Shown here one piece after another: positions 1 through 64,000 of a DNA stretch of 64,000 nucleotides. The notes beneath the pieces are model-generated. The model made no database searches and was not told the DNA's origin. It saw nothing but the letters and a program-made list of their open reading frames with translations. The first letter of the stretch is position 1, and each line of letters opens with the position of its first letter. The position numbers and the translations under genes were made by a program. The stretch spans positions 186,001-250,000 of the forward strand of contig NZ_CP021780.1 in the NCBI RefSeq assembly GCF_002192415.1, in the 5' to 3' direction. This stretch comes from Paenibacillus donghaensis. Lineage in GTDB: Bacteria > Bacillota > Bacilli > Paenibacillales > Paenibacillaceae.

Positions 1-1490
1 ATCAGGTGTTTCAGGAATGGCTTCATGCCGAAAGCGCGCTGCGCAGCAATCAGGCGGGCCTGAATGTTGTTATGCTCCGGTGGGAGGACTGGCTGCCTTA
101 TCAAGATGAAACTGCCGTTGACTATGCCTCAATGAAGCCGGAAAATGAGCAGTTTCAAAAAATGAGAGAAACTTTGGCGGCTACCGCAGCCGATGCTGTA
201 CAAGCATTGCGTGCTTTCGCTACCGGTTCCTCCTGCCAGACCCTGCTGATGATCTGCCCGTCCTCTCAGGCTTACGAATCGCAAGCGCATTGGCGTTCCT
301 GCTTCGCAGAGCTGGAACAGCAGCTTCAGGATCAGGCTGACCAATCGGAGCTGATCCATATCATCAGGGCGCAAGCTTATCATGACTCGTACCGGATTGA
401 AGTCATCGATGACCCGGCCCGCAATAAACTGGGGCACATTCCTTTTGTAGACAAGTATTATGATTTTCTGGGGACATTACTGGTTCGTTATTATTATTCT
501 CTGCAAAGTAAACCGTACAAAGTTATCGTGGCGGATTGTGACCACACATTATGGTCGGGCGTCTGCGGCGAATCGGCCTTTCAGAAGCTTGCGGTTCAAG
601 GTGCGACATTGGAATTGCAGCATTTTCTTGTCCGGCAAAAGGAGCAGGGGATGCTGCTTTGTCTATGCAGTAAAAACAACGAAGAGGATGTTTGGCATGT
701 GTTCGACAACCGTCGGGATTTTCCGCTGAAGCGGTTGGATCTGACGGATTCCCGCATAAATTGGCAGCTTAAATCCGATAATCTCCGGTCGCTGGCCGAG
801 TCGCTTAATGTGGGCTTGGACAGTTTTATTTTTATTGACGACAATCCGGTTGAATGTGCAGAGGTTCAGGCCCGCTGTCCTGAGGTGCTTACCCTGCAGT
901 GGCCTGCGGAGGAGGAGGAAAGATTAGAGCTGCTCCGGCATACCTGGGCGTTTGACCATTTTAATGTGACAGCGGAAGATGCCAGAAGAACTGTGATGAC
1001 GCAGCAAAATCTGCAGCGTAAATCATTGCTTGAGGAGTCGGCGGATTTCCAGACTTTTCTTCAAAAGCTGGATCTTAGAGTTGATATTGTTGATATGGAA
1101 AATAAACACTTGTCCCGGGTATCCCAGCTGACAAAGCGGACAAACCAGTTCAACTTCACGACGATCCGCCGCAGTCAAAAGGAGATCCAGCTGCTGCTCG
1201 ATAAAGAGGGCTATACATGCAAAGTTGTGCATGTGCGTGACCGCTTTGGCGATTACGGCCTGGTTGGTATGATTCTTTACAAGCTTGAGGAAGACAGCCT
1301 GAAGGTGGATACCTTTATCTTGAGCTGCCGCGTATTGGGACGGGGAGTAGAGCATCAGATTATGCGGACATTGGGTGAGCTGGCGCTTGAAAAGGGCCTT
1401 TCTTATGTCGATGTCCGGTATGTAGAGACCAACAAGAATAAACCGGTGAGTGATTTTATAGCTTTTGTTCTGAAAGCAATCCCGGAGCAG
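1..1490 (+). other. FkbH-like glyceryl-loading domain (N-terminally cut)
   Basis: HAD-superfamily domain with ADCDHTLW around residue 178 and a C-terminal part ending in VDVRYVETNKNKP. The family takes D-1,3-bisphosphoglycerate, removes a phosphate and passes a glyceryl group to the adjacent ACP, here Ser578. Position directly before the first ACP and KS suggests chain initiation, as in bryostatin-type systems. Because the gene continues upstream, an internal role cannot be excluded. Confidence 0.85.
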
Positions 1491-4400
1491 TCGCAAGTTA
1501 ACCAGCCGGAGTCAGGAGCAGAGTACCGGCTTGGCGCAGCGTCTTTGAAAAAAATAACATTAGATCTGCGTAAGGAGGATTCCCGTTCCTTGGATCAACC
1601 GGCATCTCCCGTTCCTCCGCTGCAAGCCACATATCCTTATATTCTGGAGGAAATCAAAGAATTGGTTGGCAGCATTCTTTCGGTTGAGGCCGGAAGCATC
1701 GATGCTAACATCGGTTTGGAAAATTACATGAACGATTCGTTTAAAGTTGTGGAATTGACGGCTGCACTGCAGAACCGCTACCCCAATGTATCGGCTACTT
1801 TTTTGTATGAGTATTCATCATTGGCTGAAATTGCCGGCGCCTTGAGCAGTGCGGAGGAACAGCCTGCGGCCGCCTCAGAAGGAACTGAAAAAGAAGATGT
1901 GCGCGTATCGGCAGATGATTTACATAATTTTAAAGATAATAGCGGGAACTCGGAACATACCGGGGATGAACCCTATGAAGTGGCCATTGTCGGAATTAAC
2001 GGACGCTTTCCGCAGGCAGACAGTATGGCTGAATTCTGGGAGAATTTATTAAAAGGTGTGCCTTGCATTACGGAAATTCCTCCGGACCGTTGGAATACGG
2101 ATCTGTATTATGATCCCAACGGTGAATCCGCGGACAAGAGCCACAGCAAATGGGGAGGGTTCATCCAGAATGTGGACAGCTTCGACCATGCCTTTTTTGG
2201 CATTTCACCGAGGGAAGCGGAGTGTATGGACCCGCAGCAGCGAATTTTTCTGGAAGTCGTGTGGGGATTACTGGAAGATGCCTGCTACACAAGAAAAAGC
2301 CTGGATGCGAATACCGGCGTATTCGTCGGTGTAATTTCTAATGATTACAGCCTGTACGCAAGTGAAGCTGCCTTGCATGGTTTCAGCGCATACCGGGGAG
2401 CCGAATTATATCAAATTCCTAACCGGGTATCCTATTTCATGAATTTCATCGGCCCTAGTATGGCGGTAGATACGGCTTGTTCGTCATCCGGCACGGCAAT
2501 ACACCTTGCATACGAAAGTATGCGCAGAGGAGAATGCCGCAGTGCCATCGTCGGCGGGGTCAATTTATTTTTGCATCCGGGTCGTTACATTCAATATTCG
2601 CAGATGCAAATGCTGTCCAGAGACAAGGAATGCTGTCCGTTTGGGGCAAATGCGGCAGGGACGATTTTTGGCGAGGGCATTGGCGCTTTGCTGCTGAAGC
2701 CTTTGCAGCAAGCTCAATTAGATCAGGACCGGATCTATGCTGTAATCAAAGGAACAGCCGTGAATTCAGGCGGCAAGACGAATGGGTTCACTGTTCCCAA
2801 TCCTAATGCCCAGGCGGAGCTGATTGCTGCCGCGCTTAACAATGCCTGCATACCCGCATCCACCGTTAGCTATATCGAGGCGCACGGTACGGGGACACCG
2901 CTCGGAGATCCGATTGAAGTGCGGGGGCTAACCAAGGCATTCGAGCAGTGTAAAGCGGATCATGAGGCTTCCGTTGCTTCAGGTTCTTGCGCGCTGGGGT
3001 CCGTAAAATCGAATATCGGTCATCTGGAGTCCGGGGCTGCAATCGCAGGAATCATAAAGATTCTGCTGCAAATGAAGCATAAGACCATAGTACCATCGCT
3101 GAATTCATCACTTCTTAATCCATTGATTCCGTTTGCCTCCTCGCCCTTTTATGTACCCCAGAAGGCCGAGGAGTGGCGGCGGCCGGTATGGATGGACGCG
3201 AACGGTATATCGCGTCCGGCACCGCGCCGGGCAGGAATCAGCTCGTTCGGAGCAGGCGGGTCCAATGCTCATATTATTCTTGAGGAATATGAGCATACAG
3301 AGGTGTTATTAACTAAAGAACAGCGTGTTCCCATTGTAGTCCTGTCAGCCAAAAACGAGATAGCGCTGCAAATGATGGCCGAAAGGCTGAGAGCTTTTAT
3401 TGAGAACGAAGGGCTTCAGGAAGCGGAATTAGCTGCTTTGGCGTACAGCTTGCAGGTAGGCCGGGAACAGTTCAAATATCGTGCGGCATTCATTTTCGAT
3501 TCTTTGCAGGAGCTTTGCAATCAACTGGAGGATTTTGCCGAAGGACGCACCGGCTCCGGTAAAATCGTTACCGGCGTTGTGCAGAGTTCACTTTCCGGAC
3601 AGCTTCTTTTTGGCGAAAGGGAAGCAGATCAGGCCTTTCTGCAGAGTCTGCTTAAGGACAGGGAATACGCCCGGATAGCGATGTTATGGGTGATGGGGGC
3701 CGACATCTATTGGCCATGTCTGTACATGCATCGGCGTCCGCAGCGGATGAGCTTACCCGGATATCCGTTTGCCAAAACGCGCCACTGGCTTCCTGCACAG
3801 CATGAGCTTGTCAAAGGAGGGCATACAGCAACGCTGCTGCAGCCTCTGCTGCACCGCATCGATTCCCGGAAGACAGCCAAATTGGGAACGGGGCTCGTCT
3901 TTGAAACGACTCTGGTTCCGTGGCATTCCCTTATTCAAAGTTCCTCTATGAGCGGCAAGCCCGTGCTTCCGGCAGCGGCTTATATAGAAATGGTTCGTGC
4001 AGCGATGGATGAGGCCGCAGGGGCTGCTGATATTGTCATTGAGAACATCGATTTGTTGGAACCGCTTACCGTTGAAGTGCAGACCCGGGTGTATCTCTCA
4101 CTGAGCGCTGTGGATGAACACCAATATGTGTTCTGCATCCAGTCAGACGGAGAAGACCCTAAGCTTTACAGCAAGGGGACTGTGCGTGCGGACGAGGGCA
4201 GGGCGGCATTTTTCGACATCTCAGCAATTGTAGAGGACCGGTTATCCCAGGTAGACCCGGAAACGTTCTATTCAGCGTGTGCGAAATCTGAAGTTCATCT
4301 TGATGAGATGCAGCGCCAAGTGACCCGGTTGTGGGACAACGGCAGGGATCTGCTGGCGGAGCTGCGCATGAAAGAGAGCGAGTTAGGAAGAGGGTACGGC

Positions 4401-7400
4401 ATTCACCCGGCTATGCTGGAATGCGCTTTACAGCTGCAGGCCTATTGTTCGGAAGAAAACGATGAGATCGCAGGCATGAAAGAGGTTCGAATAGCCGGAA
4501 AAACGCCGGCTGCCGCATATGCCTATATACAGCGTGACGAGCATGGGGGCAGGAAACAGGCTTCCTTACTGAACCCGGCCGGTGAAGTCATTGTTCACAT
4601 CGGCCAGTTGCTTACGCGCAGACAGAAGAAGGCGTGGGACGAGCTGATGTATGTGCCGGTGTGGGAAGAGCTGGAACGGCTGCCTGTCCGGAAGGATATC
4701 CCGCAAACGGTGCTGATTGTCGATTCTGAATCCTCGGCTTCGCTCAGCGAAACTTTGAATGAATATTATTCAAACAAATTTCCAAAGCCGCAGATGATCC
4801 ATATCCGGTTAAGTGAGCTTACGGAGCAGTTGCAGGACCGTGAGAATAGCTGGTCGTGCGGCATTCATGATATTAACGGATTTGAGGTATGCCTGAGGCA
4901 ATATGCCTCCATTGATTGCTTGTATTCCCTGTCGGACTGCCGGTCTTATGCAGCGACGGTTGACATAGAAGATTTGATACAAAGCCAGTCGGCCAATGAG
5001 GTTCAGCTGCTGAGGCTTATCAAAGCCCTCCGGCAAAAAGAGACGGACGGAAAGCGCATTGCTACTTTTATCATTACTCAGGACAACTGCCGGATCACGG
5101 ATTCAGCGATTAACCCTTACGGCGGCGGAGTTACAGGGCTTACGTATTCTATTGCACACGGAGACTACCGTTTTTCGGTAAGAAATATTGATATTTCTGC
5201 TGAGGATCTTGCAACAGAGGAAAAGCGAAGCACCTTGCTGGAAAATATCGTTAATGAGGAAGCTTCTGACCGCGGAGACGTTGTAAAGCTCCATTCAGGG
5301 CGCAGATATAAACAAAGCTTCATCAAGCTGGATACAGAACGGTTCAAACAAACGCAAGGACTGCAAAAGAACGGCGTCTACGTCATTTTAGGAGGAAGCG
5401 GCTTAGTCGGCGGTATAATGACCAGGTATCTGATGCAGAATTATCAGGCCAAAGTGGTGTGGATCGGACGTTCTCCCGAATCGTCACCTGCGGTACAAGA
5501 AAAACTGGATTCATTCGCAGCGCTGGGTGAGCCTCCGCTTTATGTACAGGCTGACGCAACGAGTCTGGAACAATTGCAGCAAGCGGTAGCCCGGATTAAA
5601 AGGCATTATCCGAACATTAACGGAGCTATCTTCTCCGGAATTGTAATTTCATTTGAAAATTCGGTTGCCCAAACAACCGAACGTGAATTTAAGGACATCT
5701 TAGATGTCAAATCACAAGGAAGCATTCATTTTTATAAAGCCTTCGAGCGGGAAAAGCTGGATTTCTTATGCTATTTTTCGTCGGGGCAAGCCTTCTCCTT
5801 CTCAGGAGCGGCAACCTTATCGGCCTATGCATCAGGGATTACCTTTGCGGATACCTTTGTCAGGTACATGCGGCCGAAGGCAGCTTTTCCTATCGGCATC
5901 ATCAACTGGGGATTCTGGATGCCGGCAGAGCTTAACCCTTCACTCAGCAAAAATATCGGATTTATTGAGCCGTTTGAAGGCTTCAGCTGCTTTGAACAAT
6001 TCACGGCGATGCTGCGGATGGACACAGTCCGGCAAGTCATCTGCTTAAAAGCTACGGAGCCTGTGCTTGAATTAATGAAATGCAAAGAGTCGGAGACTGT
6101 TTCGGCACTGGAGAGATACTCCAGACCGGAAGTAGGGACGCTGTGGAATCAAGAGATTGTAATGGAAGATCAATTGCCGGAGTTATATGCGATTAATGAT
6201 CAGGAAGAGCTTCAATTGTGGATGGTAAAGCTGTTGTATGTGCAGATGCAGGAAATGGGCTTTTTTAACCGTAAAGGGATTCGGATAGAGACACAGGCGC
6301 TCCGTAAAGTCACGGGCACTCTGGATAAATTTGACCGCATGGTTGACGAATGCCTGGGCTTGCTGGAGGCAAAAGGTTTTATCCGGCGCGAGGGGAATGC
6401 GGTAATTGCCACGGAACAGCCTCAGCTCCGCGATGGAGCTGGTGTATGGAGCATGTGGGAGACGGCAAAGGATGTTTATTTACGTGATGCAAACTGGCAG
6501 ACAAAAGTACGGCTGGTAGATGCCTGCTTACGGAAGCTGCCGGATATTCTGCGGGGTACGGTGATGGCCACAGACGTGTTATTTCCGGAATCCTCCATGA
6601 AGATGCTGGAAGGCGTCTATAAAGGGAATGCCTTGTCAGATTATTTCAATAATGTGGTAGCTAATATAATCGTGGAATACGTGCGCCGGCGTGTTCAGAC
6701 CGATCCTTTGACAAAGGTGAAAATTATTGAGGTAGGGGCGGGAACGGGAGGCACCAGCGCCATGGTGTTTGCCAAGCTGAAGCCTTACAGTGAATACGTA
6801 GAGTACTGTTATACGGATATTTCCAAAGCGTTTTTGTTGTTTGCAAAGGAGAAGTACGGCCCTGATAATCCATATATTCAATTTAAATTAAACAATATCG
6901 AGAAGCCGCTGGCAGATCAAAATATTAAAGCCGGAAGCTACGATATCGCGATTGCAACAAATTGCCTGCATGCGACCAAAAATATGAACCGCACCATGCG
7001 TAATATGAAGGCAGTTCTGAAAGCCGGCGGATTATTACTGTTAAATGAAGACACGGATAAGATGATTTTTACAACACTGACATTCGGTCTTTTGGACGGC
7101 TGGTGGTTGTACGAAGATGAGCATTTGCGTATACCGGGTGCTCCGCTCTTGTATCCAGAAACCTGGAAGGCTGTTCTAGAGGAGGAAGGCTTTTGTGATG
7201 TTGGATTTCCTGCTAGCGCAGCCCGCGGTTTAGGCCAGCAGATCATTGCAGCAGAGAGCAATGGCGTAATACGCCAGCCAATAACCGGCAAAACGCTGTC
7301 TCCGCAAAATGAGAGTGCCTCATCCCAAGAGAAAAAGGGTTCAGCGGACCCTTCTATAAAAATGAAGCAGCAGCTAACGGCGGCAGGTGAGCGTAAATTA

Positions 7401-7826
7401 AAAGCAGAGGCCGTAACGTCGGCAGCCGGAAGCGCAGGCGAAAGTCTTGAGTCCTACGTGAAGAGTGTGATTCTTGACAAGCTATCAAAATCGCTGAAAG
7501 TAACAGTGGACAGTATCGATACCGCGGCAGCCTTTTCTGATTACGGGGTGGATTCCATAATCGGGATTATGTTTGTAAAACAGACCGGTGAGGGGCTTGG
7601 AATTCAATTAAACAGCGCAATTCTGTTTGATTATCCGACAGTAGACCGGTTAAGCCGGTTTATCATCAAGAACTACAAAGACCAGCTGCAGGCAAATGTG
7701 AAGTTGCCGGTAAAGCCTGCTGCACTGTCCAGCCCGAATCCTGATGATTTTCTGGATTTGCTGAAAGAACAATTTTTTGCAGATGATATTTCTATCGATT
7801 CGTTAATCCAAAAGATCCGACAATAA
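1..7826 (+). CDS. PKS1: trans-AT PKS with FkbH loading unit and module 1 (5' partial)
   Basis: Starts an assembly line by loading a glycerate-type starter and performing one methylating extension. Numbering from the GTG at 6: FkbH-like HAD domain 1-~500 with DxDxT at D177/D179/T181; ACP with NDS site Ser578; KS ~656-1096 with Cys825, HGTGT His960 and NIGH; DH-like region ~1276-1540; KR with GGSGLVGG from 1796 and Tyr1941; C-methyltransferase with the SAM loop EVGAGTGG at 2242-2249; ACP Ser2517; C-terminal docking helix. No AT follows the KS. The frame stays open to base 3, and the first residues (Q-V-F-Q-E-W) match the interior of the FkbH N-terminal region, usually preceded by about 40-50 residues. 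The gene therefore begins upstream and the GTG is not the start. The DH lacks its catalytic His and Asp. Stop is 19 bases before PKS2. Confidence 0.93.
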   Translation, partial: QVFQEWLHAESALRSNQAGLNVVMLRWEDWLPYQDETAVDYASMKPENEQFQKMRETLAATAADAVQALRAFATGSSCQTLLMICPSSQAYESQAHWRSCFAELEQQLQDQADQSELIHIIRAQAYHDSYRIEVIDDPARNKLGHIPFVDKYYDFLGTLLVRYYYSLQSKPYKVIVADCDHTLWSGVCGESAFQKLAVQGATLELQHFLVRQKEQGMLLCLCSKNNEEDVWHVFDNRRDFPLKRLDLTDSRINWQLKSDNLRSLAESLNVGLDSFIFIDDNPVECAEVQARCPEVLTLQWPAEEEERLELLRHTWAFDHFNVTAEDARRTVMTQQNLQRKSLLEESADFQTFLQKLDLRVDIVDMENKHLSRVSQLTKRTNQFNFTTIRRSQKEIQLLLDKEGYTCKVVHVRDRFGDYGLVGMILYKLEEDSLKVDTFILSCRVLGRGVEHQIMRTLGELALEKGLSYVDVRYVETNKNKPVSDFIAFVLKAIPEQSQVNQPESGAEYRLGAASLKKITLDLRKEDSRSLDQPASPVPPLQATYPYILEEIKELVGSILSVEAGSIDANIGLENYMNDSFKVVELTAALQNRYPNVSATFLYEYSSLAEIAGALSSAEEQPAAASEGTEKEDVRVSADDLHNFKDNSGNSEHTGDEPYEVAIVGINGRFPQADSMAEFWENLLKGVPCITEIPPDRWNTDLYYDPNGESADKSHSKWGGFIQNVDSFDHAFFGISPREAECMDPQQRIFLEVVWGLLEDACYTRKSLDANTGVFVGVISNDYSLYASEAALHGFSAYRGAELYQIPNRVSYFMNFIGPSMAVDTACSSSGTAIHLAYESMRRGECRSAIVGGVNLFLHPGRYIQYSQMQMLSRDKECCPFGANAAGTIFGEGIGALLLKPLQQAQLDQDRIYAVIKGTAVNSGGKTNGFTVPNPNAQAELIAAALNNACIPASTVSYIEAHGTGTPLGDPIEVRGLTKAFEQCKADHEASVASGSCALGSVKSNIGHLESGAAIAGIIKILLQMKHKTIVPSLNSSLLNPLIPFASSPFYVPQKAEEWRRPVWMDANGISRPAPRRAGISSFGAGGSNAHIILEEYEHTEVLLTKEQRVPIVVLSAKNEIALQMMAERLRAFIENEGLQEAELAALAYSLQVGREQFKYRAAFIFDSLQELCNQLEDFAEGRTGSGKIVTGVVQSSLSGQLLFGEREADQAFLQSLLKDREYARIAMLWVMGADIYWPCLYMHRRPQRMSLPGYPFAKTRHWLPAQHELVKGGHTATLLQPLLHRIDSRKTAKLGTGLVFETTLVPWHSLIQSSSMSGKPVLPAAAYIEMVRAAMDEAAGAADIVIENIDLLEPLTVEVQTRVYLSLSAVDEHQYVFCIQSDGEDPKLYSKGTVRADEGRAAFFDISAIVEDRLSQVDPETFYSACAKSEVHLDEMQRQVTRLWDNGRDLLAELRMKESELGRGYGIHPAMLECALQLQAYCSEENDEIAGMKEVRIAGKTPAAAYAYIQRDEHGGRKQASLLNPAGEVIVHIGQLLTRRQKKAWDELMYVPVWEELERLPVRKDIPQTVLIVDSESSASLSETLNEYYSNKFPKPQMIHIRLSELTEQLQDRENSWSCGIHDINGFEVCLRQYASIDCLYSLSDCRSYAATVDIEDLIQSQSANEVQLLRLIKALRQKETDGKRIATFIITQDNCRITDSAINPYGGGVTGLTYSIAHGDYRFSVRNIDISAEDLATEEKRSTLLENIVNEEASDRGDVVKLHSGRRYKQSFIKLDTERFKQTQGLQKNGVYVILGGSGLVGGIMTRYLMQNYQAKVVWIGRSPESSPAVQEKLDSFAALGEPPLYVQADATSLEQLQQAVARIKRHYPNINGAIFSGIVISFENSVAQTTEREFKDILDVKSQGSIHFYKAFEREKLDFLCYFSSGQAFSFSGAATLSAYASGITFADTFVRYMRPKAAFPIGIINWGFWMPAELNPSLSKNIGFIEPFEGFSCFEQFTAMLRMDTVRQVICLKATEPVLELMKCKESETVSALERYSRPEVGTLWNQEIVMEDQLPELYAINDQEELQLWMVKLLYVQMQEMGFFNRKGIRIETQALRKVTGTLDKFDRMVDECLGLLEAKGFIRREGNAVIATEQPQLRDGAGVWSMWETAKDVYLRDANWQTKVRLVDACLRKLPDILRGTVMATDVLFPESSMKMLEGVYKGNALSDYFNNVVANIIVEYVRRRVQTDPLTKVKIIEVGAGTGGTSAMVFAKLKPYSEYVEYCYTDISKAFLLFAKEKYGPDNPYIQFKLNNIEKPLADQNIKAGSYDIAIATNCLHATKNMNRTMRNMKAVLKAGGLLLLNEDTDKMIFTTLTFGLLDGWWLYEDEHLRIPGAPLLYPETWKAVLEEEGFCDVGFPASAARGLGQQIIAAESNGVIRQPITGKTLSPQNESASSQEKKGSADPSIKMKQQLTAAGERKLKAEAVTSAAGSAGESLESYVKSVILDKLSKSLKVTVDSIDTAAAFSDYGVDSIIGIMFVKQTGEGLGIQLNSAILFDYPTVDRLSRFIIKNYKDQLQANVKLPVKPAALSSPNPDDFLDLLKEQFFADDISIDSLIQKIRQ
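3830..4620 (+). other. Degenerate dehydratase domain of module 1
   Basis: The fold is recognisable from LLQPLLHR and KPVLPAAAYIEM. In the HxxxGxxxxP motif the His position is Ser; the nearest His lies six residues earlier. In the second motif the catalytic Asp is Glu (HPAMLECALQ, where the active paralogues have HPxxxDAALQ). Dehydration by this domain is unlikely, so module 1 should leave a beta-hydroxyl. Confidence 0.75.
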
Positions 7827-7845
7827 ACGTGTTGAGAGGTTACCT

Positions 7846-10800
7846 ATGAACCCTATTAATTTTCAAACCGTTGTTGAAAAGTTGCGGAATAAAGAGATGA
7901 GCGAGCAGGAAGCTAAACAGCTGTTGAATCAGTTAAAGCACAGTAATAACGAACCGCCGGAGAGTCCGGATGCGAAAGAGGAAGAGGCCGCCGCGGTGCC
8001 TTCTGTGCATGAGTACAGGACGAAACCGGCTGATATCGCAGTGATCGGGATGTCCGGACAATTTCCTGACGCAGCCAGTGTTGATGAATTCTGGAGCAAT
8101 CTGATTCAAGGGCATGATGCGGTGCGGGAGCTTCCCGCTCATTACTTGAAGCAAAACCCCCTGATCAAGGACTATAAATGGGGCGGAATTTTGGAAGAAC
8201 GGGATTGTTTCGATCCATTATTTTTTAATATATCTCCGCGGGAGGCAGAGTCGATGAATCCCCATCAGCGCCTGGTTCTCCAAGAAAGCTGGAAAGCGCT
8301 GGAGGATGCCGGATATAATCCGAAATCTCTGGCAGGCGGGCAGGTAGGCATCTTCATCGGAGCTGAGCCTACGGGCTATCTCCATGAGTCCTTTACAGGA
8401 TACTCCGATGCCCTTGTCGCTTCGCGGTTATCCTACTATCTGGATCTGAAAGGGCCGGCCCTTGTCGTCAACACCGGCTGTTCTTCTTCAGCGGCCGCCC
8501 TACATCTGGCATGTGACAGCTTGCGCAGCGGGGAATCGGCCATTGCCCTTGCCGGAGGGGCGGCAACGCTGCTGGATCAGACGATTCTGACCAGGCTGGC
8601 CGAGATTGGCATGCTGTCCCAGACGGGAAAATGCCATACGTTTGATGAGGCGAGCGACGGTACGGTCATTTCAGAAGGCCTGGGTATTGTCGTTCTGAAA
8701 AGCCTGCGGGACGCTGTGGCCGACGGTGATCCTATTTACGGGGTAATTACAGGCTCGGGTATGAACCAGGATGGAGCCAGCAATGGCATTACAGCCCCCA
8801 ACGGGGTTGCACAGGAACAATTGATAAAAAGCGTGTACGAGCAATATAACATAGATCCTGAATCCGTTACTTATGTGGAAGCGCACGGTACCGGCACCCA
8901 GCTTGGTGATCCGATTGAAACGAATGCATTGATTCGGGCGTTCAAACATTTTACGGATAAAGAATCCTACTGCGCTGTGGGGAGTGCAAAATCCTTTATC
9001 GGACACACTGGAGCGGCTGCAGGAGTCATTGGTCTTATCAAAACCCTGCTGTCACTGAAGCACCGGCGGATACCCGGTTTAATAAATTTTAAGACCCTCA
9101 ATCCTTATATTGATTTGCAGGCTTCGGCTTTCTATGTGAATGCGTCAGGCATGAGATGGCAGCCGGCCGCAGGCAAGCTTTTGACAGCAGCAATAAATTC
9201 TTTTGGACACAGCGGGACGAACGTTCATCTCGTTGTTCAGGAGTATGAGCCTGCTCCTTCCCGCACGGCGGATCATTCTGCGGCTGGCGGTCTCTGCCTC
9301 ATTCCGCTGTCGGCCAAAACGAAGGAACGGTTGCTCGCTTATGCAGACAAGTTCCTCCAATACCTGAAGGAGCAGAGCATTGGACTGCCGGCGGCAGCAA
9401 TCCCGACTGCCGGTCTGGAGCGGGGGATACGCCGTTTGCTCTCGGAGATTCTGCTTGTACAGGAGAACGAGCTGGAGGATGATTTACAGGAATGTGGCCT
9501 GGACCCGCTTCATTTCAAGCTGCTGGAGCAAAAGCTGCACGGTGAGCTGGGTATTGAAATACCGCTGCAGATACTGAGCGAGATCAATTCAATTAGCGCA
9601 ATTGCCGCTTATTCAGCAGGGGCGCAGGCTCCGAAGATGCAAGAGCATCTTTTGGGGGAAGAGGAGGCAAGCCCGGGGCTTCAGCTAAAGAATGTGGCCT
9701 ATACCCTGCAGACCGGACGGGAAGCGATGGAGGAACGGGTTGTTTTTCTTGTCCAAGATGTAGCTGGTCTGATCTCGTGCTTGGAAGCGTTTATTCAAGG
9801 TAAAGAGGAACCGGAGCGGATCTGGCTGGGGCAAGCGGGGAAGGAGAGCACAGCTGCTCACGTAAATGATCTGGCAGAGCAGTGGATAGAAAAGGGGAAT
9901 TTGCCGCAATTGGCCGAGGCATGGGTCAAGGGGGCGGATATAAGCTGGGAGCTTCTTTATAAAGATGGGATTCCCGGAAAAATGAATCTCCCTACTTATC
10001 CGTTCGCAAAGGAGCGTTACTGGAAACCGCAGGAGAGCCCTGAGACTTATCCGGCAGGGACAGCTCAAGCGCCGGCCCTTATTCATCCTTTGCTGCATAC
10101 CAATACCTCAGACTTGAATGAGCAAAGGTATACTTCGACTTTTACAGGGAACGAGTTCTTCCTTACTGATCATATGATTCAAGGCCAACGGGTTCTGCCC
10201 GGTGTGGCCTATTTGGAGATGGCGCGGGCTGCGGTCAGCATGGCGGCAGGGGATCTGAACCCTGAACATGACACTATTTATTTGAAAAATATGGTCTGGG
10301 CCCGGCCGATTACTGTCAGCGGGAAGCCTGTGCAGGTGCATATTGGACTTTACCCGGAGAATGACAGGGAGATAGCTTATGAAATTTACAGCCACGAAAG
10401 CCTTACGGCAGCAACAGCCGATGAACAGATTGTTCACAGCCAGGGCAGTGTGTCAGTGGTTCAACGGCTGGAAGCTCCGCATGTGAACCGATCTGAATTA
10501 ATGGATGCCTGTGCACTGGATATGATATCTGCGCATGAATGCTACAGGGCATATGAAGCCATGGGAATTAATTATGGCCCCGGGCATCAGGCGGTTGAAT
10601 CAATCCGGGTGGGCAAAGATCAGGCACTGGCGAGGCTGGTTTTGCCGGGGGAAATTGCGGGTACCCAAACACAATATCAGCTTCATCCGAGCCTGATGGA
10701 CGCGGCTTTGCAAGCCACTTTAGGCTTACGGGTCCGTCCGGGGGAATCCGGAACGAAACTTCCTACCGCGCTGCCGTTTGCTATGGAGGCGATGGAGATA

Positions 10801-13800
10801 TACGGAGAATGTCCATCGTCTGTATGGGCATGGGTACGTTACAGTGAAGACAAGCAAACTAGCAAACTGCAAAAAATGGATATTGATCTATTTGATGATC
10901 ATGGCAAGGTTTGTGTGAGGTTGAAAGGCTTCTCCATTAGACTGCTCGAAGGAGAAGAATTAATATCTGCCTGTGAAACGTTGTTGTTCGAGCCCGTCTG
11001 GGAGGAGCAGGCTGTGCTGCCGGAAGCGCAGGCTGCGGCTTATGCTGAGAAGTGGGTCATCTTTTGTGACAGCTCCGGCAGTCTTATGCGGACTCCAATT
11101 GAAGCCCAGTTAAGCGGAGCACAGTGTATATGGCTTCAGTCAGATGCCGGCCATCCCGGAGGATGTTTCCAGCAGATTGCGATTGGAGCATTCGAGCACA
11201 TCCAGCGTATCTTGCTGAGTAAACCAAAAGGAAGCGTTCTGGTGCAGATTGTAGCGGTTCAGCAAGAGGATCAAGGCTTGCTGGGCGCTTTAGCCGGTCT
11301 GCTCAAAACTGCGAAGCTTGAAAATCCGAATTTGATAGGCCAGCTGATCATGTTTGATGCCGGCGATCGTCTGGATGCAGTTGCTGATATCATTAAGGCA
11401 AATAGCTTGGGCCAGCCGGAACAGCACATCATGTACAAGGCCGGAAGACGCTACGTGGCTGGCTGGAGTGAGCTGGAAGCTCCGGGATATACAGTTGAAA
11501 GTACACCCTGGAAAGACGGCGGGGTTTATTTGATCACAGGAGGAGCAGGCGGATTAGGCTTGCTATTCGCAGAGGAAATAGCACGCAAGTGTAACTGTGC
11601 TACAGTTATTCTGACAGGACGGTCGCAGCTTGCTGATCATAAATGGAACAGGATCAAGGAAATAGAGTCACTTGGCTCTACTGTTATTTACAAACAAGTT
11701 GATGTGTCCGACCGGGAAGCCGTTGAAGCATTGATGTCCGAGATTCAGCGGGACTACGGAAATTTAAACGGGATTATGCACAGTGCCGGGACGATTCGGG
11801 ACAACTATATCATCAAAAAGAAACAGGCTGAAATCTTGGAAGTAATGGCTCCCAAGGTGTCCGGCCTTGTAAATCTGGATATGGCAAGCCAGGATGTGAC
11901 TTTGGATTTCTTCATCAGTTTTTCGTCGGGATCGGGTGCGCTTGGCAACGCCGGCCAGGCTGATTATGCCCTGGCAAATGCATTTATGGATGCCTATGCA
12001 AAGCTGCGCAACAGCATGGCAGCGGCCGGGCTGCGGCAAGGAAGGACATTATCCGTGAACTGGCCGTTGTGGAGAGACGGCGGAATGCGCGTAGATGCCG
12101 CAGTGGAGCATCATATGAAGCAGCAGCAGGGAATGGCTGCCATGCATACAGATGAGGGCATACGCGCCTTGTACCTCGCGCTGGCATCCGGTAAGGATCA
12201 GGTCATGGTTATTGCCGGTGAACGGCAGCGTATCCTTGATTATGTCTATAACAGCCAGCCTGCAGCAGAGGTTAAAAGGAACGCTGCAACCGGCAAGGAC
12301 GATCCGGTTAGCTCTGCGGGCAGAAATGACGCCAGCCTAATGATTAGCGATGACCGCCTGCAGGAGCTGGCTGTTCAATACATCCGGCAGCTGCTGTCAA
12401 CCGTGATCCGCCTGCCGGCAAGCCGGATCGAAGCCGATGCTTCTTTAGACAAGTATGGAATTGATTCCATTATGGTGATGAAGCTGACGAATGAGCTGGA
12501 GCAGAGCTTCGGTTCTTTGCCGAAAACATTATTTTTTGAATATCAAACGATAACCGCAGTAACCGGCTATTTCCTGGAATTCTACCGGGATCAGTTGATA
12601 GATCTGTTAGGTGTCTCACAGGATTCAACAAGCGCTGAACTGCTTCCGGCCAGACAGGCTGAAGGCGGTGAAGAGCCTGCAGCGCCAGAAGCGAACTGGA
12701 CCGGGCGTAGACGGTCCCGGTTTAATTCCCGGCAAAGCGAAAGCAATCAGGAGCATCACAGCGAGGCTCTGGATATTGCCATTATCGGCGTTTCAGGCCG
12801 TTACCCGGGAGCCGGCAGCCTCGGAGAATATTGGACTAATTTACAAGAGGGTAAAAATTCCATCACGGAGATTCCAAAGGACCGCTGGGATTATCGTCTT
12901 TATTATGATGAGGATAAGGATGCACCAGGGAAAACATACAGCCGCTGGGGCGGTTTTATAGACGGTGCGGATCAGTTTGATCCTTTGTTCTTCCACATTT
13001 CCCCGCGTGAAGCCGAGCTGATGGACCCGCAGGAGCGGTTATTCCTGGAATGTGTATATGAAGCAATCGAGGATGCCGGGTACACGCGTCAGACGCTGGG
13101 GCAGAAGCATCAGGGATTTGGTCTGGACGGGAATGTCGGCGTTTACGTTGGAGTTATGTATGAGGAATATCAGCTATATGGAGCGGAACAATCCTTGCTT
13201 GGCAATCCGGTATCACTGGGAGCCAGCCCTTCATCGATTGCGAACCGCATTTCATACTGGTGCAATTTTCACGGGCCCAGCATGGCTGTGGACACAATGT
13301 GCTCCTCTTCGCTGACGGCAATTCACCTGGCTTGTCAAAGCCTGCAGCGAAGCGGCTGCGAATTGGCTATAGCAGGCGGCGTCAATCTAAATCTGCATCC
13401 GAATAAATATCTGATGCTGGCACAAGGCAAATTTGCTTCGAGCAAGGGGCTTTGCGAGAGCTTTGGTGACGGAGGGGACGGCTATGTTCCCGGGGAAGGT
13501 GTAGGGGCTGTTTTGCTTAAGCCCTTATCCAAAGCGATTGCTGACGGGGATAACATTTACGGTATTGTTAAGGGCAGCTCCATAAATCATGGCGGTAAAA
13601 CCAACGGGTTTACGGTGCCCAATCCGACTGCCCAGGCTGCACTGATCAGACAAGCTTATCATTTTGCCGGAATTGATCCGAGAACGGTCAGTTATATGGA
13701 AGCTCATGGAACGGGAACGGCATTGGGCGACCCGATTGAGATTGCCGGATTGACGAAGGCTTTCGGACATTCTACACAGGACCGGCAGTTCTGTGCTATC

Positions 13801-16800
13801 GGTTCAGTGAAGTCCAATATCGGACATTGCGAAAGTGCGGCAGGCATTGCCGGATTGACGAAAATATTGCTTCAAATGAAGTATGGCCAGCTGGTTCCGT
13901 CCTTGCACGCAAAAACGCTGAATCCAAATATTGATTTCAGTGCAACGCCGTTCACCGTGCAACAAGAACTGACGGAGTGGAAGCGCCCCCGGATTCAAAT
14001 CAGCGGCGGGATGAGGGAATATCCGCGGCGGGCGGGATTATCCTCCTTCGGTGCAGGAGGTTCGAACGCGCATCTGGTCATTGAGGAGTATCGCAGTCCG
14101 GATACGGCCAATGTCCTATCGGCCACGCCTCAACGTCCGGCAATTATTCTGTTATCAGCCCAGAATGAGGAGCTCCTGCTGGCTCAAGCAGAGCGGCTTC
14201 TGGCTGTGATCCGCAAGCAGCAGATCACGGAAACTGAATTAATGAATCTGGCCTACACGCTGCAAGTCGGCCGGGAAGCGATGGAGAAGCGGCTGGGCTT
14301 TCTGGTGAGCTCATTGAGTGAACTGGAAGGAAATCTGCACAGCGTCGTTCAGCGGCAGGACCGGGGGATGCAGGTGTTTCACGGCCAGGTGAAACGAAAT
14401 CAGGATTCGCTGGCTGTTTTTGCAGCGGATGAGGATATGGCTCAAACCATTGAAGCCTGGATTGATAAGGGGAAATATGCCAAGCTGCTGGACCTTTGGG
14501 TAAAGGGATTGGTATTTGATTGGAACAAACTGTATGGCAAGCATCAGCTGTGCAGGATCAGCTTGCCGGCCTATCCTTTTGCCAGGGAGCGTTATTGGTT
14601 CCCGCAGAAACCCTCTGTTGAGACAAAAGGTTCCGCGGCCGGCTCAGTTATGCATCCGCTGGTGCATCGTAATACATCGGATTTCGCAGGCCAGCGTTTT
14701 AGTTCAACGTTTACCGGCCAGGAATTTTTCCTGCGTGACCACGCAGTGCATGGCAAGCAGGTTTTGCCGGGCGTGGCACACTTGGAAATGGTTAGAGAGG
14801 CCGTTAGTATAGCAGCAGAATCCCTTGAAGAGCAGCACTTTAACGTCCGGCTGAAGAATATTGCCTGGATTCGGCCGGTTATTGCCAGCAATCAGCCGCT
14901 GCACATTCATACGGAGCTCATGCTGGAGGAAAGCGGCAATGTAACATTTCAGATAACCGGCGAAGCAGCTGCAAAGGGTGAAGAACCTGTTGTGTACAGC
15001 CAGGGAACCGCAGTATTGCGTTCGGCCCAGGATATGCCTGTACTGGATGTCAACAGGCTGAAGGCAGAATGCAGCGAGCATGTGGTTGAAGCCGGGTCAG
15101 TCTATGCGTTATTGGAGCAGATGGGCCTTGCTTATGGAGGAACGCAGCGGGGAATTCAGACATTATATATAGGTGCGGATCAGGTGCTGGCAAAGCTGTC
15201 GCTGCCTCCGGCTGTCCGGAGTACATTAACTGATTATGTAATGCATCCGGCTATTGCCGATGCAGCTCTTCAAGCCTGCTGCGGACTCCGGCTGGGTTCT
15301 GAGGATAAGGAGCCGCTGCTGCCTTTTGCCTTGGAAGAGTTAGACTGCTGGGGACCCTGTGAAGCCGAAATGTGGGCATATATTTGCCGCAGTCCAGGCA
15401 GTGCGGAGACAGCTCCGGTGCAGAAGCTGGATATTGAGGTGTCCGATAACAAAGGAAATGTCGTTCTGCGGCTGAGAGGCTTCTCCTCCAGGGCTGCCGG
15501 AGCGGAGGCCGGGGGTGCAGGATCGGCAGTTCAACGCGAGTTCCCTCTGGATGAAGAAGGTGTGCTGCTGTTAACCCCTTCCTGGAAGGAGGCGCCTGCT
15601 GCTTTGACAGCAACTGCCCCTGTATTTACGGAGCACAGCGTGCTGCTCTGCGGTCTGGGTCCGGTCACATCGCAAGCAGTCGAAAGGGAGCTCGGCAGTG
15701 CTGTACGCTGTTCAGCGTTGCAGATCGGGGGAGAAGGCGCCGATGATCGTTATGAAGCGTTCGTAATTCAGGTATTCCAAGAGGTTCAGCAAATTTTGAA
15801 CAGGAAACCCAAAGGCAGAGTGCTGGTACAAGTTATTGCCCCTTACGATAGAGAAAACCAGCTGTACCGGGGAATTTCAGGTCTGTTCAAAACGGCAGCG
15901 CTGGAAAATCCTCATTTTCATGGTCAAATGCTGGAGGTAGGCGCCGATGAGGACGCTCCGGGCATCGCGCGGAAAATCAGGGAAAATGCTTGCAGTCCGC
16001 TGGATCAGGAAATCAGATACCAGGCCGCTAAACGGTATATAACGGAGTGGAGAGAAGCTGCTCCGATAATTGAAGATTCCCGCCTAACGTTGCCCTGGAA
16101 AGACGGCGGTGTCTATTTAATCACAGGCGGAGCAAGCGGCCTGGGAGCTATTTTTGCGTCTGAAATTGCTGCTAAGACTCAAGAGGTTACTTTAATTCTG
16201 ACGGGCAGATCGGCATTAAGTGCGGAGAAGCTTGCCGGGCTGAAGTCGGGGCTGGCAGCGGGCACAAAGCTGGTCTACAGACAAGCAGATGTGTCAGACA
16301 AGCGGCAGACAGAGGAGCTTATCACAAGCATAAGGCAGGAATTTGGCGCATTGAACGGGATCATTCATAGTGCGGGAATCGTCAAGGATGCCTTTATTCT
16401 CAAAAAGAAGGAAGCAGATGTGCTGGAAGTACTTGCGCCCAAAGTGAGGGGTGTCCTGAATCTGGATGAAGCGAACGCCGAAGCGGCACTTGATTTCTTT
16501 ATTATATTCTCTTCAGGATCAGGTGCTGCCGGTAATATCGGTCAAGCGGATTATGCGGCGGCTAACGCATTTATGGACAGGTATGCCAACTACCGCAACT
16601 CACTGGCTGCAGCCGGTAAGCGGTCCGGAAGAACATTGTCAGTCAATTGGACCTTGTGGAAAGAGGGCGGCATGCGGGTCGGCAGGGATACCGAGCAGCG
16701 GCTGCAGCAGACGACAGGTATGGTGCCTTTGCAGACGCATTTGGGCCTGAAGGCTTTGTATCAGGCTCTGGCCAGTGACTATGATCAGGTGCTGGTAGCT

Positions 16801-19326
16801 GAAGGAAATGTGAAAAAGCTGCGCGACACATACACCGGCAGCCTGCAAAAACAGGCTCAGGGAGAGGAAAAGCAGCCCGCTGAGGAGCTAAGTCCGCAAG
16901 GCGGACAAGCGGGTTCCACTGCCAAACGGCAAATGCTGCACGATAAAACCATTGCTTGGTTCAAGGAGCTGTTGTCTTCAATTATCAAGCTTCCGGCCAA
17001 CCGGATTCAGGCGGACGCACCGCTTGATGAATACGGCATCGATTCAGTGATGGTCATGCAAATGACGAACCGGCTGGAAAAGCATTTCGGTTCTCTGTCG
17101 AAAACGCTGCTGTTCGAATACCAAAGCATTCATGAACTAGCGGCTTATTTTATGGAAATGCATCAAGCACAGCTCAATCTGTTGCTAGGAGTCGGCAATG
17201 AGGAGCAGGCGGCTGCAAACCGTAATTCTGCAACAGGAAATGTAAATGAAACTATTGGTGCTGTTAGCAAGACGGTTAGACGGCGTGCACACGCAGCTTT
17301 GCGTGTAGAGAAAAAACCGCAATCCTCCGGGGAGGATATTGCAATTGTGGGCATTTCGGGCCGCTATCCGGGTGCTCAGAATATTGAAGCTTATTGGGAG
17401 AATTTACGTGACGGTAAAGATTGCATCACTGAAATTCCAGCGGACCGCTGGGACTTCAGCCGATACTACGATGCGGACAAGACTAAAGCGGGCAAGACAA
17501 ACAGCAAGTGGGGCGGGTTCCTGGAGGGAGTAGACCGGTTCGATCCCCTGTTCTTCCATATATCCCCCCGTGAAGCCGAGCTGATGGACCCGCAGGAGCG
17601 TTTGTTTCTGGAATGTGCCTACGAAACATTAGAAGACGCAGGTTATACCCGGGAGATGCTTGGCTCGAAGCAAGATCAAGGCGCAGCGCCTAATGTCGGG
17701 GTATTTGTCGGTGTAATGTATGAGGAGTACCAGCTCTATGGTGCGGCGGCACAAAGTCAAGGAAGGCCTATTGCCTTACACGGGAATCCTTCATCGATTG
17801 CCAATCGCGTATCCTATTTCGGCAACTTCCATGGTCCTAGCATGGCTGTCGATACAATGTGCTCTTCATCGCTTACCGCGATTCATCTGGCTTGTCAAAG
17901 CATCCGGCAGGGCAGCTGTGAGCTTGCGATTGCAGGCGGGGTCAATGTATCGATTCACCCGAACAAATATTTACTGTTGGGACAGGGGAATTTTGCCTCC
18001 AGCAAAGGGCGGTGCGAGAGCTTCGGAGAGAGCGGGGACGGCTACGTACCTAGTGAAGGAGTAGGCGCAGTTCTGTTGAAGCCTTTGTCCCGGGCAATCG
18101 CGGACGGAGACCAGATTTATGGGATTGTTAAAGGGACGGCCATTAACCATGGCGGAAAAACAAACGGCTACACGGTTCCGAATCCGAGAGCGCAGACACA
18201 AGTAATTGAGCAGGCGTTTAAGGAATCGGGCATTGATCCCAGAACGGTTACCTATATGGAGGCCCATGGAACAGGCACCTCCTTAGGCGATCCGATTGAA
18301 ATTACCGGCTTGACCAAGGCGTTCAGCGTGCATACAGATGACAAGCAATTCTGTGCACTTGGCTCCGTTAAATCGAATATCGGCCATTGTGAAAGTGCAG
18401 CAGGGATTGCCGGATTAACCAAAATTCTGCTGCAAATGAAGTATCGCAAGCTGGTTCCGTCTCTGCATGCGGAGACTTTGAATCCCAATATCGATTTTCA
18501 ATCTACACCGTTTGTTGTTCAGCGGGTGCTGGATGACTGGCATCAGCCTGAATTAGTGATTGATGGAGTAACCCGGACATATCCGAGACGAGCGGGAATC
18601 TCTTCCTTTGGCGCCGGAGGCTCCAATGCCCACATCCTCATTGAAGAATTTATTGAGGAAAAGCAGGCTCCCGTTCCGCTCCGGTCCCATCATCCTGCTG
18701 TTATCGTGCTTTCTGCTGTAAATAAAGAACGGTTGTATGAGCAGGCCAAAAGATTACGGGCTGCTATTCAGATGCGTCCGCTGACAGATGCTGATCTGGC
18801 CAATGCAGCCTATACGCTGCAAGTAGGCCGGGAAGCCATGGAGGTAAGGCTTGCCCTGCTGGCAGATTCTATGAAGGAGCTTGAGCAGAAGCTTGGCGAT
18901 TTCATAGACAATGAGGATGGAGCAGCTGATGTATATCAGGGTCAGGTCCGCAGCCCAAAAGATCAGTTGGCTTTATTCGAAGCGGATGAAGATTTACAGC
19001 TGGCGATGGAAACGTGGCTGGAGAAGGGCAAGTACGCCAAGCTGCTGAATCTTTGGGTTCACGGTGTACCTTTTGACTGGAACAAGCTGTACAGTGATCT
19101 TAAACCTCGGCGGATCAGCCTGCCGACCTATGCTTTTGCGCGTGAGCGTTACTGGTTGCCGGAGACAGCGGCAGAGACGCATTACAGAGACAGGACTGTG
19201 AACGGGACAAGCCGGTCTTCTTTTGACAAAACCTATTTGGACCGTCTTCTTGACGATGTTCTGAACGAAGCGATAACCGTTGATGCTGCATTAATAGAAA
19301 TTGCCCAAACGAGGAGAGAGCTATGA
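7846..19326 (+). CDS. PKS2: trans-AT PKS, modules 2, 3 and the KS of module 4
   Basis: Two reducing, dehydrating extensions plus the condensing domain of a third module. Order by residue: N-terminal docking helices 1-35; KS2 62-470 (NTGCSSS with Cys212, His347 in HGTGT); a serine-less ACP-like insert ~524-592; DH ~745-1045 (His776, Asp952); KR with TGGAGGLG ~1231 and Tyr1374; ACP Ser1541; KS3 ~1641-2085 (Cys1819, His1954); DH (His2299, Asp2472); KR (GG from 2761, Tyr2903); ACP Ser3067; KS4 ~3163-3605 (Cys3339, His3474); C-terminal docking helices ~3795-3826. No AT domains. Both KRs carry the Asp typical of B-type ketoreductases (IRDN, VKDA), predicting D-hydroxyls and then trans double bonds. 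GAGAGG lies 6 bases before the ATG. The stop overlaps the PKS3 start as ATGA, matching the protein-level split of module 4. Confidence 0.96.
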   Translation: MNPINFQTVVEKLRNKEMSEQEAKQLLNQLKHSNNEPPESPDAKEEEAAAVPSVHEYRTKPADIAVIGMSGQFPDAASVDEFWSNLIQGHDAVRELPAHYLKQNPLIKDYKWGGILEERDCFDPLFFNISPREAESMNPHQRLVLQESWKALEDAGYNPKSLAGGQVGIFIGAEPTGYLHESFTGYSDALVASRLSYYLDLKGPALVVNTGCSSSAAALHLACDSLRSGESAIALAGGAATLLDQTILTRLAEIGMLSQTGKCHTFDEASDGTVISEGLGIVVLKSLRDAVADGDPIYGVITGSGMNQDGASNGITAPNGVAQEQLIKSVYEQYNIDPESVTYVEAHGTGTQLGDPIETNALIRAFKHFTDKESYCAVGSAKSFIGHTGAAAGVIGLIKTLLSLKHRRIPGLINFKTLNPYIDLQASAFYVNASGMRWQPAAGKLLTAAINSFGHSGTNVHLVVQEYEPAPSRTADHSAAGGLCLIPLSAKTKERLLAYADKFLQYLKEQSIGLPAAAIPTAGLERGIRRLLSEILLVQENELEDDLQECGLDPLHFKLLEQKLHGELGIEIPLQILSEINSISAIAAYSAGAQAPKMQEHLLGEEEASPGLQLKNVAYTLQTGREAMEERVVFLVQDVAGLISCLEAFIQGKEEPERIWLGQAGKESTAAHVNDLAEQWIEKGNLPQLAEAWVKGADISWELLYKDGIPGKMNLPTYPFAKERYWKPQESPETYPAGTAQAPALIHPLLHTNTSDLNEQRYTSTFTGNEFFLTDHMIQGQRVLPGVAYLEMARAAVSMAAGDLNPEHDTIYLKNMVWARPITVSGKPVQVHIGLYPENDREIAYEIYSHESLTAATADEQIVHSQGSVSVVQRLEAPHVNRSELMDACALDMISAHECYRAYEAMGINYGPGHQAVESIRVGKDQALARLVLPGEIAGTQTQYQLHPSLMDAALQATLGLRVRPGESGTKLPTALPFAMEAMEIYGECPSSVWAWVRYSEDKQTSKLQKMDIDLFDDHGKVCVRLKGFSIRLLEGEELISACETLLFEPVWEEQAVLPEAQAAAYAEKWVIFCDSSGSLMRTPIEAQLSGAQCIWLQSDAGHPGGCFQQIAIGAFEHIQRILLSKPKGSVLVQIVAVQQEDQGLLGALAGLLKTAKLENPNLIGQLIMFDAGDRLDAVADIIKANSLGQPEQHIMYKAGRRYVAGWSELEAPGYTVESTPWKDGGVYLITGGAGGLGLLFAEEIARKCNCATVILTGRSQLADHKWNRIKEIESLGSTVIYKQVDVSDREAVEALMSEIQRDYGNLNGIMHSAGTIRDNYIIKKKQAEILEVMAPKVSGLVNLDMASQDVTLDFFISFSSGSGALGNAGQADYALANAFMDAYAKLRNSMAAAGLRQGRTLSVNWPLWRDGGMRVDAAVEHHMKQQQGMAAMHTDEGIRALYLALASGKDQVMVIAGERQRILDYVYNSQPAAEVKRNAATGKDDPVSSAGRNDASLMISDDRLQELAVQYIRQLLSTVIRLPASRIEADASLDKYGIDSIMVMKLTNELEQSFGSLPKTLFFEYQTITAVTGYFLEFYRDQLIDLLGVSQDSTSAELLPARQAEGGEEPAAPEANWTGRRRSRFNSRQSESNQEHHSEALDIAIIGVSGRYPGAGSLGEYWTNLQEGKNSITEIPKDRWDYRLYYDEDKDAPGKTYSRWGGFIDGADQFDPLFFHISPREAELMDPQERLFLECVYEAIEDAGYTRQTLGQKHQGFGLDGNVGVYVGVMYEEYQLYGAEQSLLGNPVSLGASPSSIANRISYWCNFHGPSMAVDTMCSSSLTAIHLACQSLQRSGCELAIAGGVNLNLHPNKYLMLAQGKFASSKGLCESFGDGGDGYVPGEGVGAVLLKPLSKAIADGDNIYGIVKGSSINHGGKTNGFTVPNPTAQAALIRQAYHFAGIDPRTVSYMEAHGTGTALGDPIEIAGLTKAFGHSTQDRQFCAIGSVKSNIGHCESAAGIAGLTKILLQMKYGQLVPSLHAKTLNPNIDFSATPFTVQQELTEWKRPRIQISGGMREYPRRAGLSSFGAGGSNAHLVIEEYRSPDTANVLSATPQRPAIILLSAQNEELLLAQAERLLAVIRKQQITETELMNLAYTLQVGREAMEKRLGFLVSSLSELEGNLHSVVQRQDRGMQVFHGQVKRNQDSLAVFAADEDMAQTIEAWIDKGKYAKLLDLWVKGLVFDWNKLYGKHQLCRISLPAYPFARERYWFPQKPSVETKGSAAGSVMHPLVHRNTSDFAGQRFSSTFTGQEFFLRDHAVHGKQVLPGVAHLEMVREAVSIAAESLEEQHFNVRLKNIAWIRPVIASNQPLHIHTELMLEESGNVTFQITGEAAAKGEEPVVYSQGTAVLRSAQDMPVLDVNRLKAECSEHVVEAGSVYALLEQMGLAYGGTQRGIQTLYIGADQVLAKLSLPPAVRSTLTDYVMHPAIADAALQACCGLRLGSEDKEPLLPFALEELDCWGPCEAEMWAYICRSPGSAETAPVQKLDIEVSDNKGNVVLRLRGFSSRAAGAEAGGAGSAVQREFPLDEEGVLLLTPSWKEAPAALTATAPVFTEHSVLLCGLGPVTSQAVERELGSAVRCSALQIGGEGADDRYEAFVIQVFQEVQQILNRKPKGRVLVQVIAPYDRENQLYRGISGLFKTAALENPHFHGQMLEVGADEDAPGIARKIRENACSPLDQEIRYQAAKRYITEWREAAPIIEDSRLTLPWKDGGVYLITGGASGLGAIFASEIAAKTQEVTLILTGRSALSAEKLAGLKSGLAAGTKLVYRQADVSDKRQTEELITSIRQEFGALNGIIHSAGIVKDAFILKKKEADVLEVLAPKVRGVLNLDEANAEAALDFFIIFSSGSGAAGNIGQADYAAANAFMDRYANYRNSLAAAGKRSGRTLSVNWTLWKEGGMRVGRDTEQRLQQTTGMVPLQTHLGLKALYQALASDYDQVLVAEGNVKKLRDTYTGSLQKQAQGEEKQPAEELSPQGGQAGSTAKRQMLHDKTIAWFKELLSSIIKLPANRIQADAPLDEYGIDSVMVMQMTNRLEKHFGSLSKTLLFEYQSIHELAAYFMEMHQAQLNLLLGVGNEEQAAANRNSATGNVNETIGAVSKTVRRRAHAALRVEKKPQSSGEDIAIVGISGRYPGAQNIEAYWENLRDGKDCITEIPADRWDFSRYYDADKTKAGKTNSKWGGFLEGVDRFDPLFFHISPREAELMDPQERLFLECAYETLEDAGYTREMLGSKQDQGAAPNVGVFVGVMYEEYQLYGAAAQSQGRPIALHGNPSSIANRVSYFGNFHGPSMAVDTMCSSSLTAIHLACQSIRQGSCELAIAGGVNVSIHPNKYLLLGQGNFASSKGRCESFGESGDGYVPSEGVGAVLLKPLSRAIADGDQIYGIVKGTAINHGGKTNGYTVPNPRAQTQVIEQAFKESGIDPRTVTYMEAHGTGTSLGDPIEITGLTKAFSVHTDDKQFCALGSVKSNIGHCESAAGIAGLTKILLQMKYRKLVPSLHAETLNPNIDFQSTPFVVQRVLDDWHQPELVIDGVTRTYPRRAGISSFGAGGSNAHILIEEFIEEKQAPVPLRSHHPAVIVLSAVNKERLYEQAKRLRAAIQMRPLTDADLANAAYTLQVGREAMEVRLALLADSMKELEQKLGDFIDNEDGAADVYQGQVRSPKDQLALFEADEDLQLAMETWLEKGKYAKLLNLWVHGVPFDWNKLYSDLKPRRISLPTYAFARERYWLPETAAETHYRDRTVNGTSRSSFDKTYLDRLLDDVLNEAITVDAALIEIAQTRREL
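9415..9621 (+). other. Serine-less pseudo-ACP inserted in the KS2-DH linker
   Basis: About 70 residues fold-match an ACP: a helix starting IRRLLSEILLVQ, then ECGLDPLHF where a carrier would read GxDSL, then a final helix SAIAAYSAG. The phosphopantetheine serine is proline (CCG at 9505-9507, residue 554), so it cannot carry a chain. It interrupts the KS flanking linker between LSAKTKERLLAYAD and VAYTLQTGREAM, which are contiguous in the other modules. Confidence 0.7.
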
Positions 19327-19440
19327 AAGATTTTCTTCAATACGTTCTGACCGAAGTGAAGAACAAGCGTGTGGACAAAGAGGATGCCATTGCCTGGATC
19401 GAACAATTTCAGACTGCAGGAACGGTCCGGGAACAGCATA
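19200..19440 (+). other. Split-module docking junction KS4 | DH4
   Basis: Module 4 is cut between KS and DH. PKS2 ends with amphipathic helices (FDKTYLDRLLDDVLNEA, then ALIEIAQTR). PKS3 begins with MKDFLQYVLTEVKNKR and KEDAIAWIEQFQ. This is the pattern of four-helix-bundle docking domains at KS/DH splits in trans-AT systems. The ATGA overlap at 19323-19326 suggests coupled translation of the two partners. Confidence 0.75.
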
Positions 19441-22400
19441 ATCTTCATCCGCTGTTGCATGAGAATACGTCAAATCTGTCGGAGCAGCGGTTCAGTTCAA
19501 CCTTTTCGGGGGAAGAGCTTTTTCTAAGGGACCATGTTGTGAATGGTCAGGCTCTTCTTCCGGGGGCTGCTTATTTGGAAATGGCGCGTGCAGCAATTGA
19601 TATAGCAATGACCGGCTCCGGTTCTGCACCGGCAGGGGTATGCTTAAAGGATATTGTCTGGGTGCGCCCCCTGCCGTCGGAAGGGCGGGATATCCGTGTA
19701 CACATCGGGCTATATCCTGAGTCGAATGGACAAATTGCTTTTGAGATTTACAGTGAAACCGGGGCATCTGAGGGGCCGCCCGAATTCATCATACATTGCC
19801 AAGGCGCAGCAGAGCTATCCTCTGCGGATAAGCCGGTAAAAGTGTTGGACATACCAGCCTTACAGGCGGCCTGCCAAGAGCAGATCCTTTCTTCCGTGCA
19901 ATGTTATGAACGGTTTCACGATATTGGGCTGCACTATGGTCCAACGCACCAAGGCATCGAAGAGATGTATTCCGGTAATGGACAGGTGCTGGCAAAGCTT
20001 GTCCATCCTCCATCCCCAGCGGGTGAGGAGCTGCAGTATACGCTGCATCCGGGGTTCATCGATTCGGTTTTTCAGGCTACCGCAGGCTTTACGGCAGGGG
20101 AGAGCACGGTAACACCGGCTCTTCCTTTTGCATTGGAGAAACTGGATATACTGGGCGGGCTTACATCAAGGATGTGGGCCTGGGTCCGCCTTAACCACAG
20201 TAACGGAGACGGCACTTTCCAAAAGTTCGATATCGACGTGGCAGATGAGCAGGGGAACATTGCGTTGAGTCTGCAGGGCTTTACAACCCGTAATGCTCTT
20301 CTTAAAACTTTGATAGCTGATTCTGACGGGCTGAAGGAACAGGATACCCCGACTGAAAATGCGGATGACCGTTTCCGCGAATGTGAATCGGGAACTGATT
20401 ATATTCTGGAAGAGAACGCCGTTCATTATTTTAAGAAGCTGCTGTCTTCGGTTATTCATTTACCCGTTTACCGGATTGATGCGGACGCACCGCTTGAGAA
20501 GTATGGTATCGATTCAGTAATGGTGCTGCAAATGACGAATCAACTAGAGCTTGTATTCGGACCGTTATCCAAGACTTTGTTTTTCGAGTATCAGACCATT
20601 CAGGAGGTAACCGAATTTTTTCTTCTCTCCTATCGTGACTCCCTGAAGCTGTTACTTGGCTTTGACGGTGAACCGGCAGGAGCGGCAGAGCCGGCGGCTG
20701 CAATCCAGGAGGCAGCTCAGGCGCCTGGGCTGCCGCTCCGTCATGGAAGGGAGCATTCACGTTTTTGGACATCGGGCTCCAACAATCCGGGAACGGCTCC
20801 TGAGAACGGTCATTTACGAAATCAAAGCATGGACATTGCTGTTATCGGCTTATCAGGCCGTTACCCCGGTGCAGAGAATGTTGAGCAGTATTGGAATAAT
20901 CTCAGAGAAGGCAAAGACAGTATTATCGAAATTCCGAAAGACCGCTGGGATTATCAAAGGTACTATGATGCAGATAAGACTAAGGCGGGCAAAACAAACG
21001 GCAAATGGGGAGGTTTTTTGCAGGGGGTCGATCAATTCGATCCGCTGTTTTTTCAAATATCACCTCGTGAAGCCGAAATAATGGACCCGCAGGAGCGTTT
21101 GTTTTTGCAATGCGTTTACGGAAGTCTGGAGGATGCAGGCTATACCCGTGAAGCGCTGGGCAGGCATGGAGGTCAGGTTGGCGTCTATGTCGGGGTTATG
21201 TATGAGGAATATCAGATGTACGGGGCTGAACAGACACTGCTCGGGAACCCGCTGTCGCTTGGCGGAAGCCCGTCGTCGATTGCAAACCGTATCTCTTACT
21301 GGTGCAATTTTCATGGACCCAGCATGGCACTGGATACGATGTGCTCCTCCTCTCTCACAGCTATTCATTTGGCTTGCCACAGCCTGATGCGGGAGGAATG
21401 TGAGCTGGCAATTGCGGGAGGCGTCAATGTATCGGTACACGCGAATAAATATCTGGCGCTGGGGCAAGGAAATTTCGTTTCAAGCAAAGGACGCTGTGAA
21501 AGCTTTGGCGAAGGCGGCGACGGTTACGTGCCCGGTGAAGGGGTTGGCGCGGTGCTGCTCAAACCATTATCAAAGGCTCTTGCCGATGGGGATCAGATTT
21601 ATGGGGTTATCAAGGGCACCGCAGTTAACCACGGCGGCAAAACCAATGGATACACTGTACCTAACCCCCAGGCACAGGCGGATGTAATCGGCCGTGCTTT
21701 GAAAGAAGCGGCAATTGATCCGCGGACGATCAGCTATGTGGAGGCTCATGGAACAGGAACCTCCCTGGGTGATCCGATCGAGATTGCCGGGTTGACCAAG
21801 GCCTTCCGGGCATTCACGAAGGATCAGCAGTATTGTGCCATAGGCTCGGCGAAGTCGAACATCGGTCACTGTGAGAGCGCAGCGGGGATTGCCGGTTTGA
21901 CGAAAGTATTACTGCAGATGAAATATGGTCAAATAGCGCCTACTTTGCATGCGCAGACGCTGAATCCCAACATTGATTTCGGTGCTACCCCCTTTACCGT
22001 TCAACAGAAGCTGACCGATTGGGAGCGGCCGGTAATTCAAGTAAACGGAGAATTGAAGGAATTCCCCCGCCGGGCAGGCCTCTCTTCCTTTGGAGCAGGG
22101 GGATCGAATGCGCATGTGGTGATTGAGGAGTACCGGCCCTTGCGGGCAGCGGCTGATATTGCAGTTACCCCTCAGCGGCCGGCGATTATCCTGTTATCGG
22201 CAAAGAATGAAGAGCGTTTGCTGGAACAGGCCGGGCAACTCCTGTATGCTGTCCGCAGGCAGGGATACTCCGAAACGGACTTGATTGATATAGCTTATAC
22301 CCTGCAAGTGGGGCGGGAAGCTTTGGAAGAGCGGCTTGGATTCCTGGTTAGCTCAGTGGGAGAGCTTGAGGAGCATTTAGCAGGTTTTGTGCAGCAGCAG

Positions 22401-25400
22401 GATCACGGATTACAAATGTACCGCGGGCAGGTAAAAAGGGATGAGGAATCATTGGCGGTTTTTGCAGCTGATGAAGATATGATTCAGGCGGTCGATACCT
22501 GGATTGCAAAAGGGAAATACACTAAGCTGCTCGATCTCTGGGTAAAAGGGCTGGCGTTCGACTGGAACAAGCTGTACAGCAAAGACAAGCCGCGCCGTAT
22601 CAGCTTACCTACCTATCCGTTTGCGAAAGAGCGCTATTGGGTTCCGCAGAAGTCGTCCGGGCAAGGCAATGGGATACAAAGTATCGATACGGCACTTCAT
22701 CCGCTTGTGCATCGCAATACATCTGATTTTGCCGGGCAGCAGTTTAGCACGACGTTCACAGGCCAGGAATTCTTTCTGCGTGATCATGTGGTACAAGGCC
22801 GCCGCGTATTGCCGGGAGCGGCTCATCTGGAAATGGCCAGAGTCGCAATTACTTTGGCCATGAAGCTTACGGAAGATGAGCGTACCGGCATTCATCTGAA
22901 TCATGTTGTGTGGATTCAGCCTATTATCGTAGGCGACAAACCTGTTCAAGTGCATACAGAGCTGCTGCTGGAAGAAAACGGCGTTATTGCGTTTGAAATT
23001 TGTGGCGAAGCAGATGAAGCTGACGGTGAACCTGTGGTTTACAGCCAAGGAAGCGCCGTGTTATACCCGGTGGAAGAGCCGGCGTTTACGCTCAATCTGA
23101 AGGCGATACAAGAAGAATGCAGGGAGCGTATATTTGAAGCTGAGCCGTGTTACGCCGTCTTTGCGAGGATGGGAGTTGCATACGGGCCGGCGCAGCGCGG
23201 AATTGAAACAGTTTATGCCGGGAAGGACCAGGTATTGGCCAAACTTAGGTTGCCTGGAGTTGTCACGGATACGCTGACTGATTATATGATTCATCCGGCA
23301 ATCGTGGACGCTGCAATTCAAGCAACGCTGGGATTAAGGCTCGGAACAGAAGAAATCCGGACGGCGCTGCCTTTCGCCCTGCAGGAGATGGAAATACTGG
23401 GAGCCTGCAAACCGGAAATGTGGGCACATATCCGGCGCTGTTCAGACAGCGGAATAGAGGGGCCGGTGCAGAAGCTGGATATCGATATAAGCGATAACGC
23501 GGGGAAAGTTTGCTTGCGGATGAAGGGATTCTCCTTTAGGGAAACAGAGAAGGGGACCGTTATACAGCCCGGGATCATTAAGGACAGCCCGGGGGAACAG
23601 GCAGAGATGCTAATGATTGCACCTGCCTGGGAAGCGAAAGCTGTGCCGGCAGCATCTGCTGTTCCGGAATTTGAAGAGCATATGGTATTGTTGTGCGGGC
23701 TTGCCCACCTATCGCCTCAAACGGTTGAAGCAGAGCTTGGTTCTGCTGTGCGGTGTATGGTTCTTCAGGCTGGCGCTGAAGATGCAGGCGGTTCTTATCT
23801 TGATCATGTCAGTCAAGTATTCCGTGAGGTTCAGCGGATGCTGCAATCTAAACCAAGAAAAAATATGTTACTGCAAATTGTTGCCCTTTTTGATGAAGAG
23901 CATCAGTTAGGCCGCGGAATTGCAGCTCTGCTCAAAACAGCAGCGCAGGAGAACCCGTTCTTCCGCGGGCAATGGATAGAAGTGGAAATGAAGGATGGCG
24001 CTTCCGGCATCATCCATAAGATCAAAGAGAATATGCGCACTCCTCAGGACTGCGAGGTGCGTTACATGAACTCCAAACGGTATATTGTCAATTGGAGCAA
24101 TGTTGAAGTCCAAACCGATGAAACGATACCTTGGAGAGACGGCGGTGTCTATCTGATCACAGGGGGAGCCGGCGGATTGGGCAGGATTTTTGCAGAGGAG
24201 ATTGCTGCAAAAGTGCGGAAAGCCACGCTGGTTCTAACGGGGAGGTCTCCGCTGGATGAAGAGAAGCGTACCGGACTGGAGAAGACTTTTGCACGGGGAA
24301 CGAAGCTGGTATACAAACAGGCGGATGTGACCGATAAGCAGAATACCCAGGAGCTGATTGCGGATATACAGCATGAGTTTGGGGCATTGAATGGAATTAT
24401 ACACAGTGCCGGCATTATTCATGATGGATTTATTCTCAAGAAAACCGGGATGGATGTCCTCCAAGTTCTGGCTCCTAAGGTTAATGGTGTCGTGAATTTG
24501 GACGAGGCCAGCTCAAAGGTGCCGCTTGAGTTCTTTATATTCTTTTCATCAGGCTCGGGTGTGCTTGGTAACGTGGGGCAAGCCGACTATGCGGCAGCTA
24601 ACGCCTTTATGGATCGCTATGCCTTCTACCGTGATGATCTTGTGAAAAAAGGGCTGCGCAGCGGACAAACACTGTCTGTAAACTGGCCGCTATGGAAAGA
24701 GGGGGGCATGCGGGTAAATGCCTCCACGGAAAAGCAAATGCAGCAGGCAACGGGAATGCTGGCATTGCGGACACCGGCAGGTATTCAGGCGCTGTACAGA
24801 GCCTTTAGGAGCAAAAAGGCGCAGGTGTTTGCAGCCGAAGGAGATGCAGTACGCATGCAGCAGGCCTGGTTCCCGGGGATGCGCCTTGTTTCTGCGAATC
24901 CGTTGTCAGATCAAGTGTATAACCAGTTGACCCGCACAGCGGCCGCACTGCTGCAGGTAAGACCGGAGGATCTGGATTGTACGGCCGGATGGGAGGAATA
25001 CGGATTCGATGCGCTGTGCTGGGGAGAATTGATAGAATCCCTTAACCGCATGTATGACCTGGAGCTTACACCGGCCGATTGGATTAAATATGACTGCTTG
25101 GACAGCCTTTCCGATTACTTGGTAAAACAAGCAGGGGAGAGCAGCGTGCAGCCTGAGAAGCCGCTGCAAGAGGAAATGTTACAGCAGGCAGTACCAGGTA
25201 CTCTAACTATGGATATTAGCGGTTCAGAGCTTCGGTACCATGCAACGGAATATTTTAAAAAGGCTCTTTCCTCCATACTTAAGCTTCCTTTGCATCGTAT
25301 TGATGAACATACGCCGCTTGAAGCCTATGGCATAGATTCGGTAATGATTTTGCAATTGACGACGGAATTAGAGCGGACCTTCGGGCCGTTGCCTAAAACG

Positions 25401-28400
25401 TTGTTTTTTGAATACCGGAATTTAAGGGAAGTTACGGGTTTTTTCCTTGAAGGTTATAAGGAGAAGATTAACCAGCTGCTCGGTTATAACAGTACGGAGG
25501 CTATCGGCCGGTCAGACAACAAAGAAGCGGTCAAAGAGAATACAGCGGCAGTTTTATCAGGTTATACCCGTCCGCGTATTAGCTCAAGAGCCCTTCGTGG
25601 AGTGAAGTCACAGCCGGAACAGGAAGTTGCTAAAGGGCTGGACATAGCGATTGTCGGGCTTTCCGGGCGTTACCCTGGCGCAAGAAATGCCGGACAGTTC
25701 TGGGAAGCATTGAAGAACGGCAAGGACTGTATCACCGAGATTCCTCCGGAACGCTGGGATCACCGGTTGTATTTTGATACCGACCAGGAGAATCCGTACC
25801 GCACCTACAGCAAGTGGGGAGGATTTATCGACGGCGTAGAAGAATTTGATCCTAAATTCTTTAATATTTCACCGCGAGAGGCAATTTCGATGGACCCGCA
25901 GGAGCGGTTATTTTTGGAATGTGTGTTTGAAGCGCTGGAGGATGCCGGTTATACGCGCGAGCTGTTAGCAAAGGGTACAGGGAATGCCGGGGGAAGCAGT
26001 CCGGGCGGCAATGTCGGTGTTTACGCCGGCGTTATGTATGAAGAATACCAGCTTTACGGACTTCAGGAGCAGATGAAAGGAAACCATACTGCACTGGTAG
26101 GTAATTCTGCTTCCATTGCTAACCGGGTTTCTTATTATTGTAATTTCCACGGACCGAGTATTACGCTCAATACGATGTGCTCTTCTTCGCTTACAACGAT
26201 CCATTTAGCATGTCAGAGCCTCTCCGGCAACGAATGTGAAATGGCGGTTGCAGGCGGTGTGAATATTTCGATTCATCCGAACAAATATTTGGCGCTGGCG
26301 CAGGGCAGGTTCATTTCAGATAAAGGCCGCTGTGAAAGCTTCGGCGAAGGCGGTAACGGATATGTGCCCGGTGAAGGTGTTGGGGCAGTAATACTTAAGA
26401 CGCTGGCAAAAGCAAAAGCGGATGGCGACCATATTTACGGCGTGATTAAAGGCAGTGCGATCAACCACGGAGGAAAAACGAATGGTTATACGGTACCGAA
26501 TCCTTCCGCACAATCTGATGTCATTAAAAAAGCCTACGGATTGGCCGGCATTGACCCGCGTACTGTAAGTTATATCGAAGCGCATGGAACTGGAACCTCC
26601 TTAGGAGATCCGATTGAAATCGCCGGGCTGACCAAAGCATTCCATGAATTCTCGAAGGATAACCAATATTGCGCGATCGGGTCGGCTAAGTCCAACATTG
26701 GACATTGCGAAAGCGCAGCCGGAATTGCCGGCATTACAAAGATTTTATTTCAATTTATGCATAGACAAATCGTTCCATCCTTGCATTCAAAGGTGCTTAA
26801 TCCGCACATCGACTTTGCTCAAACACCGTTTATTGTCCAGCAGGAGCTGGTAGAGTGGAAACGCCCGATTCTTGACGGAGGCGAGGTGCCAAGGCGTGCA
26901 GGGATTTCTTCCTTCGGTGCGGGAGGAGCCAACGCACATTTGGTGCTGGAAGAATATGTGGATGAAAGGGATGAACGGGGCAGGGAAGAAGGCGGCGTAC
27001 CCCTTAATCCGTTCTTGATTGTGTGGTCCGCCAAGCAAAAGGAGAGCTTAAGGGTACAAGCGCAGAATTTATTGAATTCAATACAGGAAGCCCGGTTAAC
27101 CGACGCTGATCTAGCCCGCATTGCCTATACTTTGCAGACTGGGCGGGAGGCAATGGAGGAACGGGCGGCTGTAATCGTAAGTTCCATCAAAGAGCTGTCG
27201 GAGAAGCTAAGGGAATTCGCAGCGGGGAACGAATTTACTGACGGTCTTTTCCGCGGTCAAGTCAAGGAGAATAAAGATACAGCATCATTGTTTGCTATGG
27301 ATGATGAATTACAGGAAGCGGTTGCGAAGTGGTTGCTCAGGAAGAAATATTCCAAGCTCGCGGAGCTGTGGGTAAAAGGTGTCCAGTTGGATTGGACCCT
27401 CCTTTATAACGGGCATACACCACGCCGGATCAGTTTACCGGCATATCCTTTTTCAAGAGAGCGGTATTGGATTGTAAATTCTTCAGAGACAAAAGCCATT
27501 CCGCCAGCAGAGAAGGAGAAGCAGAAGGAGGAGGAGCAGGAGAAAGCAGATCACCGGCCGATCGCAGCCCTCCCGGATGAGCCGGCGCCTCAATCTAAAG
27601 TGCAATTGAACAGCCTTGCTCATATCAACCCTGTTGAACCAGCAGTGAAACAAGAACCGAAAACGCTACCAGCATTGGGGGGAGTGCACCAGACAATGAT
27701 CTCTAATCTGCAACTGGAAAGTGAGCTTGCGGTTAGTTTGGCAGAGATTTTATATATGCAGGTCAGTGATATTGATCCGGAATCTTCATTTATTGATTTG
27801 GGATTAGATTCAGTTGTTGGTGTGGAATGGATCAAATTGCTGAATCGGAAGTACGGGGTCACTCTGACAGCTACAAAAATCTATGATTACCCGAATCTGC
27901 ACGCTTTTTCGTTATTTATATCACAACAGCTGATGTCCAAAAATGAATTTACTGCTGTCAAGGATGCAGTAGTGGAAGAAAAAAAGCAGGTTCCGTTAAT
28001 CAGACTGCAAGCGCTGGACGATTTGCCTGCCGCTCCCGTTAAGCATCAGGCGCCGCCGACTGCATATCCCGCTCCAGAACCTGAACCGGTGATACAACTT
28101 AAAGATCCCGCAGCGTTACCCGGTTTAACGCGCTCAGGTATGCCATCTGCTGCTCAGCCGTCACAAGTCTTAATCCATGAACTGGCTGCAAGCCTGGCTG
28201 ATGTGCTTTACATGAGCCCTGATGATGTGGACACTGATCAAAATTTTATTGATTTGGGTCTAGATTCTGTGGTCGGCGTTGAATGGGTCAAACTGCTGAA
28301 TAAGCAGTACGGAACGTCAATTGCCGCTACCAAAATCTATGATTACCCGAATGTACGCGAGCTTGCAGGGTATTTATTGCAAATAATCCCGGGTCCCTTA

Positions 28401-31400
28401 GCAGCACCTGAATTAGCTCCTGAGCCGGAAAAAAAGCCGTTACCGCTGCAGCGGCAGGAGGAGCTTGGAGATTGCTACGGCCTTGTTCTTTCAACCGTTC
28501 ATTCCGTGGATGAGATTGCTCTGGGGCCATGGGCGGTAGGCGAACCTGCTGCGGCTGAAATTCAAATTCAAGTGAAGGCATCTGCGATTAATTTTCCTGA
28601 TGTGATGTGTGTCCAAGGATTGTACCCGACGATGCCGGAGTATCCGTTCGTACCCGGGTTTGAGGTCGCAGGAGTTATCTCTTCGGTCGGAAAAGAGGTA
28701 TCCGGTTTCCTTGCGGGGGATGAAGTCATCGCGCTTACAGCTCAGCAAATGGGCGGACATGCGGGCTTTGTCAATGTTCCGGCCGCCAACGCAGTACGTA
28801 AGCCGGCCAATATTTCATTTGAAGAAGCGTGCAGTTTACCGATTGTGTACGGAACAGTGGCACATGCCCTGAATGTCGGCGAATATAAGCCGGGTGACCA
28901 TATTCTCATCCAAACGGCTACGGGCGGGTGCGGACTGATTGCGTTGCAGCTTGCCAATCTGCAGGATTGTATCTGTTATGGCACTTCCAGCAAGACGGAT
29001 AAACTGGAAATTCTCAAAAAACTGGATGTTCCCTACGTCATAAATTATAAAGAAGGCGATTTTGACCAGGACGTCCGGCGCTTGTCGGGCAATCGCGGAG
29101 TGGACATTGTACTGAATACGTTATCAGGCGAAGCCATTCAAAAGGGATTGAATTGTCTGGCTCCTTCCGGCCGTTATTTAGAGCTTGCAGTTCATGCCCT
29201 GAAAACAAGCAGCAAGCTGGATTTATCACAGCTTACAGAAAACCAGTCCATTCATAGTATTGATTTACGCCGGTTAGGTTTGAAAGGCGGGATTGATGCA
29301 AGAGAAATATTGGAAAACATGGTGACCCTGCTTGAATCTGAGCAGATCGTGCCGATTGTTTCGAGAATTTATCCGAAAGAGCAAATTAAAGAGGCCATGG
29401 AGTACGTGGGAAGAGGGGAGCATGTTGGCAAGGTGGTGATCAGCCATACGAGCAAGGAGATGGTAGATCTGACAGACCACTGTATCCAGCGTCTGATCCA
29501 GCAGAAACGCAGATGCGAACAGCGCAGCAAAGAAAAACCGCAGCCTCCGGTTACAGCTGTAACCAACAGCAATAACCTTCCGCAAGCAGACCCTATGCTT
29601 GAAGGCATCGCGATTATAGGAATGTCCGGGCAATTCCCGCAAGCAGGGTCCGTAGAGGAACTGTGGGACAACTTGGCGCTTGGCAAAGATTGTGTATCCG
29701 AAATGCCTGACACGCGCTGGTCTATCCAAAAATATTACAGCGAAGACCCTTTGGCTTCCGGTAAGACATACAGCAAGTGGATGGGGGTTGTGGAGGATGC
29801 GGATCAATTCGACCCGTTATTCTTTAATATTTCCCCGGCTGAAGCGGAATTGATGGACCCGCAGCAGCGCTTGTTCCTGAAAAACAGCTGGCACTGTATT
29901 GAGGATGCCGGAATAAAACCGTCTTCCTTGTCGGGCAGCCGCTGCGGCGTGTTCGTAGGCTGTGCAGGAAGTGACTATGGCCAGATGGCTAGTGAGCAGG
30001 GATTAAGCGCTCAAGGTCTGATGGGGGAAGCGACATCCATTTTAAGTGGACGGATTTCGTACTTTCTCAATTTAAAAGGGCCGTCAATGGCTATAGAGAC
30101 AGCGTGCTCTTCATCACTGGTAGCTATTTCCGAAGCCTGCAACAGTCTGGTGCTCCATAATTGTGACTCGGCACTTGCCGGCGGAGTATACATTACCGCA
30201 GGACCTTCAATGCATATCAAAACGAGCAAGTCCGGCATGCTGTCTAAAGATGGCCGCTGCTTCACGTTCGACACGAAGGCTAACGGTTTTGTTCCTGGTG
30301 AAGGAGTTGGCGTTCTGCTGCTAAAAAGGCTTTCGGATGCAGTACGTGATGGCGATCCTGTCTATGGAGTAATCCGCGGGTGGGGCATGAACCAGGACGG
30401 TAAAACAAACGGAATTACAGCACCCAGTGTTAACTCACAGATCATGCTGGAGAAAGAAGTCTATGAGCGCTTTCACATTCAGCCAGAGACGATTTCGTTA
30501 ATGGAAGCACACGGTACGGGGACGAAGCTTGGTGATCCGATAGAGGTGGAAGCACTGACGGAATCCTTCCGCGCTTTTACAGATAAGACTTCCTATTGTG
30601 CACTTGGTTCTGTGAAAAGCAACATCGGTCATTTGATGATGGCTGCCGGCGTAACCGGCGTGATCAAGATTTTGCTTGCGATGAAGCATAAGCAGATTCC
30701 GCCGCTGATTCATTTTGAGAAGCTAAACGAGCACATTCAATTAGAGGGCAGTCCTTTTTACTTGAATACAAAGCTGGCGTCATGGGTGCCGGCTGCAGCG
30801 GGTCCGCGCCGGGCCGGTGTCAGCTCCTTTGGATTTAGCGGGACGAATGCCCATCTGGTTATTGAAGAATTCATTCCCCTGCCGCATGAAGCCGGGCATA
30901 TTCCGGAGAATGATCAGCCGGATCACGGCGTTTTGTTTGTGTTATCGGCCAAAAACAACACGCAGTTGAAGGTGTATGCTTTACAGCTCGTCGGCTTTTT
31001 GACTGCTGCGGAAGATTTGCGGCTTGCAGATATAGCCTATACGTTGCAGGCCGGGAGGGAGGCAATGAATGTCCGTCTGGCGTTTATTGCCTCCGGCAAA
31101 GCCCAAGCCGTACAAATGCTGCAAGACTTCTCTGCAGGAATATCAAGGGACGGTTTGTACACCGGAAGTATTCAGAAAAAGCGGGGCATGGCGGGCGCTC
31201 AAACCGGAGACAGGGTTGCAGAGCCGGCAGATTCAGGCCTGGATGAGACAGCAAAAAGGTGGGTATCGGGAGCCGAAGTGGATTGGTCCCGTCTGTATCT
31301 TCGGAATACGCCAAAGCGGATTCATATGACGGGTTATCCATTCGCCGAAAAAAGATATTGGTTACCCGCCGAATCAGATACCCTTAACCGGTCTGATTCA

Positions 31401-33761
31401 GATCCGAACGCTTTCAACAATGCGTGGCACCATCCGTTGGTGCACAGAAATACGTCTACGTTTTCCGGACAGCGTTATAGCACGCTGTTAACGGGCCGGG
31501 AATTTTTCTTAGCGGGACATCAAGTTCAAGGCTGCAGCGTGCTTCCGGGAACCGCTTATCTGGAAATGGCGCGTGCGGCTATTTCGTCTTCCCTGGATGT
31601 TAAGGAAGCACAGCGTGCCATTGTGTTATCCGACATTGTCTGGTTGAGACCACTGACCCTTGCTAACGGGCCGGTCGAAGTGAATATCAGGCTTTTCCCG
31701 AAAGAGAAGGACCAGATATCCTATGAGATTTATACAGAAGATGAACATAACGGGCAATTGAAGCAGATTATACATGCTCAAGGGAAGGCTCAGCTTCAGG
31801 TAAAAGCGGACACCCGTGCTGTGGATCTGGCAGAGCTGCGAAACAAATGTTCCATAAGCGCACTTGCCTCTGCGGATTGTTACAGTAAATTCAGCGCAAT
31901 GGGGCTGGAATACGGGCCAGGGCATCGCTGTATTGAGTTTATCAATGTTGGGGTTAATCAGGCTCTGGCGAAGCTGAGACTGCCGGACCATCTGGAGCAT
32001 ACATTAGCCCAATACGTACTTCATCCAGGAGTGCTTGATTCAGCACTGCAGGTTTCGGTAGGCCTGATGAATACTTCGGGCAATACCGATACAATGGTAC
32101 CGTTCTCCATTGAACATATGCGGATCTATGGAGCTTGTTCAGCGGAAATGTGGGTCAATGTCCGTTTTGCAGAGCAAAACCGCAATGAAAGGGACCAGGA
32201 AATTCTTGATATCGATTTGTACGATGACCAAGGGAATCTATGCGTAAGCATACAGGGTTTCTCATTACGCAGATTGGAGCGCGAGTCCGGCGCACCAGGC
32301 AAAAGCAAAAATGAACAGGCGGGCATCATTTATTTTAAGCCTCACTGGGAGAAGAAAGCCGTAGAAAAACAAGCCGTAATCCCGTATTCAAAGCATCTGG
32401 TCATTCTTGTTGAACCGGGGGCGGAGCTTGTTCATGAGGTTGCCGCTCAATGTCCTGGTGCAAGATGTGTACAGTTAAATGATGCAGATGAGAAAGACTT
32501 AGCCCAGAGATTCCACACCTATGCGGAACAGGCGCTGCTGGAAATCCAATCGGTGCTGTCCGGAAACTCTAAGGGTAACATGCTCATCCAAATGGTTGCT
32601 CCTTTGGACGGAGAGAGCGGCCGGTTTTCGGGTCTTGCAGCAATGCTGAAGACGTTGCGGTTAGAGCATCCCAAGTGCTATGGACAATTCATTGAAATGG
32701 ATGATATGGCAGGGGACAAGCTTGCTTACAGGCTCCACAATGAAAGCAGAAACCCGGAAGAGCCCATGATTCGCTATAGACATGATGAACGGTTTATCGC
32801 AGGCTGGTCTGAACTCGGCATCTCACAAGAGGAACTGCATATCTCATGGAAAGAACACGGGGTGTATCTCCTTACTGGAGGGGCAGGCAGTTTAGGCCTG
32901 ATTTTTGCCGAAGAAATGGTTTCGCAAGTGCGACAGATCACGCTGATTTTGACAGGCCGTTCGCAACTGACCTTACATCAGCAAGGACAGATTGCCGAGC
33001 TGCGGAATAGCGGGGCGAGGGTTAGTTATGAACAAGTGGATGTATCGGATAAAGAATCGGTTAACAGGTTAATCCAGTCCGTTGTTGCCCAATACGGATC
33101 GCTTAATGGCATTCTTCACGGTGCCGGTGTGTGCAGGGACAGCTTTCTGATGAAGAAGACCAGGGAGGAGCTTCACAGTGTGCTGGACCCCAAAGTAAAC
33201 GGTTTAGTACATTTGGATCAGGCTACCCGTGGGATAAGACTGGACTTCTTTTATCTTTTCTCATCCATTGCGGGAAGCCTGGGAAATCCGGGACAAGCTG
33301 ATTATGCGGCAGCAAATGCTTTTATGGATTCGTTTGCTTCATATCGTAATGGGCTGGTGATGAAGAAGGAGCGTTATGGCCAGACGATTTCCGTAAATTG
33401 GCCGCTCTGGCAAGAAGGGGGCATGCAGATGGATGAATCGGTGCGCAGACAACGGATGGAGCAGGCTGGTATGGCAATGCTGCGTACGGATAAGGGGATA
33501 CGGGCATTGTATCAAATTGCATCAGCCGGGGTGGACCAGGCTATGGTCATGGAGGGCAATACTGCACAATTAAGAGCAGCGGTTTGCAGTGACCGGCGCC
33601 CGGCTATTGACGTGAAATCCGGCGGGGATCTTCTTCATTCAAGCGCGAGCGAGATGCCGGATGATGCATTCTTTTTGCACCTAACGCAGCAGATCAGCAG
33701 CGGTGAGCTTTCGGAAGAACAGTTGGCCGAAATTCTTAAAGTTTCGTCAATGAGAGGGTAA
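19323..33761 (+). CDS. PKS3: trans-AT PKS, modules 4 (rest), 5, 6 (beta-branching) and 7 (part)
   Basis: The middle of the chain, including the beta-branching site. Order: docking helices 1-38; DH4 (His71, Asp247); ACP Ser398 with no KR between; KS5 503-940 (Cys674); DH5 (His1155); KR5 (TGG ~1613, Tyr1756); pseudo-ACP 1865-1935 with Ala1897; ACP Ser2006; KS6 ~2106-2550 (Cys2286, HGTGT kept); two ACPs, Ser2830 and Ser2982, each with the Trp six residues later that marks beta-branching carriers; ER ~3045-3380; KS7 ~3427-3850 (Cys3595); DH7 (His4066); KR7 (Tyr4661); C-terminal docking helix. The ACP of module 7 is on the next protein. Module 4 has KS-DH-ACP only, so what reduces its ketone is unclear. 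Module 5 is close in sequence to module 3, suggesting internal duplication. Confidence 0.96.
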   Translation: MKDFLQYVLTEVKNKRVDKEDAIAWIEQFQTAGTVREQHNLHPLLHENTSNLSEQRFSSTFSGEELFLRDHVVNGQALLPGAAYLEMARAAIDIAMTGSGSAPAGVCLKDIVWVRPLPSEGRDIRVHIGLYPESNGQIAFEIYSETGASEGPPEFIIHCQGAAELSSADKPVKVLDIPALQAACQEQILSSVQCYERFHDIGLHYGPTHQGIEEMYSGNGQVLAKLVHPPSPAGEELQYTLHPGFIDSVFQATAGFTAGESTVTPALPFALEKLDILGGLTSRMWAWVRLNHSNGDGTFQKFDIDVADEQGNIALSLQGFTTRNALLKTLIADSDGLKEQDTPTENADDRFRECESGTDYILEENAVHYFKKLLSSVIHLPVYRIDADAPLEKYGIDSVMVLQMTNQLELVFGPLSKTLFFEYQTIQEVTEFFLLSYRDSLKLLLGFDGEPAGAAEPAAAIQEAAQAPGLPLRHGREHSRFWTSGSNNPGTAPENGHLRNQSMDIAVIGLSGRYPGAENVEQYWNNLREGKDSIIEIPKDRWDYQRYYDADKTKAGKTNGKWGGFLQGVDQFDPLFFQISPREAEIMDPQERLFLQCVYGSLEDAGYTREALGRHGGQVGVYVGVMYEEYQMYGAEQTLLGNPLSLGGSPSSIANRISYWCNFHGPSMALDTMCSSSLTAIHLACHSLMREECELAIAGGVNVSVHANKYLALGQGNFVSSKGRCESFGEGGDGYVPGEGVGAVLLKPLSKALADGDQIYGVIKGTAVNHGGKTNGYTVPNPQAQADVIGRALKEAAIDPRTISYVEAHGTGTSLGDPIEIAGLTKAFRAFTKDQQYCAIGSAKSNIGHCESAAGIAGLTKVLLQMKYGQIAPTLHAQTLNPNIDFGATPFTVQQKLTDWERPVIQVNGELKEFPRRAGLSSFGAGGSNAHVVIEEYRPLRAAADIAVTPQRPAIILLSAKNEERLLEQAGQLLYAVRRQGYSETDLIDIAYTLQVGREALEERLGFLVSSVGELEEHLAGFVQQQDHGLQMYRGQVKRDEESLAVFAADEDMIQAVDTWIAKGKYTKLLDLWVKGLAFDWNKLYSKDKPRRISLPTYPFAKERYWVPQKSSGQGNGIQSIDTALHPLVHRNTSDFAGQQFSTTFTGQEFFLRDHVVQGRRVLPGAAHLEMARVAITLAMKLTEDERTGIHLNHVVWIQPIIVGDKPVQVHTELLLEENGVIAFEICGEADEADGEPVVYSQGSAVLYPVEEPAFTLNLKAIQEECRERIFEAEPCYAVFARMGVAYGPAQRGIETVYAGKDQVLAKLRLPGVVTDTLTDYMIHPAIVDAAIQATLGLRLGTEEIRTALPFALQEMEILGACKPEMWAHIRRCSDSGIEGPVQKLDIDISDNAGKVCLRMKGFSFRETEKGTVIQPGIIKDSPGEQAEMLMIAPAWEAKAVPAASAVPEFEEHMVLLCGLAHLSPQTVEAELGSAVRCMVLQAGAEDAGGSYLDHVSQVFREVQRMLQSKPRKNMLLQIVALFDEEHQLGRGIAALLKTAAQENPFFRGQWIEVEMKDGASGIIHKIKENMRTPQDCEVRYMNSKRYIVNWSNVEVQTDETIPWRDGGVYLITGGAGGLGRIFAEEIAAKVRKATLVLTGRSPLDEEKRTGLEKTFARGTKLVYKQADVTDKQNTQELIADIQHEFGALNGIIHSAGIIHDGFILKKTGMDVLQVLAPKVNGVVNLDEASSKVPLEFFIFFSSGSGVLGNVGQADYAAANAFMDRYAFYRDDLVKKGLRSGQTLSVNWPLWKEGGMRVNASTEKQMQQATGMLALRTPAGIQALYRAFRSKKAQVFAAEGDAVRMQQAWFPGMRLVSANPLSDQVYNQLTRTAAALLQVRPEDLDCTAGWEEYGFDALCWGELIESLNRMYDLELTPADWIKYDCLDSLSDYLVKQAGESSVQPEKPLQEEMLQQAVPGTLTMDISGSELRYHATEYFKKALSSILKLPLHRIDEHTPLEAYGIDSVMILQLTTELERTFGPLPKTLFFEYRNLREVTGFFLEGYKEKINQLLGYNSTEAIGRSDNKEAVKENTAAVLSGYTRPRISSRALRGVKSQPEQEVAKGLDIAIVGLSGRYPGARNAGQFWEALKNGKDCITEIPPERWDHRLYFDTDQENPYRTYSKWGGFIDGVEEFDPKFFNISPREAISMDPQERLFLECVFEALEDAGYTRELLAKGTGNAGGSSPGGNVGVYAGVMYEEYQLYGLQEQMKGNHTALVGNSASIANRVSYYCNFHGPSITLNTMCSSSLTTIHLACQSLSGNECEMAVAGGVNISIHPNKYLALAQGRFISDKGRCESFGEGGNGYVPGEGVGAVILKTLAKAKADGDHIYGVIKGSAINHGGKTNGYTVPNPSAQSDVIKKAYGLAGIDPRTVSYIEAHGTGTSLGDPIEIAGLTKAFHEFSKDNQYCAIGSAKSNIGHCESAAGIAGITKILFQFMHRQIVPSLHSKVLNPHIDFAQTPFIVQQELVEWKRPILDGGEVPRRAGISSFGAGGANAHLVLEEYVDERDERGREEGGVPLNPFLIVWSAKQKESLRVQAQNLLNSIQEARLTDADLARIAYTLQTGREAMEERAAVIVSSIKELSEKLREFAAGNEFTDGLFRGQVKENKDTASLFAMDDELQEAVAKWLLRKKYSKLAELWVKGVQLDWTLLYNGHTPRRISLPAYPFSRERYWIVNSSETKAIPPAEKEKQKEEEQEKADHRPIAALPDEPAPQSKVQLNSLAHINPVEPAVKQEPKTLPALGGVHQTMISNLQLESELAVSLAEILYMQVSDIDPESSFIDLGLDSVVGVEWIKLLNRKYGVTLTATKIYDYPNLHAFSLFISQQLMSKNEFTAVKDAVVEEKKQVPLIRLQALDDLPAAPVKHQAPPTAYPAPEPEPVIQLKDPAALPGLTRSGMPSAAQPSQVLIHELAASLADVLYMSPDDVDTDQNFIDLGLDSVVGVEWVKLLNKQYGTSIAATKIYDYPNVRELAGYLLQIIPGPLAAPELAPEPEKKPLPLQRQEELGDCYGLVLSTVHSVDEIALGPWAVGEPAAAEIQIQVKASAINFPDVMCVQGLYPTMPEYPFVPGFEVAGVISSVGKEVSGFLAGDEVIALTAQQMGGHAGFVNVPAANAVRKPANISFEEACSLPIVYGTVAHALNVGEYKPGDHILIQTATGGCGLIALQLANLQDCICYGTSSKTDKLEILKKLDVPYVINYKEGDFDQDVRRLSGNRGVDIVLNTLSGEAIQKGLNCLAPSGRYLELAVHALKTSSKLDLSQLTENQSIHSIDLRRLGLKGGIDAREILENMVTLLESEQIVPIVSRIYPKEQIKEAMEYVGRGEHVGKVVISHTSKEMVDLTDHCIQRLIQQKRRCEQRSKEKPQPPVTAVTNSNNLPQADPMLEGIAIIGMSGQFPQAGSVEELWDNLALGKDCVSEMPDTRWSIQKYYSEDPLASGKTYSKWMGVVEDADQFDPLFFNISPAEAELMDPQQRLFLKNSWHCIEDAGIKPSSLSGSRCGVFVGCAGSDYGQMASEQGLSAQGLMGEATSILSGRISYFLNLKGPSMAIETACSSSLVAISEACNSLVLHNCDSALAGGVYITAGPSMHIKTSKSGMLSKDGRCFTFDTKANGFVPGEGVGVLLLKRLSDAVRDGDPVYGVIRGWGMNQDGKTNGITAPSVNSQIMLEKEVYERFHIQPETISLMEAHGTGTKLGDPIEVEALTESFRAFTDKTSYCALGSVKSNIGHLMMAAGVTGVIKILLAMKHKQIPPLIHFEKLNEHIQLEGSPFYLNTKLASWVPAAAGPRRAGVSSFGFSGTNAHLVIEEFIPLPHEAGHIPENDQPDHGVLFVLSAKNNTQLKVYALQLVGFLTAAEDLRLADIAYTLQAGREAMNVRLAFIASGKAQAVQMLQDFSAGISRDGLYTGSIQKKRGMAGAQTGDRVAEPADSGLDETAKRWVSGAEVDWSRLYLRNTPKRIHMTGYPFAEKRYWLPAESDTLNRSDSDPNAFNNAWHHPLVHRNTSTFSGQRYSTLLTGREFFLAGHQVQGCSVLPGTAYLEMARAAISSSLDVKEAQRAIVLSDIVWLRPLTLANGPVEVNIRLFPKEKDQISYEIYTEDEHNGQLKQIIHAQGKAQLQVKADTRAVDLAELRNKCSISALASADCYSKFSAMGLEYGPGHRCIEFINVGVNQALAKLRLPDHLEHTLAQYVLHPGVLDSALQVSVGLMNTSGNTDTMVPFSIEHMRIYGACSAEMWVNVRFAEQNRNERDQEILDIDLYDDQGNLCVSIQGFSLRRLERESGAPGKSKNEQAGIIYFKPHWEKKAVEKQAVIPYSKHLVILVEPGAELVHEVAAQCPGARCVQLNDADEKDLAQRFHTYAEQALLEIQSVLSGNSKGNMLIQMVAPLDGESGRFSGLAAMLKTLRLEHPKCYGQFIEMDDMAGDKLAYRLHNESRNPEEPMIRYRHDERFIAGWSELGISQEELHISWKEHGVYLLTGGAGSLGLIFAEEMVSQVRQITLILTGRSQLTLHQQGQIAELRNSGARVSYEQVDVSDKESVNRLIQSVVAQYGSLNGILHGAGVCRDSFLMKKTREELHSVLDPKVNGLVHLDQATRGIRLDFFYLFSSIAGSLGNPGQADYAAANAFMDSFASYRNGLVMKKERYGQTISVNWPLWQEGGMQMDESVRRQRMEQAGMAMLRTDKGIRALYQIASAGVDQAMVMEGNTAQLRAAVCSDRRPAIDVKSGGDLLHSSASEMPDDAFFLHLTQQISSGELSEEQLAEILKVSSMRG
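24890..25130 (+). other. Serine-less pseudo-ACP before the module 5 ACP
   Basis: An ACP-like stretch (VYNQLTRTAAALLQV, then EEYGFDALCWGEL, then CLDSLSDYLV) sits between KR5 and the intact ACP (GIDS, Ser2006). The attachment serine is alanine (GCG at 25011-25013, residue 1897), so the carrier function is lost while the helices remain. It is either a decayed duplicate or a structural spacer. Confidence 0.75.
27706..28383 (+). other. Tandem beta-branching ACPs of module 6
   Basis: Two copies share LGLDSVVGVEW, with Ser2830 and Ser2982 and Trp at +6, and both continue into TKIYDYPN. The Trp flag is the recognised mark of ACPs that dock the HMGS/ECH enzymes. The HMGS cassette downstream is the expected partner. 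The doubling is common at branching sites and is thought to raise flux. A Pro/Ala-rich linker of about 75 residues separates them. Confidence 0.92.
28440..29452 (+). other. Enoylreductase (MDR-type) domain beside the branching ACPs
   Basis: Zinc-independent MDR fold: an N-terminal part with INFPDVMCVQGLYP and VPGFEVAGVI, then a nucleotide-binding loop TATGGCG near residue 3198. It follows the two branching ACPs in frame, so it probably reduces the enoyl formed after ECH1/ECH2, leaving a saturated methyl branch. An ER after branching ACPs is known from curacin-type lines. Reduction at this site is inference. Confidence 0.85.
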
Positions 33762-33766
33762 TTCAA

Positions 33767-36700
33767 ATGGACGATCAAATTAAACTGGTGTATCAACAGA
33801 TTCAAGGCGGACAGTTGGACCCTTCAGCAGCCGTGGAGCAACTAAAGCTGCTTGCTTCAAGACAGGCTCCCCGTGCTTCAGGCCAGCTGCAGAACCAGCT
33901 CCAAGCGGTTTTACTGGAGATCGTATGTGAGCTTCTAAAGGTAGATATTCAAGAAATCGATATAGATACGGAACTGAGTGAGTATGGGTTTGACTCTATT
34001 TTGATCACCGATTTTGCTAATGCGCTGAACAAGAGGATGAAGTTGAATCTGACTCCGGCAGTTTTTTTTGATAATCCTTCAATACGGACATGTACGCAGT
34101 CATTATTGGAACAGTATGAAGAAGAAATTGCCGCCTACTATGCTTCCGCGTCTCCGCCTCTAATACAGGCCGGAGACGGGAGGCAACTGCTGGAACAGGT
34201 GAAAGCGGTGCTGCTGGAGGTAATCTCGAAACTATTAAAAGTGAGTGCCGGCGAACTGGACCCCGATACAGAGCTGAGCGAGTACGGTTTTGATTCCATT
34301 ATGCTAACCGAGCTGTCCAATCTCTTGAATAGTGAATATAAACTGGAGCTGACACCGGCGATGTTTTTTGATAATCCGACCATTCATCGCTTCGCCGAGT
34401 ATTTAATTCAAGAGTATGAGGAAGTATTTGTCTCTTCCAATCAGGAGATTCAACGTACGGTACCTCCTGAACAGCAGAAGGAACTTTCCGGTACGAGGAC
34501 AGCGCCGTTTTTGCCGCAACCAACGGATGAGCACGCCTATGCTGTGGAACCCATAGCCATTGTCGGTATCAGCGCCAAATTTCCGCAGGCTGAAAATGCG
34601 AATGAATTCTGGAACAATATAATAGAAGGAAAAAATTGCATCACTGAAGTTCCGGATGACCGGTGGAATTGGCGGGATTATGCGGAACAGGGCTCAGATC
34701 CTTCTGCTGCTTCAGGGTTGCGCTGGGGCGGATTTATCGGCGGAGTCGATGAGTTTGATCCATTGTTCTTTAAAATTTCTCCCCGCGAAGCGGAGCTGAT
34801 GGACCCGCAGCAAAGACAAATGCTAAGCACGGTCTGGCATGCGCTGGAGGATGCAGGCTTGCATCCTGAAGAATTCTCACAGCATACAACAGGCGTCTTT
34901 ATTGCTGCCGGTCCCGGAGAATATAAAGATATCGTAACGATTCCGGCAAGTGAACCGATGGGCCCGGTTACGGTTGTGCCGTCATCAATCCCGAACCGGA
35001 TTTCTTACGCGCTGAATTTGCGTGGACCAAGCGAATATTGTGAAGCGGCGTGTTCCTCATCTCTGGTTGCCTTGCATCATGCCGTGCAGTCAATCCGGCG
35101 CAAGGAATGTGAGCAAGCTGTTGTAGGGGCGGTGAATTTACTTCTGTCTCCAATGGGCTTTGTCGGTTTTGAGACAATGGGCAACTTAAGCACAGACGGA
35201 AACGCGAAGTCCTTCCAGTTCGATGCAGAAGGGTACGCACGGAGTGAAGGTGTGGGAGCGCTGATTATCAAACCGCTTCATTTAGCGGTGGAACAAGGGG
35301 ATCACATTTATGCGCTGATTCAAGGAACCGGCACCGCTCATGGAGGCAAAGGCATATCGTTGACAGCTCCTAATCCGGCGGGAATGCAGGCGGCAATAGC
35401 TCAAGCCTATGAATCGGCTGGAATAGACCCGTCCACGGTGTCTTATGTAGAAGCAAACGGGGTTGCTTCACCGCTGGGTGACAGTATTGAGATCAATGCT
35501 TTAAAATGTATTGCTCCTGCTGAACGGGAGACAGGCTGCTGTCAGGTCAGCAGCCTGAAGCCTTGCATCGGCCACGGTGAAGTGGTCTCCGGGATGGCTC
35601 AGCTCATTAAAGCGATCTATGCTTTACGTCATCGGGTGATTCCGGGCGTCCCGGGGTTTACACGTCTGCATGAGCACATTTCGCTTAAAGGAAGTACGCT
35701 GCAGATAAGTGCAGAGAACCGGGCTTGGAAGGCCGCAAAAGACGGCTCCGGTCATGCTGTGCCAAGACGCGCCGGAGTAAACAGTTATGGTTTCGGCGGC
35801 GTAAACGCTCATGCGGTATTGGAGGAATACATTCCGCAGCCAGTGGACGCAGCCGGATCTTCAGGCGTTGCGAAGCCGCAAATGGTCATTTTTTCCGCGA
35901 AAAACCGGGAACGCCTGCATATAGTGGTTGAACGTATGCTTGCTTTTGCAGAAATGCATGAGGATCTAAATATACCGGACTTTGCTTACACCCTCCAAAC
36001 GGGGCGTCAAGCGATGGAATGCCGAATGGCTGTCATTATAACGGATAGGGAAGAGTTGATTCAGAAGCTCCGGATGTATTTACATGAGGAGCACGTTCAA
36101 TCCACGCCGGACCCATTCCTGCCTTGGTTTATGGGAGAACAGCCGGAGGAACGCCTTGCCGCCAAAAAGCTTATCTCTGGAAGTACGGAGGAGCTAATGA
36201 TTCAGGAGCTGATGAAGGAGAACAACCTGGAGAAACTTGCGCTTCACTGGGTGCAAGGCGGCAATATTCCCTGGAGACAATTGCATCCGGCAGCCCGGCT
36301 ACGCAAATTGTCTCTGCCGGTATATCCCTTTGAGAAGAAAAGGTATTGGCTGGAGCCCAAACCTTCAAGCTCCGTCAACTATCGGTCTTCAGTAAAACAG
36401 GTTCAATCTCCAAGTCTAACCGCTTGTGAACCGCCCGCCCTTCTTGATTATTTAAAGCAAGAGATCAGCGAATTGCTGGCTATACCGGTTGAAGAGCTGC
36501 GGGGAGATCAATCGTTGCGTAATTTGGGGTTTAATTCCATTCAAGCTGTCAAGCTCCGTCATACACTGGAAACCTCGTTCGCAGCAGCTGTTCCGATGGT
36601 CACCATCAGCGGAGTTGAGACCATTGAACAGATGGAGCAGAATTTAAGTGATATTGTAGATCCTTCACAATTCAACGGCAACGGGCTATTGAATGCTGAA

Positions 36701-39520
36701 GCGGATTATTATCCGCAGGTCGTTATGCAGCCGGAACAGCGGTTTGAACCATTCCCGTTAAGCGACATGCAGGAATCATTTCTCACCGGCCGCAAATTAC
36801 GGATAGGTAAGGATTGGGTCGGGTGTCATATTTATTTGGAGCTTGCGGCGGACGCATTGGATATTTACCGGCTGCAGTCAGCCTGGAACCGGTTAATGGC
36901 TTATCATGATATGTTGCGTACAAAAATCATGGCGAACGGACGGCAACAGGTTCAAGAGGTTGTACCTTTGTATGTGATTAAGACAGTAGATCTGAGAATG
37001 AAAACGCGGGCAGGGCAGGATAAGCATATCAGCACTGTGCGGGAGATGATGTCGCACAAAGTATATGATACGGATCAGTGGCCGCTTTTTGAAATTCGCG
37101 TCAGCGTATTACCTGACAAGAAATATATGATTCATTTCAGTATCGATGAATTTATTACAGATGCCGGCGGCTTGCATATGCTCCTGCAGCAATGGCGGCA
37201 GCTGTATGATGACTTGACATGCGCTTTGCCGGTCATGCAGCTTTCGTTCCGGGATTATATTACGGCAGCCAGACAGTTTGAGCATTCTCCCAAGTATCAT
37301 AAGGATTTAGACTATTGGATTACAAAATTAAACGCTATGCCTCAGGGACCTGATCTCCCGCGAACAACAGAACCTCAGGACAAGGATACCTATAAGCGGA
37401 CAAGGCTGCAGGGCACTCTAAGCGCTGAGGCCTGGAATCATCTGAAACAGAAGGCAGAACAGTGGAAAGTTTCAACTACGGTTCTAATTCTTGCCCTGTT
37501 TACCGAAATGCTGCGGGCATGGAGTGATCATAGGGCATTCTCTTTGATCCTTACCTACTACAACCGGCTTCCTGTGCATCCGCAAATTCATCAGGTATTG
37601 GGTCCGTTTATTTCTTCCACAATTTTTGTGGCAGAAGACCGGGAGCTGCCTGCGGAAGCCGGACCGGATGCGTTTGCGGCAAGAGTCCGGCAGTATCAGG
37701 AACAGGTATGGAGCGATTTGGATCATAGCAGCGCCAGCGGCGTACGGGTATTGAGGGAGCTTAAATCAAGAAATAAAATCAATGGATCATCCTATCTGCC
37801 GGTCGTGTTCACATCATTATTAAACAACGAATTTGAGTCTGCACTGCAGCCAAGCTTCTTTGACCAGATTAACTACATGGTGACCCAGACACCGCAGGTC
37901 TATCTGGACCATCAAATTTTTGAACGGGACGGCTGCTTACAATACAGCTGGGATGTGGCCGAAGCGTATTTCGGAACAAATGTGATACGCAGCATGTTTG
38001 CCGCTTACAGTCAAATGCTGGAGATGGCCGGAGCCGGGGATGGCTTCTGGAAAAGTGAATATGGGAGACCGCCCGTGTCCGGACTTCAAGCCGGCAACAT
38101 AGAACAACGGATGGATATACCTGAGCTGCCCCGGGGGTTAATGCTGGAAGCCGGGCCTGCTGACCGTTATGAATCTTTTCCTTTGACCGATCAGCAGATG
38201 GCCTATGCGTTCGGCAGAAGCCAACGCAAGGGGGGCGAAGAAAACGGGTGTCAGGTGTATCAGGAGCTTGATGTCCAATCCCTCGATATTGCACGGCTTG
38301 AGCGGGCCTGGAACAAGCTGATTGCAAGGCATGACATGCTTAAAGCCGTTATCAAACGTGAGGGAAGACAGGCTGTTTTACAGGAGGTGCCCGAGTTTTG
38401 CATCAAGGTATCAGATCTGCGGGGCGGTCATGAAGAAGCGATTCAAAAGCAGTTAAGCTTGACCAAGCAGGCCATGATTGAGCATGTCTTTGCTTTGGAT
38501 CAATGGCCGTATTTTGATTTAAGGGTATCTATCATCGACAACCAAAGGTCGCGGGTTCATTTCTGTATAGATATGCTGATTGCAGACGGCAACAGTATCC
38601 GTCTCTTGCTGTCCCAGCTGCTAAGGATGTATGAGCACGTTGAAAATGATATGGAAAGTGCGGGGATGAGCTTTCGGGATTATGTTCTTGCACTCCAGCG
38701 TTACCGGAAGTCGGAGACTTACCGGATAAGCCTGAACTATTGGATGCAAAAGTTTACGGGCATTCCTTCAGGGCCGCAACTTCCTACAAGCCTTATACCT
38801 AAGGAGAGGGCAGCTTTTCAGCACAGGCAGCTTACAGGTGTACTGGAAAATTGGCAGACTCTGCAACAAAAGGCTGCGCATTTAGGCGTTGCTCCAGGGA
38901 TGGTCCTGCTGACGGCTTACGCTGAAGTCCTGGCTGCATGGGGGCGGCAGCTGCCGTTTACAATCGTAGTTCCGTGCTGGGAGAGACTGCCGATCCATCC
39001 GGATGTCATGGAGGTAGTCGGGGATTTTACAGCGATGAGCTGGATAGTGGTTAAGGAGGAAGATCAAAGCTTTTCGCAAAAATTGTGCGCGTACCACGCT
39101 GTAGTACAGGAAGATCTGTCGCATATGGCCGTAAGCGGACTAAATGCTTTGAGGAGAGTGGCGATGAGCGGTGCTGCAAAGCCTGATTTTCCAGTGGTAT
39201 TCACGAATTTGTTCACATCATCAGAAATAACACTGCCGCCGAGCTTTAAGACCGGAGATAAATTGAGCACAACACCACAGGTGTACCTGGATAATATTAG
39301 CGAGGAGCGCGGCGGGCAGCTTCATATTTGTTGGGATGTGGCCGAAAATGTGTATCCTGAAGCCATGGTGGAGGAAATGTTTCAAGGTTATCAACGGATG
39401 CTCAAGGCGCTGGCGGATGAGCCGGAATATTGGGAACGTCATCATTTTGGCAGTCTGATTCAAGCACGCCCTGATTTCTATAGTGACATTGTAAAGGACG
39501 GGAGGGTTATTTTGAAATGA
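33767..39520 (+). CDS. PKS4: module 7 ACPs, non-elongating KS8, tandem cyclization domains
   Basis: Bridges the polyketide chain to the oxazole-forming NRPS module. Order: N-terminal docking helices 1-30; two ACPs with GFDS sites Ser77 and Ser177, serving the KS7-DH-KR of PKS3; KS8 ~261-690 with Cys429 but HGTGT changed to NGVAS (Asn564 for His) and NIGH to CIGH; an ACP with GFNS, Ser924; Cy1 ~995-1425 with DxxxxD at D1127/D1132; Cy2 ~1465-1895 with DxxxxD at D1602/D1607. The protein stops after Cy2 and the partner A domain starts PKS5. The KS should transacylate but not condense. A GAGAGGG ribosome site overlaps the last codons of PKS3, 8 bases before the ATG; the gene ends in an ATGA overlap with PKS5. 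Confidence 0.95.
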   Translation: MDDQIKLVYQQIQGGQLDPSAAVEQLKLLASRQAPRASGQLQNQLQAVLLEIVCELLKVDIQEIDIDTELSEYGFDSILITDFANALNKRMKLNLTPAVFFDNPSIRTCTQSLLEQYEEEIAAYYASASPPLIQAGDGRQLLEQVKAVLLEVISKLLKVSAGELDPDTELSEYGFDSIMLTELSNLLNSEYKLELTPAMFFDNPTIHRFAEYLIQEYEEVFVSSNQEIQRTVPPEQQKELSGTRTAPFLPQPTDEHAYAVEPIAIVGISAKFPQAENANEFWNNIIEGKNCITEVPDDRWNWRDYAEQGSDPSAASGLRWGGFIGGVDEFDPLFFKISPREAELMDPQQRQMLSTVWHALEDAGLHPEEFSQHTTGVFIAAGPGEYKDIVTIPASEPMGPVTVVPSSIPNRISYALNLRGPSEYCEAACSSSLVALHHAVQSIRRKECEQAVVGAVNLLLSPMGFVGFETMGNLSTDGNAKSFQFDAEGYARSEGVGALIIKPLHLAVEQGDHIYALIQGTGTAHGGKGISLTAPNPAGMQAAIAQAYESAGIDPSTVSYVEANGVASPLGDSIEINALKCIAPAERETGCCQVSSLKPCIGHGEVVSGMAQLIKAIYALRHRVIPGVPGFTRLHEHISLKGSTLQISAENRAWKAAKDGSGHAVPRRAGVNSYGFGGVNAHAVLEEYIPQPVDAAGSSGVAKPQMVIFSAKNRERLHIVVERMLAFAEMHEDLNIPDFAYTLQTGRQAMECRMAVIITDREELIQKLRMYLHEEHVQSTPDPFLPWFMGEQPEERLAAKKLISGSTEELMIQELMKENNLEKLALHWVQGGNIPWRQLHPAARLRKLSLPVYPFEKKRYWLEPKPSSSVNYRSSVKQVQSPSLTACEPPALLDYLKQEISELLAIPVEELRGDQSLRNLGFNSIQAVKLRHTLETSFAAAVPMVTISGVETIEQMEQNLSDIVDPSQFNGNGLLNAEADYYPQVVMQPEQRFEPFPLSDMQESFLTGRKLRIGKDWVGCHIYLELAADALDIYRLQSAWNRLMAYHDMLRTKIMANGRQQVQEVVPLYVIKTVDLRMKTRAGQDKHISTVREMMSHKVYDTDQWPLFEIRVSVLPDKKYMIHFSIDEFITDAGGLHMLLQQWRQLYDDLTCALPVMQLSFRDYITAARQFEHSPKYHKDLDYWITKLNAMPQGPDLPRTTEPQDKDTYKRTRLQGTLSAEAWNHLKQKAEQWKVSTTVLILALFTEMLRAWSDHRAFSLILTYYNRLPVHPQIHQVLGPFISSTIFVAEDRELPAEAGPDAFAARVRQYQEQVWSDLDHSSASGVRVLRELKSRNKINGSSYLPVVFTSLLNNEFESALQPSFFDQINYMVTQTPQVYLDHQIFERDGCLQYSWDVAEAYFGTNVIRSMFAAYSQMLEMAGAGDGFWKSEYGRPPVSGLQAGNIEQRMDIPELPRGLMLEAGPADRYESFPLTDQQMAYAFGRSQRKGGEENGCQVYQELDVQSLDIARLERAWNKLIARHDMLKAVIKREGRQAVLQEVPEFCIKVSDLRGGHEEAIQKQLSLTKQAMIEHVFALDQWPYFDLRVSIIDNQRSRVHFCIDMLIADGNSIRLLLSQLLRMYEHVENDMESAGMSFRDYVLALQRYRKSETYRISLNYWMQKFTGIPSGPQLPTSLIPKERAAFQHRQLTGVLENWQTLQQKAAHLGVAPGMVLLTAYAEVLAAWGRQLPFTIVVPCWERLPIHPDVMEVVGDFTAMSWIVVKEEDQSFSQKLCAYHAVVQEDLSHMAVSGLNALRRVAMSGAAKPDFPVVFTNLFTSSEITLPPSFKTGDKLSTTPQVYLDNISEERGGQLHICWDVAENVYPEAMVEEMFQGYQRMLKALADEPEYWERHHFGSLIQARPDFYSDIVKDGRVILK
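34547..35833 (+). other. KS8, condensation-incompetent ketosynthase
   Basis: Keeps the acyl-accepting Cys429 (AACSSS) but lacks the catalytic His of HGTGT, which reads NGVAS, and has CIGH for NIGH. KS domains without this His cannot decarboxylate malonyl-ACP and are known in trans-AT lines as non-elongating gatekeepers. Here it would pass the chain to the ACP before Cy1. Confidence 0.88.
36750..39440 (+). other. Tandem heterocyclization (Cy-Cy) domains
   Basis: Two condensation-superfamily domains each begin with an FPL(S/T)D-Q entry motif. Both replace HHxxxDG by the Cy signature DxxxxD: DEFITD at 37145-37162 and DMLIAD at 38570-38587. They should acylate serine and cyclise it to an oxazoline. 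Tandem Cy domains with divided labour are known from VibF of vibriobactin synthesis. Which copy does which step cannot be read here. Confidence 0.88.
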
Positions 39521-42500
39521 TAACAGATCAGTCTTTATCTAAGGGAGAACAACAAGACAGGGGGCAGGCCGAACAGAAGAATACTGGCGGGAATGGCACA
39601 TGGCATCCTTGCCTGCATCACTATTTTGAAGACCAGGCAGCATGCACACCTCATCTTCCGGCCATCCGTTATAAAGATGAACAGCTCAGTTATGATGAAT
39701 TTGACAAGCTCACGAACCAATGTGCCCGCTATTTAAGAAGTATAGGTGTGGGTCCAAACCGGATTATTGGGGTTCTTATGGACCGGTCTGTAGAGATGTT
39801 GATAGCTGTCATGGGAATTCTGAAAGCAGGCGGTGCCTATTTGCCTCTGGATCCGGCCTATCCGAAAGAACGGCTGTTATTTATGCTGGAAGATTCAGAT
39901 ACTACGATCGTCCTGTCGCAAGAGAAATGGCAAGAAGCGTGGAGTGATTATGAAGGTACATTCTGTTGCTTGGACAGTCATTGGGAAATGGTTATCGCGC
40001 CGGAATCCGCTGATCGGCTGAACGCAATAGCCGCGCAGGATGATTTGGCTTATGTGATCTACACATCAGGATCTACCGGAAACCCAAAAGGGTGTATGCT
40101 ACCGCACCGGGCCATCTGTAACCGTCTGTTGTGGATGCAGAAGCAATACGTTCTGGATGAACGGGATCGTGTACTGCAAAAAACCCCGTTTACTTTTGAT
40201 GTATCCGTGTGGGAATTATTCTGGCCGTTATTGGCTGGAGCTTGTCTGGTTATTGCGAAGCCGGGTGGTCATAAGGACAGTCACTATCTGGTGGATATCA
40301 TTGAGCAGGAAGGGATTACCGTCTGCCATTTTGTACCGTCTATGCTCCGGTTTTTCATAAACAATCCGAATGCTGGCCGCTGTACGACTCTACGGCATAT
40401 CTACACAAGCGGCGAGGCGCTTCCATATGATTTGATGATCGAAGTTATGGGAAAGCTGCCGGCCAGGCTTCATAATTTGTACGGTCCGACAGAAGCGGCG
40501 GTTGATGTAACCTACTGGGAATGCGAAGACAGACCGGATAAAAGAGTGCCCATCGGATTTCCGATTACCGGAATTCAGCTTTATGTGCTGGATGAACATT
40601 TACAGCAGGTTCCGCAAGGTGCGGAGGGGGAACTGCACATCGGCGGATGCGGCTTGGCAAACGGATATTTGAACCGGCCGGAGCTCAGCGAAGAAAAATT
40701 CATCGCCAATCCATTCAGCAGGGAACAGGGCTCCAAATTGTATAAAACAGGCGATTGGGTTAGAGAACTCCCTGACGGGGCACTTGATTATTTGGGGCGA
40801 ACGGACTTTCAAGTGAAGCTGCGGGGGAACCGCATTGAACTTGGAGAGATTGAGGCGGTGATTAAAGAGTACGGGCCTGTAAGGGATTGTGTCTTGGTGG
40901 TACAGAAAAATGTGGCTGACGATCCCAAGCTCGTAGCCTACATTGTCGCAGACGGATCTCCGCCGGAGTCCAAACAGCTGCGTGATTTTGTCCGTAACAA
41001 GCTTCCGGAGTTTATGGTGCCCAATTTTGTCGTGACATTACCTGCTTTTCCCGTGACACATCATGGCAAACTGGACCGGACTGCCTTGCCGTGGCCGTTG
41101 AAGGAAGAAACAACCATCCAGGAATCGGGCGCTGAACAGGTAGCAGCTGCAAGTGCAGCCTATTCGCCTATACATGATGCCAAGCCGGCAACACCTGTCC
41201 AGAGCAGCGGGTGGGCTGAAAAAGCCGGCGAGCTTCAGTCAGCATTACTGTCATGTTTGAATGATTCATTAGGGCTGATTGTGTCAGGAGAGCACGATGA
41301 TTTATTTGATGCGGGAGCCACTTCGTTGACATTAGTTCAAGTGGTGGACAAAGTTCAGCAAAGCTATAATGTGCAAATTCCGGTTGATTTACTGCTGGAG
41401 TCACCTTACGTGAAGGCTATTGTGGATTATATCGTTGAGCATGCGGCTCCAGTTCCGGCTCCAGCTCAAACTCAATCCCGAGCTCCGTCAAGTGAAGCAT
41501 TGATCACACAGAGTGAGTACATTCAGCTGGCAGATGATTTTGAGTGGAAACAGAAATATTCTCAAGGCAGCTCGTGCCGGGCATTCCAGCCGTCGGTCAT
41601 TTCTTTTGAACAGTTTGGGCGCTATATGTCTCTGCTGGGAAGCGAGGCTGTAAAAGGTGAAACGAAATATTTGTATCCGACTGCCGGCGGCTTAAACTCA
41701 ATCCAAACCTATGTTTATATTAAAGAACATATGGTGGAAGGAATTCAGGCAGGCATTTATTATTACGATCCCATTGAGCACACGCTAATGTTAATAACAG
41801 CCGGGCCAGGATTGGACCGGACTCTGTTCAACACCAATGATCGCGGTGTTTATGATGACGCCGGGTTTGTAGTGTTCTTTATCGCAGAACTTCGGGCTAT
41901 TGTTCCTGTATACAAAAGAATCAGCTCCAGTCTGGTTACGCTTGATGCAGGGTATATGGGACAGCTTATGGTAGACGGTCTTGAGGAGGTCCGTTTAGGC
42001 GCATTGCCGACGGCAGGAGTCGATTTTGAACGTATTCAGCACTTGTTTCAATTAGGGGAAAGTCATAAATTTATTCATAGCTTGCTATGCGGCATCCCGT
42101 CTGATGAACTGGGACAGGATGGGAATAGCTATATGCGGCGGAGTACAGGCAAAGGTGTCAATGACCATATTCATAATTACACGGGTGAGCATACGTTCGA
42201 AGCTTTTTTGTCTGTGGATCTCAAGAGTGCCTTGCAAAATATCAGCCCGCAGACCAAAGGCAATTCAGATGAACATCCAGTCCATTTGCGGCAGTTCCCT
42301 CTAGGAACAAAGACCATAGCGTTAGACCGTCAGTCCTTTTCGCCCGGCAAATATATAAAACGTTCCAGCCAGCGCGATTATATGGATAAGCCGTTGTCTT
42401 TACAGCAATTGGGCAGAGTGTTGTCATTATTTGCCCAAACCGACAGGGAACACCAGAACGATAATCGAATTATTCCTTCACTGTCTGGCGCATATGGCGT

Positions 42501-45500
42501 TCAGGCTTATTTGTACATCAAGCAAAACGGTGTGGAGGGCCTGGACGAGGGAATCTACCAATATGACCCTGGTAAGCATGGGTTGATAATGATCTCATCT
42601 CAATTGAGCAAGTCCATTAAAGGCAGCTACACACCATTTAACCGAAAACAGTATGGGAAGGCAGCCTTTTGCTTGTATTTTATTGGAAAACTGGAGCAGC
42701 TGGAGCCAATCTATGCGGGAGACAGCTTATATGCGGCTTTCCTGGAAGCAGGTTATTTAGGACAACGTCTGATGGACCATCAGGCTGTATTCGATATCGG
42801 CGTCTGTCCTATTGGCGGTATGAACTTTGACCGGATTCGCGCAGACTTTCGTTTGGACAATGACCAGGTATTATTACATAGTTTTACCTGTGGTGTTTTT
42901 GTTCATGAGCCTTTCGCAGAGACAGTAGATCCGCCTGTTATTATTCAAGCTGCACGGTCTAATCTTATTCGCAAAAGAGAAGCAGTCCAGCATGATTTGG
43001 CCATTGTCGGTATCAGCGGGAAATTCCCGGGAGCAGAGGATTTGGAGACGTTCTGGTCAAATCTGAAGGCAGGCAAAAGCAGCTTTCAGGAATTTCCCGA
43101 CAGCAGGGAGAGATGGTGGAATACAGGTAAAGACACCTCCCAATTGAGCAAGAAAGCAACGGGACTGGCCGGTTATTTAAATGACATCGATTGTTTTGAC
43201 AGTCTGCTGTTTCATATTTCACCAAGCGAGGCCCGCAGAATGGACCCGCAAGAGCGTTTATGTCTGGAGGCTGCCTGGGCCTGTTTGGAAAATGCGGGGT
43301 ATACCGCTGCTAACCTGAATCAGTCCTGCGGCAAAATCGGCGTCTTTACAGGTGCGATGTGGAGTGACTATCAGAATCAAAATGCCGGGGGAGCGCAGGG
43401 AAGCCGCGACGTGCAGGCGACCTCTCTTCATTCGTCTATTGCTAACCGGATTTCATATTTCTTTAATTTCACAGGGCCGAGCCTGTCAGTGAACACGTCC
43501 TGCTCCTCCGCTTTGACGGCAATACATTTAGCAGGAGAAAGCCTGAAGAGAGGGGAATGCAACGCAGCGATCGTGATCGGTGTGAACCTGATGACGCATG
43601 CGTATCATTCGGATGTACTGGAAGGTTTGGAATTTTTATCGAAAGACGGGGTGTGCAGACCTTTCGGCGCAGAGGCAAACGGCTGGGTGGCCGGTGAAGG
43701 TGTAGGCGCTATTCTGTTAAAGCCTATAGAGGAAGCTGAACAAGACAGAGATTATATCCATGGTTTGATTAAGGGCACAGCCATAGGCCATACAGGAAAA
43801 TCAGCCCGCTTTGGGGCGCCTAAATCGGCTGCACAGGCCCAATCCATTGAACAGGCTCTGGCAGATGCAAGGGTGGCCCCTGAATCCATACATTATATTG
43901 AGGCTGCTGCACCCGGAGCAGGTCTGGCTGATGCGGCAGAGATAGATGCCATCAAAAAAGTATTTCAGCACAAATTTGAAGACAGAGCTCCTTGCTATAT
44001 CGGCTCCGTGAAAGCGAATATTGGCCATTTGGAATCAGCTTCAGCAATGTCCCAGATTGCTAAAGTGCTGCTTCAAATGAAGCATAAGGCGATTGTACCG
44101 ACATTGAATACTCAGCCCCGTAACCCTTTTATTCAACTCCAGGGAAGCGGACTAAAGATTGCGGAGTCCTACATGTCCTTGCCTTCATCAAATTTTAGCG
44201 GCCGCGCTAATACAGCCCCTTTCCGGGTGTTGATTAATGCTTTTGGAGCTACCGGTTCCGGCGGGCACATTATTATGGAGCAATATACGCCTCTGTTTGA
44301 AGACAGGGTAAGGACCGCCAAACCTATTGTTATTCCATTATCAGCTGCATCCTGCGAGCAGCTGGATGAGTCGGTATCCAGGCTTTATACATTCCTGACG
44401 CATAATAAGCAGCTCAACCTGGCTGATGTCGGGTATACACTTCAGACGGGCAGGAACCCTCTGAATGAAAGAATAGCATTCGTGGCTTCCAGCATGGATG
44501 AATTCATTCAGATGCTGGATAAGGTTCTGCAGGGAGCAAAAGCATTATCCGGAGTGTACCGGGGAAATAAGGAAAACGAGACGGAAAGAAAGCCGCTAGA
44601 TTATAAACAGGCAGATGAAGGCAACCCGTATTCAATTGCAGAGCACTGGGTAAGGGGCGAAGAGATGAAATGGGAGGTGGCTCATCAGGGGAATGAAAGA
44701 AGAGTTCCGCTGCCAACCTATCCGTTCGCTAGAAATAGCCATTGGATGAGCGTCGATTCTGAAGCTGCGGTGCCAACCCTTCAGCAGCCAAGTGTTACCG
44801 CTGGATCAGCTGCAAGATTAATGCAGCTCGAAGACTATTTAAAACAGTGCTTTTCCGAAGTTTCGGAAATTGCAGTTTCCCAAATCAGCGCAAAAGCAAC
44901 GCTTGATCAATATGGAATCAGCTCACTGATGATTGCAGCTTTAAATGCGAAGCTTGAGAGAGATTTTGGCGAGCTGCCCAAAACGCTCTTTTTTGAATAT
45001 CAGACCTTGCATGAGCTGGCATGTTACTTGTCAGAAAAATATGCGGCGCAGGTGGAGGTATTATTTCCAGGGGCTTCTGCTGCAGTGGTTCTTCCCCAGG
45101 CTACTGTCTCCAAACCGTTTGGGCATCAGGCAGAGGCAGAACGGAAAGAAAAGAAGGCGGCACCGCAAAGCCACAGCCCGGCGGACATAGCCATTATCGG
45201 TGTCAGCGGCCGTTACCCGCAAGCGCAAAACATAGCGGAATTTTGGGAGAACCTGAAGCATGGTGTGGATTGCATCACGGAAATTCCAGTGACCCGGTGG
45301 GAGCACAGCAATTATTACGACGAGCAGAAATCGGTACCCGGCAAAGCCTATAGTAAATGGGGCGGCTTTATAGAAGATGTGGACAAGTTTGATCCGCTCT
45401 TTTTTAGTATCTCGCCAAGAGAATCCGAGCGGCTTGATCCGCAGGAGCGACTGTTTCTGGAAACCGTGTGGCATACGATAGAAGACGCCGGATATAACCG

Positions 45501-48500
45501 TAATGAGCTAAAGAATAAATTTAATGATCAGGTCGGCGTTTTTGTAGGCGTCATGTACGGAGAATATCAGCTGTTAAATAAATCCGAGGCCGGTTCTTCC
45601 CTCATATCTTCGTATGCTTCGATTGCAAACCGGACTTCATACTTTTTAAATTTTCACGGACCAAGTATTGCCATTGATACGATGTGTTCTTCCTCGCTAA
45701 CGGCTCTCCACTTGGCCGTAGAAAGTATTAAGCGCGGGGAATGCCGGGCTGCTGTCGTTGGCGGGGTCAATTTGTCTTTGCATCCTTCAAAATACATTGC
45801 GCATTCACAATTAGCGATGTCTTCTACGGACGGCCGCTGTCACAGCTTTGGTGAAGGCGGGGATGGATTCGTACCGGGCGAAGGGGTCGGAGCGCTATTG
45901 GTGAAGCCGCTGGATCAGGCCATTCAGGATGGAGATCACATTTATGGAGTGATTAAAGCAACTTCCGTCAATCATGGGGGGAAAACCAACGGTTATACAG
46001 TTCCCAATCCGGCTGCCCAAAGCGGGCTCATTTCGGAAGCTCTGGGCAAAGCTCAAATAGATGCAAGGACGATTAGTTACGTGGAAGCGCATGGAACGGG
46101 GACTTCATTAGGAGATCCTATCGAAGTTTCAGCACTTACTAGAAGCTTTGAAGAGTATACGGAAGATTGCCAGTATTGTGCGATCGGATCGGTTAAATCA
46201 AACATCGGCCATCTGGAAGCAGCTGCAGGTATTGCCGGAATTACCAAGGTACTGCTGCAAATGCAGCACAAACAATTAGTGCCTACTCTGCATGCACAAT
46301 CGCTGAATCCGAACATTTGCTTTGAAAAGACACCTTTTACAGTTCAACAGCAGCTTCGCCCATGGAATCAGCCTGTTGTTGAGATGAACGGTGGCACACC
46401 GGTTACGTATCCAAGACGTGCGTCGGTCAGCTCTTTTGGAGCCGGGGGAGCAAATGCGCATGTAATTATAGAAGAATATGAAAACCCGCTTACAGATAAC
46501 AAAGAACATGGCACGGAGCCGGTTTCCTATGCATTTGTCCTATCGGCCAAGAATGAAGAAAGACTGCTGGCATATGCCCGTCAGCTTAGCGGAGTTTGGG
46601 AAGACCAGACCTACCCGGTACCTGCGCTTGCAGACCTTGCTTATACCCTGCAGGTCGGGCGGGAGCCGCTTGAAGAACGGCTGGCTTTTGAGTTTAGATC
46701 TTTCGGGGAACTCAAGAACAAGCTGCAAAGCTTTATTGACGGCAGAGGTTCTGCAGCAGGCGTATTCCGTGGACAATCCAAGGAGAATAGAGATACCTTA
46801 ACTGCCTTCACTGACGATGAAGAGCTGCAAGAAGCAATGAATAAGTGGCTGATTCGAAGAAAGTATTCGAAGATTTTGGAGTTCTGGGCAAAAGGACTGG
46901 ATATGGATTGGACGAAGCTTTATATAAATGAAAAACCAATGCGTATTGCTCTCCCTGTATATCCCTTTGCCAAAGAACGGTACTGGATCAAGGTAAGCGA
47001 TACACATGCCATGGCTTTACCGCGCGAAGAATCCGTTCTGCATCCTTTGTTGCACCGTAATACATCGGATTTATCTGAACAGCGGTTTAGCTCGGTGTTC
47101 TCTGGCCGTGAATTTTTCCTTAGGGACCATGTAATCGATGGAAAGCTGATGTTACCCGGTGTCGCCCATCTGGAAATGGCCCGCGCAGCGGCTTTGCTGG
47201 CAACAAGCCAGCCAGTGGATGCTTGTACAGGTGTATGTGTGAAGAATGTCGTTTGGTCTCGTCCTGTCATTCAAGGCAACGGGCCGGCCGAGGTTCATAT
47301 CGGATTGTACCCGGAGGATTCCGGAGACATCAGTTATGAGATCTATGGAATGGGCAAGGGTTACGACTATGAAGAAAACGCAACCATGTACAGCCAAGGC
47401 ACAGTGTCCTTTGTAGAGCATCCGTATCCTCCTAATTTGGATATACCAGCTTTACATGCGCAATGCCAAGACAACACCTATACTGGTGATTCTATATATG
47501 AGACCTTCAGCGCAATGAGGATGTCTTATGGTCCGGCGTTCAAGGGGATAGAACAGCTCTACGCTGGAACAGATCAAGTATTGGCTAAGCTTGCTATGCC
47601 TGCCGGGGCTGAACATGCTAATGGAGACCTGATATTACATCCGTCAATCGTGGATGCAGCTCTTCAAGCTTCTGTCGGTTTAATGCTGAACTCTGTTCAT
47701 GAAGAAGCAGTTCCGGCGCTGAAGCCCGCTGTGCCATTTGCTTTACAGGAGATCGAAATTATTCATCCGTCCATCAATGCAGTATGGGCTTGGGTCCGCT
47801 ACGCACCGGGAAGTGCTCCGGCCGATCAGGTTCGTAAGCTGGACATCGATTTATGCGATGAGCACGGAAGGATTCTGATTCGTGTTCGCGGGCTTTCAAC
47901 ACGGGTTATGGACAGTACGGGAGATGCCGGGAATTCCAGCCAGCCTGGAATGCTGATGCTTGAGCCGGTCTGGAGCATACAGGATGAACCACTTGCTGTA
48001 GCGCCTCTGGATTTTGCACAGCAGGTCGTATTTCTTTGTGAACTGGAACAACCGTCCTTACCCTTACTGGAAGCGTATTTGAAAGAGGATATGCCTACCG
48101 TCAGCTGTGAGGCCTTATCCTCCCTGGAGAGTAATATCTGTGAGCGATACATGGCTTATGCCGGCCGGATCATTGCCAGACTTCAAGATATCTTAAAAGC
48201 GAAACCGAAAGGCAAAATATTGGTACAGATCGTATCGCTGCGGCAACAGGAAGGTGAATTATTCTCCGGTCTTTCCAGTATTCTGAAAACGGCGCAGCTT
48301 GAACATCCTGGTCTGATCGGGCAGCATATTGAGCTGGATACCTTTGATGGCGAGAAACAATTAGCCGCGATAATGAACAGAAACGGCCAGCGGCCGGAAG
48401 ATACCTGTATTCGTTACCAAAACGGTGAGCGCTTGGTAGGCGGCTGGAAGGAAGCTGTGGAGCTTCCGGAAAGCGGGGATAACGGTGCAGCGCATCTCCC

Positions 48501-51500
48501 TTGGAAAGATAATGGTGTGTATTTAATAACAGGCGGAGCAGGCGGATTGGGGCTTGTCTTTGCGCGAGAAATTGCAACTTGCGCCAAGCGGGTAAAGCTT
48601 ATTTTGGCAGGCCGGTCCAAGCTTCGTGAGCATGCAAGAACAATCATTAATGAAGTGGAAGCCCTGGGTGCTACGGTGGTTTATAAGCAAGCAGATCTTA
48701 CTAAGCTGACCGAGGTGTCTCACCTGATTAGTGAAATTGTTCATGAATACGGGGAGTTAAACGGTATTCTGCATGCCGCAGGTGTTATTCGTGATCAGTT
48801 TATCATCAATAAATCTGCAGCGGAGTGCCGTCAAGTACTGGCTCCCAAGGTTGCCGGTCTTATCAATTTGGATGAGGCGAGTAAAGCGCTTGAGCTTGAT
48901 TTTCTGATGCTGTTCTCGTCCCTCACAAGTGCGATGGGAAATCCGGGACAAGCTGACTATGCATGTGCGAATGCATTTATGGATGAATTTGCGGCATACC
49001 GCAATTCGTTGGCAGCAGCGGCAAAGCGCACGGGTCAAGCCTTATCCATTAACTGGCCATTGTGGAAAAACGGCGGTATGCATCTGGATGAGGCGTCCGA
49101 GAAAGCCATGTACCAGCATACCGGTATGGTGAGCATGGACGCGGAACTTGGCTTTAACGTGCTTTATCGGGCCTTTGCAGCAAAACGAACGCAGTTTCTT
49201 GTTGCCGCAGGCCATGTAGAGCGAATCCGGCGGAAATTGTTGCCGCAGACATCAGAGGCAGCAATTTCTTCTGGTACAGCTACGAAGAGCTTGTCCGCTG
49301 CTTCGCCTGTTAAAGCTGCCTCCGTAACAGCAGATAGCACTAATCAGCTTGCTCAAGTTCAAAATATGCTAATCCAGCAAGTGTCTAATCTGCTCAAAGT
49401 GAACCTGCAGGATATAGATGTGTTTACGGAGCTGGGCGAATACGGATTTGATTCAATTACGTTAACGGAATTCGCTAATGCGTTGAATCAGATTTACGGA
49501 ACGGATTTGACACCTGCACTGTTTTACGAGCATTCGACCATTCAAAGAATAGCAGCATATTTAATTGAAACGTATGCAGGGATGTTTATGGCATCTGCCA
49601 AGCCGGAAGTGGCAGAAACAATAGTTGACGGGCCTTCCGGTCAAGAAGCCGCAGCCTTGCAAACCAGCTTGCCGCCGGGAAGAAAACATCGCCGCTTTGC
49701 GGGGTGCACCGGAAAGCAGGACACACCGGTGTCTGGAATGCAGACCGAATCGCCAGCACTTCCGCCTTCGCCAGAGCCGATTGCGATTGTAGGAGCCAGC
49801 GGCACGTTTCCGATGGCCGGCGATTTAGAAGAGTTTTGGAATAATCTGCTTCAGGGCAAGGATTGCATCACAGAAGTTCCCTTAACACGTTGGGACTGGC
49901 GCGAGTATTATGGTGACCCGGCTCAAGAGGCTAACAAAACGAACATCAAATGGGGCGGTTTCATTGACGGGGGAGACGAGTTCGATCCTTTATTCTTCGG
50001 GATTTCCCCAAGAGAAGCTGAATTCATGGACCCGCAGCAGCGCTTATTAATGACTTATGCCTGGAAGGCGCTCGAAGATGCCGGATACTCTGCACAAAGC
50101 ATATCTGGTACGAAGACAGCGATTTTTGTGGGAACAACGGCGAGCGGCTACAGCGAGCTGATATCAGCGGCCAATATTGCTTCAGAAGGATATACCTCTA
50201 CCGGGATGGCTCCTTCGATGGGACCTAACCGGATGAGCTATTTCCTGAACGTTCATGGCCCAAGCGAACCTATTGAAACGGCTTGCTCAAGCTCACTCGT
50301 TGCTATTCATCGGGCTGTAAGTGCAATTGAGAGCGGCTCCTGCGAGATGGCGCTTGTCGGCGGGGTGAACACAATCGTTGTTCCTTCCAGCCATATTATG
50401 TTCAATAAAGCGGGCATGCTCTGTGAGGATGGACGTTGTAAAACGTTCTCCAGTGAAGCCAACGGATATGTAAGAGGAGAAGGCGTAGGGATGTTGTTCC
50501 TTAAAAAATTGAAGGATGCAGAGGAAGCCGGCGACCATATTTATGGCCTGATTCGCAGTTCTGCGGAGAACCACGGCGGCCGGGCTACATCCTTGACAGC
50601 ACCTAATCCGAGGGCACAAGCCGACCTGCTGGTTTCTTCTTATATGAAAGCTGGCATTGATCCACGGACTGTCGGATACATTGAAGCTCACGGCACAGGC
50701 ACTGAATTAGGCGATCCAATTGAGATTAACGGGCTGAAGGCGGCTTTCAAGGAATTGTACGAAAAGACCGGAGACTCACAGGTGCTGGACGCTCATTGTG
50801 GACTTGGCTCAGTTAAAACCAATATAGGGCATCTGGAATTGGCCGCCGGAATTGCCGGCGTGATGAAATGTCTGCTGCAGATGAAGCATAAAACGCTGGT
50901 GAAAAGCCTGCACAGTGAAAAGCTGAATCCTTATATTCAACTGCAGGACAGCCCGTTCTATATTGTTCAGGAAGCCCGTGAATGGAAAGCCGTTCAAGAC
51001 GAGCATGGGAATGATTTACCTCGCCGTGCAGGTGTCAGCTCATTTGGCTTTGGCGGAGCGAATGCGCATATTGTGCTTGAAGAATACATCCCTGCAAACC
51101 GGAAAATGAACAACCCTACGATTTCTGATCAGAACCCTGCACTTATTGTTTTATCCGGCAAAAATGAATCGGCACTTCTAGAACAAGCGGCTCTCTTGCT
51201 GTGCAGCATCAAAGAGAACCAGTATACGGATGCCGATCTGGCGGATATCGCCTATACGCTGCAGGTTGGACGGGAAGCGATGGAAGAGCGCTTAGGCATT
51301 ATTGCGGGATCGGTTCAGCAGCTCTCTGACAAATTGCAGTCGTTCCTTGAGGGAAAACAGACTACCGGGGGCGTATACCGGGGGCAATTGAAACGCAACA
51401 AGGAAGCTATGGCCATTTTTGCATCCGATGAAGACATGGCTGGTGTTGTGGATGTGTGGATCGCCAAAAGAAAGTACGCGAAGCTGCTCGAGCTTTGGGT

Positions 51501-54500
51501 TAAAGGTCTGCACTTGGATTGGAGCAAGCTGTATGCAGGCAGCAAGCCTTCCCGTGTAAGCCTGCCTACCTATCCGTTTGCCAAGGAACGGTATTGGGTG
51601 AAGGCAAATCAAGAAACGGCCAAGCCTCCAAAAATAATGGATGCCACAGAGCCGGTTGTGAAGTATATGGAAGTATCGCGGGAAGAAGAAGAGACAGAAG
51701 CCGGTTTGGTAGTGCGACTGACCCAAATTATCGCTGAGCTTGTCCGTATTCCGGCCAGCCAACTGCAAAAGGATGAAGAGCTTGCTGCATACGGACTGGA
51801 TTCCATTGGGTTTATGGGCTTGATCAACACGGTCCGTGAGTTGTATCAGGTTAAACTTTCACCAAAACAGCTGCTAGAATACACTACGATCAGCAAGCTG
51901 GCACATTATATACTTCATGAGCTCCAAGAGCATGCTCCAGCTTCTGTTGCTTCTCGGCAATCAGAGGAATTTAGTTTATCCAGCGGACAAAAGGGTCTAT
52001 GGCTAATCAATCAGTTAGCCCCGGAAAGTTATGCTTATAACATCCCTAATACGTATCGCATCCGGCAGTATCTTCATTTGGACGCGTTGCGGGCTGCGTT
52101 AAGAAGCATTGTGCTGCGGCATTCTATGTTGCGTGCAACGATCCGCATACAGGACCAGGAGCCCGTTCATACTATCGGGCCGGCTGACCGTATTTCGGTG
52201 CAGACAGAAGAGGTTGGGCATTTATCGCAAAGTCAGCTGATGCAGCATGTTTCGGAACTGGCCCGTCTTCCGTTTGATTTGGAGCAGGGCCCGCTTTTGC
52301 GGGTGCATGTGTTAACTTTGTCGGATCAAGACTATATCTTGCTGATGAATGTGCACCATCTCGTTTTTGATGGAACCTCGGTAATGGTATTGCTGAGAGA
52401 ATTACTGCAGCTTTATGCGGGTGAAATGGCTGGTGAAGATCAAAGCGGACGCCTTCCGGCCGTGAAGCCTTATTCCGATTTTGTGGAATGGCAGGCCAAG
52501 CTTTTACAGAGCAAGGAGGGGCAGGAGAGCCGGGCATACTGGCAGCAAAAGCTGTCGGGAGAGCTGCCTGTGTTGAATCTTCCGATGGCGAAACCACGCC
52601 GGGAAGTATCTTCTTTTAAAGGAGCAACTTACGATATTGAGCTGAGTCCGGAGCTTTCGGCAAAAATCCAATCGGTCAGCCTGGATGAAAAGGTATCCCC
52701 CTTTGTGCTAATGTTAAGCGCCTTGAAGGTTCTTCTGTACCGTTATACGAATCAGGAAGATATTATGATCGGTACAGCTGTTGAAAGAAGACCAGGCACA
52801 GGGTTCCAGCATACGATTGGATATTTCATGAATATGGTGCTGATACGCTCCGAGGTTAGCGGCGATTCGACGTTCCGGCATGTAATGCAGGAGGTACGCG
52901 CGAACACATATGATGCATTAGAGCATGCGGATTATCCGTTCTCGGAAATTGTAAAAGATATTAAGGGGAGCTGGCAGCGGGGAGATACTCCGCTTATTCA
53001 GGTTGCCTTTATTTTTCAAAATTGGTTCCAGTCAACGGATCAGCTTATAAACGGGAATGCCAATGTTAGTGAAGAACAATGGCTGAGCTTAGAGCATATC
53101 AAAGATATTCACCAGGAGGGCGAATTTGACCTCACACTGGAGATTATCAAAATCGGCGACCGGTACCGGGTCTGCTTTAAGTATAATCCGGAATTATTCA
53201 GCGGGGAAACCGTCATGAGGATGTCCGGGCACTATACGGAATTGCTCCGCTCATTCACTGGCAACCGTGAGCAAGCCGTCGGGAGAGTTGATTACCTGAC
53301 ATCTGAGGACAAGACGAGCATCGCTGCATGGAACACAACTGAGGCGGCATACCCGCACGATCGTTGTATTCATCAACTGTTCGAAGAGCAGGTGGAGCGC
53401 ACGCCTTATCAGACTGCCATAATTTTTGAAGGCCGGAAATTGACTTACGCAGAGTTGAATGAAAAGGCGAATCGCTTAGCCCGTGTGCTGCGGCATAGAG
53501 GTCTTAAACCAAACATGGTTGTCGGTATCATAATGGAACGATCGCTGGAGATGATGGTTTGTCTTTTTGGTATTTTAAAAGCCGGCGGTGCCTATCTGCC
53601 AATTGACAGAGAGTATCCGAAAGACCGGATGGACTATCTGCTCCAGAACAGCAATGCACAATTTCTGATCCTCCAGCATCAAGACATCGCCAAAGTTGAG
53701 TTCGGCGGGCAAATTATCAGCATGGATCAGCCGGATTCGTTTCATGAAGACGGCAGTAATCTATCGTGCATTAACAAACCGGACGATCTTGTTTACGTGA
53801 TCTATACCTCCGGTTCGACGGGCAGACCCAAAGGAGTGATGATTGAGCATCATTCGCTGATCAATCGGCTGAAATGGACGCGCAGCGTGTATGCATTATC
53901 AGAGAACGATGTGCTGCTGCAAAAAACACCGTATACGTTCGATTGTTCTGTTTGGGAATTGTTCTGCTGGTCGACCGAGGGGGCTCAATTATGTATTTTG
54001 CCGCCTAATGCCGAGAAGGACCCTGAGGCAATCATGGAAGCTGTTGAACGCAACCAGGTGACCCTGATCCATTTTGTCCCGTCAATGCTGAACCTTTTCC
54101 TGGAATATTTTAAAGAGAGTCCAGCACTTACGAGGTTGTCAACGCTGAAACGTGTATTTACGACAGGTGAAGCACTGACAGTTCCTCAAGTCGGCTTGTT
54201 TAACAAGACATTGCATCGTGCCAACGGCACGCGGCTAATGAATTTATACGGACCTACTGAAGCGACGATAGAGGTAACTTATTACGACTGTCCAACAGAA
54301 GGAACTGTGGAGCGGATTCCTATCGGGAAGCCCATGAGCAATATTAAGCTCTATGTCGTGAATGCTTATGGCCAAATGCAGCCTGTTGGCGTGCCTGGCG
54401 AACTTTGCATTGCCGGAGCCGGATTGGCAAGAGGCTATATTAACAATCCGCAGTTGACGGATGATAAGTTCGTGGCGAATCCTTTCGAACAGGGCACTAA

Positions 54501-55218
54501 GATGTATAAGACAGGAGATTTGGCGAAATGGCTGCCTGACGGAAATATTGAATACTTCGGGCGAACCGATCGTCAGGTAAAGATCCGGGGGTTCCGGATG
54601 GAACTGGGAGAGATAGAAGCGGGAATTTTGGAGCATGTGCTGATCAGTGAGGCTTGCGTGGTCGTGGACCCTGGTGTGGACCGTTCTGGTAACTCCCGCC
54701 TAAAAGCTTACTATGTCACCAAGGATGGCAAAAAGCTGACTGGTGAAGTGCTTAAAGCTTTCCTGAGGGGTTCTCTTCCTGAATACATGATTCCATCGCT
54801 ATTCGTCCAATTGGATGTTATGCCGCTGACAGCTCATGGCAAGCTGGATTTCAAAGCGCTGGAGGCCTATGCAGCAGAAGTAAATGAACCGGTGCCTGAT
54901 AAGCCGGCTAAAGATTCCAACATGCAGCATCTTATTACCACTGTATATCAGGAAATGCTGGGACTGGTTGAGATCGATCCCCACGCAAATTTCTTTGATT
55001 TAGGCGGCCATTCTATGCTGCTGGTTAAAGCGGCCATTCAGTTACGCGAACTTCTAGGACGTGAAGTTACGCCTGCTGAATTATTCAAGTATCCGACCGT
55101 TCATTCGCTTGCTGCTCATTTCAGCCAACCGGCCAAACCCTCGGTTTTTGAAGGAAGTAAACAGAAGGCTAACAAGCAACGCGAAATACTGATGAGACTT
55201 AATCCGGCAAAAAAATAA
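39517..55218 (+). CDS. PKS5: hybrid NRPS/PKS with serine-oxazole module, KS modules and a terminal C-A-PCP
   Basis: Order: A1 ~25-530; PCP Ser603; two SagB/nitroreductase-like Ox domains ~665-870 and ~930-1140; KS9 ~1155-1600 with Cys1329 but Ala1464 in place of the HGTGT His; ACP Ser1803 (GISS); KS10 ~1888-2330 (Cys2057); DH (His2538); KR (GG from 3006, Tyr3148); ACP Ser3313; KS11 ~3421-3860 (Cys3590); ACP Ser4096; C domain with HHLVFDG near 4280; A2 ~4605-5110; PCP with GGHS, Ser5166. The A1 specificity residues read D-V-W-H-Y-S-L-V-D-K, matching serine. With the Cy-Cy of PKS4 this makes a serine-derived oxazole. The A2 residues read D-C-W-H-F-T-L-I-E-K, with no confident substrate. The protein ends just after the PCP with no thioesterase. 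It starts in an ATGA overlap with PKS4, and a hairpin follows the stop. Confidence 0.96.
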   Translation: MITDQSLSKGEQQDRGQAEQKNTGGNGTWHPCLHHYFEDQAACTPHLPAIRYKDEQLSYDEFDKLTNQCARYLRSIGVGPNRIIGVLMDRSVEMLIAVMGILKAGGAYLPLDPAYPKERLLFMLEDSDTTIVLSQEKWQEAWSDYEGTFCCLDSHWEMVIAPESADRLNAIAAQDDLAYVIYTSGSTGNPKGCMLPHRAICNRLLWMQKQYVLDERDRVLQKTPFTFDVSVWELFWPLLAGACLVIAKPGGHKDSHYLVDIIEQEGITVCHFVPSMLRFFINNPNAGRCTTLRHIYTSGEALPYDLMIEVMGKLPARLHNLYGPTEAAVDVTYWECEDRPDKRVPIGFPITGIQLYVLDEHLQQVPQGAEGELHIGGCGLANGYLNRPELSEEKFIANPFSREQGSKLYKTGDWVRELPDGALDYLGRTDFQVKLRGNRIELGEIEAVIKEYGPVRDCVLVVQKNVADDPKLVAYIVADGSPPESKQLRDFVRNKLPEFMVPNFVVTLPAFPVTHHGKLDRTALPWPLKEETTIQESGAEQVAAASAAYSPIHDAKPATPVQSSGWAEKAGELQSALLSCLNDSLGLIVSGEHDDLFDAGATSLTLVQVVDKVQQSYNVQIPVDLLLESPYVKAIVDYIVEHAAPVPAPAQTQSRAPSSEALITQSEYIQLADDFEWKQKYSQGSSCRAFQPSVISFEQFGRYMSLLGSEAVKGETKYLYPTAGGLNSIQTYVYIKEHMVEGIQAGIYYYDPIEHTLMLITAGPGLDRTLFNTNDRGVYDDAGFVVFFIAELRAIVPVYKRISSSLVTLDAGYMGQLMVDGLEEVRLGALPTAGVDFERIQHLFQLGESHKFIHSLLCGIPSDELGQDGNSYMRRSTGKGVNDHIHNYTGEHTFEAFLSVDLKSALQNISPQTKGNSDEHPVHLRQFPLGTKTIALDRQSFSPGKYIKRSSQRDYMDKPLSLQQLGRVLSLFAQTDREHQNDNRIIPSLSGAYGVQAYLYIKQNGVEGLDEGIYQYDPGKHGLIMISSQLSKSIKGSYTPFNRKQYGKAAFCLYFIGKLEQLEPIYAGDSLYAAFLEAGYLGQRLMDHQAVFDIGVCPIGGMNFDRIRADFRLDNDQVLLHSFTCGVFVHEPFAETVDPPVIIQAARSNLIRKREAVQHDLAIVGISGKFPGAEDLETFWSNLKAGKSSFQEFPDSRERWWNTGKDTSQLSKKATGLAGYLNDIDCFDSLLFHISPSEARRMDPQERLCLEAAWACLENAGYTAANLNQSCGKIGVFTGAMWSDYQNQNAGGAQGSRDVQATSLHSSIANRISYFFNFTGPSLSVNTSCSSALTAIHLAGESLKRGECNAAIVIGVNLMTHAYHSDVLEGLEFLSKDGVCRPFGAEANGWVAGEGVGAILLKPIEEAEQDRDYIHGLIKGTAIGHTGKSARFGAPKSAAQAQSIEQALADARVAPESIHYIEAAAPGAGLADAAEIDAIKKVFQHKFEDRAPCYIGSVKANIGHLESASAMSQIAKVLLQMKHKAIVPTLNTQPRNPFIQLQGSGLKIAESYMSLPSSNFSGRANTAPFRVLINAFGATGSGGHIIMEQYTPLFEDRVRTAKPIVIPLSAASCEQLDESVSRLYTFLTHNKQLNLADVGYTLQTGRNPLNERIAFVASSMDEFIQMLDKVLQGAKALSGVYRGNKENETERKPLDYKQADEGNPYSIAEHWVRGEEMKWEVAHQGNERRVPLPTYPFARNSHWMSVDSEAAVPTLQQPSVTAGSAARLMQLEDYLKQCFSEVSEIAVSQISAKATLDQYGISSLMIAALNAKLERDFGELPKTLFFEYQTLHELACYLSEKYAAQVEVLFPGASAAVVLPQATVSKPFGHQAEAERKEKKAAPQSHSPADIAIIGVSGRYPQAQNIAEFWENLKHGVDCITEIPVTRWEHSNYYDEQKSVPGKAYSKWGGFIEDVDKFDPLFFSISPRESERLDPQERLFLETVWHTIEDAGYNRNELKNKFNDQVGVFVGVMYGEYQLLNKSEAGSSLISSYASIANRTSYFLNFHGPSIAIDTMCSSSLTALHLAVESIKRGECRAAVVGGVNLSLHPSKYIAHSQLAMSSTDGRCHSFGEGGDGFVPGEGVGALLVKPLDQAIQDGDHIYGVIKATSVNHGGKTNGYTVPNPAAQSGLISEALGKAQIDARTISYVEAHGTGTSLGDPIEVSALTRSFEEYTEDCQYCAIGSVKSNIGHLEAAAGIAGITKVLLQMQHKQLVPTLHAQSLNPNICFEKTPFTVQQQLRPWNQPVVEMNGGTPVTYPRRASVSSFGAGGANAHVIIEEYENPLTDNKEHGTEPVSYAFVLSAKNEERLLAYARQLSGVWEDQTYPVPALADLAYTLQVGREPLEERLAFEFRSFGELKNKLQSFIDGRGSAAGVFRGQSKENRDTLTAFTDDEELQEAMNKWLIRRKYSKILEFWAKGLDMDWTKLYINEKPMRIALPVYPFAKERYWIKVSDTHAMALPREESVLHPLLHRNTSDLSEQRFSSVFSGREFFLRDHVIDGKLMLPGVAHLEMARAAALLATSQPVDACTGVCVKNVVWSRPVIQGNGPAEVHIGLYPEDSGDISYEIYGMGKGYDYEENATMYSQGTVSFVEHPYPPNLDIPALHAQCQDNTYTGDSIYETFSAMRMSYGPAFKGIEQLYAGTDQVLAKLAMPAGAEHANGDLILHPSIVDAALQASVGLMLNSVHEEAVPALKPAVPFALQEIEIIHPSINAVWAWVRYAPGSAPADQVRKLDIDLCDEHGRILIRVRGLSTRVMDSTGDAGNSSQPGMLMLEPVWSIQDEPLAVAPLDFAQQVVFLCELEQPSLPLLEAYLKEDMPTVSCEALSSLESNICERYMAYAGRIIARLQDILKAKPKGKILVQIVSLRQQEGELFSGLSSILKTAQLEHPGLIGQHIELDTFDGEKQLAAIMNRNGQRPEDTCIRYQNGERLVGGWKEAVELPESGDNGAAHLPWKDNGVYLITGGAGGLGLVFAREIATCAKRVKLILAGRSKLREHARTIINEVEALGATVVYKQADLTKLTEVSHLISEIVHEYGELNGILHAAGVIRDQFIINKSAAECRQVLAPKVAGLINLDEASKALELDFLMLFSSLTSAMGNPGQADYACANAFMDEFAAYRNSLAAAAKRTGQALSINWPLWKNGGMHLDEASEKAMYQHTGMVSMDAELGFNVLYRAFAAKRTQFLVAAGHVERIRRKLLPQTSEAAISSGTATKSLSAASPVKAASVTADSTNQLAQVQNMLIQQVSNLLKVNLQDIDVFTELGEYGFDSITLTEFANALNQIYGTDLTPALFYEHSTIQRIAAYLIETYAGMFMASAKPEVAETIVDGPSGQEAAALQTSLPPGRKHRRFAGCTGKQDTPVSGMQTESPALPPSPEPIAIVGASGTFPMAGDLEEFWNNLLQGKDCITEVPLTRWDWREYYGDPAQEANKTNIKWGGFIDGGDEFDPLFFGISPREAEFMDPQQRLLMTYAWKALEDAGYSAQSISGTKTAIFVGTTASGYSELISAANIASEGYTSTGMAPSMGPNRMSYFLNVHGPSEPIETACSSSLVAIHRAVSAIESGSCEMALVGGVNTIVVPSSHIMFNKAGMLCEDGRCKTFSSEANGYVRGEGVGMLFLKKLKDAEEAGDHIYGLIRSSAENHGGRATSLTAPNPRAQADLLVSSYMKAGIDPRTVGYIEAHGTGTELGDPIEINGLKAAFKELYEKTGDSQVLDAHCGLGSVKTNIGHLELAAGIAGVMKCLLQMKHKTLVKSLHSEKLNPYIQLQDSPFYIVQEAREWKAVQDEHGNDLPRRAGVSSFGFGGANAHIVLEEYIPANRKMNNPTISDQNPALIVLSGKNESALLEQAALLLCSIKENQYTDADLADIAYTLQVGREAMEERLGIIAGSVQQLSDKLQSFLEGKQTTGGVYRGQLKRNKEAMAIFASDEDMAGVVDVWIAKRKYAKLLELWVKGLHLDWSKLYAGSKPSRVSLPTYPFAKERYWVKANQETAKPPKIMDATEPVVKYMEVSREEEETEAGLVVRLTQIIAELVRIPASQLQKDEELAAYGLDSIGFMGLINTVRELYQVKLSPKQLLEYTTISKLAHYILHELQEHAPASVASRQSEEFSLSSGQKGLWLINQLAPESYAYNIPNTYRIRQYLHLDALRAALRSIVLRHSMLRATIRIQDQEPVHTIGPADRISVQTEEVGHLSQSQLMQHVSELARLPFDLEQGPLLRVHVLTLSDQDYILLMNVHHLVFDGTSVMVLLRELLQLYAGEMAGEDQSGRLPAVKPYSDFVEWQAKLLQSKEGQESRAYWQQKLSGELPVLNLPMAKPRREVSSFKGATYDIELSPELSAKIQSVSLDEKVSPFVLMLSALKVLLYRYTNQEDIMIGTAVERRPGTGFQHTIGYFMNMVLIRSEVSGDSTFRHVMQEVRANTYDALEHADYPFSEIVKDIKGSWQRGDTPLIQVAFIFQNWFQSTDQLINGNANVSEEQWLSLEHIKDIHQEGEFDLTLEIIKIGDRYRVCFKYNPELFSGETVMRMSGHYTELLRSFTGNREQAVGRVDYLTSEDKTSIAAWNTTEAAYPHDRCIHQLFEEQVERTPYQTAIIFEGRKLTYAELNEKANRLARVLRHRGLKPNMVVGIIMERSLEMMVCLFGILKAGGAYLPIDREYPKDRMDYLLQNSNAQFLILQHQDIAKVEFGGQIISMDQPDSFHEDGSNLSCINKPDDLVYVIYTSGSTGRPKGVMIEHHSLINRLKWTRSVYALSENDVLLQKTPYTFDCSVWELFCWSTEGAQLCILPPNAEKDPEAIMEAVERNQVTLIHFVPSMLNLFLEYFKESPALTRLSTLKRVFTTGEALTVPQVGLFNKTLHRANGTRLMNLYGPTEATIEVTYYDCPTEGTVERIPIGKPMSNIKLYVVNAYGQMQPVGVPGELCIAGAGLARGYINNPQLTDDKFVANPFEQGTKMYKTGDLAKWLPDGNIEYFGRTDRQVKIRGFRMELGEIEAGILEHVLISEACVVVDPGVDRSGNSRLKAYYVTKDGKKLTGEVLKAFLRGSLPEYMIPSLFVQLDVMPLTAHGKLDFKALEAYAAEVNEPVPDKPAKDSNMQHLITTVYQEMLGLVEIDPHANFFDLGGHSMLLVKAAIQLRELLGREVTPAELFKYPTVHSLAAHFSQPAKPSVFEGSKQKANKQREILMRLNPAKK
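39600..42930 (+). other. Serine adenylation, PCP and tandem Ox domains
   Basis: A-domain cores include YTSGSTGNPKG, NLYGPTE and YKTGDW. The PCP reads AGATSL. Ox1 has LYPTAGGLNSIQ and Ox2 has IPSLSGAYGVQ at the same place; both end in a SagB-like (R)IxxxFxL...HS segment. This FMN-dependent family oxidises azolines to azoles. Ox2 departs from the usual SAGG core, so it may be weak or structural. Nitroreductase folds act as dimers, so two copies in one chain could pair with each other. Confidence 0.85.
42990..44290 (+). other. KS9, condensation-incompetent ketosynthase
   Basis: Keeps Cys1329 (NTSCSSA) and NIGH, but the HGTGT region reads APGAG, with Ala (GCT, 43906-43908) for the catalytic His. 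It should only accept the oxazolyl chain and transfer it to the next ACP, whose site is GISS rather than GIDS. Confidence 0.87.
51960..55140 (+). other. C-A-PCP module with unassigned amino acid
   Basis: Condensation domain with HHLVFDG (52354 onward), then an A domain with YTSGSTGRPKG, NLYGPTE and YKTGDLA, then a PCP with DLGGHSM. The specificity residues read D-C-W-H-F-T-L-I-E-K. Trp239, His278 and Leu322 recall serine codes, but Cys236, Thr301 and Glu331 do not, so I leave the substrate open. No epimerisation or thioesterase domain follows. Confidence 0.85.
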
Positions 55219-55233
55219 CAGGATTGAGATAGG

Positions 55234-55263
55234 TCCTCCGGCAATTTAGCCGGAGGATTTGTT
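55234..55263 (+). terminator. Hairpin terminator candidate between PKS5 and PKS6
   Basis: A perfect 9-bp inverted repeat (TCCTCCGGC / GCCGGAGGA, loop AATTTA, 55234-55257) is followed by TTTGTT. It lies 16 bases after the PKS5 stop, in the only gap over 100 bases (55219-55325). The T-run is short, so it may attenuate rather than stop transcription. I see no convincing promoter in the rest of the gap. Confidence 0.65.
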
Positions 55264-55314
55264 AAAAAGATAAGAAATGGAATGAATCGATTGTGCACTG
55301 CACTAACATGAATT

Positions 55315-55322
55315 AAAAGGAG
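55315..55322 (+). promoter_or_regulatory. Ribosome binding site of PKS6
   Basis: AAAAGGAG ends 3 bases before an ATG at 55326 and 9 bases before a second in-frame ATG at 55332. The wider spacing favours 55332. Confidence 0.6.
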
Positions 55323-55331
55323 AACATGACA

Positions 55332-58300
55332 ATGAGTAATGAGTTGGATATTGCCATTATCGGAATGTCGTGTAAGTTCCCGCAAGCTGACACAACAGAG
55401 CAATTCTGGGGAAATCTTGCGAGCGGAAAGGAGACGGTTGTTTTCTTTTCCGATGAGGAATTGGCCGATAAAGGGGTTCCTCAAGCGCTGCTGTCTCATC
55501 CGGACTATATCAAAGCAGCGTCAGTACTGGATCATCCTGAGCATTTCGATGCGGAGTTTTTTGGATATAATCCGAGTGAAGCCACCAGCATGGACCCCCA
55601 GCATCGCATTTTTCTGGAGAATTGCTGGCAGACGTTTGAAGATGCAGGATATGATCCCAGCGCTTTTGCCGGTGATATCGGAGTTTTTGCCGGCCTCGCC
55701 ATGAACACGTATTTATCCGACGTTCTGATCCGAAACAGTGACTTTATGCAGCATGTCAGCCCGGAGCAATTGATGATCGGCAACGATAAAGATTATCTGA
55801 CCACGATGGTTTCATACAAACTGGGTCTCAAAGGTCCAAGCCTCAATGTTAATACAGCTTGTTCGACCTCCCTGGTGGCCATCCATTTGGCCAGACAAAG
55901 CCTGCTGCTGGGCGAATGCGATATGGCACTTGCCGGAGGTGTCTCGATTGTGCTTCCGAATAGCAAGGGGTATATGTACAAAAAAGATGGTATCCAATCC
56001 GCCGATGGCCATTGCCGCGCGTTTGATGCCAAAGCAAAAGGAACTGTTTGGGGCGATGGCTGCGGGGTTGTGCTTCTCAAGCGGCTCGCTGATGCTCAGG
56101 CAGATGGAGATCACATTTATGCGGTTATAAAGGGTTCGGCAGTTACCAATGACGGCTCCAATAAGGTTGGCTATACAGCACCGGGCGTCGAGGGGCAAAG
56201 TAAAGCTATAGTGGAAGCGTTGGCTGTATCCGGCCAATCTCCTGAAGATATTCAATACGTAGAAATGCACGGTACAGGCACACAATTGGGCGATATGGTT
56301 GAGATGACGGCTATAACTCAGGCGTATCAGTCTTATACCGAGCAAACAGAATTTTGTGCGATTGGATCGGTTAAAACGAACATAGGCCACTTGAATGCGG
56401 CTGCCGGCATTGCAGGACTGATTAAGACAGTTCTCGCAATGAATCATCAGCAAATACCGCCGAGTATTAATTATGATGAGCCCAACCCGAAAATTGATTT
56501 TAAGAACAGCCCATTCTATGTCAATTCGCGCTTGTCCGACTGGAAAACCGGCTCTGAACCACGCCGGGCAGGGGTAAGCTCTATGGGCATCGGCGGGACC
56601 AATTGCCATATCATCATTGAAGAGGGGCCGGTAACCATGCCGTCAAAGGCAGCCAGCCCGGATGATGTTCATACGCTTATCCTGTCAGCCCGTTCGGCGG
56701 AGGCTTTGGAACAACGAATAGACCAGTTGGCAGACTACTTGGAGGCACATCCAACGTTGTCCCTTCAGGATGTAGCGTTCACCTTACAATGTGGCCGCCG
56801 GTCTTTTGCCTATCGGACGGCATTGCGCTGCTCTTCACTGAATGAAGCCGTGCACACGCTGAGAAACCGGACATTGCATCCGTTATTTAATGCTCATTCT
56901 CCCAGAGAGACGGTCGGAGATCAGCTCTTTTTGTGGCTATCCGGCCAAGAGAATGACTGGCAGGACATCTGGGCGGGACAGACTGCGCATCGTATACCAT
57001 TGCCGGCGTATCCATTCCAACGAAAACGGTTTTGGGTAGAGCCCGATCCTGAGACGGCTTCATCAGAGCACACAGCTTCTGAACATTATTATAAAAAACT
57101 GGATGATATGGCGGATTGGTTCTATTTGCCGTCCTGGAAAGAAACATCATTACCCTTCACGGCTCACAACAGCGAAGCGAAAGTCTATTGGGTATTTGCC
57201 GATAATCTGCAGATCGGAACAGGCCTTACACGGCAGCTAAAAGCAGAAGGTCATACCGTAATTGTGATCGAGCCTGGCGATAGCTATGCTTGCTTAAATT
57301 CCAATTTATTTGTCCTGAGTCCCGGTGATCAGGAGGGTTACAGACAAATGATCCGGACCCTCCAGGCAGGGAATCTGCTGCCGGACCGCATACTGTTTAT
57401 GTGGAGCTTGGCGTGTGAGGAACCAGAAGCAGGGGAAATGAACCTGGAAGCATTAATCAAGACCCAGAACAACGGATTATTCAGTATTCTTTATCTGACA
57501 CAGGCGTTTGCTGATTTAAGTGTGAAGAAGCCATGTGAATTTATTGCGCTAACCAACAATGTATTCAATGTAACCGGCAATGAGCAAATCCATATTCAGG
57601 CAAGCACCATTCCAGGTCTGTGTACCGTTATGCAGCAGGAATATGATCATATGCGTTGCAGGGTCATTGATCTGCTGCTTACAGCACATGGCGAAGTGTC
57701 AATCGAGGCGATTGTACATTGGATAATGAGGGAACTGTACAGCGATTCGAGCGAGTTCGTCTGTGCCTACAGATATTCCAAACGCTTCATTCGAGGTTTT
57801 GAACCTGTACGTATTGAAGCGAATGCTCCTCACCAGCGCCCTGTCCGGCAGGAAGGGACATATCTGGTTTTTGGCGGCTTGGAGGCTGTTGGTTATTCGG
57901 TATCCGAGTATATTGCCAAGAATAAGGGCGCTACGCTCCTGATGATGGAAGAAGAGGGATTTCCTAAGCAGGAGGAATGGGAGCAGTGGGTCGAGCGTAA
58001 TGGAGAAGAAGATGCAATCAGCATCAAGATCCAAAATGCACTGAAGCTCCTGGATCATGGGGCAGTTTATATAGGGACAATTGCAGACCTGGAAAAAGAC
58101 GAACGGTATATCGGAGCTCAGGAGCAGCGGTATGGCCAGATCCGGGGGATCGTCCATGCATCCGGATCTTCCGGCGTTAAGCGAAGAGAATCAATGCGAA
58201 CATTTACCCCGGACATGTGGCAGGGTCATTTTAAAGCTGTAAATTACAGTCTGATGATTCTGGACAGGGCATTTGCTGACCGGGATTTGGACTTCCGGTT

Positions 58301-58955
58301 CATTATCAGCGGGCTGGTGTCTGTATTAGGCGGGTATGGATCGATCAGTATTGCAACTGTATCCAATCATGTGAAAGCCTTTGTGGCTAAGCAAAGCCGG
58401 ACAGCCGGGCAATCGTGGGTCGTGCAATGCTGGGATGCTTCAGAAACGGTATGGGGTAGAGTAAAACAATACATGCCGGTAACCATGTATGATCGGATTG
58501 AGGATGTGGCACTAACCGATGAGCAGGGCATTCAGTGTCTGGAAAGAACTTTCGCTGTAAGGGATGTCCTTGAACTGGAGATTTCGGCGACCAATCTGAT
58601 TAACCGGTATAATCGCTGGGTCAGATTGAAGGACAGAAAGACATTGGAAGAGAACAAAGATGAAAGTGTGCGGCACTCTCGTCCTAACCTGCCGACAGCC
58701 TACGTGGCTGCCAGCCAGCCGATAGAACAATTACTGGAGCGCGTTTTCAGCAGTCTGCTTGGTATGGACCAAGTTGGTATGAATGATGACTTTTTTGAGC
58801 TCGGAGGACATTCCTTATTGGGGGTCCAACTGGTATCCAAGCTACAGGATTTGTATCAGATAGAGATTGATTTGCCTATTATTTATAGCTATCCGACCAT
58901 TTCCAAATTGTCCGCTTACTTGGAGTCAACAGGAAAAGCAATGGTTACCGCTTAA
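55332..58955 (+). CDS. PKS6: KS - inactive KR - carrier protein, atypical single module
   Basis: One PKS module, placed after the C-A-PCP and so possibly the last extension. Numbering from ATG 55332: KS ~4-430 with NTACSTS (Cys177), HGTGT and NIGH all kept; a linker ending YPFQRKRFW; a KR-like two-part region ~590-1080; a carrier with FFELGGHS (Ser1161). The KS motifs look more like AT-containing PKSs than like the other KS domains here, yet no AT lies between KS and KR. The KR has VFGGLEAVG for the TGGxGGLG loop and no Tyr in the catalytic segment, so ketoreduction is unlikely. There is no thioesterase. A different origin from the rest of the line is my inference. The substrate could be the aminoacyl chain on PKS5, but it could also be a separate precursor. 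The MATE gene follows after 39 bases. Confidence 0.9.
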   Translation: MSNELDIAIIGMSCKFPQADTTEQFWGNLASGKETVVFFSDEELADKGVPQALLSHPDYIKAASVLDHPEHFDAEFFGYNPSEATSMDPQHRIFLENCWQTFEDAGYDPSAFAGDIGVFAGLAMNTYLSDVLIRNSDFMQHVSPEQLMIGNDKDYLTTMVSYKLGLKGPSLNVNTACSTSLVAIHLARQSLLLGECDMALAGGVSIVLPNSKGYMYKKDGIQSADGHCRAFDAKAKGTVWGDGCGVVLLKRLADAQADGDHIYAVIKGSAVTNDGSNKVGYTAPGVEGQSKAIVEALAVSGQSPEDIQYVEMHGTGTQLGDMVEMTAITQAYQSYTEQTEFCAIGSVKTNIGHLNAAAGIAGLIKTVLAMNHQQIPPSINYDEPNPKIDFKNSPFYVNSRLSDWKTGSEPRRAGVSSMGIGGTNCHIIIEEGPVTMPSKAASPDDVHTLILSARSAEALEQRIDQLADYLEAHPTLSLQDVAFTLQCGRRSFAYRTALRCSSLNEAVHTLRNRTLHPLFNAHSPRETVGDQLFLWLSGQENDWQDIWAGQTAHRIPLPAYPFQRKRFWVEPDPETASSEHTASEHYYKKLDDMADWFYLPSWKETSLPFTAHNSEAKVYWVFADNLQIGTGLTRQLKAEGHTVIVIEPGDSYACLNSNLFVLSPGDQEGYRQMIRTLQAGNLLPDRILFMWSLACEEPEAGEMNLEALIKTQNNGLFSILYLTQAFADLSVKKPCEFIALTNNVFNVTGNEQIHIQASTIPGLCTVMQQEYDHMRCRVIDLLLTAHGEVSIEAIVHWIMRELYSDSSEFVCAYRYSKRFIRGFEPVRIEANAPHQRPVRQEGTYLVFGGLEAVGYSVSEYIAKNKGATLLMMEEEGFPKQEEWEQWVERNGEEDAISIKIQNALKLLDHGAVYIGTIADLEKDERYIGAQEQRYGQIRGIVHASGSSGVKRRESMRTFTPDMWQGHFKAVNYSLMILDRAFADRDLDFRFIISGLVSVLGGYGSISIATVSNHVKAFVAKQSRTAGQSWVVQCWDASETVWGRVKQYMPVTMYDRIEDVALTDEQGIQCLERTFAVRDVLELEISATNLINRYNRWVRLKDRKTLEENKDESVRHSRPNLPTAYVAASQPIEQLLERVFSSLLGMDQVGMNDDFFELGGHSLLGVQLVSKLQDLYQIEIDLPIIYSYPTISKLSAYLESTGKAMVTA
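57090..58570 (+). other. Catalytically dead ketoreductase region in PKS6
   Basis: Aligned on the SVLGGYG segment, the KR catalytic Tyr (QADYAAAN in the other modules) falls on Ile or Ala (SISIATVSN). The nucleotide loop reads VFGGLEAVG. A structural role, holding KS and carrier together, is likely. Confidence 0.75.
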
Positions 58956-58994
58956 TTCATCTACTAATGATCCCGGTTTGGAAAGGAGATTGAT

Positions 58995-60419
58995 ATGGAG
59001 AATAATATTGAGATTTCATCTTCAGAGTCTAAAGCGCTTACACAGGAAAAAAATAATGACGCAGAGGGGATGCTAAGCGGGCCTATTACCCGCACCACCA
59101 TTAAATTGAGCATTCCTATTTTTATTGCCCAAATATTAATTTTTGCCTATGTCATGATTGATACTTTGTTTATATCAATGATTGATAAAAACTCCTCGGC
59201 GCTGTTGGCCGGAACAGGTCTGGTATATCCGATTTACATGGTTATCTTCAACATCTCAACGAGTTTATTTGTCGGATTAAGCTCCGTTGCTTCACGGGGA
59301 ATCGGTCAAAAAAATAATGATGTAATTAAAAAAATCGCGGATTCCGCCCTCGTGCTCTCTTTAATTCTAGGAGTCGTTACACTCGTTGCGGGTATTCTGT
59401 TTGGCGAACAAATTCTTCAATTGCTGGCAGGCAGCCAAATAACACCGGAAGCGCTGCAGTATGGAGTTGATTTCTTCTATTACATGCTGCCTTGTATGGT
59501 GCTGCTGCTATTCTTCAATGCTTTCGGCGGCATTCTTCAAGGGGAAGGAAAAGCAAACCAGGTTGGATTGGCAATGATGTCTTCTCCTATATTAAACGCG
59601 ATTTTAAATCCGATTTTTATCTTTGGCTTAAACATGGGTGTAAAAGGCTCCGGGCTCGCCAGCTCGATTGCTACTGCAGTACCTATTGTTTATTTTGTAG
59701 CTGTACTGCTAGGCAAGAAGGTGAAGTTGCGGCTTACGCTAAATCCTGCTAACAGCAGCAAGAAGCTTATCATGGAAATATTACGGATTGGCGTACCTGC
59801 CTCCATCGGTTTGCTTCTAATTAATACCTCTACGATGATCTTGAATAATGTTGTGGGATCAATCAGTGAAACGGCGATGAATGCCTGGATATTAGTAAGC
59901 CGGACAGATCAGCTGTTTTTGATTCCTGCAACAGCGATTGCTATGGCTACCATACCAATGATTGGTCAAAACTTTGGCAGCGGCGATCATCGGAGAGCGC
60001 GGGCTATTTATAATGCAAATCTGCGGTTATGTCTCGGAGTTTGTTTGGTATTAACGGTCTTCTACATTATATTTGCTCCGCAGGTAATGAGCTGGTTCAC
60101 GAACATTCAGGAAGTTATTGATGACAGTGTCCGGCAGGTGAGACTCTTGGCAATTACGTCAGCAGGGGTAGCCGGAATTACAGTCATTGGATCAGCCTTT
60201 CAAGGCACAGGCAGACCGGCTCCGAATTTGATTAATGATATCGTTCGGATGGTTATTATGTCCACGCCGCTGTGGATGCACCTTTTCCATATTTCGGTAA
60301 CCGACATGACACCTGTGTATATCAGCTTAGCGGTAGGGAATCTTTTGCCTTTTGTCATTGCCTTAGTATGGGGCAGATATCATTTTAATCATCTGCAAAG
60401 TAACACGAAATCATTATAA
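58995..60419 (+). CDS. MATE-family multidrug efflux transporter
   Basis: A 474-residue polytopic membrane protein with two repeated halves of hydrophobic helices, as in the MATE family (about 12 membrane segments, Na+ or H+ driven). Visible signs are an early helix after TIKLSIPIFIAQILIF, a mid-helix segment GEGKANQVGLAMMSSPILNAILNPIF, shown here only as landmarks GEGKANQ and NAILNPIF, and a C-terminal part with FQGTGRPAPNLI. Length is normal and no signal peptide is expected. AAAGGAGA lies 6 bases before the ATG. Lying between PKS6 and the branching cassette, it probably exports the product and may give self-resistance. A role as a general drug pump cannot be excluded. Confidence 0.92.
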   Translation: MENNIEISSSESKALTQEKNNDAEGMLSGPITRTTIKLSIPIFIAQILIFAYVMIDTLFISMIDKNSSALLAGTGLVYPIYMVIFNISTSLFVGLSSVASRGIGQKNNDVIKKIADSALVLSLILGVVTLVAGILFGEQILQLLAGSQITPEALQYGVDFFYYMLPCMVLLLFFNAFGGILQGEGKANQVGLAMMSSPILNAILNPIFIFGLNMGVKGSGLASSIATAVPIVYFVAVLLGKKVKLRLTLNPANSSKKLIMEILRIGVPASIGLLLINTSTMILNNVVGSISETAMNAWILVSRTDQLFLIPATAIAMATIPMIGQNFGSGDHRRARAIYNANLRLCLGVCLVLTVFYIIFAPQVMSWFTNIQEVIDDSVRQVRLLAITSAGVAGITVIGSAFQGTGRPAPNLINDIVRMVIMSTPLWMHLFHISVTDMTPVYISLAVGNLLPFVIALVWGRYHFNHLQSNTKSL

Positions 60420-60445
60420 GTCTATCTGTCTGAGGAGGAACGTTA

Positions 60446-60694
60446 ATGAGTACGAATGAGTTATTTCAGATCATTACTGGCCATATCCGGGAGGTGCTCC
60501 CCGAACTAAGTGATTATCCTATACAGCCTGAGGACCGCATGGCTGATTTGGGTGCAAATTCGATAGACCGTGCTGAAATCATTATGATGACGATGGACAC
60601 CTTGTCTTTGCAGATCCCGCGTATAGAGCTGTTTGGTGTCAATAACATTGGAGAATTAGCCGAGGTGTTACATGCCAAATTGCAAGCCAACTGA
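60446..60694 (+). CDS. acpK: Free-standing donor acyl carrier protein of the beta-branching cassette
   Basis: An 82-residue ACP with MADLGANSIDRAEI, phosphopantetheine site Ser39. The form matches AcpK of the bacillaene pathway, which carries malonyl, decarboxylated to acetyl by the next gene product and handed to the HMG-CoA-synthase-like enzyme. GAGGAGG precedes the ATG by 7 bases. The 3' end overlaps the KS gene by 23 bases, suggesting coupled translation. The symbol follows the Bacillus homologue by position and motif. Confidence 0.9.
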   Translation: MSTNELFQIITGHIREVLPELSDYPIQPEDRMADLGANSIDRAEIIMMTMDTLSLQIPRIELFGVNNIGELAEVLHAKLQAN

Positions 60695-61910
60695 TTTGTA
60701 TATAACCGGTCTTGGTGTCACTTCGTCTATTGGACAAGGAGTTGGCAGCTTTTCGGCTGCCATGTTCGCAGGTAGACAGAAGTTCACAGTAATGCAGCGG
60801 CCTGGCCGTCAGCATGGCAATGCCTTTATTGGTGCTGAAATTACGGAGTTATCTTCACCGGAGCGTGTGCCTGCCAAGATATGGAGATCTTCCTCTTTGT
60901 CTGGACAGGTAGCTATGGTGACTTTGGAGGAGGCCTGGCAAGATGCTAATCTTGATCAGGCTGATCCAAAGCGCATTGGTCTGGTTATCGGCGGGTCTAA
61001 TTTACAGCAAAGAGATTTGGTCCAACTGTATGAACGCTATCGTGATAAAGTCTCTTTTGTCCCGCCCTCTTACGGTGTTTCTTTTTTAGACAGTGATTTA
61101 TGCGGATTGTGCACTCAGCAGTTTGGCATTCAAGGTTTTGCTTATACCGTCGGAGGTGCATCAGCCAGCGGTCAAGTGGCCGTCATTCAGGCGATTCAGG
61201 CTGTACAGTCCGGTCAGGTTGATACGTGCATTGCAATGGGTGCAATGCTTGACATTTCCTATTGGGAATGTCAAGCCCTGCAGTCTCTGGGGGCAATGGG
61301 TACAGAGCGCTATGCGCACGATCCCGCTAAAGCCTGCCGGCCTTTTGATCAGGGCAGAGACGGCTTCATTTATGGGGAAAACTGCGGTGTTCTTGTCATT
61401 GAGCGGGCTGAAACCGCAGCGCTTCGGCAGGCAGCCCGGTATGCCAAGATATCAGGGTGGGCTATGGGCATGGATGCCAACCGAAATCCGAATCCTTCTT
61501 ATGAAGGAGAAGTTCGTGTGATTAAGGAGGCACTTAAGCACGCAGGACTGTCGGCAAAAGATATCGATTATATCAATCCCCATGGCACAGGATCGCCGGC
61601 AGGGGATGATGTGGAACTGCGGGCTTTGCGGGACTGCGGGCTCTCACATGCTTCTATAAACGCGACCAAGTCCTTGATTGGGCACGGATTAAGCGCGGCA
61701 GGTACGATAGAGCTCATTGCTACGGTTCTTCAGATGAGAGCTTCGCGTATGCATCCGACCCTGAATCTGATTGAGCCGATCGATCCCTCGTTGAACTGGG
61801 TTAGGGAGAAAGAGGCCAGCCGCCTGATTAACCATGCTATCAGCTTAAGTATGGGATTCGGTGGTATGAATACCGCAGTTTGTTTGCAGAAAATCGAATC
61901 CGCCGAATAA
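60672..61910 (+). CDS. pksF: Malonyl-ACP decarboxylase, KS-like with Ser for Cys (PksF type)
   Basis: A 412-residue KAS-fold protein in which the usual cysteine is Ser164 (GGASASG), while HGTGS and KSLIGH are kept. KS variants of this kind in branching cassettes decarboxylate malonyl-ACP to acetyl-ACP and do not condense. GAGGTG precedes the ATG inside the end of the ACP gene. It works with the ACP before it and the HMGS after it. An ordinary FabF-type elongation role is ruled out by the serine. The gene ends 18 bases before the HMGS start I chose. Confidence 0.92.
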   Translation: MPNCKPTDLYITGLGVTSSIGQGVGSFSAAMFAGRQKFTVMQRPGRQHGNAFIGAEITELSSPERVPAKIWRSSSLSGQVAMVTLEEAWQDANLDQADPKRIGLVIGGSNLQQRDLVQLYERYRDKVSFVPPSYGVSFLDSDLCGLCTQQFGIQGFAYTVGGASASGQVAVIQAIQAVQSGQVDTCIAMGAMLDISYWECQALQSLGAMGTERYAHDPAKACRPFDQGRDGFIYGENCGVLVIERAETAALRQAARYAKISGWAMGMDANRNPNPSYEGEVRVIKEALKHAGLSAKDIDYINPHGTGSPAGDDVELRALRDCGLSHASINATKSLIGHGLSAAGTIELIATVLQMRASRMHPTLNLIEPIDPSLNWVREKEASRLINHAISLSMGFGGMNTAVCLQKIESAE

Positions 61911-61911
61911 T

Positions 61912-61918
61912 AAAGGAG
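61912..61918 (+). promoter_or_regulatory. Ribosome binding site that decides the HMGS start
   Basis: AAAGGAG lies only 1 base before an ATG at 61920 but 10 bases before the in-frame ATG at 61929. The second fits the known N-terminus of PksG-type proteins (GIEAMN-FGG close to the start), so I place the start there. Confidence 0.65.
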
Positions 61919-61928
61919 AATGAATACC

Positions 61929-63188
61929 ATGGCAGTAGGCATTGAGGCAATGAATATTTTTGGTGGAACAGCTTATCTGGATGTGATGCAGTTAGCCAAG
62001 TACCGTGAGTTGGATACAAGCCGGTTTGAAAATTTATTAATGAAGGAAAAAGCGGTGGCGCTTCCGTATGAGGACCCGGTTACATTTGGCGTTAACGCCG
62101 CCAAGCCTCTGATCGATTCCTTATCGCCGAGTGATAAGAACCGCATTGAACTGCTGATTACCTGTACGGAATCGGGTATCGATTTGAGTAAATCGATGAG
62201 CTCATATATTCACCATTATTTGGGTCTGAGCCGTCATTGCCGGATGTTTGAATTGAAAAACGCATGTTATTCCGGGACAGCCGGATTACAGACAGCAATT
62301 CAGTTTATTCTGTCGCAGACATCGCCGGGTGCCAAAGCGCTTGTTATTGCGACTGATATTTCGCGCTTCATGGCAGCGGAGCGAGGCGGCGCTTTGTCGA
62401 TGGGCGGAGCTTATGCCGAACCGAGCTCGGGTGCGGGGGCTGTCGCCCTGCTGGTCAGTGAACAGCCGCATGTATTTCAGGTCGATGTAGGTGCCAATGG
62501 GTACTACGGCTACGAGGTTTGCGATACCTGCCGTCCGGTTCCGGATAGTGAGGTTGGTGATGCTGACCTGTCTCTGTTGTCCTACTTGGATTGCTGTGAA
62601 CAAGCGTATCTCGCATATAAGAACAAGGTTGAAGGGGCTGATTACCGGAACACCTTTCAATACCTTGCTTTCCATACTCCGTTCGGCGGAATGGTAAAAG
62701 GGGCACACCGCACGATGATGCGTAAAATGGCCAAGGCCGCTCCTCCCGAGATTGAAGCAGATTATGCGCAAAGGGTTGTTCCGGGATTGGTCTATTGTCA
62801 GCGCGTCGGAAATGTAATGGGAGCTACCTCGCTGTTGTCCTTGGCAAGTACAATCGATAACGGACTGTTTGACCGACCTAAACGGATCGGGTGCTTTTCA
62901 TACGGCTCAGGCTGTTGCTCCGAGTTTTACAGCGGTGTCGTGACGGCACAGGGGCAGGAGCGTCAGCGTGCGTTTGCGATTCAGCGTCACTTGGATGAAC
63001 GATATTCGTTGTCTATGGATGAATATGAGACGCTGCTGACCGGCAGCAGCGCTGTCAAATTTGGTACGCGGAACGTCGAATTGGACGTTAACCTGATCCC
63101 GGGCGCAGTTACATCGCAAAGAGGGAAAAGCCGTTTGGTACTGGAGCGTATTCACGAATTTCACCGGGAATACCGGTGGATTTCATGA
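61929..63188 (+). CDS. pksG: HMG-CoA-synthase-like beta-branching enzyme (PksG type)
   Basis: Adds the acetyl group from the donor ACP to the beta-ketone of the chain on the tandem ACPs of module 6, an aldol step giving an HMG-like intermediate. 419 residues from ATG 61929. The acyl-enzyme cysteine is Cys113 in KNACYSGTAG, and the N-terminus MAVGIEAMNIFGG and the segment KAVALPYEDPVTFGVNAAK are typical of PksG. The order ACP-KS-HMGS-ECH1-ECH2 is that of the bacillaene cassette. The 3' end overlaps the ECH1 gene. Confidence 0.95.
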   Translation: MAVGIEAMNIFGGTAYLDVMQLAKYRELDTSRFENLLMKEKAVALPYEDPVTFGVNAAKPLIDSLSPSDKNRIELLITCTESGIDLSKSMSSYIHHYLGLSRHCRMFELKNACYSGTAGLQTAIQFILSQTSPGAKALVIATDISRFMAAERGGALSMGGAYAEPSSGAGAVALLVSEQPHVFQVDVGANGYYGYEVCDTCRPVPDSEVGDADLSLLSYLDCCEQAYLAYKNKVEGADYRNTFQYLAFHTPFGGMVKGAHRTMMRKMAKAAPPEIEADYAQRVVPGLVYCQRVGNVMGATSLLSLASTIDNGLFDRPKRIGCFSYGSGCCSEFYSGVVTAQGQERQRAFAIQRHLDERYSLSMDEYETLLTGSSAVKFGTRNVELDVNLIPGAVTSQRGKSRLVLERIHEFHREYRWIS

Positions 63189-63949
63189 GTTACCGCACTG
63201 TTCAGGTCAGATTTCAGGGTCCTGTCTGCTTTATTCAGCTTCATCGTCCGGAGGCGGGCAATACGATAAATGGTCTTTTGGTGAAGGAGTGCCGTCAGGT
63301 GCTTGACACATGCGGGCCGGACACCAAAATCATTGTCTGGGAGGGGCTGCCGGAGGTATTTTGCGGCGGTGCGGATTTTCAGGAGATTCATGCAGAGGCG
63401 GTGTCAGGCCAGAGCGGTGATAATAACCCGGAGCTTCTATATGATCTGTGGCTAAGAATGGCTGAAGAACCTGTAATCAACGTTGCTCATGTAAGGGGAA
63501 AGGCCAATGCCGGAGGCATTGGTTTTGTTGCAGCCTGTGACATTGTTATAGCAGATGCGTCAGCTCAATTTGGCCTGTCCGAGTTGTTGTTTGGATTGTT
63601 TCCGGCCTGTGTTCTGCCTTTTCTCATCCGGCGCATCGGCTTTCAGAAAGCGCATTATTTAACTTTAATGACGCATCCGATTACAGTGGACCAGGCTCAG
63701 GCGTGGGGATTGGTCGATGCCTGCGAACCGGAAAGCGGGCCTTTACTGCGCAAGCATTTGCTTCGTTTACAATGCATATCCAAACAAGGCATTTTGCGAT
63801 ATAAACGGTACGCCTCAGAAATGGATGGATCGCTTCATACTGCCAGAGCCGGAGCCATAGCTGCCAATAAGGAAGTATTCGCCGATTCCCGAAACCGGGA
63901 GGCAATTTTTCGCTATATCGAAACCGGGACTTTTCCCTGGGAAGAATAA
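63176..63949 (+). CDS. pksH: ECH1, enoyl-CoA-hydratase-like dehydratase (PksH type)
   Basis: Crotonase-fold enzyme that dehydrates the HMG-like intermediate on the branching ACP. Family marks are EVFCGGADFQEI, HVRGKANAGGIGF (oxyanion hole region) and FGLSELLFGLFPACVLPFL. 257 residues from GTG 63176; MDFMSYRTVQVRFQ resembles the MDLVTYQT start I recall for Bacillus PksH. An ATG at 63185 forms an ATGA overlap with the HMGS stop and has GGTGGA 4 bases before it, so it is a serious alternative (254 residues). The next gene starts 37 bases on, as expected for ECH2. Confidence 0.92.
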   Translation: MDFMSYRTVQVRFQGPVCFIQLHRPEAGNTINGLLVKECRQVLDTCGPDTKIIVWEGLPEVFCGGADFQEIHAEAVSGQSGDNNPELLYDLWLRMAEEPVINVAHVRGKANAGGIGFVAACDIVIADASAQFGLSELLFGLFPACVLPFLIRRIGFQKAHYLTLMTHPITVDQAQAWGLVDACEPESGPLLRKHLLRLQCISKQGILRYKRYASEMDGSLHTARAGAIAANKEVFADSRNREAIFRYIETGTFPWEE

Positions 63950-63986
63950 TCTCTAATTTCACTGCTTTAACATTGGGAGGGGCAAC

Positions 63987-64000
63987 ATGACAGAAGCTGT
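63987..64000 (+). CDS. Start of the next gene, probably ECH2 decarboxylase (PksI type), cut by the window
   Basis: GGGAGGGG lies a few bases before an ATG at 63987; only M-T-E-A and part of a fifth codon are visible. The identity rests on position, since ECH2 follows ECH1 in such cassettes. The sequence itself does not show function. Confidence 0.45.

Follow-up and report, generated by a model that had tools for sequence, protein, structure and literature searches.

For the window, which is the whole stretch of 64,000 nucleotides analysed from Paenibacillus donghaensis, the question is which product its large biosynthetic line makes and how the finished chain leaves the last protein. The line is probably an orphan trans-AT PKS/NRPS, PksA-F, which would make an oxazole polyene-peptide, extend it once more on PksF and release it by closing a lactam ring. 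The genes, the domain order, the catalytic residues kept or lost, and the keeping of the whole line in a second species, Paenibacillus dendrobii, were read directly from the sequence. The line, of antibiotic type, is complete and apparently working, and most of its parts are of familiar types; the oddity is PksF, whose reductase is disabled and in which no release enzyme can be recognised.

Domains were called with Pfam/NCBIfam and with HMMs built from the same domains, the latter not being independent of the calls because they were made from these very domains. Six open genes form a trans-AT PKS/NRPS line with 12 KS domains, as the original prediction had stated, and one further KS is a separate gene. 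No AT domain was found in PksA-F (Pfam/NCBIfam), while separate AT genes are present in the cluster. The cluster had been taken to lie within positions 1-63949, but it runs past the window at both ends. PksA starts about 129 bases upstream, behind an AT-PfaD gene (L010:15485-17857 of the flanking stretch), and downstream follow ECH2 (L011:44-745, just beyond the window end, after ECH1), a metallo-hydrolase gene broken by an in-frame stop, and a second AT-like gene (L011:1484-2458 of the flanking stretch). Besides FkbH loading, a beta-methyl/ER module, the oxazole module, a C-A-PCP and a KS-KR-PCP, the domain order holds six dehydrating modules.

PksA (3..7826; all features in the window lie on the + strand) has the order FkbH-ACP-KS1-DH-KR-MT-ACP. 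FkbH-type loading at the start of the line was confirmed by the FkbH domain (501-1508; TIGR01686, 289 bits, cut-off 146.65) and ACP0 (1635-1856), followed by KS1 (1947-3350), DH1 (3831-4631), KR1 (5361-6068), C-MT (6426-7253) and ACP1 (7452-7679). In both species DH1 is dead, with the catalytic His gone and Asp changed to Glu, and KR1 has Ser-Tyr-Ile instead of Ser-Tyr-Asn. PksB (7846..19326; KS2-DH-KR-ACP-KS3-DH-KR-ACP-KS4) consists of KS2 (8002-9312), DH2 (10075-10953), KR2 (11509-12234), ACP2 (12364-12588), KS3 (12742-14157), DH3 (14644-15504), KR3 (16096-16821), ACP3 (16942-17166) and KS4 (17305-18714), and a degenerate ACP (9388-9615; GLDP, without Ser, in both species) lies within the linker behind KS2.

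PksC (19323..33761) has the order DH-ACP-KS5-DH-KR-ACP-ACP-KS6-ACP-ACP-ER-KS7-DH-KR and begins with DH4 (19437-20309) and ACP4 (20412-20636), so that module 4 is KS4, DH and ACP with no KR. These are followed by KS5 (20802-22199), DH5 (22689-23552), KR5 (24132-24857), a dead ACP (24909-25133; GFDA, without Ser, in both species), ACP5 (25236-25460), KS6 (25611-27029), two beta-branch ACPs (27708-27935 and 28164-28391), ER (28470-29447), KS7 (29574-30947), DH7 (31422-32282) and KR7 (32847-33572). A tetraene is partly an assumption because module 4 has no KR.

The beta-branch with ER was likewise recovered. A flag Trp in the acceptor ACP is the mark of beta-branching, and both tandem ACPs carry it (GLDSVVGVEW in both species), next to the ER. 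The HMGS cassette is full: behind a MATE-family exporter (58995..60419) are encoded a small carrier protein of 82 aa, read as the donor ACP (60446..60694), a decarboxylase-type KS with the active-site Cys changed to Ser (60672..61910), an HMG-CoA-synthase-like enzyme, HCS, with the Cys motif NACYSG (61920..63188), the enoyl-CoA hydratase-like ECH1 (63176..63949) and ECH2.

PksD (33767..39520; ACP-ACP-KS8-ACP-Cy-Cy) contains ACPs (33893-34120 and 34193-34420), KS8 (34520-35896), a further ACP (36434-36661), Cy1 (36734-38071) and Cy2 (38159-39466). PksE (39517..55218; A-PCP-Ox-Ox-KS9-ACP-KS10-DH-KR-ACP-KS11-ACP-C-A-PCP) continues with A(Ser) (39604-41106), PCP (41230-41451), Ox1 (41509-42156), Ox2 (42274-42936), KS9 (42964-44343), ACP9 (44821-45045), KS10-DH-KR-ACP (45154-49578), KS11 (49747-51156) and ACP11 (51700-51927), and ends in the predicted C-A-PCP: C (51949-53346), A2 (53359-54879) and PCP (54916-55140). 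Cy, a Ser-type A, PCP and two SagB/nitroreductase-type Ox domains make up an azole-forming NRPS module. Cy2 has DMLIADGNS, which fits DxxxxDxxS, and Cy1 has Gly where Cy2 has Ser. The A1 code is of the Ser type (D-V-W-H-Y-S-L-V-D, its positions mapped by hand on those of GrsA), and that of A2 is Ser-like but uncertain. Together with the flag-Trp ACPs and the HMGS cassette, this supports the predicted oxazole-containing, beta-methylated polyketide-peptide.

Both KS domains around this module lack the His of HGTGT (KS8 EANGVAS and KS9 EAAAPGAG, in both species), while the other ten KSs of the line keep Cys, His, His. The original prediction of an azole module between two dead KSs was therefore right, but its unfamiliarity was not sustained. 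The azole unit occurs also in other phyla and in the genome of the pateamine producer, and the KS behind the azole lacks the HGTGT His in five of five other loci aligned; it does so in L017, which we take to be the pateamine locus. Across phyla, an azole unit with a predicted non-extending KS behind it recurs and is not unusual in itself; it is similar to the thiazole module of pateamine. Among the loci aligned, only the present cluster and that of P. dendrobii have lost this His in the KS that precedes the azole.

In a KS tree (FastTree, rooted at the midpoint; 54 sequences, with few references and none of the transATor clades), KS9 and KS10 each group, at support 1.0, with the KSs that hold the same position in the other azole loci. 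KS3-KS6 share a clade (0.999) with the bacillaene KS from a KS-ACP-ACP module, KS12 groups with the bacillaene-cluster KS behind C-A-PCP (0.992), and KS1, KS2 and KS7 are poorly placed relative to known KSs. The cluster in B. velezensis DMB05 (L067-L068), which we take to be that of bacillaene from its gene order, shares the HMGS cassette genes, the KS-ACP-ACP beta-branch module and the KS12-related KS behind C-A-PCP, but, within its annotated stretch, lacks both an azole module and a pseudo-KR protein. A special closeness of KS2 to the solved structure 7zma (706 bits) was dropped, since the 7zma chain carries two KS domains and the score sums both.

PksF (55326..58955) consists of KS12 (55326-56696), a pseudo-KR (57243-58655) and a PCP (58713-58940). 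The atypical KS-KR-carrier protein of the original prediction is thus present, but its KR has lost catalysis and is one of a conserved family, two points that had been missed. Where Lys, Ser, Tyr and Asn are expected the KR has V, G, I and S, and GGLEAVG replaces GGxGGLG, so that PksF does not qualify as a terminal reducing module, for which these four residues and GxGxxG are required, while the fold is still that of a PKS KR. Among the best 120 PksF matches, 35 stand-alone KS-KR-PCP proteins, P. donghaensis and P. dendrobii included, were grouped by us as a family. All 35 lack the Lys and 31 lack the Tyr, which four keep; 28 retain the catalytic Ser, but PksF does not, although it shows the features of the group (a length of about 1200 aa, an intact KS, a KR without the Tyr, a GGHS-type carrier and no thioesterase). 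Tyr is kept in 81 of the 85 longer relatives among these matches. Of the four without it, P0023 and P0048 gave no KR with our models, P0052, which has an AT, is a genuine pseudo-KR but matches less strongly (273 bits), and P0108 was seen by motif scan only. Motifs specific to the family are kept across distant bacteria, and members occur in Pyxidicoccus, Corallococcus, Kitasatospora and Bacillus paralicheniformis. This terminal pseudo-KR is the most unusual feature of the cluster.

Genomic contexts of the pseudo-KR protein were found in 3/394 genomes of the family, 1/398 of the phylum and 1/398 of the class (own genome counted each time), and none beyond three genomes in these searches; an order-level search (34/392 at E 1e-60) also picks up ordinary KR modules, and its total was therefore not taken as the size of the family. 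The same tail was found in one otherwise different cluster. Protein searches with KS11-ACP-C-A-PCP returned long multi-domain proteins (best 120 of 7983 and of 7987), and Pyxidicoccus MCy9557 was named in none of these best 120. This strain, Pyxidicoccus sp. MCy9557, is a pyxipyrrolone producer with a KS-pseudoKR-PCP of the PksF family (P0030, 46% identical over 99%), which, going by the strain name only, may be part of the pyxipyrrolone cluster. That cluster is listed as BGC0001751 (PMC10731318).

In the proposed biosynthesis, FkbH would load a glyceryl (or lactyl) starter, module 1 would add an alpha-methyl unit, and modules 2-5 would form a conjugated stretch of at most four double bonds, for which module 4 would have to borrow a KR. 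Module 6 would install a beta-methyl group via the HMGS cassette and reduce it with its ER, and module 7 would add a double bond. KS8 would hand the chain to Cy-Cy/A/Ox-Ox for oxazole formation from serine, KS9 would pass it on without extension, module 10 would add a double bond, KS11 would leave a beta-keto group, and C-A-PCP would add one amino acid, possibly serine. The PfaD-type ER may reduce some double bonds in trans. KS12 would then add the last malonyl unit to the aminoacyl chain; since the pseudo-KR should not reduce, the predicted chain end is R-CO-CH2-CO-NH-CHR'-CO-CH2-CO-S-PCP. Release is most likely by ring closure, as we infer, to a five-membered lactam (an N-acyl tetramate or a 3-acyl pyrrol-2-one), the pseudo-KR holding or steering the chain. 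More tentatively, KS-pseudoKR-PCP may be a terminal module class that is widely scattered and so far unrecognised. In it a redox-dead KR would be reused as chain-releasing cyclase and, with no thioesterase involved, would turn the bis-beta-dicarbonyl chain into a pyrrolone or tetramate.

A linear acid is possible but rather doubtful: PksF would extend once more, the chain would be freed by a thioesterase encoded elsewhere or by the second AT-like protein, and the pseudo-KR would be only structural. In that AT-like protein GASLG takes the place of GHSLG, a change known from proofreading acyl hydrolases, and the protein could act in trans as a hydrolase; in addition, many inactive PKS KRs are scaffolds. 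However, no thioesterase or terminal reductase domain was found in any megasynthase (Pfam, E 0.001) and no thioesterase among the neighbouring genes scanned, and the pseudo-KR, with its motifs kept across distant bacteria, is about as constrained (dN/dS 0.109) as the active KRs (0.108, 0.118 and 0.115). Somewhat less probably, KS12 would not extend; KS12 or PksF would act as cyclase and close the beta-ketoacyl-aminoacyl chain on PCP12 to a 3-acyl tetramate in a Dieckmann-type reaction. A KS-ACP that lacks a KR and stands before C-A-PCP is the classic arrangement for 3-acyl tetramates and is present both here and in the G313 cluster, but KS12 keeps Cys, His, His and groups with the bacillaene-cluster KS behind C-A-PCP, and PksF carries its own carrier domain.

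Ring closure on PksF, the preferred reading, has partial parallels. The althiomycin and chalkophomycin lines end with an amino acid and then one malonyl PKS module, proposed to give a pyrrolinone (PMC3445576, PMC11085572). ChmP of chalkophomycin is, like PksF, described without a thioesterase domain, although its extra domain is a reductase-like R0 and not a KR (PMC11085572), whereas the althiomycin line ends in a thioesterase (PMC3445576). Both lines are described with an O-methyltransferase (PMC3445576, PMC11085572); none was found in the present cluster.

That the pathway is already known and its product published, and that this was overlooked here, is improbable, although the literature compared was limited to open-licence papers. 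In these no characterised cluster of matching make-up was found, in support of the predicted unrecognised pathway: no paper joined trans-AT, oxazole, FkbH and Paenibacillus, neither of two on trans-AT polyketide, oxazole and Paenibacillus treated such a cluster (title and abstract start), and among the papers listed on related topics (in one case 12 of 55) none fits by title. Searches of plasmids gave one short DNA match and otherwise distant PKS/NRPS matches. To our knowledge, no metabolite is known from this line or the P. dendrobii cluster. Pateamine-type loci match only in the azole-module regions (best segment 45% in L017 and 49% in L019), and in the stretches compared the domains around them are ordered differently. 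For pateamine of 'Candidatus Patea custodiens', the azole module is described as having heterocyclization, adenylation and oxidation domains in two copies, along with a module 7 whose beta-branching ACPs and ER give a reduced beta-methyl group, both shared with the present line; thiazole, dilactone, more azole-module carriers and a second A-type domain set it apart (PMC7157528). The oxazolomycin/phthoxazolin lines share trans-AT, oxazole, an inactive ACP and KS0-ACP pairs, but their oxazole is described as coming from a formyl-glycyl unit at the line start with an ATP-pyrophosphatase-type protein, not from Cy-A-Ox in mid chain (PMC5764310).

The cluster of P. dendrobii HJL G12 (L013; L042-L046) has the same genes in the same order from AT-PfaD to the second AT, with all six megasynthases and the accessory genes kept at 71-93% identity; it differs in an open metallo-hydrolase gene and in a STAS-type gene on the other side. 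Full-length A-Ox matches were found in 2/100 genomes of the genus, own included. Between the two species dN/dS was 0.042 to 0.216 over 33 domain stretches, a set without DH3, DH5, DH7, DH10, KR5, KR7 and most carrier domains. A decaying cluster that makes nothing, as the stopped metallo-hydrolase and several dead domains might suggest, is very improbable, as the stop is in an accessory gene, all six megasynthase frames are open, purifying selection is seen, and the same domains (KS8, KS9, DH1, KR1, two ACPs and the pseudo-KR) are dead or altered in both species.

As an intact line that two species have kept, it could realistically yield a new oxazole polyene-peptide. The dead-KR terminal protein stands behind the same type of tail in two otherwise different clusters and is also encoded by distant bacteria. 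PksF raises the question whether a pseudo-enzyme has become a release catalyst, which bears on how chains end in trans-AT lines without a thioesterase.

The genome is a single contig of 8.54 Mb, of which the window covers positions 186001-250000. Six large open frames on the + strand, encoding PksA to PksF, run from about 129 bases 5' of the window to position 58955. The domain order was concordant in Pfam and NCBIfam scans, in motif reading and in a second pass with HMMs derived from the cluster's own domains, and the 12-KS trans-AT PKS/NRPS line of the original prediction is real and, corrections aside, essentially as first described. Genes for a phosphopantetheinyl transferase and for a fusion of AT with a PfaD-type reductase precede the line. 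Downstream are a MATE exporter, the beta-branch genes (donor ACP, decarboxylase KS, HCS, ECH1, and ECH2), a second AT-like gene, a STAS-type gene whose match is below Pfam's cut-off, and a gene for a metallo-beta-lactamase-fold hydrolase (C1:250726-251445, L011:726-1445 in the downstream stretch) interrupted by a single in-frame stop; in P. dendrobii this gene is open and encodes 224 aa. No product was recognised for the line in the open-licence literature searched; the cluster consists of mostly known types of building block in a new order. The same genome has two more PKS regions (G000:C1:1686828-1703555 and 2974627-3017559), each with an NRPS-type A-domain match within or adjoining it.

The Cys-His-His triad was intact in 10 of the 12 KS domains; KS8 and KS9 have lost the HGTGT histidine, with identical changes in P. 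dendrobii. By motif reading, DH1 is dead and the remaining six DHs have HxxxGxxxxP and the Asp. The catalytic Tyr and Asn and the B-type motif Asp, which as a rule predicts E double bonds, are retained in KR2, 3, 5, 7, and 10. KR1 reads Ser-Tyr-Ile in both species, and module 1 may yield an alpha-methyl beta-hydroxy unit, since comparable KR variants (Ser-Tyr-Cys, Ser-Tyr-Ser) are regarded as active in the available text on the phthoxazolin line (PMC5764310). Module 4 has no KR, and an olefin is the simplest reading of its product, as KS5, which accepts it, adjoins KS3 in the KS tree (support 0.898). Two carrier domains were also atypical. One (window:9388-9615), which separates KS2 from the usual post-KS linker, has Pro in place of Ser, retained in P. 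dendrobii at 75% identity; the other, the first of two ACPs after KR5 (window:24909-25133), reads GFDA without the Ser in both species, at 51% identity, the lowest of 33 stretches tested.

The A1 code, with positions hand-mapped on GrsA, is D-V-W-H-Y-S-L-V-D, of the serine type. With the A-PCP-Ox-Ox-KS9 region as query, nine loci were found in a scan of named genomes. Seven of them have an A, a PCP, and two Ox in tandem: L014-L018, L019 and, as judged from the alignment, P. dendrobii. In L019 the second Ox and the KS are in another, overlapping open frame; no Ox was found in L020 and L021. Cy-Cy precedes the unit in L014-L018, and none was seen before it in L019. The post-azole KS lacks the HGTGT His in all five aligned loci (L014-L018). 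The pre-azole KS has lost it in none of these five, the remainder of the motif carrying changes in L015, L016, and L018 and slight ones in L017; among the loci aligned, only our cluster and P. dendrobii lack this His. KS9 and KS10 cluster with the positionally equivalent KSs of other azole loci (support 1.0 each), and this grouping, together with the recurrent post-azole His loss, suggests that the azole unit is transferred or inherited en bloc. The best documented case is pateamine, for which the available text describes one module with two copies each of heterocyclization, adenylation, and oxidation domains, and beta-branching ACPs and an ER in a later module (PMC7157528). L017 and L019, from a Mycale hentscheli MAG, are probably the pateamine locus, their source isolate name matching a specimen named there (MH-Pat) (PMC7157528). 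These two similar loci are on the same contig (WLWN01000001.1), separated by about 115 kb, and the second Ox of L019 is split between two frames. The bacillaene cluster used for comparison (L067-L068) lies on NZ_CP083716.1, an 806-kb Bacillus velezensis 'plasmid' that looks like a piece of chromosome because it carries mutS, mutL, hfq, and glnA; this cluster seems, against what we take to be the gene order, to be without the first large gene.

Among named genomes, that of Paenibacillus dendrobii, counted in the same genus, has the cluster most closely related to this one. Among the matches listed, best first, full-length A-PCP-Ox-Ox occurred in at least 2 of 100 genus genomes, our own included. 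Over a 1003-residue stretch, RpoB identity is 94% to P. dendrobii and 92% to G313, a further genome with a PksF-like protein, indicating that the two genomes with the cluster are not particularly closely related. The flanks, compared over about 36 kb upstream and 33 kb downstream of the cluster here and about 25 kb and 6 kb in P. dendrobii, have little in common: a 76-aa frame, a 36% match between genes of phosphopantetheinyl-transferase size, and the STAS-type gene, found on the opposite side in P. dendrobii. A 971-aa flank protein of our strain has a weak match only, elsewhere in that genome. Next to the cluster are group II introns as well as a pair of tyrosine recombinases: introns with reverse transcriptases (L010:9858-13469) and tRNA pairs (L010:3293-3467 and 9556-9722) in the upstream stretch, and the tandem recombinases (L011:4907-6855) and further intron matches (L011:7404-9014) downstream. 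Transfer of the cluster between strains is plausible.

PksE ends in KS11-ACP-C-A-PCP, and PksF consists of KS12-KR-PCP, its KR having V, G, I, and S at the Lys, Ser, Tyr, and Asn positions of active KRs. Among the best 120 of 7995 matches to PksF (itself and P. dendrobii included), 35 were proteins of 1100-1300 aa, from sources including Bacillus paralicheniformis, Paenibacillus sp. NPDC056933, Kitasatospora xanthocidica, Corallococcus exercitus, and Pyxidicoccus sp. MCy9557. In these, Lys was absent from 35/35, Tyr from 31/35, and Asn from 34/35, with Ser retained in 28/35; the 85 longer relatives kept Lys in 79, Tyr in 81, and Asn in 77. Between the two Paenibacillus species, dN/dS, a rough ratio here with dS near or above 1, was 0.109 for the pseudo-KR vs. 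0.108, 0.118, and 0.115 for three of the active KRs, KR2, KR3, and KR10. KR1 gave 0.075, and KS8 and KS9 gave 0.087 and 0.086, vs. 0.043-0.084 for the other ten KSs. A model of the pseudo-KR (pLDDT 83.8, 25 sequences) matched KR-containing structures in the PDB, 6ulw at the top (E 2.9e-29) and 5d2e next. With its residues lost, dN/dS like that of active KRs, and a KR fold modelled, the pseudo-KR is retained yet predicted not to catalyse reduction in the canonical way.

The tail has a second genomic context, although two different clusters are few cases: G313 is the third of 394 genomes in the family with a PksF-type protein, and its trans-AT cluster ends in KS-ACP-C-A-PCP then KS-pseudoKR-PCP, with an upstream order unlike our own. 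Identity is 53% over 1216 residues for PksF and 46% over 1854 residues for the KS-to-PCP part. KS12 and its G313 equivalent cluster with the bacillaene KS 3' of C-A-PCP (support 0.992), as would be expected for a KS accepting an aminoacyl chain.

No domain of the thioesterase, terminal reductase, or terminal condensation type was reported by Pfam scans of the megasynthases. By chemical reasoning, a chain whose amino acid is flanked on both sides by unreduced beta-keto groups can cyclise to an N-acyl tetramate or pyrrolone, and such closure is the probable release of the PksF-bound chain. In the available texts on althiomycin and chalkophomycin, a pyrrolinone is proposed to arise from an amino acid and one malonyl module (PMC3445576, PMC11085572). 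Chalkophomycin ChmP is described there as lacking a thioesterase domain, in which the PksF line resembles it, and as carrying a non-redox reductase-like domain (PMC11085572). The strain name of P0030, the PksF-like protein of Pyxidicoccus sp. MCy9557, is that of the pyxipyrrolone producer, and P0030 is probably part of that pathway and would be where the ring in the compound's name arises. PksF is the part of the cluster that merits a bench test.
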